In this document: positions 1 through 64,000 of the stretch, one piece after another
Layout: every line of letters starts with the position of its first letter
Numbering within the stretch: the stretch's first letter is position 1
Assembly (NCBI GenBank): GCA_032622095.1
Contig: CP136069.1
Location: 8,324,036 to 8,388,035 of the forward strand
Reading direction: 5' to 3'
DNA: 64,000 bases
From: Siphonodentalium dalli
Taxonomy: Eukaryota; Mollusca; Scaphopoda; Gadilida; Siphonodentaliidae
Position numbers and translations under genes: made by a program
Notes under the pieces: generated by a model
Database searches by the model: none
Told to the model about the DNA's origin: nothing
Seen by the model: the letters and a program-made list of their open reading frames with translations, nothing else

Positions 1-239
1 TCAGATTTATTGACTAAATTAAATGGTTTCTGGTAGGCACACTCAGCAGATACTGTCCTCTGACACTGTCATCGATCAATGCCTGCTGAGTGGTCACTTT
101 AGCGTATACATACGCTTCTAACACATTTCCTTGCGTAGGGAGTGTGGCTTATTATCTACTGTTTATTGATCGTGCATACTTTGCTGCGTTATCTTATTAT
201 CTTATTTGGTTCTCATTGATCAGTGTACCGGTATTATAC
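1..239. other. Upstream intronic sequence, no feature recognised
   Basis: I see no exon, RNA gene or clear mobile element. By phase, at least one earlier coding exon must lie left of the window, so this is probably intron. Confidence 0.4.
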
Positions 240-521
240 TCTCTCGTCTATACCTGGTGATCAACGCACCTATATAATATGCTCTCATCTATACCTGTAC
301 CGTATGATACGCTCTCATCTATACCTGTATGATACGCTCTCATCTATACCTGTACCGTATGATACGCTCTCATCTATACCTGTATGATACGCTCTCATCT
401 ATACCTGTACCGTATGATACGCTCTCATCTATACCTGTATGATATGCTCTCATCTATACCTGTATGATACGCTCTCATCTATACCTGTATGATACGCTCT
501 CATCTATACCTGGTGATCAAC
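240..521. repeat. Minisatellite, alternating 24/30-bp units
   Basis: Units carrying ctctcatctatacctgta alternate with and without an extra gtaccg block. The first and last units share the edge ctggtgatcaac, which marks both borders. Confidence 0.9.
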
Positions 522-524
522 TGA

Positions 525-632
525 GAGCTTTCCGATGAATGGCAATAAGCCATATTTCCGACTAAATCCTGAAAAATTTCCCATAATTCTGCTGTGGTTA
601 AGGAGTCGATTATTTAGGGCATTACTGTGTAG
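525..632. mobile_element. Tc-F MITE, right half
   Basis: Starts with gagagctttccgatgaatgg and ends gggcattactgt. Only the right arm of the Tc-F palindrome is present. Confidence 0.75.
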
Positions 633-659
633 TAGTTGAATCAAGCCTGGCAATAGTGT

Positions 660-765
660 GTCTGACTAAATAATGAGAATGAATCAAGATATTTTCCAGA
701 GAAGATGAGGCCCAATCAGAATGAGGTCCCCAGAGGGTTAATTTAGTGATGCTAGCCCGCTTTCT
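660..765. mobile_element. hAT-E MITE remnant just before exon E1
   Basis: Contains the hAT-E segments gaatgaggtccccagaggg and gtgatgctagcccgc. It ends about 40 bp before the E1 acceptor. Confidence 0.7.
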
Positions 766-801
766 CCACAATTTTAACATGTTATTTCTTTGTCGTTGCA
801 G

Positions 802-974
802 AAACAAATGCCTGAATGATAAGGTTGGCCGCGTGCAGGATCATTCATATCTGGAAGATCTTGCTGAGCTAATCTCTGCCAGCATATCGGACATGAGTTC
901 TCTGTCGTCGAAGCCAGATAAGTGTGCGTTACTGCAGGCGACCGTCAACCAAATACAACAAATAAAAAGCACTG
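802..974 (+). CDS. NCOA: NCOA exon E1: bHLH domain
   Basis: Acceptor tttgtcgttgcag, donor g|gtaagt. It opens with one base that finishes a codon and ends in phase 1. Residues 1-57 include the helix 1 motif YLEDLAELISASISD and helix 2 KPDKCALLQATVNQIQQIK, which match the family pattern (Y-E-LAELI and KPDKC-IL--TV-QI-QIK). The basic region must lie on an upstream exon outside the window. The donor side has been tandemly copied into the intron. Confidence 0.95.
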
Positions 975-3900
975 GTAAGTGTAGCGTTTATTACACATCC
1001 AGTCAAAAGCACTGGTAAGCCTACCTTTACTGCACATCCTTTAAATAAATACAGCAGATCAAAAGCACTCATAAATGTTGTCTTTATTACACATCTAGTC
1101 ACAAGCACTGGTAAGTGTAGCATTTATTACACACCAGTCAACATCTCGAGTGAGCCTACCATTACTGCAGGCAACATTCAAATAAATACAGCAGTTCAAA
1201 ATCGCTGGTAAATGTAGTAATTATTACACAACCAGCCAAAAGCGTTGAAGCTTGTATGTAAACAATGTGTCAAACGCTTGAGGCATGACAATATCTCATG
1301 ATAAGAGAGATATTCATGATAAGAGAGATATTTGGGGAGAGTTTAGATTGAGAATGTCAGGCGCTGTCGGTTATCAATGGTGACAGATGATGCATGTGAT
1401 CGTGCTGTCAGCGACCAATGGTGACAGATGATGCATGTGATCGTGCTGTCAGCGACCAATGGTGACAGATGATGCATGTGATCGTGCTGTCAGCGACCAA
1501 TGGTGACAGATGATGCATGTGATCGTGCTGTCAGCGACCAATGGTGACAGATGATGCATGTGATCGTGTCCTGTCCGTTACCAATAGTGACAGATGAAGC
1601 ATGTGATCGTGCTGTCAGCGACCAATGGTGAAGATGATGCATGTGATCGTGCTGTCAGCTACCAATTGTCACAGGATGCATGTGATCGTGCACTGTCAGT
1701 TACCCATGATCGCATGCTGTCAGCTACCAATTGTGACAGGATGCATCTGATCGCGCCCTGTCAGCTACAAATTGTCACAGGATGCATGTGATCGCTCTGT
1801 CAGCTACCAGTGGTGATAGATGATGCATGTGATCATGCACTCAGTCAGTTACCAATGGTGACAGATAATCGCACGCTGTCAGCGACCAATGGTGACAGGA
1901 TGCATGTGATTGCGTGCTGTCAGCTACCAATTGTCACAGGATGCATGTGATCGCTCTGTCAGCTGCCAGTTGTGACAGATGATCATGTGATCGCACGCTG
2001 TCAGCTACCAGTGGTGACAGATAATGCATATTTTCGTGTATCATGGATAGATACGATCCTTTGGTCTTGATCAATATACGAGATACAGGCCTTAAAATCC
2101 ATCCATTTGAATGAGAATCAAAGTTGATTCACAAGTTTTATGGTACGAGAATCAAAATCAAATCATGATATGCTACAAGTTGGGTGGGAGTGGTATACGG
2201 AGTATCACTTGTTCCATATTAGAGGTGATTCGAAGGGTATTCCCCAGAAACTTTTTGAAAATTCAATGCTATGAGAGCTACATGTACATGTAGTCTTATG
2301 ACTTCATTTTAACTTTTCTCAGAGATGAATTTGGCCAAATTCGCAACAGTAATATCTTACTTTAAGATGTTTTAAAAGTTACCCTCTCCCTGTATCTATG
2401 TATCTAAGTTACCCTCTCCCTGTATCTATGTATCTAAGTTACCCTCTCCCTGTATCTAAGTTACCCTCTCCCTGTATCTAAGGTACCCTCTCCCTGTATC
2501 TTATAAAAGTTACTCTCTCCCTGTATTTTATAAAAGTTACCCTCTCCCTGTATCTTATAAAAGTTACCCTCTCCCTGTATCTTCAGGGGCCTCGGTGGCT
2601 CAATCGGTTAGGGGTACAACTCCAAGCCGTTTCGCCCTCCAGCGCTGGCGATTAGGGTTCAAATCCACATGTTTCCATCGTGGACTTTGTAACTCGAAAT
2701 CGTTAACTGGTGGAGTTACCAGTTACTCGCCGATGGCCGGTGGTTTGCCGCACATGGTTGACGAGTTTATCAGCCATTGAAATCACTGTTAGATTAGTCG
2801 CAAGTGTGCGGATTTCCTCCACCACAAAAACTGGCAATGTCGTGATATGGCCTTAGTGGCTAAAGCGACAATAAACCCCAATCAATCAATCAACCCTGTA
2901 TCTTCAGTCAAATGACTTATTATCAAATGAGTTGATGTGAATGTGACAGTAATTCAGAATTGCAATATTTATTGTACATGTGAACCTTTCAATACTAAAA
3001 GATTTACTGTTAACCAAATAAAAGAAACATCCTGCAGTATAACAAATCAGAGATATGTTTGCGAGAATCGATAGGGAGACTTGCATATATAAGAGAATGC
3101 ATTGGCCTAACAATATTTACCTTGCCTTGTAAGCCAGAGCTTTCTCACTATGGGAGACTGTCATATATAAGAGAATGTATTGGCAAAGAAAGGATCTTTA
3201 ATGTTGCACTAGCTCCCGTCATCAACCTCATGGTTAAAAATCCCCCAATTTTTCTTTCTATTCTTTTGTCATGTTTTGTTCGAGGAGACAAATAACTTGA
3301 CTCCTAAATATTTCACAGTTACATGTATCATCATCTACAGATTCTTAATTTGTGACAAATACGGAGACTTCAGGTTGATATTTCCTCTCCTATTTTCTAA
3401 AAAGTTTCAAAACTTATTTTAGTGACACTTTGCCGGAGGAGAAAAATAAATTGAACGTAAATATTCCACAATCATCATCATCATTAAGTGTTTTTCTTTA
3501 TTTATGACAAATAAGCGGCCATAATAGGATATTTCACACCACTTTGCCAGAACAGAAAAATAACTCGACTCGTAAATATTTCACAATCGTCATCAGTATT
3601 TATGTTTCTGCTTGTGACAAATAAAGAGAGATCTGACTTGTGTAGCAGGCAAGCCTTGAAATAGTGTGTCCGTCATTTGCAGAATGAGGTCCCCGGAGGG
3701 TGAATTTAGTGATGTTACCCCGCATAGCGGGCTAGCATCACCAAATTCACCCTCTGGGGACCTCATTCTGCTTACACCTCAGCAGAATGAGGTTCCCAGA
3801 GGGTGAATTTGGTGATGCTAGCCCGCTATGCGGGGTAACATCACTAAATTCACCCTCTGGGGACCTCATTCTGCAAATGACAGACACACTGTTTCAAGGC

Positions 3901-6900
3901 TTGGTAGCAGGTGCCTTGGTCCCTCCTCTCGTAATTAAACAGGAGATAGATAGGGGAAATCAATCTGAAGCGTGGTGTGAAATGGCTTTATCTCCTCAAC
4001 ATCTCCGATTGTGAAAATCGACCTCGAAGGCATCATAATTGTTCAGCCTTCAGATAGTGTGTCTGTCATTTGCTGAATGAGGTCCATAGAGGATGAATTT
4101 AGTGACGCTATCCCTCACAGTGGGCTAGTATAACCAAATGCACCCTCTGGGGGAACGTCATTCTGCTTAGGCCTCAACTACTATGGGAGACGCAGTATCA
4201 GATTGAAGTTCCCCAGTTGAAGTTACATGTACAGTAACGCCCTAAGTAATCGACCCTTTAACCACAGCAGAATTATGGGTAACTTTTCAGGATTTAGTCG
4301 GAAATATGGCTTGTTGCCATTCAATTCCCCGAGAGCTTTCCGATGAATGGCAACAAGCCATATTTCCGACTAAATCCTGAAAAGTTACCCATAATTCTGC
4401 TGTGGTTAAAGGGTCGATTACTTAGGGCGTTACTGTATGTTCACCAATTAATCACCTCAATTATGCATTTTATCTTCAAATTTAAGTAGGGAATATAAAA
4501 ACTAAACAGAAGGGAAAAATTAACTGGAACAATGTTAATTTGAGACTATAGATACTTCACAAAAGATGATGTTTAAGCAGAGTGAGGTCCCCTGAGGGTG
4601 ATTTTAGTGATGCTAGCCTGATGTATGGGGTAGCGTCACTAAATTCATCTTCTGGGGAGCTCATTCTGCAAATGACAGCCTCACTATTCAAGGCTTTGTA
4701 ATTAGTGTCAGTCGGAGCATGTTATGTCTGGTAGTGGATCTATGAAGTCTGCGTACAGTAATGCCCTAAAATAATCGACTCCTTAACCACAGCAGAATTA
4801 TGGGTAATTTTTCAGGATTTAGTCGGAAATATGGCTTGTTGCCATTCATCGGAAAGCTCTCATATTTCCCGACTAAATCCTGAAAAATTACCCATAATTC
4901 TGATGTGGTTAAGGAGTCGATTATTTAGGGCAGTACTGTATACCCAGATTTTTTTTACCACATAATTAACCCCTACACCCGTCCTCATATTGTTTAGTAA
5001 GACACGCGCAGTGACATAAGAACTTATCATAATGGTATTGATCTCAATGCTGAGACTTTATTGATATGTTAACCCTTTGAGTGCCAGGGGCTACACAATA
5101 AGTCTGTTAAAGAATATAATAAAATATATTAAAATTGTAAAAAATTGTAAAAAAAAAAAAAAATTGTAAAAAAAAAATTGTTAAGCCAATGCATTCTCTT
5201 ATATATGCGAGGCGACCTATGGTCGACTCGCATATATAAGAGAATGCATTGGCACAGGGTATATGGGTTGACACAAAAATCGGACCTGGCACTCAAAGGG
5301 TTAATTATGATATTCAATTTGTATTGGGTTATTTAGTGTTGACTGTAAGATAAGAGTGGCTGAACAATTTTGACAACATGAAAAGGCACATTTAAAACTT
5401 AACTATATTTTTCCCTGAAGGTGTCTTTACTTCCTGTTTGGTTGTGATAAGGAAATAAATATTAATTTGTTTTTACCCCAACTGTTCGAGATCGTTTTCC
5501 TTACTAAAATTGGATTATGTGATAAAAATGATCTCAAATTTGTCTCAATTTTATAAGAAATTTATTAACCTCTTCCACTAAATTTGATTTGAGCCTCGCT
5601 AAAGCTCAGCTCGAATTGAATTTAGTGAACTCTGTTAACCCTTTGAGTGCCAGGGGCCGATCTCATCGAGGGGCCGATCTCATCGGCCCTAAACCTACAA
5701 AATAAGTCTATTAAATATATAAGAATAAATTATTAAAATTGTAAAAAATTGTGGAAAAAAAAAAAAAAAATATTTGTTAGGCCAATGCTTTCTCTTATAT
5801 ATGCGAGGCGACCTATGGTCCACTCGCATATATAAGAGAATGCATTGGCACAAGGTATATGGGTTGATACAAAAATCGACCTGGCACTCAAATGGTTAAT
5901 AAATTTTGTAGAATTATTACTGGCCAGTTGGGTATATACCACAGCATTACACAGCTATTTCCTGTAATATCATTACAGCTACTATATATAGTAGTTCAAT
6001 ATAAATGTAAACCACCCAAGGCATTGTTGATCAAATTATGTTAGTGTTAGGACCTGCTCAAAATGAAAATGTTCCAGGCAATTTATAAATATTTGTCCAC
6101 ATAAGATTGGCCAAACTATACTATTTCTTATTGTTGAGTCTATTGTTGAGTTGACAGAGCGTACCAGGCCGTCCTTTTGTGTATAGACAGGAGTGCGAAA
6201 AATGGCCTGAGGGCTTAGCCTCATGCTGGACATGCAACTCGGAAAATAAAACTCTCCTATTAAACAAACTTAACCAAGCGCGTGTAACCTGGGATTAATC
6301 TTAGATAAATATGTCAGATGAATGTTTGAAGTTAACCCCATTAATGCTACGTTTGATGCCTGACTAATAAGATGTAACATAGAATAATCCTATGAAAGGT
6401 ATCTATCTGTCCCTGTACAGCCATTAAGTTGCTAAACTTGTCATGCGTTTTCCTTTTAAGTCAACATATCTGTTATAATCTCTTTTACAAAGTCAATATA
6501 TCAATACAGTTATTATACGACACCCTGGTGTTATCTGAATGATCCATATGAAACTTTCATGGATATCACGAATGGCTAACAAAACTTAACCCTTTCAGTG
6601 CCAAGTCTGATTTTTGTATCAACCCATATACCCTGTGCCAATGCATTCTCTTATATATGCGAGTCGACCATAGGTCGTCTCGCATATATAAGAGAATGCA
6701 TGGCCTAACAATTTTTCATCATTTGTTATTATTTTTTTACAATTTTTTTTACAATTTTAATAAATTTTTTATATATTCTTTAACAGACTTATTTTGTAGG
6801 TTTAGTGCCAGAGAATATCACGTTTTTCATGGGCATCAAAATTATTACTATGAATACTTGGTGATAGTTTTGAGTTATAACACGCCCTAAGGTTTTATCC

Positions 6901-9900
6901 AGTTTGTTTTTAAATTCGCTATAGCATACTTAAGCATACCCAAAAACAAAACAAAATTCAACCAAAAAATGTTTTGTTTTTTTTGGGGGCTTTTATCGGC
7001 CCTGGCACTCTACAGACCGTAAATTAGGGATGAGATCGGCCCCTGGCACTGAAAGAGTTAAGAGAAATGCATGTTTGTTTTCTTCATTTTAACCTTTCCA
7101 TGACTGGATTTTCCAAACATTCTATGCCAATGCATTCTCTTATATAAGCAAGTCTCCCATAGGGAGCCTCGTGTATATAAGAGAATACATCGGGCTAGTG
7201 ATATTTACCTTGACCTTGTGAGAGCTTTCCGATGAATGGCAACAAACAATATTTCCGACTAAATCATGATAAATTACCCATAATTCTGCTTTCGATTATT
7301 TGGGGCATTACTGTATATGGCTAAAAACAGTTATCAGTGAATAAAACAATAAATAATCACTTTCATTTGATGTGAGACTCTTAACAGTGAATTAATTCGC
7401 AATTTGATTTGATGTGTAACATCTTCTGCCTTTTTCGAAACAAATTGCTGTTGATTCCTGGCCCTGAAAGATGAATGTTTGAAGTTAACCCCATTAATGC
7501 TATGTTTGATGCCTGACTAATCAGTAACACATATTAAAAATGATAAAATTGTCAAATAATGTAGAAAAATATTATAAAAATTGTTAAAAAATGTAAGAAA
7601 AAATTATAAAATTGTTAAAGAATGTAAGAAAAAATTATAAAATTGTTAAAGAATGTAAGAAAAAATGGTAAAAAGTGTTAAAAAAAGAATTTTTAGGCCA
7701 ATGCATTCTCTTATATATGCGAGGCGACATATGGTCGACTCGCATATATAAGATAATGCATTGGCACAGGGGATAACAGTAACCATCACAATGTTGGTCA
7801 ATGAACCGGTTCCAATGATATCCATATTTGTATGGTGTTATTGAGACAGACCGAAGATATTTTAGGCTGTTGAAGCTTTATTTGGGCGTTTTTGTCCATT
7901 TTGTTGGTTAAAGGGTTAATGCTGCACCATGCAGCGCATCTCCTGTCATGTAAAATAACATAACTAACACAATACAACATACATGTTATGCTGTTACATG
8001 TATATTATGACCATTCTCAATTATTTCTTCATTTGAGCTTCACCTCCATTCTCCATACTTATTCTAGAATGGCACCATTAAGATAATTAAAGCTTGGGAC
8101 TTAGTTAAATGAACATTAAAAAGAACCAAAGATAAATAAATTCTTCAATTTACAGCATGGGCTTTAAACTTCCCCGAAAATTCGTGGTTTATTGCAGAAG
8201 TAAATAGAATTCCTCATTATGCTGTAACCATCTCCAATGAATGCCAACGAAAACATTTGTTCGTGTCTGTTGTGATTGTTTTGATGAGAGAAGCTCTGTG
8301 AGGCTTTGAGAGATACCAGTAATCTAGGATGGGGAATAAATACATGAGTTACTGGAAGATCTTACCTGTTAACTCTTTGAGTGCCAGGGGCCGATATCAT
8401 CGGCCCTAATTTACGCTCTGTAAAATCGTCCCTAAAAAAATAAAAGAATCTTTTTTCTTTTTTCTAAGGTTATTATTTTTTTTTGGTTGAATTTTTTTTG
8501 GGTATGCTTAAGCATGCCATAGCGATTTTAAAAACAAACTGGATAAAACTATAGGGGCGTGTTATAACTCAAAACTATCACCAAATATTCATAGTAATAA
8601 TTTTGATGCCCATGAAAAACTTAAGATTCCCTGGCACTAAACCTACAAAATAAGTCTGTTACAGAATGTAAGAAAAAATTATTAAAATTGTAAAAAATTG
8701 TAAAAAATAATAACAAATGATGAAAAATTGTTAGGCCAATGCATTCTCTTATATATAAGAGAATGCATTGGCACAGGGTATATGGGTTGATACAAAAATC
8801 GGACCTGGCACTGAAAGGGTTAAATAACGCCTTGAGTGCTTCATTTAATTAATGCAGCTTCCACATGGAACCATGATTTGTCAAGAAATTTTTTGGTAAA
8901 CTTCTTTTAAGAATTTGTGCAACCGGTTTAAAAAAATGACTGCAGTTATTCAATTAACTCAAGCCCAAGTACTATGTGATTTATATAATTGATATTTACA
9001 TGTAGATGGGAACGAGTCATTTTGGGGGTATTGGTCTCTCTTCACATTTACATTTTGTCTTACTTAGACATTTCAATTAGCTCCTTTCTTAATTCCTTCA
9101 TTAACTGTCAACCATTAAATTATTCCCCTACCTAAGTTGAGCTACAGTGTCATTGACACTTTCATTGAGAATGCACCTCCCCCGACTGCACATATCGACT
9201 GCTTGTTGTCTGTAATTTTAAAAAAATCAGTCCACAGAAAATGAAAACTGTCTTCACCTGTCTGAAAAATTTGGGTTTTTTACCCCATTTAGCCAGGAGC
9301 GTTGGAAAACTTATTGAAATACATACTTTCCCTTAAACAATGTTTTAAGTGTTTCTAACTTTCAATGTTCAAATTATGAAACTGGAGAACGATACGAGCA
9401 ATGTCTATTTAACTCCAGAAATGTTATTTAATTTAATTTGTTTTAAATCCTGCGAATTCTGTGGTAACCATCTCTGATGAATGCCATGGAAATCATATAG
9501 CCAACTCCTACTGTACTCATCAGAAAATATATGAGTCATGAATGAGAGGAAATCATATGGCCAACTCCTACTGTACTCATCAGAAAATATATGAGTCATG
9601 AATGAGAGGAAATCATATGGCCAACTCCTACTGTACTCATCAGAAAATATATGAGTCATGAATGAGAGGAAATCATATGGCCAACTCCTACTGTACTCAT
9701 CAGAAAATATATGAGTCATGAATGAGAGGAAATCATATGGCCAACTCCTACTGTACTCATCAGAAAATATATGAGTCATGAATGAGAGGAAATCATATGG
9801 CCAACTCCTACTGTACTCATCAGAAAATATATGAGTCATGAATGAGAGGAAATCATATGGCCAACTCCTACTGTACTCATCAGAAAATATATGAGTCATG

Positions 9901-12900
9901 AATGAGAGGAAATCATATGGCCAACTCCTACTGTACTCATCAGAAAATATATGAGTCATGAATGAGAGGAAATCATATGGCCAACTCCTACTGTACTCAT
10001 CAGAAAATATATGAGTCATGAATGAGAGGAAATCATATGGCCAACTCCTACTGTACTCATCAGAAAATATATGAGTCATGAATGAGAGGAAATCATATGG
10101 CCAACTCCTACTGTACTCTTCAGAAAATATATGAGTCATGAATGAGAGGAAATCATATGGCCAACTCCTACTGTACTCATCAGAAAATATATGAGTCATG
10201 AATGAGAGCTAAATATGCTAACATACACAAAGAACCACGTATTACAGTAATGCTCTAAGTAATCGACTCCTTAACCACAGCAGAATTATGGGTAACTTTT
10301 CAGGATTTAGTTGGAAATATGGCTTGTTGCCATTCATTGGAAAGCTCTCAGTGAGTCGCTTAGTCTCTTTAAATAGCTGACGAAAATTTTACAATATTTA
10401 AGTCTCTTAAGTTTATGGCATAACATCACTTCACAGATAGAGGTCAATGACGTGTTGACAAGTTTCCCATGCATTGTCAAACTCAACTATTGTTGGAAAA
10501 CTGAATACAGGCGATATATCCATAACAGGAGACATCATCTTCAAGTTTTTATCAGTCAATGATATTCATGACTGATTATTCTTTGACATCTTGTTGTATT
10601 TATAGCTGTTTCTAAAGATACGATTCTCACAAACATTTACTATGCCAGGAATACACTTCATATTTCCGACAAAATCCTGAAAAGTTACCCATAATTCTGC
10701 TGTGGTTAAGAAGTCGATTACTTAGCATTACTGTATATGAGTCAAGAATGAGAGCTAAATATGCTCACATACACAAAGAAGCACGTATTACATCGTTCAT
10801 AGAGTAAATTAGTGTATTACATCGTTCATAGAGTAAATTAGTGTATTACATCATTCATAGAGTAAATTAGTGTATTGCATCATTCATAGAGTAAATTAGT
10901 GTATTGCATCGTTCATAGAGTAAATTAGTGTATTACATCGTTCATAGAGTAAATTAGTGTATTACATCGTTCATAGAGTAAATTAGTGTATTACATCATT
11001 CATAGAGTAAATTAGTGTATTACATCGTTCATAGAGTAAATTAGTGTATTACATCATTCATAGAGTAAATTAGTGTATTACATCGTTCATAGAGTAAATT
11101 AGTGTATTACATCGTTCATAGAGTAAATTAGTGTATTACATCGTTCATAGAGTAAATTAGTGTATTACATCGTTCATAGAGTAAATTAGTGTATTACATC
11201 GTTCATAGAGTAAATTAGTGTATTACATCGTTCATAGAGTAAATTAGTGTATTACATCGTTCATAGAGTAAATTAGTGTATTACATCGTTCATAGAGTAA
11301 ATTAGTGTATTACATCGTTCATAGAGTAAATTAGTGTATTACATCGTTCATAGAGTAAATTAGTGTATTACATCGTTCATAGAGTAAATTAGTGTATTAC
11401 ATCGTTCATAGAGTAAATTAGTGTATTACATTGTTCATAGAGTAAATTAGTGTATTTTTCACTCATCCCTGACTCAAATTCATTAATTTCTTACATATTT
11501 ACTGTTGAATAGAGTTAGGAGATGGGCCCCAAAAATAGTTGGATTTAGGTACAACCTCCCTTTAACCCTTTCAGTGCCAAGTAAGAGCTCTTTCCATCAA
11601 TGTATCACATTATTATAATCAATAAATTTGAAAAATGATCAAGGAAATATGGGTTGATACAAAAATCGGACTTGGCACTGAAAGGGTTAACACTAGTTTT
11701 AAAATTGCAAAATTCAGGTTATGCAACCAAGAACTATGAGTAATGTGTGTCTATTTAACCCTTTACCCAACAGAAGGGCCCTGTGCCAATGCATTCTCTT
11801 ATATATGCGAGTCGACCATAGGTCGCCTCGCATATATAAGAGAATGCATTGGCTTAACACATTAACACATTTTTTTAGGCCAATGCATTCTCTTATATAT
11901 GCGAGGCGACCTATGGTCGACTCGCATATATAAGAGAATGCATTGGCACAGGGCTAACTGTAACTATCACAATGTGGTCAAGGAGCCGGTTCCAATGATA
12001 TCCATATTTGTATGGTTCTATTGAGACAGACCGAAGATATTTTAGGCTGTTGAAGCTTTATTTGGCCGGTTTGTTGGGTAAAGGGTTAACTCTGGAAGAG
12101 TTATTAAATTCAATTTGTATTAAATCCTTGGAATTCTGTGGTAAACATCCCAGATGAATGCCAATAAAAACATTTGGTGGTGTCTGTTGTGATTGTTGTG
12201 AAGAGAGAAACTCTGTGGTGCTTTGATAGATAAGGTAATCAATGATGCCACATAAAGACAAGAGTTAGTGGAAGGTGTACAATAATGTTCTAAATAATCA
12301 ACCCCTAAACCACAGCAGAATTATGGTGAGAAATTTTTCAGGATTTAGTCGGAAATATGACTTTTTTTTGTTGCTGTTCATCGGAAAGCTCTCACTGAGA
12401 GCTTTCCGATGAATGGCAACAAGCCATATTTCCGACTAAATCCTGAATTTTTTTCCATAATTCTGCTGTGGTTAAAGGGTCATATACCTTCGGGCATTAC
12501 TATACTTGTTGCCTGAAATCTATTTATCTTCTAGTCCATAGACCAAGCCTTCTCGGTCAACAACAGCTTGGGATATTGGTTGGGTTAATGCAGGATAGCA
12601 TCACTAAATTCACCCTCTGGGGACCTCATTCTGAAAATGACAGGCACTCTAAACTCAGACTTGGTCAAACATTACAGTTGGAAATATCAGATTAGAAAGT
12701 TAAATTTTTTTATCATACATGTAATTTGATTTTCCAACCATTTACAGTAATGCCCTAAATAATCGACATCTAAACCACAGCAGAATTATGGGAAATATTT
12801 CAGGATTTAGTCGGAAATATGGTTTGTTGTCATGGCAACCAGCCATATTTCTGACTTAATCCTGAAAAATTTCCCATAATTCTGCTGTGGTTAAGGGGTC

Positions 12901-15900
12901 ATATATTTCAGGCATTACTGTATATTTAATTTGTAAGTTGTTGTATTTTGAGACCAAAGCTTTAATATTTTCCAATGTTCAGTCAAAGGACAACTGAAAT
13001 CACTGCCGTCTCCAGCAAGCCATGGGGGGGCTCACACAACTGAAATCACTGCCGTCTCCAGCAAGCCATGGGGGGGGCTCACACAACTGAAATCACTGCC
13101 GTCTCCAGCAAGCCATGGGGGGGGCTCACACAACTGAAATCACTGCCGTCTCCAGCAAGCCATGGGGGGCTCACACAACTGAAAGCAAACCACTGCATGA
13201 TTTGTCCTCTGGATGAAGATTATTGAGTGTTATAATTAAAATCTCTTATTTTTTCCGCCCCGAGATCCAACCAGACTTGAATTCTATTATTCAAACCCCT
13301 TCTCTGAGGTCATGGATTTAACATAGTTAGTTTATTACAGCAGCTGGCCAGCTCGGGGGATTATGGTATTGTTTGGTGATTTACATTAACTAACACATGG
13401 TACCCTCACAATTGTTATATGAACCAACATTACTAATGTGGGAACATATGAGGATATTGACATGGGTTATAGTTCTGTGGGGGGGGGGGGGGGGTAGGGT
13501 AGGGGTAGGGGGTTTGTTTGGGTGATTTATATTAACTAACACATGGTACCCTCACAACATTACTAATGTGGGAACATATGAGGATATTGACACGGCCAAA
13601 TTTACATTAACCCTTTACCCAACAAAACGCCCAAATAAAGCTTCAACAGCCTAAAATATCTTCGGTCTGTCTCAATAACACCATACAAATATGGATATCA
13701 TTGGAACCGGTTCATTGACCACATTGTGATGGTTACAGTTATGCCCTGTGCCAATGCGTTCTCTTATATATGCGAGTCGACCATATATAAGAGAATGCAT
13801 TGGCCTAAAAAATTCTTTTTTTACCATTTTTTCTTACATTCTTTAACAATTTTATAATTTTTTCTTACATTTTTTAACAATTTTTATAATATTTTTCTAC
13901 ATTCTTTGACAATTTTATCATTTTTAATATGTGTTAAGCCAAACAGTTACGCATAATTCTGCTGTGGTTAAGGAGTCGATTATTTATGACAAATTACTGT
14001 TGTTTTGTGGACCACTTTGTGTGGAATGGCCCATTACTGTTAAACACTTTGATGTAACATTTTGTTAGATATCTTTTAACCCTTTACCCAACAGAACGGC
14101 CCTGTGCCAATGCATTCTCTTATATATGCGAGTCGACCATAGGTCGCCTCGCATATATAAGAGAATGCATTGGCTTAACACATATTAAAAATGATAAAAT
14201 TGTCAAAGAATGTGGAAAAATATTATAAAAATTGTTAAAAAATGTAAGAAAAAATTATAAAATTGTTAAAAAATGTAAGAAAAAATTATAAAATTGTTAA
14301 AGAATGTAAGAAAAAATGCATTCTCTTATATATGCGAGGCGACCTATGGTCGACTCGCATATATAAGAGAATGCATTGGCACAGGGCGTAACTGTAACCA
14401 TCACAATGTGGTCAATGAACCGGTTCCAATGATATCCATATTTGTATGGTGTTATTGAGACAGACCGAAGATATTTTAGGCTGTTGAAGCTTTATTTGGG
14501 CGTTTTTGGTCGGTTTGTTGGGTAAAGGGTTAATGAATCCAGCGCTTGATATTTACATCATTTTCATGCATCCTTCCTGTGATTACATAATATTTACAGG
14601 TTCTTCTTCATAATCTAAACACAGAATATCCATTTGTCATACTGCGAGCAATGCATCTCCCATGGTTTCCATCAAACTTTGTTGCACTCTTTCTATATAT
14701 TTATTCCCTCACTATCTTGGCTCTAAAGCTTGTTTTAACTCTTAAGATATGCCTCGCAATTTTTGAGTTGACTGGTTATGAGTAAATATATGGAGGTAAA
14801 ATAACTGGAACTGCAGTGAGGGATAGTTAACACTGTGGCTTTCCTGGTTAGTTGCTGGCCTCAAGATCATTTATGATCAAGCCTTGAAATAGGGTGTCTG
14901 TCATTTGCAGAATGGGGTCCCCAGAGGGTGAATTTAGTGATGCTACCCCGCATAGTGGACTAGCATCACCAAATTCACCCTCTGGGGACCTCATTCTGCT
15001 TACACCTCAGCAGAATGAGGTTCCCAGAGGGTTAATTTGGTGATGCTAGCCCGCTATGCGGGGTAGCATCACTAAATTCACCCTCTGGGGACCTCATTCT
15101 GCAAATGACAGACACCCTATTTCAAGGCTTGTTTATGATACTAGTACACAGGAAGTCCTGGAGTGAGACAAATGGTTTTCATCTCCTGAGCCAAGATTCT
15201 GCTCACCTGGTAAAGAGAAACTGAGAACTATGTCCCAAAAATCATTCAAAAGCGTTAACCCTTTGAGTGCCAGGGGCCGATCTTATCGGGCCGAATTTAC
15301 TGTCTGTAAAATTGCCCTAAAAAAATATTAAAAATGTTTTTTTTTTTAGATTTTTTTTTTGTGTTGAATTTTTTTTGGGTATGCTTAAGCATTCTGTAGC
15401 GAATTTAAAAACATACTGGATAAAACCTTAGGGCATGTTATAACTCAAAACTATCACCAAGTATTCATAGTAATAATTTTGATGCCCATGAAAAATGTAA
15501 GATTCCCTGGCACTAAACCTACAAAATAAGTCTGTTAAAGAATATAAGAAATAATCATTAAAATTGTAAAAAATTGTAAAAAATAATAACAAGTGATGAA
15601 AAAATGTTAGGCCAATGCATTTTCTTATATATGCGAGGCGACCTATGGTCGACTCACATTTATAAGAGAATGCATTGGCACAGGGTATATGGGTTGATAC
15701 AAAATTCGGACCTGGCACTCAAAGGATTAAAGGGGGACTGTACACTAAATCTGGCCATTTATGGGACCATTTCCTTTTATACTCAACAGAACAAATGAAT
15801 GAATATGAGCCATGGTTTAGGGCAAAATACACCCATGTGCTGAGCTATGAATGATGAAAACAACTTGGAAAAGCTCTCAGTGTAATGCCCTAAATAATTT

Positions 15901-18900
15901 CAGTGAGAGCTTTCCGATGAATGGCAACAAGCCATATTTCCAACTAAATCCTGAAAAGTTACCCATAATTCTGCTGTGGTTAAGGAGTCTATTATTTAGG
16001 ACAACTTACTGTTGTTTTGTGGACCACTTTGCGTGGAATGGCCCATTACTGTTAAACACTTTGAGGTAACGTCTTGTTTTGATATCGTTTATGAATTTTT
16101 GCACTAATCGATGGCTCATATTCATTCATTTGTTGCATTTTTTCTGTTGAGTATAAAAGGTGATGGTCCCATAAATAGTCGGATTTAGTGTACAGTCCCC
16201 CTTTAAAATGATGCAATGTATGTAATTGTAATACAAAACGCTCTTTATTTACCACATATGCTCATCAAAATCATATATCTTCTTTATGATATGTGGCTGT
16301 ACAAGCTTTAACCGACATTTTAAAAGAATGTAAGAAAAAAATTATAAAAATTGTTATAAAATGTAAGAAAACATTATTAAAAAATTATAAAAATTGTAAA
16401 TGAATGTAAGAAAAAATTATAAAAAATTATAAAAATTGTTAAAGAATGTAAGAAAAATTGATAATAAATGATAAGCTATTGTTTATTTTGCGAAAACCCT
16501 GTGCCAATGCATTCTCCCCAGAGAGTTAGCATCACCAAATTCACCCTCTGGGAACCTCATTCTGCTTAGACCTCATCTTCTCTTGGAGACATAGACTCAA
16601 ATTGAAGTTCCCAAATGGTGAATATTGGGATGTACACCCATTGGGACCTCGATTATGCACTGTGTTGTCTGCCAATTGGGGATATAGAGAATCGAAACTA
16701 AAAAACAAACTATAATAAAGAAACTTTCCAGAGAAGATGAGGCCTAAGCAGAATCAGGTTCCCAGAGGGTGAATTTAGTAATGCTAGCCCACTCTGCGGA
16801 ATAGGATCACTAAATTCACCCTCTGCGGACCACATTCTGAAAATGACAGGCACAATGGTGGGTTAGGAGATGTATTTTCGAGACCTTTTTAAAAAATTTA
16901 ATTCAATATCTCTATTTTGAGGACACTTCTTAAGGAAGGTTCCGATTTCCTTTCTATCTTTGACCTCAACATTTCCTTTGTTGTCGCATTTCATTTTACT
17001 TTCTTAATTCGTTCATTCACTACTCGACTTTCATCTCCGATTGCCGTGTAAGAAATAGAAAGTGAATAATTCATTCTTATATTAACATAACAATCCGTAT
17101 TGAACTCACGTCCTGAAAGTCGTATATCAGGAAGTATTAATTCAAATTTAAACCCTTGCAGTTGGTAGCATAATAGGAGACGGATTTTACTCGATACGAC
17201 TTATAAATTGCTTGTGGCTAGTTACCATACAGATGTACATGGTTATATTGTCATGATTGCGATCGCGTCGGAAGTGATCCAGATTATTAATGGGTGTCAC
17301 ACGGGGGAAATGCCCCTTAATCATGCGTCCAACTCCTCATTGTTACGTGACAGGTGACGGTGTATCAGCACGCAGTATTTTACGTTGATAAACACCACCT
17401 CGACAAATAAGAAATGGACACATTGTTCGGTATATTCTCATTCCCTTTGTCTGCATTTGATCTGCGTAGACATGTAGAGTATTAATATAAATGAGCCTTT
17501 TCATTTCTCTCAGTCGTAATATCCTCTTTTCTTTACGTCAACACTCGACGACAAAAGACTCAAAGCTCTAATATCCCTTCCTTTCTCTCATATTGTTTCT
17601 TGTGAGAGTAGCTAAAAGGTTCAACGTGGGAAAACTGGGGCGATTTCCAATCGCTTGAATTAATAGGTGCTATTTTCTTGTTGCTAAGATTTAATTTGAA
17701 TTGTGAGGATAATTACTTAATAGAAGCATGTAGCCCACCGAGATGCTCAAATACGATATAAATTGATGCGTGTGGCCACTAGGCATGAAATGATACAAGC
17801 AAAATGATGAATTGTGATGAAAAATACCATGGCTGTAATTATGGCGAACAACAACGTAAAGTTATCTCTGGGGTGTTTGGCTATTTTTTGCTGCTAATAA
17901 GTTTGATTATGGCTGTGTCAAAATCAATTCTCTGATTTGTTGTTGTAACTCTGATGACTAATGTAATGAATGATATTCAGTACTCTTTGTTGGGAACTGT
18001 AAGAGACATCAAGTGAGGCAAATTGCCATGTGCACGCATTCCTTCCTCATTAAATTGAGGGTTGGGTGTATCACTGTTGCATTGTTTCCTTCCTGAATCA
18101 GGTTCACTAATTGATTACTTTGATTAATTGAGATTTTTTCTCATGTGAAATAAATAAGTCAAATATTTTGTAGCACACTAATGCTCTAAATAATCGACTC
18201 CTTAACCACAGCATAATTATGGGTAACTTTTCAGGATTTAATCGGAAATATGGCTTGTTGCCATTCATCGGAAAGCTTCTCTGGAGGGGGTACCATGTTA
18301 TTATGACTGATAGAGGGTTCTGGAGGGGGTACCATGTGCTTTTATGACTGATAGATGGTTCTGGAGGGGGTACCGTGCTTTTATGACTGATAGAGGGTTC
18401 TGGAGGGGGTACCATGCTATTATGACTGATGGAGGGTTCTGGAGGGGGGGTACCATGCTATTATGACTGATAGAGGGTTCTGGAGGGGGGTACCATGCTA
18501 TTTCGACTAATAGAGGGTTCTGGAGGGGGTACCATGCTTTCATGACTGATAGAGGGTTCTGGAGGGGGTACCATGCTATTATGACTGATAGAACAGTTTG
18601 GTGAGAACTCTTATACAAACTGATCACCATGAATAAAATTGTTTGTTTTATTTTTGGTAGCATTTTCGGTTAAAAAGTTGTCAACTTATTCAATTGGTGT
18701 CTAACCGTGTCTTGATCTTCCAATCTGTCTGTATCTGTAGTTGTTACGTCCTAGTGACCAAGGCTGGCTTTTACAGGACGGGATCGAGTAGATCCATAAT
18801 TTTTCCAGGAAGTTTTTTTTTTGCCGAACCAGTGACTTCTTCGCCACGGTAGGGATCTTTAACGTGCGCACATTGTTGCACACGGAACAGCCATTAGCGT

Positions 18901-21900
18901 CGGCTCCCGATCCGACGGTGTGCCAAGTGTAGTGTCATCCCTGGTCATGACATTACGAGAGGAGTTAGTCCAGTACGCATTTTTTCAAATTTTTGTCTGA
19001 GACTCTTTGGCTTCTGGAATCTTTCTCAGATCATTGATCGTGACATCGACGATTGATTTGTGATGCCCATGGTACTGGGAATGCAGATGGCGACACAAAG
19101 TCCGACCGATATTTTGTCGGATTTGAATCCTCGACCGTGTCGAAGGTGTAGCTCAGAGGTCGGCCCACAAACCAACTGAGCTATCCGCTCCAATGAAACT
19201 AATCGAATCCTCTCTTCTATCCTTTCCAGGCAGTGAATCAACTGAAGCTGTGCAGCAAAGTCAGGTTTCTTCCAGCAAGCCGACGATTGTAGCGACAGAC
19301 AACCTTGGACCACTCATTCTCGAGGTACATGTATATCCTCAATACTACGGTATATTTACCCCTTTAATCAAGCCTTGAAATAGGGTGTCTGTCATTTGCA
19401 GAATGAGGTCCCCAGAGGGTGAATTTAGTGATGTTACCCCGCATAGCGGGCTAGCATCACCAAATTCACCCTCTGGGAACCTCATTCTGCTTACACCTCA
19501 GGTCCCCAGAGGGTGAATTTGGTGATGCTAGCCCGCTATGCGGGGTAGCATCACTAAATTCACCCTCTGGGGACCTCATTCTGCAAATGACAGACACCCT
19601 ATTTCAAGGCTTGCCTTTAATGACAGCCGACGTGCTGGCACAGCATTAAATATCATGTTCTAGTGCATTCTCTTATATAAATGAGAGTCTCCCATAGGGA
19701 GCCTCGCATATATATATGAGCATACACTGGCTTATAGAAGGTCAAGGTAAATATTGTTCAGCCAATGTTTTCTCTTATATATGCGAGGCTCCCTATGGGA
19801 GACTCTCATATATAAGAGAATGCATTGGCACAGGGTTTTCGCAAATATTCAGGAAGCTCAAGTCATGGAAGGGTTAACCGATGATTGTAGTGACAGACAT
19901 CTTTGGACTTTTATTTCTTGAGGTACAGTAATGCCCTAAGTAATCGACATCTTAACCAAAGCAGAATTATGGGTAACTTTTCTCGGCGAGAGCTTTCCGA
20001 TGAATGGCAACAAGCCATATTTCCGACTAAATCCTGAAAAGTTACCCATAATTCTGCTGTGGTTAAGAGGTCGATTAATTAGAGCATTACTGTATATCCT
20101 GAATATTTCAAATTAGGAGATAAACATACTTTGTTTCTTTGGATATTTGTGAATTCAAGACAGAAACAATCTGAAACCGCCGACTTGAATCCCAAATATC
20201 CAAGCCTGGATATAGTGTGTCTGACCCATAGAGAGCCCCACATAGACTGGAGCAGACGATGCTCTATAGTGCATGCCTCCATCTGGGGAGGCTCCCTGTG
20301 GGTTAACTCTTTCAGTGCCAGGGGCCGATCTCATCGGCCCTAATTATGCCCCCGATCTCCGATGGAGATTTGGGGGTATATAGTGGAGCCCTCCGTCCGT
20401 CCTTCTGTCTGTCCGTCCGTCCGTCGAGCCGTCCGTCCGTCCGTCCGTCCGTCCGTACGAACGTTTCAACTCATAACTTTGGTTTCGCTAACTCAGTTGA
20501 TCTTTGGTATGCTAATAGACCAGCCGGGGGGACAAGATTTCCCCATAACTGCGGTTTCGTCTGCCCATTTTTTCCAGAGTTACGCCCTTTTTGGACTTAG
20601 AAAATTCAGTTTTCTGTGGCATACGAACGTTTCAACTCATAACTTTGGTTTCGCTAATTCAATTCAGTTGATCTTTGGTATGCCAATAGACCAGCCGGGG
20701 GGACAAGATTTCCCCATAGCCGTGGTTTCGTCCACCCATTTTTTCCAGAGTTACGCCCCTTTTTGAACTTAGAAAATTCAGGTTTTCTGCTACTTTTTTT
20801 GGTTTCCAGATGATAACTTGATTTTGGATTGTTTATTTGCAAAACCCGTTTTTTTGTGTATTACCAATATCGCAGTACAGGTCAAGGTAAAATTTTGGTT
20901 CAATCGGATAATTTTTGTGTGAGTTATGACCCTTTTTCGACTTAAAAAATTCAGTTTTTTTTTTAGAAAATTCAGTTTTCCTTCTATTTTTGTGGCACCA
21001 GACCAAATTTGAAGCTAATATAGAACAACATGTGGCATTTTTATAGCGCTTAACCAGAAAGTTCCTCTGATTGTACAGTCGGGGGCGTTACCTCCGCCCA
21101 GCGGTGCACTTGTTTAAGGTACCGTATGTAGAGTGCCAGGGCCGATTAGATTTGTTTTTTTTTGGCGTTGAATTTTTTTTTTTGGGTATGCTTAAGCATG
21201 CTATAGCAAATTTAAAAACAAACTGGATAAGTCCTTAGGGGCATGTTATAACTCAAAACTATCACCAAGTATTCAGAGTAATAATTTTGATGCCCATGAA
21301 AAACGTAAGATTCCCTGGCACTAAACCTACAAAATAAGCCTGGCACTAAAAGAGTTAAACTTTAAACTTTATCAGTGAGGTTTGAGATGGATTTCTTACA
21401 TTACTGACCTAGCCTGGATATAGTGTGTCTGACATTTGCAGAATGAAGTCCCCAAAGGGTGAATGTAGTTGCACTATCATGCACAGTGGGCTAGCATCAC
21501 CAAATTCACCTTCCAAGGACCTTATTCTGCTTAGGCCGCATCTTTGAAGTATCTATTAAAACAAATTAAATATTGTTTTAGTTACTTTTTCTCTTCTGTT
21601 CAGTTTCTATATCCCCTAATTTGCAGAAGATAAAATGTATAATCGATGTTACTAATGGGTGAACATCACCAACTTCAACTGGGGAACTTCAATCTGATCC
21701 TTGGTCTCCCATTGCAGTTGAGGCCTAAGCAGAATGAGGTCCCCAGAGGGTGAATTTGGTATGCTAGCAGTGGTTAGCATTACTAAATTCACCCTCTGGG
21801 GACCTCATTCTGCCAATGTCAGACACTATTTGCAGACTTGGCACTTAGCAATGACACCCATTGAATATTCAGTAATGCTCTCGGGAGAGCTTTCCGATGA

Positions 21901-24900
21901 ATGGCAACAAGCCATATTTCCGACTAAATCCTGAAAAGTTACCCATAATTCTGCTGTGGTTAAGGAGTCGATTATTTAGAGCATTACTGTATATCCTGAG
22001 GACTGCCTCTTAGTCAGTTCCCTTATCGGTGAACGGAGAAGCAAATTGATTATCCCCCTTGCATTGTCATTAGGACCGACTGTGATAGACATGTACACCT
22101 AACTCTTGAAGTCTCAAACAAATGGATTGTATCATTAAAAATATCTATGCAGAATGAGGTCTCCAGGGGGTGAATTTAGAATGAGGTCTCCAGGGGGTGA
22201 ATTTAGAATGAGGTCTCCAGGGGGTGAATTTAGAATGAGGTCTCCAGGGGGTGAATTTAGAATGAGGTCTCCAGGGGGTGAATTTAGAATGAGGTCTCCA
22301 GGGGGTGAATTTAGAATGAGGTCTCCAGGGGGTGAATTTAGTGACCATATCCCGCACAATGGGCTAGCATCACCATATTCACCCTCTGGAACCTCATTCT
22401 ATTCGACCTCGACAGATATGGGAGACCTAGGATCAGATTGGAGTAGTCCAGTTGAAGTTGGTGATGTCCATCCATTAGTCACCTCGATTATACTACAGAA
22501 TAAAAGGAAAAAGTAACTAAAAACAATGTTAATTTGAGACTATACATGTAGATACAAAGGACCGATACTGTAATAGACTTGCACACCAATCTTCTGTCAG
22601 TTTAACAAATGGATTGTCTCATTCAAATATCTATGCTATAAAACCTAGATGCAGATGTGGATATCCAAATGTTAGATATCCATCCCCAGGGTTCCTAGTC
22701 CAAAACAGCTCACCCCCATCTCCCCCCCCCCCCCTGTGCAATGTTAGTTATCAAGTATGATGACTAAGCATAACTTTAAGATCTTTCGATTAACCCTTTA
22801 CCCAACAAACCGGCCAAAAACGCCCATATAACGCTTCAACAGCCTAAAATATCTTCGGTCTGTCTCAATAGAACCATACAAATGGATATCATTGGAACCG
22901 GTTCGTTGACCACATTGTGATGGTTACAGTTATGCCCTGTGCCAATGCATTCTCTTATATATGCGAGTCGACCATAGGTCGCCTCGCATATATAAGAGAA
23001 TGCATTGGCCTAAAAAAAATCTTTTTTTAACACTTTTTACCATTTTTAGCTCAACTTTACTTTGTAAAGTTTGAGCTATTGCCATGGCTTGGTATCCGTC
23101 GTCCGTGTGTGCGTGTATGCGTGTGTGTGTGCGTGATGCGTCAACAATTTCCTTTAGCACGGGCTACAGTTCGTACCTTTGGTCCGATTATTATGAAATT
23201 TGTCATGGATGTTGACATTGACATGTAGATGGGAACGAGTCATTTTGGGGTCATTCGGAAAAAAAACATGGCCGCCAGTGGCCATCTTGGATTTCAAAAT
23301 TCAATCCATTAGCACGGGCTACAGGCTGTACCGTTCGTTTTATTGTCATGAAATTTGTCATGGATGTTAATATTGACATGTAGATGGGAACGAGTAATTT
23401 TGGGGTAATTTGGCCAAAAAACATGGCCGCCGGCAGCCATCTTAGATTTTACTCTTTGCATGACTAAATCCTTTGACACGGGCTACAGGTCGTACCATTG
23501 GTCAGATCATCATAAAATTTGTCATGGATGTTAACAATGACATGTAGATGGGAACGAGTCTTTTTTGGGTCATTCGGGCAAAAAACATGGCCGCCAGCAG
23601 CCATCTTGGATTTTACTCTTTGCATGACTAAATCCTTTAGCACGGGCTACAGGTCGTACCTTTAGTCTGATCATCATGAAATTTGTAATGGCTGTTGAAA
23701 TTAGAATGTAGATGGGAACGAGTCGTTTTGGGGTCATTCGGACAAAAAACATGGCCACCAGCAGCCATCTTTGATTTCAAAATTTAATCCATTAGCACAG
23801 GCCACAGGTCGTACTGTTCGTCTGATCATCATTAAATTTGTCATGGATGTTAACAATGACATGTAGATGGGAACGAGTAATTTTGGGGTTATTCAGCCAA
23901 AAAACATGGCCGCCAGCAGCCATCTTGGATTTTACTCTTTGTATGACTAAATTCTTTAGCACAGGCTACAGGTCGGTACCTTTAGTCTGATCATCATAAA
24001 ATTTGTCATGGATGTTAACAATGACATGTAGATGGGAACGAGTCATTTTGGGGTCATTCGGCCGAAAAACATGGCCGCGTTCAGCCATCTTGGATTTTAC
24101 TCTTTGTATGACTAAATCATTTAGCACGGGCTACAGGTCGTACTTTTAGTCTGATCATCATAAAATTTGTCATGAATGTTAATAATGACATGTAGATGAG
24201 AACGAGTCATTTTGGGGTCATTCGGCCAAAAAACATGGCCACCAGAAGCCATCTTGGATTTTACTCTTTGTATGACTAAATCATTTAGCACGGGCTACAG
24301 GTCGTACTTTTAGTCTGATCATCATAAATTTTGTTATGGCTGTTGAAATTGTAATGTAGATGGGAACGAATCATTTTGGGGTGATTCGGATGAAAAACAT
24401 GGCCGCCAGTGGCCATCTTTGATTTCAAAATTCAATCCATTAGCACAGGCTACAGGTCGTACCTTTAGTCTGATCATCATGAAATTTGTCATGGATGATA
24501 ACAATGACATGTAGATGGGAACGAGTCATTTTGAGGTCATTCGGCCAAAAAACATGGCCGCCAGCAGCCATTTTGGATTTTACTCTTTGTATGACTAGAT
24601 CCTTTAGCACAGGCTACAGGTCGTACCTTTAGTCTGATCATCATAAAATTTGTCATGGATGTTAACAATGACATGTAGATGGGAACAAGTCATTTTGAGG
24701 TCATTCGGCCAAAAAACATGGCCGCCAGCAGCCATCTTGGATTTTACTCTTTGTATGACTAAATCATTTAGCACGGGCTACATGTCGTACTTTTAGTCTG
24801 ATCATCATAAAATTTGTCATGAATGTTAATAATGACATGTAGATGGGAACGGGTCATTTTGGGGTCATTCGGCCAAAAAATATGGCCACCAGAAGCCATC

Positions 24901-27900
24901 TTGGATTTTACTCTTTGTATGACTAAATCCTTTAGCACGGACTACAGGTCGTACCTTGAGTCTGATCATCATGAAATTTTTCGTGGCTGTTGAAATTGGA
25001 ATGTAGATGGGAACGAGTCATTTTGGGGTCATTTGGATGAAAAACATGGCCGCAAGTGGCCATCTTTGATTTCAAAATTTAATCCATTAGCACAGGCTCC
25101 AGGTCGTACTGTTCGTCTGATCATCATAAAATTTATCATGGATGTTAATATTGACATGTAGATGGGAACGATTAATTTTGGGGTCATTCGGCCAAAAAAC
25201 ATGGCCGCCAGCAGCCATCTTGGATTTTACTCTTTGTATGACTAAATTCTTTAGCACGGGCTACAGGTCGTACTTTTAGTCTGATCATCATAAAATTTGT
25301 CCTGGATGTTAACAATGACATGTGGATGGGTACGAGTCATTTTGGGGTCATTTGTCCAAAAAACATGGCCGCCAGCAGCCATCTTGGATTTTACTCTTTG
25401 TATGACTAAATTCTTTAGCATGGGCTACAGGTCGTACCTTTAGTCTGATCGTCATAAAATTTGTCATGGATGTTAACGATGACATGTGGATGGGATACAA
25501 TCATTTTGGGGTCATTCGGCCGAAGACATGGCCGTCAGCAGCCATCTTGGATTTTACTTTTCTCTTCATGTCTATAAACTAGTATTAGACATTCAACTTT
25601 CCACATTCCTAATCGCTCCATTGACTGTAATACATTAAATTATTCCCTTTCCAAGTTGAGCTACAGTGTCATTGACACTTTCATTTCTTATAATATTTTC
25701 TACATTCTTTGACAATTTGATCATTTTTAATATGTGTTAAGCCAATGCATTCTCTTATATATGCGAGGCGACCTATGGTCGACTCGCATATATAAGAGAA
25801 TGCATTGGCACAGGGCCGTTCTGTTGGGTAAAGGGTTAATGATTAATCAACACTAGTTTGTATACTGCTTTGACACGAGCTTGTCATCCTACCACTTAGT
25901 AATGACACCCCATTGAATATATATCCTAAGCACTGCATCTTTGTTTGTGAGTTCGCTTATGGGAGAAACAAATTGATCTGCTCCCTTGTTATAAAGACTG
26001 ATACTGTAATACATATATAGAACATTCTTTTGCAAGCCAGAGTCAAGCCTGCAAATACCGTGTCTGTCATTTGCAGAATGAGGTCCCCAGATGGTGAATT
26101 TAGTGATGCTATCCCGCATAGCTGGCTAGCATCACTAAATTCACCCTCTGGGGACCTCATTATGCTTAGGTCCTCAAATGCTATGGTAGACCTAGGATCA
26201 GATTGAAGTTCCCCAGTTGAAGTTGGTGATGTTCACCCATTGGGCGCCTCGATTATGGATTTTATCTTCTGCAAATTAGGGGATATAGAAACTTCCTAGA
26301 AGGGAAATGTAACTAAAAACAATGTTAATTTGATACCATAGATAATTGCCAGAAGATGAGGCCTAAGCAGAATGAGGTCTCCAGAGGGTGAATTTAGTGA
26401 TGCTAGCACGCTATGCGCGATAGCGTCACTAAATTCACCCTCTGGGGACCTCATTCTGCAAATGACAGACACGGTATTTGCAGAATGAGGCCCACAGGAT
26501 CAGTCCTTATAACAATGCAGAGAATCAATCTGCTTCTCAATTCATTTACATAATGAGGTTCCCAGAGGATGAATTTAGTGACGCTATCCCACATAGTGGG
26601 CTAGCATCACTAAATTTACCCTCTGGGGACCTCATTCTGCTTAGGGCTCATCTTCTACGGAAAGTTTCTTTATTATAAAATTTCTATAGAAACTTCTTCA
26701 CCTTGATTCTATTAAACTTCGCCTTGATTCTATTAAACTTCTTCGCCTTGATTCTATTAAACTTCTTCGCCTTGATTCTATTAAACTTCTTCACCTTGAT
26801 TCTATTAAACTTCTTCACCTTGATTCTATTAAACTTCTTCACCTTGATTCTATTAAACTTCTTCATCTTGATTCTATTAAACTTCTTCACCTTGATTCTA
26901 TTAAAGTTCTTCACCTTGATTCTATTAAACTTCTTCACCTTGATTCTATTAAACTTCTTCACCTTGATTCTATTAAACTTCTTCACCTTGATTCTATTAA
27001 ACTTCTTCATCTTGATTCTATTAAACTTCTTCACCTTGATTCTATTAAACTTCTTTACCTTGATTCTATTAAACTTCTTCACCTTGATTCTATTAAACTT
27101 CTTCATCTTGATTCTATTAAACTTCTTCACCTTGATTCTATTAAACTTCTTCACCTTGATTCTATTAAACTTCTTCACCTTGATTCTATTAAACTTCTTC
27201 ACCTTGATTCTATTAAACTTCTTCACCTTGATTCTATTAAACTTCTTCACCTTGATTCTATTAAACTTCTTCACCTTGATTCTATTAAACTTCTTCACCT
27301 TGATTCTATTAAACTTCTTCACCTTGATTCTATTAAACTTCTTCACCTTGATTCTATTAAACTTCTTCACCTTGATTCTATTAAACTTCTTCATCTTGAT
27401 TCTATTAAACTTCTTTACCTTGATTCTATTAAACTTCTTCACCTTGATTCTATTAAACTTCTTTACCTTGATTCTATTAAACTTCTTCACCTTGATTCTA
27501 TTAAACTTCTTCACCTTGATTCTATTAAACTTCTTCACCTTGATTCTATTAAACTTCTTCACCTTGATTCTATTTAACTTCTTCACCTTGATTCTATTAA
27601 ACTTCTTTACCTTGATTCTATTAAACTTCTTCACCTTGATTCTATTAAACTTCTTCACCTTGATTCTATTTAACTTCTTCACCTTGATTCTATTAAACTT
27701 CTTTACCTTGATTCTATTAAACTTCTTCACCTTGATTCTATTAAACTTCTTCACCTTGATTCTATTTAACTTCTTCACCTTGATTCTATTAAACTTCTTC
27801 GCCTTGATTCTATTAAACTTCTTCACCTTGATTCTATTAAACTTCTTCGCCTTGATTCTATTAAACTTCTTCACCTCGATTCTATTAAACTTCACCTCGA

Positions 27901-30900
27901 TTCTATTAAACTTCTTCACCTTGATTCTATTAAACTTCTTCATCTCGATTCTATTAAACTTCTTCACCTCGATTCTATTAAACTTCTTCACCTTGATTCT
28001 ATTAAACTTCTTCATCTTGATTCTATTAAACTTCTTCACCTTGATTCTATTAAACTTCTTCACCTTGATTCTATTAAACTTCTTCACCTTGATTCTATTA
28101 AACTTCTTCACCTTGATTCTATTTAACTTCTTCACCTTGATTCTATTAAACTTCTTTACCTTGATTCTATTAAACTTCTTCACCTTGATTCTATTAAACT
28201 TCTTCACCTTGATTCTATTTAACTTCTTCACCTTGATTCTATTAAACTTCTTTACCTTGATTCTATTAAACTTCTTCACCTTGATTCTATTAAACTTCTT
28301 CACCTTGATTCTATTTAACTTCTTCACCTTGATTCTATTAAACTTCTTCGCCTTGATTCTATTAAACTTCTTCACCTTGATTCTATTAAACTTCTTCGCC
28401 TTGATTCTATTAAACTTCTTCACCTCGATTCTATTAAACTTCTTCACCTCGATTCTATTAAACTTCTTCACCTTGATTCTATTAAACTTCTTCATCTCGA
28501 TTCTATTAAACTTCTTCACCTCGATTCTATTAAACTTCTTCACCTTGATTCTATTAAACTTCTTCACCTTGATTCTATTAAACTTCTTCATCTTGATTCT
28601 ATTAAACTTCTTCACCTTGATTCTATTAAACTTCTTCACCTTGATTCTATTAAACTTCTTCACCTTGATTCTATTAAACTTCTTCACCTTGATTCTATTA
28701 AACTTCTTCACCTTGATTCTATTAAACTTCTTCACCTTGATTCTATTAAACTTCTTCACCTTGATTCTATTAAACTTCTTCGCCTTGATTCTATTAAACT
28801 TCTTCACCTTGATTCTATTAAACTTCTTCATCTTGATTCTATTAAACTTCTTCACCTTGATTCTATTAAACTTCTTCACCTTGATTCTATTAAACTTCTT
28901 TTTCTTGATTCTATTAAACTTCTTCACCTTGATTCTATTAAACTTCTTCATCTTGATTCTATTAACCCTTTACCCAACAAACCGGCCAAAACCGGCCAAA
29001 TAAAGCTTCAACAGCCTTAAATATCGTCGGTCTGTCTCAATAGAACCATACAAATATGGATATCATTGGAACCGGCTCCTTGACCACATTGTGATAGTTA
29101 CAGTTATGCCCTGTGCCAATGCATTCTCTTATATATGCGAGTCGACCATAGGTCGCCTCTCATATATAAGAGAATGCATTGGCCTAAAAAACACTTTTTA
29201 CCATTTTTTCTTACATTCTTTAACAATTTTATAATTTGTAATGTGTTAAGCCAATGCATTCTCTTATATATGCGAGGCGACCTATAAGAGAATGCGTTGG
29301 CACAGGGCCGTTCTGTTGGGTAAAGGGTTAAACTTCTTCATCTTGATTCTATTAAGTTTTTAGTTTAGTTTCCTTCTTGGGACCTCATTCTGCATGGACT
29401 CATCTGATATTGGAGACATAGACTCAGGTTAAAGTTCCCAAATGGTGAATATTTTGATGTACACCCATTGGGAACCTCGATTATGCAATGTGTCATCTGC
29501 CAGTTTGGGGATATAGAGAAACTAAACTGAAAACAAAAATAGAATCTTTGTGAAGCAGTTTCTATAGAAATTTGATAATAAATAAACTTTCCAGAGAAGA
29601 TGAGGCCTAAGCAGAATGAAGTCCCCAGAGGGTTAATTTAGTGATGCTGGCCTGCTATGCGGGATAAATTCACCTTCTGGGGACCTTATTGATTCCCTCC
29701 CTTGTTATAAGGACTGATCTTGTGATACACATTTATAGAAAATTCCTGTCCTCGCTTGATATTCAAACATTGAGTTTGGTTCATGCAAATATTTCAAAGC
29801 TTGGACTTCGATTCTGCGATCAGTCCCTGGACTATTACATCTTGCTAACGACATCCACATACCCTGCGGGTATTTACTTCTGCGTTTAGTCCAAAATAAA
29901 ATAGACCTGTGAAAAGCCATCCACCCCCCCCCCCCCCCCCCCCCCAACTCGCCTGCTCTTATTTTTTTTCATGCATGTCACCAGAAACACAAGGTATTTA
30001 TTTTTGTTGCCTTATCAGAACAGAGAAGCAAATTTATTCATTGCCTTGCCATAGTAATGATACTGTGATACACATGTATAGAAAATCCACGCTTGATAGT
30101 CAAACAAAGAGTTTGTTTCGTGTAAATATCTTCAATTCTGTGATACCAGACCCTATACTCCATCCCTTACCAATAACAATGACATACCCTTTGGATACTT
30201 CTGTGTGTATCAGAACCCAGAACAAATTGATTGTCTCCCTTGTTATAAGGTCTGATACTGTGAATCATGTGCAAGCCTGATTATAGTGTGCCTGTCATTT
30301 GCATAATGAGGTCCCCAGAGGGTGAATTTGGTGACGCTATCCCGCATAATGGGCTAGCATCACTGAATTCACCCACTGGGGACCTCATTCTGCATGGCCT
30401 CATCTGCTATGGTAGACAAAGACTCAGATTTAAGTTCCCAAATGGTGAATATCATGATGTACACCCATTGGGAACCTCGATTGTGCAATGTGTCTTCTGC
30501 CAACTTCTTCTATGTGAAGAAGTTTCTATCGAAATTTGATCATTAAGAAACTTTCCAGAGAAGATGAGGCCTTAGCAGAATGAGGTCCCCAGAGGGTGAA
30601 TTTAGTGATGATAGCCCGCTATGCGGGATTGCGTCACTAAATTCACCCTCTGGGGACCTCATTCTGCAAATGACAGGCACACTAAACTCAGGCTTGTACA
30701 TGTACATAGAAAATTCTTGTCCACACTCGATACTCAAACAAATAGTTTGTTTCATGCAAATATTTCTCTGCCTCCTCATTCTCAAGCCTTCAAATAGCGT
30801 GTTTGTCATTTGCAGAATGAGGTCCCCAGAGGGTGAATTTAGTGATGCTATCCCGCACAGCGGGCTAGCATTATCAAATTCACCCTCTGGAGACCTCATT

Positions 30901-33900
30901 CTGCTTAGGCCTCATCTTCTGGGAAGTATCTATAGTATCAAATTAACATTGTTTTTAGTTAGATTTCCCTTCTAGGAAAGTTTCTATATCCCCTAATTTG
31001 CAGAAGATGAAATTAATAATTGAGGTGCCCAATGGGTGAACATCACCAACTTCAACTGGGGAACTTCAATCTGATCCTAGGTCTGCCAAAGCAGTTGAGG
31101 GCCTTAGCAGAATGAGGTCCGCAGTGGGTGAATTTGGTGATGCTAGCCCACTATGCGGGATAGCGTCACTAAATTCACCCTCTGGGGACCTCATTCTGCA
31201 AATGACAGACACACTATTTGCTCGCCATTCATTCTGGGATACATATTTAATGTTCCTTCAAGGAAGCGTGAGGAATATTGATCCGTTTCCTACAAAGTAT
31301 TTGCATTTGATTTTCACAAGTAATAAGTTCGCAGGCCATTCATTTATTGGGTAACCAAATGAACATTCACTACACATATACCAGCTGATTATACAGCAGC
31401 GATCAAAAGTAATGATGAGCCATGATCATACAGCACGGCTCAAAAGTAACCTATGAACCTGATCATACAGCATGGCTCAAAAGTAACCGATGAACCTGAT
31501 CATACAGTGCGGCTCAGATATAAACTGATTAGCCTACTCATACAGTGCTGCTCTAAAATAACTGATGCAGTTGACGATAAGACACTAGCTCATCATACAA
31601 CACTGCTCAAAACTAATGATGATGTAACACAAGCATACATTGGAATAAACAGTGGTATACTGTAAAGATAGTTAACCTTTTGAGTGCCAGGTTGATTTTT
31701 GTATCAACCCATATACCCTGTGCCAATGCATTCTCTTATATATGCAAGTCGGCCATAGGTCGCCTCGCATATATAAGAGAATGCATTGGCCTAACAATTT
31801 GTTTGTTTTTTTTACAATTTTTACAATTTTAATAATTTATTCTTATATTCTTTAACAGACTTATTTTGTAGGTTTAGGGCCGATGAGATCGGCCCCTGGC
31901 ACTCAAAGGGTTAATAAATCAAGTGGTTTATATCTAATCAAGCCAGAAGAAAGGCTGAAACCATGTTGTTAAGATGCATAATCCAATTAAACTCCCCCTC
32001 AATTACTATTTAATTGGATTCGAGGAACCCACCTATAAATGCTCAGAGTTATCAGATATCAATTTTTTAAATCTATTATTTTTCACCATCGAGAATTATT
32101 AGTGGCCAAGAGTGATGAACTGAGGGTCTCAGACCAAATTGGGGATGAAGATAGATAACTCTAAAATCAAGAGGCTTTGTGTTAAATTGACAATAAGGCC
32201 AAATTTCGTCGAACAACATGTTGATAAATAACATGTTTCGGGCAATTTTATACTATAGATGACAGTGGTTAGCATTATTTTTGGGCAATTAATCGATTCA
32301 GATAACTGAAGCGATATTTCTAAAAATATTGTTGTTGTTGGAATCTGATTATATGGGGACCATGGAATCGGATTGAGTACCTTTAAACCATGTGTTTAAT
32401 TCTACTATGTGCTATGGTATAAATATGTTGGAAAAATTAAAAGGTTTTCTTGGGATGTATGTGAATCTAAAACAATGGTGTTACTTACAGTAATGCCCTA
32501 AGTAATCGACCTCTTAACCACAGCAGAATTATGGGTAACTTTTCAGGATTTAGTCGTAAATATGGCTTGTTGCCATTCATCGGAATGCTCACAGCGAGAG
32601 CTTTCCGATGAATGGCAACAAGCCATATTTCCTACTAAATCCTGAAAAGTTACCCATAATTCTGCTGTGGTTAAGAGGTCGATTACTTAGGGCATTACTG
32701 TAGGCATTTGAACTTTCCGCATTCCTAATCACTCCATTGACTGTAACACAGGATATTATCCCCTCTCCAAGTTTAGCTACAGTGTCATTGACACTTTTGT
32801 TATGTATGTGTTGAAGCAGGTTGAAGAAGAATTTAAAACAATGGTTTGAATATAATGCTAGTCCGCCGTATTGCCTCTTTTACTCATTTCTATTGAAAGC
32901 AATTCTTTTTGACCATTCCATGACTGGAGCTTCCTGAAATTTTGCGAAAACCCTGTGCCAATGTATTCTCTTATATATTAGAGTCTTATAATGTATTCTC
33001 GCATATATAAGAGAATGCACTGGAACAAGAACTTTAATGCTGCACTAGCGCAGCTCACATCATGTAAGGGTTAACCTAAGGTGTATCTTTAAACTGAACC
33101 TGGATCAAATTTGACATTAACCTTTTCTATACTAAATACTCATTGACAAGTAGTCACCTTATTAACCCTAGCTATAAAAATACTCATTGATGAGTAGTTA
33201 TCCCTTAGGAAATGTTCAGATAATAAGCTAACCTTGTCTATACTAAAGCATCATTGATGAGTTGTTCCTTTAGACAATGTTCAGATAATAAGTCGTATAG
33301 GTCATTTGTTGAACTTATTATCTAAGAAGTTCCTACCACGTATATGATTTATTCTGCATGTATATGTGACCCGCCATATCAAATCCAGTCGAAAGTCAGG
33401 ATTTTTTTACCCTGTACTATTGCATTCTCTTATATATGCGAGGCGACCTATGGTATAGAGAATGCCATTGGCCTAACAATTTTTTACAATTTTAATAATT
33501 TTTTCTTGTATTCTTTAACAATTTTATAATTTCACCCATACAGAGCCCCAGACAAACATGAGCAGACAACACTCTTCTATATGCTTCTATATATGTGTGG
33601 GGCTCCCTGCAGTGAAATGGATGTTTTTTATTTTATGTCCTAAAAATTGTAAGAAACATTTATTTTTAAAAAATGATAAAAAATTGTTAGGCCAATGCAT
33701 TCTCTTATATATGCGAGGCGACCTATGGTCGACTCGCATATATAAGAGAATGCATTGGCACAGGGTAAAAAAAATCCCGACTTCCGACTGGATTTGATAT
33801 GGCGGGTCACATATTATCATTTCGTCTGGCTGTTGTCTGCTCATATATCCTTAACACCCCTCCATATGAATAATACCCTTTTCCAATATTTACTTTTAAC

Positions 33901-36900
33901 ACTGGGTGGGAGAATCCATTTAGTATAGCAAGGGTTAATATAATAACAAATATTGGAATACTTGCATGACAAATTGCATAAAATTGCAGAACATTGTTAA
34001 TTGTACATCCAGTTATAGAGGTATCAGGGCTGAGAAATACAGTAATGCCCTAAATAATTGACTCCTTAACCACAGCAGAATTATGGGTCATTTTTCAGTA
34101 GGAAATATTGCTTGTTGCCATTCATCGGAAAGCTCTCAGTGAGAGCTTTCCAATGAATGGCAGCAAGCCATATTTCCGAATAAACCCTGAAAATTTATCC
34201 ATAATTCTGCTGTGGTTAAGGAGTTGATTATTTAGGGCATTAGTTCAATTGTATCATTTTCAAAATACAAAAGTAGTTCCATATAAACGCCCCCAATAGG
34301 AATGGCTTGGTGGTTAAACTATTATTACGTGCTCTGGCAATGAAACTGTTAACCCTTTGAATGCCAGGTCCGATTTTTGTATCAACCCATATACCCTGTG
34401 CCAATGCATTCTCTTATATATGCGAGTCGACCATAGGTCGCCTCGCATATATAAGAGAATGCATTGGCTTAACAATTTTTATTTATTTATTTATTTATTT
34501 TTTTTACAATTTTTTACAATTTTAATATATTTTATTATATTCTTTAACAGACTTATTGTGTAGGTTTAGGGCCGATAATATCGGCCTCTGGCAATGAAAC
34601 TGTTAAAGCTAATGTTGTCTCGTCACTTTATTTTGCAGGCATTAGATGGGTTCCTGTTCCTAGTGAAGATCCAAGGACTGGTGGTGTTTGTTTCTGAAAA
34701 TATCATAGACTATCTCAAGTATACCCCGGTAACTATGACAACGCTTTATATCTCTGCTAGATGCTGCATGAGGCACATAATAAAAACCCAGAAATAAATA
34801 AATAGGGCCCAAAAAAAACCAACTTTTTAAACTGTTTTTACCACAAATGCACATACATATAGATAATCATTAGTGTGCAATGCAAAACACATGGTTTCTA
34901 ACATATCCATGCATGAATTGACCATGAAGTGACAGCTGGACTGGCCCTCAAAAGGTGTGTGATGGGTTGTGGATTGATGGGCATGATTTTTGCGATGATA
35001 ATTTCCTGAGACTGGATCTCAGGCCTATTTTATGCCTAGTTTGGGACATGGAACATAAGAACACTATCAACAGACATGGTGGGGTGTAGCTACTGTTTCC
35101 AAAAACCAGGCACGCTAGGTTGGGTGTACATTTCCTGGCTACCTCCAGACAATGGGATCATAGGGATGTAGTTGTCACAATACAAGAATCGCTATAATGG
35201 TGGTATTATGGGTAAAATTTCATAAAACATTAACGACATCAATTTCGTACCGAGTAAATGAAGTAATATACTAGCCAAAAAGCAGTATGTGAATAACAAA
35301 TCACACACTCAAGCATAAAGAAAGTTTGATGCCATTTATATTATCTGTCTATCCAGGGGCGCCGGAAGAGGGGGGGGCAGAGGGGGCAGCTGACCCCCCT
35401 GCCCTTGACCAAGAGGCAGAAAATGCTTTTTGTGTGTTTAATCTCGTGTTTTTATAGCAAAATACCACCAATTTCACAAGGAATATTAATTTTTTGTCAA
35501 TTTTATCACAAAACGGCCATAAAAACCGACAAATACCATTAAAATAGGGATTTTTGCCACAATGAATTTATGGTTATTTTCCCGAGTTTGCGGAGAAAAT
35601 GCCCTTTTTGCGGAAAAGTGCCCTTTTTGTAGGCTCTGCCCCCCCCATGCCCTTGGATGCTTCCGGCGCCCCTGTGTCTATCACTTTTCATTTATATTGA
35701 TCAATATTTCATCATATTTTGAATGATTCATTTTGGAACTTATTTCAAATGGCTTTCATATATTATCTTACTGATTATCACTTTTCAGTTATTTTGATCA
35801 ATATTTCATCATATTTTGTGCCTTTTCAGGATGAAATAGTTGGTAAGAACATCTATAACATCATACATGTGGAAGACCATGCTGAATTCAGTAGAAGTTT
35901 GCTGCCTATGTCTGGTAAGTTTTCACAGAACGGCCCTGTGCCAATGTATTCTCTTATATATGCGAGTCGACCATAGGTCGCCTCGCATATATAAGAGAAT
36001 GCATTGGCTTAACACATTAAAAATTATAAAATTGGTAAAGAATGTGAGAAAAAATGGTAAAAAGTGTTAAAAAAAGATTTTTTTTAGGCCAATGCATTCT
36101 CTTATATATGCGAGGCGACCGATGGTCGACTCGCATATATAAGAGAATGCATTGGCACAGGGCATAACTGTAACTATCACAATGTGGTCAAGGAGCCGGT
36201 TCCAATGATATCCATATTTGTATGGTTCTATTGAGACAGACCGAACATATTTTAGGCTGTTGAAGCTTTATTTATGTAGAAGTTTGCTGCATAATGTCTG
36301 GTAAGTTTGCTATTCAGTCAGAGTTAACCCTACCCTATGAGCTGGTGTCTGTTTCATTGTGACACGGAATTTTATCACCATGTGCTTACGAGTATTGAGC
36401 GATGTCATCATATAATCTATAGTTTTGACAACGTTGTCACTTTGATACGGTCCATGACAGGTTAGAAAAACACTCCAGTGTATAACCTTTGATGCTATGA
36501 CTTTTACGACGATCATTGTGGTATGATACGTGGTGGTATGCAAGAGCAATTGTGCGCCTCAAAATCGAAGGACTGGGTGTTTAGAGAAGATGTGTTGATT
36601 TAACCCTTTACCCAACAGAAGGGCCCTGTGCCAATGCATAGGTCGCCTCGCATATATAAGAGAATGCATTGGCTTAACACATTAAAAATTATAAAATTGT
36701 TAAAGAATGTAAGAATTTTTTTTTTTAGGCCAATGCATTCTCTTATATATGCGAGGCAACCTATGGTCGACTCGCATATATAAGAGAATGCATTGGCACA
36801 GGGTATAACTGTAACCATCACAATGTGGTCAATGAGCCGGTTCCAATGATATCCATATTTGTATGGTGTTATTGAGACAGACCCAAGATAATTTAGGCTG

Positions 36901-39900
36901 TTGCAGCTTTATTTGGCCGGTTTTGGCCGTTTTGTTGGGCAAAGGGTTAAGAAATAAATACACTGCGCATCGGCGTGTTTAGTAGAATTTTACCACAAAG
37001 AAACTGATTGTGGGTCAAATTCTACTATACACGCCGATGCGCAATGTATTTATTTCTTTTGTAATTTGAATGTATGTATTGGTCGAAATTGTAATGACAT
37101 ACGTTCAACCTGCTTTATAATAGCCCAGTTTCTATCTCTGCATGATATAATTTTCCACCAAGCAGTTCTTCTATTAGAACTGTAACGTCAAACATGACGT
37201 CACTATTGAACGGCGACCCCTTTTCATTGCCTTTTTTGAAGAAAAAAATCCAACATTTTTTTGTGGTACAATTCATAATATCTAGTATTGTAACCACAAT
37301 TGGAATGCAGGATACTGACCAATCAGGACGAGCCTTGTATGTAGGTTTAGGCAAGGTCGTTTTACAATTATTATTGTTATGCTTTACTTTTCAGGAGGGT
37401 ACTCTAATGAACTCAGCACGAATAAGAACAGGCCGTTCCAATGTAGAATGCTAATAAAATCTCCAAGTAAGTAAAACCACAGTCTGTGTCACAAGACAGA
37501 GTTTAGTGTGCCTGTCATTTTCAGAATGAGGTCCCCAGAGGGTGAATTTAGTGACGCTATCACGCATAGCGGGCTAGCATCACTAAATTCATCCTCTGGG
37601 GACCTCATTCTGCTTAGGCCTTATCTAAGTTTCTTTACTATCAAAATTTTATAGAAACTTCTTCACATTGATTCTATTTTTTTTTTAGTTTCTCGATATC
37701 CCCAAATTGGCAGATGACACATTGCATAGCAAATGAGGCCATGCAGAATGAGGTCCCCGGAGGGTGGATTTGGTGATGCTAGCCCACTATGCAGGATAGC
37801 GTCACTAAATTCACCCTCTGGTGACGTCATTCAGCAAATGACAGGCACACTAAACTCAGACTTGCTGTGTGATCGGAGAGTAACCCAGATGGAAGCATGC
37901 ACTATGGACTGTCGTCCGCTCCTCTCTATATGGGGCTCTCTGGGCAATGAAAGAGTTTAACACTCCCATATGGAGCCTCACACAGACCCAAGCAGACGAC
38001 AGTCATCAGTGCATTGTTCTCTGTGTCTGGGGCTCCATAAAGGGTTAACTATGAAAACAATATTACTCTCAAATGATCAAGTCTTGAAATAGTGTGTCTG
38101 GTCATTTGCAGAATTGGTCCGCAGAGGGTGAATTTAGTGATGCTCTCCCGCACAGTGGGCTAGCATCACCAAATTCACCCTCTGGAGACATCATTCTGCT
38201 TAGGTCTCATCTTTTGGGAAGTATCTATACTATCAAATTAGCATTGTTTTTAGTTACGTTTTCCTTTCTGGGAAGTTTCTATATCCCCTAATTTGCAGAA
38301 GGTAAAATCCATAATCGAGGTGCCCAATGGGTGATCATCACCAACTTCAACTGGGGAACTTTAATCTGATGCTAGATCTACCATAGCAGTTGAGGGCCTT
38401 AGCAGAATGAGGTTCCCAGAGGGTGAATTTAGTGATGCTAACCTGCTATATGGGTAGCGTCACTAAATTCACCCTCTGGGGACCTCATTCTGCAAATGAC
38501 AGACACGCTATTTGCAGGCTTGCAGATGATTCATACCTTTTATTTCTCGATTTGCATTTATTTAGATGATGAAAATGACGAGAATAAACAACCAGCAGCT
38601 CGACACGAAACGATGCAGATATCTGCCGTGTTACAACCTTATCCTGTAGATAAGTTCCCCGAATACATAGATGACTCCTCACCACCCGGTAAGTTCCCTG
38701 AATAAACAACCAACAACTCGACACGAAACGATGCAGATATCTGCCGTGTTACAACCTTATCCTGTAGATAAGTTCCCCGAATACATAGATGACTCCTCAC
38801 CACCCGGCAAGTTCCCCGAATACATAGATGACTCCTCACCACCCGATAAGTTCCCCGAATACATAGATGATTCCTCACCACCCGATAAGTTCCTTGAATA
38901 CATAGATGACTCCTCACCACCCGGTAAGTTCCCCCGAATACATATATGACTCCTCACCACCCGATAAGTTCCCCGAATACATAGATGATTCCTCACCACC
39001 CGATAAGTTCCCCGAATACATAGATGACTCCTCACCACCCGGTAATTTCCCTGAATACATAGATGACCCCTCACCACCCGATAAGTTCCCCGAATACATA
39101 GATGACTCCTCACCACCCGGTAAGTTCCCCCGAATACATATATGACTCCTCACCACCCGATAAGTTCCCCGAATACATAGATGATTCCTCACCACCCGGT
39201 AAGTTCCCTGAATACATAGATGACCCCTCACCACCCGATAAGTTCCCCGAATACATAGATGATTCCTCACCACCCGATAATTTATCTTCTAGTCTAGCAT
39301 ATTTAAATGTGTTTAGTACATATTGCTAGACAAACACCATTATTATAATAATACTATTATTATGACCACGACCCCCGTAAAGGTTCAGGGCATATAGCTG
39401 AGGGCTCAATCTGTCAGTCCGTCCATCTATACTTCTGTTTGACATTCTGTCCATCCGTCCATCCATCCGAACATATCCCCTTATAACTCGGGTGTTAATT
39501 ATCAGATTTTGTTGTCCTTTGGTATGGTGTTAGTACATGTTGGGTTAAAGTATACCCTCATACTACGGGTTTCATCCATTAATTTTTAGAGTTTCGGCCC
39601 TTGTTTGATTTTAAAATTTGTAATTTTGTGTCCGTATGAGCATTTCAGCTTGTAACTCGTGTGTTAATTATCGTACTTTGTTGTCCTTTGGCATGGGGAT
39701 GGAACAGGTTGGGTTATAGGGTTTCATCCATACGGCCCTTGTTTGACTTGTTTATTCGATCTTATTTTGTAGATGGTCAAATGTGTTTAGTGTGTATTGC
39801 TCGACGACTGCCGTTATCAGAGAAAACCTCGCCTACGATGTTGGGGGTTGAGCAGTTCTCAACGAAGCAAGATCTCACTGGTAAAATCGTCTCCTGTGAC

Positions 39901-42900
39901 ACAAGGTAATATTACTGTTTTTAATTTAAAGGGGTACTGTACCAGTGTTCGTGTTGTTGGTGGCCAATGGCCACTTTATTTCGAAAGTGACCACAAAAAT
40001 TTCCTTTTCGCCGAACTGTTGGAGAAATCTAATTCAAAAAGCGCTGAATAGATTGACGAAATTAGGCGACGAAATATCGCCGGTTTTGGACACGCGGGTT
40101 TCGTACTTCGGATACATCATATGATGTCAACCCAAATTTACATCATATGATGTCAACCCAAATTTCTTTTGTAAGGGGAGCGTTGAATGAATGGTGATGG
40201 TTGTACAGAGGCGATTACTAATCATCAAAACCCTTAATCTCTGCACTGGTTATATCATATTTTGTTGATTAGGTAAGATGAAATATGTAAATGCATTGTC
40301 CAATAACTTGGATGTACCATCGATCACATGTCAGTTATGTAGTGTGTCTTAAACTGCCTCCCATCTTATAACAACCGGACTTCACACCATATATGTTATT
40401 AATACAACAATAGGTATTCAACACCTTACCATAATAAGCGACATAACTGTTGTTTTATTTCGGCAAAAATAGTGATGATAACTAATACACCCCATTAATT
40501 GATTAGTTGGCGAACATGGTGTCAGCGACGTGACATAGTCAGAGAGTTATATATTTAAAAAATATAATTTAGTCATCCATTGTGAGCCCAGAAAATGAGG
40601 ATTTAATTTGGCGTAAGTTTTTTTAATTTGGCCAATTTTTGTTTTTATTTGGTCACTAAAAATTTCATTTGGCCACTTTTTTGGCCAAAAGATTTTTCCG
40701 TCCAGCGCAAACACTGTACTTTACACTGAATACGACCATTTATGGGACCATCTCCATTTATACTCAACAGAATATATGCAACAAATGAAGGAATTTGAGC
40801 CATGGTCCATTACCAATTACCAATTACATGCAATTACTTAAAAAAATGTAATTAATTACAGTCAATTACAATTACAAATTACAATTACCCCATCCCTGGC
40901 CCATGGATTAGTGCAAAATACACTCATGTGCTCGTTGAACGATGCAAACAACATGGTAGTTATAATGAAAATGATTTTATGACTTCAGTCAGTGAATGCT
41001 TACAAGATCAAGGATAATATTGTTAGGCCAATGTATTCTCTTATATATGTGAGGCTCCCTATATCTCAAACTTTCCTGAAGCTCCAGTCATGGAAGAGTT
41101 AACCCTTTACCCAACAGAACGGCCCTGTGCCAATGCATTCTCTTATATATGCGAGTCGACCACAGGTCGCCTCGCATATATAAGAGAATGCATTGGCTTA
41201 ACACATTAACACATTTAGGCCAATGCATTCTCTTATATATGCGAGGCGACCTATGGTCGACTCGCATATATAAGAGAATGCATTGGCACAGGGCATAACT
41301 GTAACTATCACAATGTGGTCAAGGAGCCGGTTCCAATGATATCCATATTTGTATGGTTCTATTGAGACAGATCGAAGATATTTTAGGCTGTTGAAGCTTT
41401 ATTTGGCCGGTTTGTTGGGTAAAGGGTTAATTTGGTTATCTCCACTTCCAACTTTATATTTCTTTTATTTCAGTGGAATAAATCAGAGTCATTATTCGTA
41501 TCCTGATTTCATCGGTCAGAAGATACAAGACTTTTCTCATGCAAATGACATTGGTACTGTCACCGGTCATTTACAGGAAGGTATGTATTATAGTCCGTTA
41601 AGCCTGCAAATAGTGTGTCTGACATTGGCAGAATGATGTCCCCAGAGGGTGAATTTGCTCTCAACTGCTATGGGAGTCTTGGGATCAGATTGAAGTTCCC
41701 CAGTTGAAGTTGGTGATGTTCACCCATTAGTCACCTCGTTTATGGATTTTATCTTGTGCAAATTAAGGGATATAGAAATTGGACAGAAGGGAAAAAGTAA
41801 CTAAAAACAATGTTAAATTGAGACTATAGATACCTCCCAGAAGATGAGGCCTGAGCAGAATGAGATCCTCTGGAGACCTCATTTCGACAGACAAGACTGA
41901 TATGTGAACTTTTATCATCACCACCCCATTGATCCTCCTTGATGTCACCACAACCGTACTACCTTACTCGTATTTAAATTCGCGCAGTATTATTTTTCGC
42001 TCAGTTTTCGCTCTTAGAGCTCTTTCCATCAATGTATCACATTATTATAATCAATAAATTTGAAAAATGATAAAGGAAATATGGGTTGATACACAAATTG
42101 GACTTGGCACTGAAAGGGTTAAACCATATCATAATTATATCAATCATGGTATAAATATTATTGTAACTCAATTGAGTATTTGTCACTAAAAACAAGCATT
42201 CTGATTGGCCGAGAGCGGCTAACATTAGTTTTCGATTCACCGACATCGGCCGCTTCAGCTTGCATCAAATCTGAATGTAGCACAGTACAATTTCATCGGC
42301 ACAGAACAGAGTAACGAAACGAGCGAACCCACGCATTATTGTCTATAGATACCGTTACTTCAGCGTGCATCAAAACTGAATGTACGGTAAAATTGTTATG
42401 AAGCAGTGTTCCGAGTAACGCAATGAACAAACCCAACGATTTGTGCACGGTGACAATGGCAAAATGAAAGTCTCGATTCATGTCATGAAAATGACTAAAT
42501 GATTACTTTTTATACAGTTTTTTTGCAAATTCCTTGCTAGATTGAATTACAATGGATCAACAGGGTACGTTTATCTCCCAACTGTTATAAGATATAACTT
42601 AAGGCATACTGAATTATTTTATATGAAAGATAGTTCGAATCTCGTCTCAAATCAAATGCATGTTGAAATTGTTTGAATGAAATATATTAATGAATAGCTC
42701 CTATGTTAATAGTGTTGTGTCGATGGTCATTGAGAGATAAAATATGGTAAGAATTAATCATGAAGATTTTCTGTTTACAGTTAAAACCTATCCAAACCGG
42801 ACCCTCTATAAACTAAATCCCTCTCCATACTGAACAAATTATTCAGTCTCAAATTTAACCAAGTGCATTCTAACTAACAATTACCTCTGTAAACAGGAAA

Positions 42901-45900
42901 CTCCAAGAGTACGAACCTACTATACCTCAGCTACATAAATTTTGTCAGCGACATTTTCAAAAATCACTGTAAAAGTTATTTCCATGTTCTCTGTCTGACC
43001 TATACATGTACATGTATTATGTCTTAACCCTTTACCCAACAAAACGGCCAAAACCGGCCAAATAAAGCTTCAACAGCCTAAAATATCTTCGGTCTGTCTC
43101 AATAGAACCATACAAATATGGATATCATTGGAACCGGCTCCTTGACCACATTGTGATAGTTACAGTTATGCCCTGTGCCAATGCATTCTCTTATATATGC
43201 GAGTCGACCATAGGTTGCCTCTCATATATAAGAGAATGCATTGGCACAGGGCATAACTGTAACCATCACAATGTGGTCAATGAACCGGTTCCAATGATAT
43301 CCATATTTGTATGGTGTTATTGAGACAGACCAAAGATATTTTAGGCTGTTGAAGCTTTATTTGGCCGGTTTTGGCCGTTTTGTTGGGTAAAGGGTTAATG
43401 TAAATTTGGCCATGTCAATATCCATTTTTTCTTACATTCTTTAACAATTTTATAATTTTTAATGTGTTAAGCCAATGCATTCTCTTATATATGCGAGGCG
43501 ACCTATGGTCGACTCGCATATATAAGAGAATGCATTGGCACAGGGCCCTTCTGTTGGGTAAAGGGTTAAAAAATATGATGCCAGGTTTAGGGGCTAATTA
43601 TTTGATAAAGAAACTTATTATCTTAACATTCCTATAATTGAACGGGACTATTTTATTGCACTTTTATTTACAGTCGTACATAAGGGCAGTCATACTGCGA
43701 ATGTGTACAGGTTCAAGATGCAAGAGAATAGATACGTTTTCATCAGAACGGCCAGCACGCTGCAGAAGAAACCTGTGACAAATGAGCCAGAGTATATTTT
43801 CTCTCGGCACTCCATTATACGGTATATAATAGTATATATTCTCCCGGCACTCCATTATACGGTATATAATAGTATATATTCTCGGCACTCCAATATACGG
43901 TATATAATAGTATATATTCTCTCGGCACTCCATTATACAGTACTAATTCAGATCTTTTTCCATTGCTGTTCATTGTTCAGATGTTTTCAGAATATTAGCG
44001 ATGCTTATGTAGCAAATGTTGCCATTTTGAAAAATACTATGCAGGAGGGAGGTAACTCTATTAACCAGGGTACATTCAAGTGGAGGGATGTAACTCTATT
44101 AACCAGGGGTACATTCAAGTGGAGGGATGTAACTCTATTAACCAGGGGTACATTCAAGTGGAGGGAGGTAACTGTATTAACCAGGGGTACATTCAAGTGG
44201 AGGGATGTAACTCTATTAACCAGGGGTACATTCAAGTGGAGGGATGTAACTCTATTAACCAGGGGTACATTCAAGTGGAGGGATGTAACTCTATTAACCA
44301 GGGGTACATTCAAGTGGAGGGATGTAACTCTATTAACCAGGGGTACATTCAAGTGGAGGGAGGTAACTGTATTAACCAGGGGTACATTCAAGTTGAGGGA
44401 GGTAACTCTATTAACCAGGGGTACATTCAAGTTGAGGGAGACAACTCAATTAACCAGGGGTACATTCAAGTTGAGGGAGGTAACTCTATTAACTAGGGGT
44501 ACATTCAAGTGGAGGGAAGTAACTCTATTAACCAGGGGTACATTCAAGTGGAGGGAGGTAACTCTATGTACCGGGGGTACATTCAAGTGGAGGGAGGCAA
44601 CTCTATGTACCGGGGTACATTCAAGTAGAGGGAGGCAACTCTATGTACCGGGGTACATTCAAGTGGAGGGAGGCAACTCTATGTACCGGGGTACATTCAA
44701 GTGGAGGGAGGTAACTCTTTAACCAGGGGTACATTCAAGTGGAGGGAGGCAACTCTATGTACCAGGGGTATATCCAAGTGGAGGGAGTTAAGACATTTGG
44801 TTCGGGGGTGTATTAATGAAAGTATAATGTTAAATCAATCTAGCTTCATGAAAAGATGGTTATACAGGTGTTGCATGTGGTCGTAAAATAAATTTTGTCA
44901 TTTTAACTAGCCTTTCATTATGTCATCTGTTTTGGGTATTTTATATGGTGTGTGTGTTTCGGTAAATAATCACGATCAAGGCTCAAAATAATTTATAATT
45001 TTTATACTGACTCAAAATGACAGGTACCAAATGGATGGTGTTTCAAATTTTCAGATGTACTGTATGAGACAGTATTTAAATTTCCAATCTACTTATTATT
45101 CGTCAATGATGCACACATTTTATTGAGCGTCCAATCGCCACCTAGGAAAAACCCATGTTATTATTGTTTTCAAAAGTTCATAAACTTTACGTCAATTAAT
45201 AAATACACATACAATTCATAAATGACATAATTATAATCACTCTGAATTGATCTGACATTAAAAAAGAACTATTTTTACTTTCAATGTCCTATTTGGCCAG
45301 TAGTGGCTCCTTGGACAGAAGCAGATGTTAACAAATTTGCATTTGACAAAATATTCGACAGATATAGAAGTGTACTGGACATAAGCTATTTTTCGTCGGG
45401 ACAATGACCAGCCACTTATTTTGAGCTTTGATCCAGATCCTCACTGATTGTTTTGAGAAAGGAAGTACATTCACCTACAGTAATGCCCTAATTAATCGAC
45501 TCCTTAACCACAGCAGAATTATGGGTAACTTTTCAGGATTTAGTCGGAAATATGTCTTGTTGCCATTCATCGAAAAGCTCTCGACGAGAGCTTTCTGATG
45601 AATGGCAACAAGCCATATTTCCGACTAAATCCTGAAAAGTTACCCATAATATGCTGTGGTTAAGGAGTCGATTATTTAGAGCATTACTGTAGCTTATGTT
45701 GGAATTTGTAATAAAATCTCCATTTCTCGGATTTCAGTGTTATTATTAATGTGAGTTTGTGGGTAACAATTAGTAGCCTTTTACTGTAACACATAGATAT
45801 GTACTAGCTATTCATGAATTTTTGGGCACAACCAAATGGTTGATGAGTGGTTGAATTTTTATTGAAAGGGTTTTTAATGCTGCACCAGCGCAGCTCCAGT

Positions 45901-48900
45901 CATGGAAGGGATAAGTTAGATTTAACAATGTTAGATGTGTCGTGGGAGTTCGAGATAAAACCATCCATCTGGAATCACTTATAGTATTTTCACAACATTT
46001 ATGTTACATTTTTCTGCTGCACAACGGTCATTACGTCGAGAACTCGGCACACAAGGTAATGAAGTTATTTACCATTGAAGAGGTCAAAGGATCTGCTAGA
46101 CTCTTTCCTGGCTCATATGTGAAACACTACGACTCTATCGCTCTGTAACGTGCCCTCCCCTAAGAGTACGGACCACAGGGTCCTCGCTGGACCAAAATTT
46201 ACTTTTGCCAAATGAAAATATGTTTTGCCAAATTATTTAGGATTTGCCAAATGCTATCCCTGATAGTATCATTTTCTGCAACCCTAAGTCTCATATTTTG
46301 TCATATATCGATAGAAAAAGCAGTTAGTTAATAATTAATTATACTCGCATCTCGTCTGGTGTATCATAAAATAATAAGCCAATCACCGAACAAAACAATG
46401 GTAGAAGGGTTCCCTCATCCAGAAGGGCGCATCACAGGAGGATTAGCTATGTAAACACTACCACCAAACTAAATACTAGTAATCCCTCCAACCATCGGTA
46501 CTAATGCTATGAGATTAACTGTATCTTAATAGAGGTATTAACTTTTTCTAAACCTTATAAAACACAACTAATATAACTATGTTGTAAGAGTTTCCTGAAA
46601 TGAATGATATTGATTGACCAATATTTTTCAAATTTCTTGAGGAATTCAAAAGTGACTTGCCAAAACTTTTGCCAAATGAAAATATTTTTTGCCAAATGTG
46701 AATTATTTTTGCCATTGGCAAATTTGGCAGCGCGAACCCTGACGGACCATCACCATCTTAAAATAGATGATGTCATCGATCCAAATATAATGACAGAGAG
46801 TTAACAACAACACAAGGATACCCATTAAAACACAACACATTGCCCTGTGTGTTCTGCGAAAAAAGTAAACATATTAAAAATATCTCTTCGAAAATACCAA
46901 GTATGATATCAAAATAATATGTTTTGATAATTTATTACCGCTAGAGATTGGCAGAATCTAGTCAAACTTGGGTATTTTGACACAACACACTTATCACTTC
47001 AGTCAATCAGATTGCACTGTTCTATTTTAGTACCGTTCAGAATTCCGACTCGTGATCCAAGATGGCATAAGTCCAGAAGAAATGTATTTTAGTCTGATAT
47101 GATAAATAGCCTGGCAGGCCAAATAAAAAATACCATATTGTCCTGGGGTAGCTCAGAGTCGGAATACGTTTACTCTATGGGAGGTGTAGGAAGACGACCA
47201 GTTGGTCATACCACCTCCCTGTGATATATACCATATTTTATTGATTTTGTACACTTTATTGTTATGTTGGTTATATATTACTAAATAAATTATTATCTAT
47301 CTATCTATCCATATCGGACTATATTGACGATGGCCAAACCAGAGCGGTGGCAAGGTTTATAGTCCGAGAACCAGTCAAAGGATCTGCTTCAACTCGTCTT
47401 ATATATCTTTGTTTTTATGTGTAACCAATCAGGTAAGTGGGTGTCAGACCAGGTAACACGAGTTCCAGGGTAAGCAACACCAAACCTAGCACACCAGAAT
47501 GACAGAACAAAAGTCAAAGTGAAGCACTGGCAGGTAGACCATAAATGGCCTATTTGTTAGTCAACATAGGTTTTAGTAAGAAAGAAAAACGCCTCAAACA
47601 TATTCGTCATTTTACCCACATAATATTGGCAGAGCAAAAATGTAATGGATGTCAAGAACAAGAGGAGAGTGTCTGCAAAGTATATGAAAGAAAGGGGATA
47701 TATTAGGGTCAGGGTCCCAATCACATGCAGACACTGTGTTCCTCGTGTTCTTGGCATAAAATTTTGAGTCGGAGAGCAAAGTCACGGAGCGGCTGGAAAT
47801 ATTTTGAAAAGTAATTAAGAACGTACAGATCGAAAGAGGGTAATTAAAATCAAAGATACCTAAGAATTTGTAATTTAAGGAAAAAGGTAAAACTTTAAAA
47901 TTTTAGAAGACCAAAGAGGTAAAGTTTTTGAAAAGTCAAAAGAAAGATACAACCAATAGGATCTTCCTCAGTTGCAAGTCGCTAACCTGTGCCATATTAA
48001 GCATATGAACACAAAACTTTTCGGCCTTTACTCGAAGGATCTGCTTCAACTTGTCTTATATATCTTTCTTATCTTTTTTTCAGAGAATGTGATTCGGATA
48101 CTGAACTTAAAGGATCCGCTTCAACTAGTCTTAAAAAATCTATAATTGGACATTCAAACACGCGAAATATGATCGGGAACTCTCAGGCATCGAGTGGTGC
48201 GAATGCTTTCAACAGTGGCGTGTCTTCTCAGAACATGGGATTAAATTCAGACGGTTCGTTAAGTGATATTCTGTTGGGAGGGAAGGCTAATTCCTCTTGG
48301 GATTCACTTCTCGATAACGCAGGGATGAATAACGCGGCTGGATCGTCGTGGGGAAGCATCGGGCCGATAAACTTGCAACAAAATTCACAAGTTCAAGGTC
48401 AAAATCATTCTCAGAATATTGTGCCATGTAGTTCGAAACGGATGCGGCCACTAAGTGGTCCACAACAGACCCGTAACATTCCATTTGATAAATCAAAATC
48501 GGCCGGGAATTCACCGAGGATTGACGGCTTTCAGCTGCCAATGCAGCAGTCTGGATTAAGTAATAAGAAAGGAATGCCCAGTATGAGTGGTGTCCAGATC
48601 GCGCAGCAGATACGCAGTCCGTTCGAGTTCCAGCAATTGAGGTCTCTCTCACCATCATTGTCACAAGGTAATAATTTAACCCATTCTTGACTGAATGGAT
48701 TCTCCCACTCAGTTATAAAAGTATACATTGGAAGGGTCTATTAACCCTTTGAGTGCCAGGTCCGATTTTTATCAACCCATATACTCTGTGCCAATGCATT
48801 CTCTTATATATGCGAGTTGACCATAGGTCGCCTCGCATATATAAGAGAATGCATTGGCCTAACAATTTTTCATCATTTGTTATTATTTTGTACAATTTTT

Positions 48901-49423
48901 TTTAGGGCCGATTTTACAGACTGTAAATTAGGGCCGATGAGATCGGCCCCTGGCACTGAAAGGGTTAATCATATAGAGGGGTTTTCTGGAAAAATAAGAA
49001 GATGACAGATCATACACGTAGAGAAGGAGTCCTATTTAGTGGAGCCCAGTGGTTAGCGTGTCGGACTTGTATTCGCTGTAAACACATCGATATGGGTTCG
49101 CAGCGTGCCACCGGTCATTGAGTCTCGACTCACAGCAGTGGCTTGGCCACTTTGAGCGACGTGCAATTGTCAGATTGCTCGCTGTTTCAAAACCTGCTCC
49201 AAGTTGTGATCCTTGAGCAAGGTCGCTCGTTCTGTGTCGGTTTTGCATCACTCATGCGTTAAACGAGTCAGCTTGTCATACTGATGAGTATCAGAGCATG
49301 TATCTGATCAAACTAGAGCAGCGCCTGGAATGGCTGCAGCCGGTTCATTGGTTGGCTTGTACAAATAACTGGTGTAATATTGTACCAAGCGTGTTAGAGC
49401 GAGTAATCTCTATATAAAACTGG

Positions 49424-49455
<32 letters not shown>

Positions 49456-52400
49456 TATTGGAGGGGATTGTTCAGATAATAAGTTCAATAAACGCCCCAG
49501 GGGGTGAATTTAGTGACGCTATTCCGCATTGAAACATTGTTTTAGTTATCATTTTTCCTTCTGTTCAGTTTCTATATCCCCTAATTTGCAGAAGATAAAA
49601 TGCAAAACGAGGTGACTAATTGGTGAACATCAACTTCAACTGGGAAACTTCAATCTGATTCTAGGTCTCCCATAGCAGTTGAGGCCTCAGCAGAATGAGA
49701 CTCCCTGAAGGTAAATTTGGTGATGCTAGCCCGGCATAATTGATATCGTCACTAAGTTTACCCCCTGGGAACCTCATTCTGCAAATGACAGACATGCTAT
49801 TTCCAGGCTTTTTAACACTATGAAATGGATAGCAACATGTTATAGGAAATATTAAATTGTATAAGACTCCTTAACCACAGCAGAATTATGGGTAACTTTC
49901 AGGATTTAGTCAGAAATATGGCTTGTTGCCATTTATAGGAAAGCTCTTGGGGAGAGCTTTCCGATGAATGGCAACAAGCCATATTTCCGACAAAATCCTG
50001 AAAAGTTAACCATAATAACTCTGCTGTGGTTAAGGAGTCGTTTACTTAGGCCATTACTGTACATAATTCACTGGGGTTCATGCAGGGACCAGTCTAGAGG
50101 GCCAGGTGGGAAACATGCTCACTATTAAAGGGACATAAGGTAATCGCAGTGAATAAATTAGAAAAATCAAAATGGTTTGAAAATCCAATTACTCATAATA
50201 GCAACCACAAGGGTGTTTATACCTTAGGCAGGTGAATGATAGCAGCCACCAAGGGTGTTTATACCTTAGGCAGGTGAATGATAGCAGCCACCAAGGGTGT
50301 TTATACCTTAGGCAGGTGAATGATAGCAACCACCAAGGGTGTTTATACCTTAGGCAGGTGAATGATAGCAACCGCCAAGGGTGTTTATACCTTAGGCAGG
50401 TGAATGATAGAAACCACCAAGGGTGTTTATACCTTAGGCAGGTGAATGACATCATATATGTTTTTCTATATCCATCAGTGTTTTTTTTAGATCGCGGGTA
50501 TGGATTTTGGAGAAATTATGACGTGACTTCCGGTTAGCAACAGTGTGGGGATTGCAAAAAACGCGGAATTGGGAATGAAGCATCGCGATGAAAGTAAATA
50601 ATTCACAACTTAGAAGAATTCACATGTGATTTAGGTCTATTAATTTCAATTAGAGAAAATTCTTTGGTTAGCTTAATGAAAACGAAAAATGAAAGACATC
50701 ATGACACGGTTTCTGACGTCATTTTTAGCTCAACTTTACTTTGTAAAGTTTGAGCTATTGCCATGGCTTGGTATCCGTCGTGCGTGTGTGTGTGTGTGTG
50801 CGTGATTCGTCAACAATTTCCTTTAGCACTGGCTACAGTTCGTACCTTTGGTCCGATTATTATGATATTTGTCATGGATGTTGACATTGACATGTAGATG
50901 GGAACGAGTCATTTTGGGTCATTTGGCCGAAAAACATGGCCGCCAGCGGCCATTTTGGATTTCAAAATTCAATCCATTAGCACGGGCTACAGGCCGTACT
51001 GTTTGTCTTATTGTCATGAAATTTGTCATGGATGTTAATATTGACATGTAGATGGGAACGAGTAATTTTGGGGTCATTCGGTCGAAAAACATGGCCGCCG
51101 GCAGCCATCTTAGATTTTACTCTTTGTATGACTAAATTCTTTAGCACGGGCTACAGGTCGTACTTTTAGTCTGATCATCACAAAATTTGTCAAGAATGTT
51201 AATAATGACATGTAGATGGGAACGAGTCATTTTGGGGTCATTCGGCCAAAAAACATGGCCGCCAGCAGCCATCTTGGATTTTACTCTTTGTATGACTAAA
51301 TCCTTTAGCACGGGCTACAGGTCGTACCTTTAGTCTGATCATCATAAAATTTGTCACGGCTGTTGAAATTGGAATGTAGATGGGAACGGGTAATTTTGAG
51401 GTCATTCGGCCAAAAAACATGGTCGCCAGCAGCCATCTTGGATTTTACTCTTTGTATGACTAAATCCTTTAGCACGGGCTACAGGTCCTACTTTTAGTCT
51501 GATCATCATAAAATTTGTCAAGAATGTTACTAATGACATGTAGATGGGAACGAGTCATCTTGGGGTCATTCAGCCAAAAAACATGGCCGCCAGCAGCCAT
51601 CTTGGATTTTACTCTTTGTATGACTAAATTCTTTAGCATGGGCTACAGGTCGTACCTTTAGTCTGATCATCATAAAATTTGTCATGGCTGTTGAAATTGG
51701 AATGTAGATGGGAACGAGTCATTTTGGGGTCATTTGGACAAAAAACATGGCCGCCAGCGGCCATCTTGGATTTCAAAATTTAATCCATTAGCACGGGCCA
51801 CAGGTCGTACTGTTCGTCTGATCATCATGAAATTTGTCATGGATGATAATATTGACATGTAGATGGGAACGAGTAATTTTGGGGTCATTCGACCAAAAAA
51901 CATGGCCACCAGCAGCCATCTTGGATTTTACACTTTGTATGACTAAATTCTTTAGCACGGGCTGCAGGTCGTATCTTTTGTCTGATCATCATAAAATTTG
52001 TCATGGATGTTAACAATGACATGTAGATAGGAACGAGTAATTTTGGGGTCATTCGGCCAAAAAACATGGTCGCCAGCAGCCATCTTGGATTTTACTCTTT
52101 GTATGACTAAATCCTTTATCACGGGCTACAGGTTGTACCTTTATTCTGATCATCATAAAATTTGTCATGGCTGTTGAAATTGTAATGTAGATGGGAACGA
52201 GTCATTTTGGGGTCATTTGGACAAAAAACATGGCCGCCAGCGGCCATCTTGGATTTCAAAATTTAATCCATTAGCATGGGCCACAGGTTGTACTGTTCGT
52301 CTGATCATCATGAAATTTGTCATGGATGTTAATATTGACATGTAGAAGGGAACGAGTAATTTTGGGGTCATTTGGCCAAAAAACATGGCCGCCAGCAGCC

Positions 52401-55400
52401 ATCTTGGATTTTACTCTTTGTATGACTAAATTCTTTAGCATGGGCTACAGGTCATACCTTTAGTCTGATCGTCATTAAATTTGTCATGGATGTTAACGAT
52501 GATATGTAGATGGGAACGACTCATTTTGGGGTTGTTCAGCCGAAAACATGGCCACCAGCAGCCATCTTGGATTTTACTTTTCTCTTCATGTCTATAAACT
52601 AGTATTAGACATTCAACTTTCCACATTCCTAATCGCTCCATTGACTGTAATACATTAAATTATTCCCTTTCCAAGTTGAGCTACAGTGTCATTGACACTT
52701 TCATTTATTTGTGGGCCAGAATCCAGACAAGATTGCACAATCCACGACACATCTTGTCAAGTTGGCATGTCATCTCTGTCGCGATCACTACGTGATGTTA
52801 CATAAATTATTCTTAGTGCTATGTCGCCGATAAAAGGCATAATCATAATTATTCATTGTTCTTCCACTGTTGCAGCACTTGGCCATAGTAACTGGAACAG
52901 ACCACAAACAATCGGTGAGATCGGCGCCGTTACAAGCTCCGTCAGTGGTTCTAAAGGGGGTGCCGATTCGAGTAACAGAATCACGTCAACGTTACCAAAG
53001 CCTCCAAAAGGAATGAACAACTTTTCGTTCCCGGTTCCAAATGACTTACCCGGCGCGGATAAAAAATCTGCTCCAAAGGTCAGTCAATGGCTGGCTACAA
53101 ACGCAGCGTACGAACAGATGATAGTAGAAAAAAGGGGAAAACACTCCCAAAGTGATAAAATGAATTCTCCCATGGACCGTGTGCATCAGTCTCCTCAGTC
53201 GAGCATCTTATTAAGCCCGTCGGAGAAGCCGCAGAGTACCTCAAGTGAAGACGATTCCGTTTTCAAATCAGACTCTACGTCGAAGATGGACATCATTCCT
53301 ACCAGGAAGAAGTCGGATAACGCGATTTTGAAAAAGTTGTTGACGTCTGATGTTTCTGACGGGGAGGAAGATATGGACGATCGGGAAGCAGAAATGGATC
53401 GTTTCAGTACCGTGTCGTCTGCTAGTGAAATGGAGCGGAACGAAGCGGAACCAAAACGGCCCAATAACATTCTTCTTAAGGTAGGGATAACAGCACTATC
53501 AATTAAAGTGATGTGAAACACTCAGATAGGGTGATTAGATAATAATTAGATTCCTGAGGGCAGACAACAAGGTCACAGTGTTAGCATTCTACATGTATAC
53601 AGTAATGCTCTAATTAATCGACCTCTTAACCACAGCATAATTATGGGTAACTTTTCAGGATTTATTCGGAAATATGGCTTGTTGCCATTCATCGGAAAGC
53701 TCTCCCCGAGATCTTTCCGATGAATGGCAACAAGCCATATTTCCGACTAAATCCTTAAAAAGTTACCCATAATTCTGCTGTAGTTAAAGAGTCGATTACT
53801 TAGGGCATTACTGTACAAATGTATAGTAATCTCGCTCAAAGTAGTTATTTTTACAAATATATCGAAATTGACAACACGCAATGTTTATAAGGCCAAAAAA
53901 AAAAAGTGTTTTGGTTCTCGGGCAATTTTTTTTTCAAATCAATGAGGGAGGGAGGATTTTATTTTTATTTTTTATTTTTTTCTGTGCGTAGTAAGCATGG
54001 ACAAAGATACCTTCCTCTGTCTAGTAATAACCAGAAATGTAGAGGGAACTGTTATGCATATAAACTCATTTAGTCTTATATAAAAATGACATTGTACTGC
54101 CAGTGTATGACTGGGATTACCTAACATTATATAATGCCCCTGACATTAACTACTGTTATTGTTGTCTAAACACTGATACCTCCCCATTCTAATATGTGAT
54201 CCTGAATTTAGTCCTGTGCCTTTCAATTGTATAAAGTTACAATTAGTGTAAGTTGTTCACATTGACTAATTGTAAGAAGAGCATGAGGATCAGCTAATCA
54301 TTTTCTTAATTGTAGTCATCTACTTCATGTTGTAAGCCTGCAAGTCACTTTTTAACACATTACATGTTAGAGCCTAATGCACACTAATATTCAACACATA
54401 TCTACTATGGACATGTTGATTAAAAAAAAAAATTAAAAAAAACATTTGTTTTGTTTTTTTCAAAAAAATTTTGTCATAACATCAGGCATTGCAATAAAAA
54501 GGCCTAATGCGGCCCTTTTTATTCAATGCGGCGGGGCCTGAGAACCAAATCCTTTCTTTTTTTTGGCCTAATTGCTGTATATTTATTAAATGCAGTCACT
54601 CTATATGGCGAATTGGTTTTCGTTAGATTATTGCTGATTGTTGCATCCCAAATCAAGATGTACTGTATACACCTGTCAGTAAGCCCATCCCTGAGGATAA
54701 GCCCAGTCTATGTTTTTGCTCCTAAAAAATCATGGGATGTTCCTTGTAGATAAGTCCACCCCCATATTTTTAAATTAGATGGTTATTATACATGGATGTC
54801 TAGTTAACTCTGAATGAAGATGACAAAAATTCATGCACAAAAACTTCTCCCTGTCACAAAAATAGGGCGAGGTGGGCACTCAATAGGGCAAAGTGACTTC
54901 TCCCTGTCACAAAAATAGGGCGAAGTGGGCGCTCAATAGGGCGAAGTGACTTCTCCCTGTCACAAAAATAGGGCGAGGTGGGCACTCAATATGGCGAAGT
55001 GACTTCTCCCTGTAACAAAAATTGGGCGAGGTGGGCGCTCAATAGGGTGAAGTGACTTCTCCCTGATAGGGCGAGGTGGGCGCTCAATAGGGGGAAGTGA
55101 CTTCTGCCTGTCACAAAAATAATAGAACCGCTTATGAATACCAAAAAAAAAGCATAAACAATGCTTATGAGTACGAAAAAAATTGCTAAATGAAACAAAA
55201 TCTTGAATATTCTCACCCATTAAAAGTGCATAAGCTGGGTACAGATATTAACATGTTATACAAATGAATTTTCTTTCAAAGTTGTTCTGGCCTTTACAAA
55301 CTTTAACAAAGGAGTAATGAACTGACACATGGTAAGGTGTATGAGTTTTCATCTTCAGGTGTGATAATCCCAAAATCACAAGTCACTGTACACACATTAC

Positions 55401-58400
55401 GATGTATTCACAGTTGTCGGCAATCAACTCTCAGGTGTGAATCTGCTCCCAAATCGGATTAATATAGATGTCAATAGAATTATGGTATTTTATAAGACCC
55501 TGTCTATAGATAACGGGGTTCAATCACTGTTAGCAGTAAATTAGGATGAATATTTTCCCGATTTTCGTCGGTCAACTTCGGAAATTTCAGGGCGATTTAA
55601 ACTTCGCCCGACTGCAAAATTGGGGTGAAGTGAGCTAGAATAGGGAGACTTCTTCGCCCATGTCGCCCATGCCTGGTCCCTGATTAGATCAGCACTATCA
55701 ATGCAAACCTGAGATTTTGCATGTGGGGGTCCTCGAAGGTAAGCCCAGTCCCTCCCAAGTCCAAAAGGAACTATTTTGTCGATCAGGCTTAATGTTGTTC
55801 TGAAAAATTATTTTTTTGTATATTAGGTCTCGTACTGTTCTGACCATTAGATAGGAACTATTTTGTCGATCAGGCCTTATGCCGTTCTGAACATTAGTTA
55901 GGGATTATTTTGTCTATCAGGCCTCATGCTGCAGTGATGTATTCTTACAGAAACTTCTCAACGAGAAGGAGATGTTTACTAATAAAGATGGGAGAACGAC
56001 GACCGATCTACTGCAGCGTCTCTTACAAGATAAAGAAACTGATATGTGTACTACAGCTCCCGCAGTAAGTTCCTTTTAGAAATTATGACATACAGTAATG
56101 CCCTAATTAACCCATATGGTGCCCCTCACAGACAGGAGCAGACGACAGTCAGTAATAGATCCTTCTATCTGTGTGGGGCTCTCTATGGGAGTTAGCCATA
56201 TATAGTACAGATTCATAGGATGATGTACAGTAATGCTCTGATTAACCCATATGGTGCCCCTCACAGACAGGAGCAGACGACAGTCAGTAATAGATCCTTC
56301 TATATGTGTGGGGCTCTCTATGGGAGTTAGCCATATATAGTACAGATTCATAGGATGATGTACAGTAATACTCTGATTAACCCATATGGTGCCCCTCACA
56401 GACAGGAGCAGACGACAGTCAGTAATAGATCCTTCTATCTGTGTGGGGCTCTCTATGGGAGTTAGCCATATATAGTACAGATTCATAGGATGATGTACAG
56501 TAATGCTCTAATTAATCGACCTCTTAACCCTTTACCCAACAAACCGGCCAAAAACGGCCAAATAAAGCTGCAACAGCCTAAAATATCTTCGGTCTGTCTC
56601 AATAAAACCATACAAATATGGATATCATTGGAACCGGCTCCTTGACCACATTGTGATAGTTACAGTTATGCCCTGTGCCAATGCATTCTCTTATATATGC
56701 GAGTCGACCATAGGTCGCCTCGCATATATAAGAGAATGCATTGGCCTAAAAAAAAACTTTTTTTACCATTTTTTCTTACATTCTTTAACAATTTTTATAA
56801 TTTTTAATGTGTTAAGCCAATGCATTCTCTTATATATGCGAGGCGACCTATGGTCGACTCGCATATATAAGAGAATGCATTGGCACAGGGCCCTTCTGTT
56901 GAGTAAAGGGTTAACCAAAGCAGAATTATGGGTAACTTTTCAGGATTTAGTCGGAAATATGGCTTTCTGATGAATGGCAACAAGCCATATTTTCGACTAA
57001 ATCCTGAAAAGTTACCCATAATTCTGCTTTGGTTAAGAGGTCGATTAATTAGAGCATTACTGTACAAGGGTGCATCGTGTGCACCATAATGGAAACTATG
57101 AAACGCACTAGCAACCAGCCATCATTCTTAAAGATGCATAAACTGAATTAACGCTCGCAAGCAGGGACCAGCCGAGAGGGCGACATGGGCGACTTCTTCG
57201 CCCTAGCGCCGTCCGCTTCGCCTTATTTTTGCAGTCGGGCGAAGTTCAAGTCGCCCTGAAAATTCCAAAGTTGACTGACGAAAATCGGAAAAATTCCCCA
57301 AATAATTTATGATAATTTACAACTGTCAACAGTGATTGCACACAATACTCCACTATCAGGGTGTTGTAAAACAATTAACACCTGTATTGCTCCAATCTGG
57401 AAGCATGTTGACAACGGAGTCTGATTACTGGCAGCTGTGAAAACATCGTCGGGCCTCAAGTGTTAATCTGGTTGTTGTGATTTTTAGATTACCGTGATTA
57501 CCACACCTTACAATGAAGATTACAACTCACAGCTCTCACAATGTGTCAGTTCATCACTCCCTCTATGGAGTTTGGTTAAAGAAATTTTAAAACAAATTCA
57601 TTTGTGAAGCATATTAAATTTTCAAACGGGATTACTAATAGAGCGCAGTGAAAGTGTTCATGATTTCGTTTCGTTTCGGTTTGATAAATATTGTTGGCAT
57701 TTTTAAAAACCCGAAAAATATGAAATAAAATCTTGTCATTCTCCCACAATTACGATATAAAATGCTGCTATCCTCTCACAATTATGTTTGGTATTATTAA
57801 TAGTTATTAGGGTCATGAAGTGAACATAAAGACTCCATATTTCAACCATTGTTTCATAAGTTTAATTGACATATTACATCTCTCCTATTTTCGTTCTATA
57901 GCGACTCCTGTCGTAGTACTGTTCAATTTAAGTTTTGTAGACTCACTTCGCCCTATAGAACGGCCACTTCGCCTTATTTTGATAGTAGGGCGAAGTCATT
58001 TCGCCCTGAAAATATGGTCTAGGCTGGTCCCTGCTCGCAAGTCACTATTTCCTTGGCTTCGGGGGTAAAAAATATTTGATTCAATTTGAGGAACTAATCA
58101 AAGCTCAGAGTGATCAGATATCGATTTTTGGAATCTATTATTTTTCACCACCGATACTTTTTAGTGGCCCAGTAAAAAGTCGACGAGAAGAGAGTCTCGG
58201 ACCAAATTGCGGATGAAGATGGATTAAACTCTAAAACTAAGTGGCTTTATTGTGTCAAATATTTGACAAACTGGCAAAATTTCATTGAACAAAATGTTGA
58301 TAACTAACAAGATTTTTTGGGCAATTTTATACTACAGTTGACTGTGGTTAGCATTGTTTTTGGGCAATTAATCAATTATGATAACTGAAGCGGCATGTCA

Positions 58401-61400
58401 AAAAAAAAAATCTGATGACATGGGAACCATCAATTCGAATTGAGTACCTTTTATGGGAACCATTTATCTCAACATTTTAAACAGTATACAGTAATGCCCT
58501 AAATAATCGACTCCTTAACCACGGCAGAATTATGGGTAACTTTTCAGGTTATAGTCGGAAATATGGCTTGTTGCCATTCATCGGATAGCTCTCAGTCCGA
58601 CGAAAAATAGCTTATGTCCAGTGCACTTCTGTATCTGTCGAACATTTTGTCCAATGCAAATTTTTAAATAATCTATATATTTGGGTATGTCAAGGGTGCC
58701 ACTACTGGCCAAATCGGATATTAAAAGTAAAAAATAATTATTTTTTAATTTCAAATCAATTGAGAGTGAATATAATTATCTCGTTTGTGAATTGCATGTG
58801 TATTTAATAATCGACGTAAAGTTTTTGAACTTTTGAAAACAAAAATAACATGGGTTTTTCCTGGAAGGCGATTGGATGCTCACTCTAATGTGCGCATCAT
58901 TGACAAATGATAAGTCAAATGGAAATTTAAATACTGTCTCATACAGTACATCTGCAAATTTGACAAGCGCCATTTTGAAATGACTAACACCATTCATTTG
59001 GTGCCTGTCATTTTGACAATCTGTAAAAAAAAAAAATTAGCCTTGCTTGGAACCTCATTCTGCAAATGTTTATCTGTTTTATTCCAGGAGAGCACGAGTA
59101 TGAATTCTCCTGAAAGCAGACGACAAAGAAACGACTCAGGGCAGCAGGAACCACAATCAACATCAAACTTTGTTAAGACTGTCGTCACGCAGAGCTCATC
59201 GTTTGCACATGCTCAGTCAACGATGGATGACAGTGTTCTGCGCGAACTATTTCCAACGTCCGGAGAAAATAGTCGGTCGGCTTCGATGGATTCTGTTACT
59301 GTAGAGGATAAGAGTCTAAAACAATATTTGAATGGTTTGTGGGAAAATAAGAAGCCCGAAGTAAATAAAGAGCCATTGCCGAGGCCGGGTAGGTCTCTAA
59401 AACGGAGTATATCGGACGTTGATAGTACGGATAGTTTAGACAGCATGGTTACGAACGCGAGTAGCAGTTTGTCGCAGAAAAATGTTCTCCTTTCACAACT
59501 TTTAATGAAGAAACCTGCAAAAGAAACAGTTGTTAATACGCAAATAACTTTAAACCCTACCGCGGTTCCTCAACAACGTCTCCCGAAAAATGTGGGTGAC
59601 AAAGCAATTCATATCAAAACGGATAGGAGTTCTTCTGTGGATATTGGGGATTTGGAGAATAAAATCCCAAATATACGAGATAATCCTCGGACTAATCCGA
59701 ACGTGCCATTTCCTGGGAATACCAACACGACGCCGAGTTCCGTTAGTGCTATAAGTGAATCGTTGGGACTTAATCGAGGTGAGTTGATGGAATCGATGCC
59801 TCGAAACCAACAACAACAACAACAACAACAGCCAGGTGCAAACAATAGTCAGTTTAAGAATCAGTACGAGCAGCTGCAGTTGTTGTTGTCTCAGGCGTCT
59901 GCTGATCGCTCGGATATGGATACGTCGGAACATAACGATCCATTATTCAAACAATTTCTGGACCAAGTTAATTCGCTACAAAATGACGTAGTTAGTAGTA
60001 GTGGTTCTAATGCTGTTCAAACTTCTACTGTGATGGATGAACTGGCGCACCTTCTCACGCTCGACACGATGCCGAATGAGATGGGAAATATTATGGAGCA
60101 GCCACAACATCGGGTCGTTGAAACGTTGTTTCAAAACGATCATGATAAACTCGCGATTGACGCTATTCAAAAACAGCTGATGAGTGAGGATCCCAGTGGG
60201 GGGATTCTGTCACAGCCTTCGCGTGAGGACCCCGTTGGGAACCTCCCATTGAAGGTCTCACAGTCTAATGTATCTACCTCAGGGAGTATATCGTCAAGTT
60301 TAAGAAATCCGGACTTTTCTAACCAGAACTTGCTCAGAACTGTGCCGCCACAGAGCCGACAGCAGCACCCCCAGGCAGCCAATCACAACCATGAACTTGA
60401 CAATTTCTCAGCTGTGATGTCACAACAGAATTTCAATAAACCTGTTGTAGCTGGTTTTAGCCAGCAAGGAGGACCACGTATGCCGCAGCCACAAGGTGGG
60501 TTAGGTAGGAATTTTTCTGTTTTTAATATTCTTTTTAAAAATTTGCTCATTAGAACATAGGTTTTGTTTGGCCCCTTCATCAGTCAGGACTTTTTGAGCG
60601 ACTTTATAAACCCTGTGCCAATGCATTCTCTTATATATGCGAGTCGACCATAGGTCGCCTCGCATATATAAGAGAATGCATTGGCCTAACAATTTTTCAT
60701 CATTTGTTATTATTTTTTACAATTTTTTATAATTTTAATAATTTTTTCTTATATTTAACAATTTTATAATTTCACCCATACAGAGCCCCAGACAAACATG
60801 AGCAGACGACACTCAGTACACATGCTTTATATATGTGTGGGGCTCCCTGCAGGGTTATTGACACAGTGTTATCAAACAATCATTTAAGTGTTAACCCTTT
60901 CACGATGAGAGCTTTCCAATGAATGGCAACAAGCCATATTTCCGACTAAATCCTGAAAAATTACCCATAATTCTTCTGTGGTTAAGTGGTCAATTACTTT
61001 GGGCATTACTGTATGATTATGTAGACGAGGTACAGATGAAGGATGAATGTAGTGAAGTCGTAGACACTAAATTGTGTATTTTAACAATTTCCTCTATCAT
61101 TGTTGGCGGTGGCACGAAATAATTGTCAGTGCACTTATTTTACCCATGAAATTGACTTGACGTTTTTGTCGCCAAATTTAAGTTAGCGTATAGCATGCGT
61201 TTAGGCTTAGGGTGCATCACTAAATTCACCCTCTGGGGACCTCATTCTGCTTAGGCCTCATCTATATACTTTGTTTTCCTTAGGTCTTCTTGCTAGTGCC
61301 TTACAGAGCGGTCAACAACAGAGGGGAATGATGGGTAACATAAGTGCGGCGTCGCCCTCCGCTCTCCAGGTCCGCCGATCACTTCTGCAGCAACAACGAA

Positions 61401-62698: not shown

Positions 62699-62704
62699 GT
62701 ATTA

Positions 62705-62936
62705 TGTGTTGTGATAATTTTACCAAGTGGCCTTGTATGGGCGTCATAGCAACCGACATCCGGCTGTTATTTGGTGTTATGTGATGAACGTGTTTGTGTT
62801 GAGCAGGCCAGAAACATTTTACATCCTCAGGCCAAATCAAATAAAAATACTGTGTTTTCAGGAACCTCCCTCCGTAACTTAGATGTCATAATCAATTGTT
62901 TTATTTGTTAATTTACCCAGAATTTTACAAGATTTG
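62705..62936. other. Intron 15, no feature recognised
   Basis: No feature. Confidence 0.35.
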
Positions 62937-62940
62937 TTAA

Positions 62941-63384
62941 CCCTTTCAGTGCCAGGGGCCGATCTCATCGGCCCTAATTTACGGTCGGTAAAATCGGCCC
63001 TAAAAAAATAAAAAAATATTTTATTTATTTTTGGGTATGCTTAAGCATGCTATTGCGAATTTAAAATCAAACTGGATAACACCTTAGGGGCATGTTATAA
63101 CTCAAAACTATCACCAAGTATTTATAGTAATAAATTTGATGCCCAGAAAAACGTAAGATTCCCTGGCACTAAACCTACAAAATAAGTCTGGCACTGAACC
63201 AGTTAAAGAATATAAGAAAAAATTATTAAAATTGTAAAAATTTGTAAAAAATAATAACAAATTGTTAGGCCAATGCATTCTCTTATATATGGAAGTCGAC
63301 ACATGGTCGACTTGCATATATAAGAGAATGCATTGGCACAGGGTATATGGGTTGACACAAAAATCGGACCTGGCACTGAAAGGG
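62941..63384. mobile_element. pB-B MITE, long form
   Basis: TTAA at 62937 and 63385. Long arm gggtatgcttaagcatgcta, palindrome variant at about 63268-63332 with tggaagtcgacacatggtcg centre. Confidence 0.88.
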
Positions 63385-63526
63385 TTAAAGGTGGATTATC
63401 TCTTCTGAAACATGATCTATATAGTTTACTGGATATGAAATAATAAATACGGATTGAAGACCCTTATCCAAATATGTATCTATCGATTAATATTGATTTT
63501 ATTTGTAATTATTTTCGTATAAAATA

Positions 63527-63682
63527 CAGTAATGCCCCAAATAATCGACTCCTTAACCACAGAAGAATTATGCGTAACTTTTCAGGATTTAGTTAGAAAT
63601 ATGGCCATATTTCCGACTAAATCCTGAAAAGTTACCCACAATTCTTCTGTGGTTAAGGAGTCGATTATTTAGGGCATTAATG
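63527..63682. mobile_element. Tc-F MITE, short centre
   Basis: cagtaatgccccaaataatc to ttagggcattaatg, TA flanks. The gagagctttccg centre is missing. Confidence 0.83.
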
Positions 63683-63689
63683 TAACTCT

Positions 63690-64000
63690 GCCATTCAATT
63701 CTGACTCCTGATATTGATGACCATCTTTTTTATTAGCATTTTTTGGGTATTTCCACTCCATAGAAAACATCGTCTGAACTACGCCTAATTGTAAATATTT
63801 ACATTTCGATTTGGGACGCAACTATCGGCGATAATCTAACACCAAATGATTTCGCCATCGAGAGTCATTGCATTTAATTATATATAAGAATGACGATGTA
63901 TATCGTCAATTTGAATTAATATTCGTAACAAATAACTACTTTGTGAAAGATTATTCTCAATTTCTATTTTATCACCCTACCGGAGTGTTTCACATAACTT
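63690..64000. other. Intron 15, no feature recognised
   Basis: No exon or element recognised up to the window end. Confidence 0.4.

Follow-up and report, generated by a model that had tools for sequence, protein, structure and literature searches.

Exon-intron junctions of a p160/NCOA coactivator gene of Siphonodentalium dalli, including the splice site and adjoining exon text, are copied locally into the flanking introns, mostly as tandem arrays, and arrays of the same kind occupy junctions of other genes in this genome. Probably these are “mirage” minisatellites, i.e. local tandem duplications across exon edges which are tolerated since the exon-proximal copy stays intact. More tentatively, and with less than even confidence, we suggest that 5' splice sites are hotspots at which minisatellites are born or kept, young and near-identical arrays being several-fold more frequent at donors, but not at acceptors, than at matched intron edges, with about one donor in fifteen carrying a row of mostly intact decoys.

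Junction copies along the p160 gene

The window, i.e. the whole analysed stretch of 64,000 nucleotides (C9:8324036-8388035), belongs to a genome of 2,226,750,531 bases in 9 contigs and harbours a gene for a p160/NCOA nuclear-receptor coactivator. Pfam models recognise bHLH_NCOA (PF23172; E-value 2.8e-15, 57 bits at a cut-off of 27) in exon E1 and PAS_11 (PF14598; E-value 2.2e-6, 28 bits at a cut-off of 25) in E9. The exons were picked from splice signals and reading frame, and upon use of the exon-proximal splice sites 15 forward-strand exons join into a single stop-free frame of 1367 amino acids. Since this frame has neither start nor end here, the terminal exons of the gene appear to lie outside the window. 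A genome search with the 1367-aa protein at E <= 0.01 revealed no second p160 gene, the sole other match being a 26-residue piece of E6 on contig C2. The edges of E6, E7, E12, E13 and E14 used in the repeat tests deviate by 1-2 nt from the final exon model.

Splice site plus exon text is copied at the donors of E1, E4, E6 and E9 and at the acceptors of E12 and E15 (Table 1). Local alignment finds 6 of the 30 junctions of the gene spanned by copies, while the ungapped shift test, which misses E4, finds 5 of 30. A tandem unit containing the exon-intron boundary is present at the E1, E6 and E9 donors and at the E12 and E15 acceptors. E4 possesses no array; its copy is offset by about 385 bp and the intervening block resembles a dispersed repeat. 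The sequence-only reading had assigned junction copies to six exons, of which the E1, E4, E6 and E9 donors and the E15 acceptor stand. It had overlooked the acceptor of E12 and its AG-bearing upstream copies, and two of its candidates had to be withdrawn: at E10 the copied exon text excludes the splice site, and at the E4 acceptor the copy ends 11 nt before the junction. That donors and acceptors are both affected, four and two respectively, and that each junction possesses a separate local unit rather than sharing one mobile sequence had been read correctly. All six matches obtained in a DNA search with the E15 array fall inside the array itself and none elsewhere.

The E6 donor region is compound, its 39-bp array and its 118-bp duplication together extending over 38579-39280. 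Behind it, at 39305-39327, lies a possible degenerate copy of the E7 start, whose score of 15.5 is too weak for it to be counted. Read by eye, 19 nt of the real E15 exon are missing from the upstream 84-bp units. A further 39-bp array at 44044-44791, about 220 bp downstream of E9, shows a donor-like AGGTAAC in many units; it is wholly intronic and stops short of the E9 exon.

Table 1. Exons of the p160 gene with copied junctions, the copies themselves and the E10 region (window positions).
Feature	Position	Strand	Basis or remark
E1, bHLH_NCOA exon, donor within 40/137-bp repeat	802..974	+	Pfam; shift 136 repeat over 961-1001
E1 donor array, exon end plus GTAAGT repeated, 40/137-bp units	967..1230	+	4 copies found, GT kept in 3
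E4 exon, PAS region	35830..35914	+	exon model
Single 33-bp copy of E4 exon end plus donor	36276..36308	+	local alignment score 26.5
E6 exon	38566..38688	+	final 39 nt serve as first array unit
E6 118-bp tandem duplication, nearly whole exon plus donor	38579..38822	+	repeat scan
E6 39-bp array, exon end plus donor	38767..39280	+	GT lost in 9/13 decoys
E9 exon, PAS_11, donor inside array	43674..43821	+	PF14598
E9 donor array, 40-bp unit, 3.8 copies	43787..43942	+	repeat scan, shift test
E10 region, about 35 bp of exon text recurring about 75 bp upstream in intron	48029..48140	+	
E12 acceptor repeats, 47, 94 and 134 bp upstream	55768..55931	+	AG kept 3/3
E12 exon, acceptor copied upstream	55921..56064	+	local alignment, exon model
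E15 acceptor array, 84-bp unit, 8.3 copies	61929..62626	+	AG kept in 7/7 counted decoys
E15 exon	62597..62698	+	exon model

As to the origin of these structures, we propose that local tandem duplications of about 30-140 bp, presumably arising by slippage or short homology, extend across an exon edge by chance and would later expand into arrays. A duplication across a donor would retain an intact exon with its donor at the upstream end, one across an acceptor an intact acceptor with its exon at the downstream end. The coding sequence would remain unaltered provided that the exon-proximal copy is spliced, and the extra copies would be held in the intron as decoy splice sites. The exon-proximal donor may be favoured as the first to be transcribed and the exon-proximal acceptor, being nearest to the downstream donor, by exon definition, while wrongly spliced transcripts would be lost. 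Arrays would persist, as neutral sequence, wherever they are harmless.

Junctions compared with other intron positions

The alternative that has to be weighed most carefully, and to which we concede a substantial though minor share of probability, is chance: in a very repeat-prone genome random arrays would happen to fall on some junctions, the junctions themselves being irrelevant. Within the window, the comparison with random intron positions speaks for it, as 5 of 30 junctions are covered versus 19-31% of such positions, and with local alignment included 17-20% of the junctions versus 27-33%. In the shift test local direct repeats cover 27% of the intron positions of the window, compared to 5/30 junctions; in local alignment 31-33% of 600 random window positions score as high, compared to 6/30 junctions. 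Neither test reveals an excess of junctions over random intron positions in the window. The complexity filter initially applied, and used in this shift test, penalised long arrays and was later replaced for the sample counts. Since no exon can accommodate a long array, we consider the random-position null too strict. The p160 introns are array-rich, and the gene carries several junction arrays.

Other genes are represented by a sample of 160 kinesin, dynein and myosin exons from the same genome, located by means of Pfam models and taken with 500 bp of flank on each side. It comprises 81 of 88 kinesin, 72 of 77 dynein heavy chain and 7 of 75 myosin rows; 7 kinesin and 5 dynein rows were dropped as near-identical paralogues, judged by equal profile ranges and scores without alignment, and 68 myosin rows were left unused. 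A script scored 155 donors and 121 acceptors out of 320 junctions, while 44 (5 donors, 39 acceptors) lacked a splice site above the threshold and were not scored. In the course of this collection eleven similar myosin-head matches (profile about 376-435), each containing one in-frame TAG, were seen within about 1.3 Mb at C4:274.2-275.5 Mb; this cluster is a local gene expansion.

With units of up to 150 bp, 14 of the 276 scored junctions (10/155 donors, 4/121 acceptors) lie in tandem arrays, which contradicts the earlier view of a peculiarity of one gene. This cover of 5.1% is to be set against 7.2% of flank positions. Admitting shifts of up to 500 bp raises the number of spanned donors to 12 and that of spanned acceptors to 5 (17/276 or 6.2%, versus 10.7% of flank positions), a result again in line with chance, and local alignment of the first 120 exons gives 8/207 junctions versus 73/720 random flank positions. 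An excess of junctions over random flank positions is absent from the 160-exon sample, and the very comparison proposed by the sequence-only reading as its own check, junctions versus random intron windows, turns out negative in window and sample alike. At 20 arbitrary places in the genome, the cover amounts to 15% for shifts of up to 500 bp and 10% for those of up to 150 bp.

Examples of junction arrays are found at loci L030, L051, L057, L147, L166, L169, L091 and L161. At L051 (C2:63735358-63735573) a kinesin exon ending in NLVDLAG is followed by 14 decoy donors spaced 34 bp apart, all with intact GT, as counted within the fetched flank. Breakpoints vary among the donor matches, whose units measure 30-80 bp, the overlap of array and exon ranging from about 5 to 72 nt. 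What we take to be conserved motifs, read by eye in these matches, agrees with the inferred exon ends, with the exception of L049 whose donor had to be shifted by one unit. Arrays were recognised by eye at five further junctions (donors of L033 and L143, acceptors of L158, L162 and L049), which are left out of all counts but one, the comparison of 12/160 donors with 4/160 acceptors given below. The share of junctions in arrays is higher in the p160 gene (5/30) than in the sample (14/276; Fisher p 0.03), the window having been chosen for this pattern.

A junction tolerates only an array which slightly enters the exon, and for this reason an edge-matched null appears fairer to us, consisting of intron points at which the stretch 60-130 nt away on the “exon” side is clean. 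Both this null and an additional unit-length model were devised after the first results, and the answer depends on the null chosen. The edge-matched expectation amounts to a cover of 4.3-4.5% for shifts of up to 500 bp and of 2.4-2.9% for units of up to 150 bp. For the latter, at 84% identity, 10/155 donors are opposed to about 4 expected (ratio 2.4, bootstrap CI 1.1-4.2), and at 96% identity 10/155 to 1.5 expected (ratio 6.8, 3.1-12.9), both of which argue against chance. The corresponding acceptor counts are 4/121 (ratio 1.2, 0.3-2.6) and 1/121 (ratio 0.87, 0-3.3). The complexity filter changes these ratios little, and the unit-length model leads to similar expectations, the donor P ranging from 0.06 to 6e-7 over nine settings. 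With both edges pooled, eight settings give ratios of 1.8-2.0 at 84% and of 4.0-4.2 at 96% identity.

The positions at which arrays begin likewise speak against chance at high identity. Per 55-nt bin, 9 left edges fall on the exon end, 1 on the intron start and 1-5 further in at 92% identity, and 8, 2 and 0-3, respectively, at 96%. At 84%, by contrast, the exon bin is unremarkable (9, 1, then 3-8), being no higher than the fuller intron bins, as chance would have it. Other settings are equally compatible with chance: for shifts of up to 500 bp the pooled edge-matched ratio of 1.39 (0.80-2.14) is indistinguishable from 1, and for units of up to 300 bp at 84% identity 11 donors compare with 6.3 expected (P 0.06). 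The first 120 exons, for shifts of up to 500 bp, show no excess (6/115 donors and 3/92 acceptors versus 4.7%), and it was the last 40 exons which lifted the donor count to 12/155. In the window, the edge-matched expectation for 30 junctions is 1.0 at units of up to 150 bp (5 observed, P 0.004) and 1.7 at units of up to 300 bp (5 observed, P 0.03), again with the reservation that the window was chosen for the pattern.

Taken together, arrays seem to sit at intron starts above expectation. The donor excess (10/155 versus about 4 at 84% and about 1.5 at 96% identity) implies that pure neutrality is insufficient, while the acceptors fit the null; of the genome-wide junction bias which the sequence-only reading had offered as an alternative, the sample thus suggests the donor half only. 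This excess may reflect a mutational hotspot, a weaker tolerance of acceptors, or a better preservation of the edge copy that is anchored to the exon.

The first of these, according to which 5' splice sites are the preferred starting points of tandem duplication or array expansion, e.g. owing to transcription-linked breaks or to short homology within the donor motif, we regard as conceivable but rather unlikely. It would account for the donor-specific, filter-robust excess of near-identical arrays and for the lack of an excess at acceptors, where exon composition and constraint are the same; moreover, the GC content of near-identical arrays lying away from exons is not raised (35% versus 36% in the flanks). 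On the other hand, the evidence comprises 155 donors from three protein families of one genome, and the exon overlap shows no fixed breakpoint. The difference between donors and acceptors reaches p 0.026 at 96% identity but 0.28 at 84%, and p 0.07 (12/160 donors versus 4/160 acceptors) once the arrays seen by eye, 2 at donors and 3 at acceptors, are added. Furthermore, acceptors were scored less completely (121 versus 155 of 160), and arrays are present at two or more of those left unscored.

Decoy splice sites and the ectopic copy of the E6 array

Decoys were counted only if at least 70% alike, a test by which E4 yields none. From 14 donor cases (4 in the p160 gene, 10 in other genes) 65 decoy copies were aligned, in which 11 of 130 GT sites and 89 of 1430 other sites are changed. 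GT is intact in 54 of the 65 decoy donors; 9 of the 11 changes occur at E6 and one each at E1 and L049. Among 12 decoy acceptors from four cases, including three E12 copies scored by eye, AG is changed in none. Judged from their letters, most decoys thus look usable as splice sites. The decay of copies at the splice site, as put forward in the sequence-only reading, applies to E6 (9/13) and in part to E1 (1/4), but not to E9 (0/2), E12 (0/3) or E15 (0/7). Read-through into the first decoys at E1 and E6 leads to early stops, and so would the use of the nearest decoy acceptor of E15. Use of the E9 decoy at +78 would keep the frame and leave it open, with a gain of 26 residues, so that this decoy need be neither harmful nor silent.

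The end of E6 together with its 39-bp array recurs at C2:181491656-181493659 (locus L184) with 74-80% identity, as revealed by DNA search. This copy contains a part of E6, and its exon end is single where the 118-bp duplication doubles the p160 version. GGTAAG is kept in all 40 pattern-matched units of the C2 copy, compared to the frequent loss of GT at E6 itself (Table 1). This contrast hints at selection against decoys within the gene; alternatively, one variant may have been spread by chance via unit exchange. The copies of the two arrays are not independent of each other, and no p value is given. The E6 array probably predates the ectopic copy. The final 39 nt of E6 form an in-frame unit, which makes it possible that the E6 donor was displaced by one unit with a gain of 13 residues. 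A state preceding the array was not found, the C2 copy having the same first unit.

Repeats adjoining the C2 copy resemble the 164-bp repeats of p160 introns, where two arrays (23150-25558 and 50819-52578) share a very similar unit, and because of this similar text the 164-bp unit may represent a dispersed satellite-like family. The introns of the gene contain several other repeats. An array of 2.3 kb built from a 24-bp unit (26682-28965) has several open frames (774 aa on the forward, 761 aa on the reverse strand) and is probably non-coding. A palindromic element whose text resembles AGAATGAGGTCCCCAGAGGGTGAATTT recurs at 3679-3874, 14907-15102 and 19406-19584, and a second inverted-repeat family, ATTCTCTTATATATGCGAG, is seen in several introns.

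The state of the decoys bears on a further reading, in which selection keeps decoy donors as the extra sites aid junction recognition in long introns. Such a benefit would agree with the donor bias and with the retention of GT in most decoy donors, yet young arrays are expected to be highly identical anyway, and the loss of GT at E6, opposed to its complete retention in the non-genic C2 copy, points in the opposite direction; we consider this reading improbable. That the arrays are false expansions of the assembly is hardly credible, given that copies vary in sequence and unit length, that nested events are present (the 118-bp duplication of E6, the repeat block between the E4 copies) and that similar repeats in amphioxus genes are backed by RT-PCR data (PMC3087553).

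Relation to amphioxus mirages

Tolerated duplications across exon edges, the reading we prefer, have a precedent. In amphioxus, minisatellite-like tandem repeats across exon-intron boundaries, termed “mirages”, are described for the globin genes BflGb6 and BflGb9 and were reported earlier for Adh3 and other loci (PMC3087553). Their units measure 10-160 bp, they occur at 5' and 3' boundaries with AG/GT in many, though not all, copies, their length varies between haplotypes and somatically, regular splicing is undisturbed as judged by RT-PCR, and intron gain has been suggested to draw on them (PMC3087553). The present arrays resemble them in their boundary-spanning tandem units, in affecting both boundary types (4 donors and 2 acceptors in the p160 gene, 10 and 4 in the sample) and in that many, but not all, of the 65 donor and 12 acceptor decoys keep AG/GT. 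In contrast to the amphioxus cases, we are dealing with a genome of 2.23 Gb and with six junctions in one gene, known from DNA sequence alone; the sampled prevalence and the possible donor bias go beyond what is described for amphioxus. Cephalochordates are the sole lineage for which mirages are named in the passages found, and amphioxus genomes are far smaller than the present one. Searches of this genome with the profiles of arthropod cuticle (PF00379) and molluscan haemocyanin (PF14830), run with no positive control, gave no match. The sequence-only reading was thus mostly right in what it observed, too narrow in restricting it to one gene and mistaken in holding it to be undescribed.

Other known systems are similar in part. 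A review (PMC3443670) treats the gain of introns through tandem genomic duplication of exon segments that contain AGGT, a process which likewise doubles splice-like sites; there, however, a duplication inside an exon makes a new intron, whereas the present duplications affect junctions already in place and are not seen to create an intron. Tandem repeats that alter the structure of human genes from within (PMC2812944) also bear on exon-intron structure but, unlike the present arrays, belong to paralogs in human segmental duplications. A paper on amphioxus huntingtin mentions tandem repeats, with no mention of mirages in its accessible part (PMC2206037). Neither a genome-wide rate nor a donor bias was found in the open-licence literature at the level of titles and abstracts, which is weak evidence of absence. 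As new we regard the sampled prevalence, the possible donor bias and the ectopic copy of the E6 array.

In practical terms, gene predictors may set exon ends on the wrong copy of an array. The donor bias, if true, would link the birth of minisatellites with gene structure. If about 5% of junctions carry decoy arrays, as they do in the sample, this genome would hold a large raw stock for splice-site shifts and intron gain, and the spliceosome's choice among several identical sites in a row could be followed in very many natural experiments.
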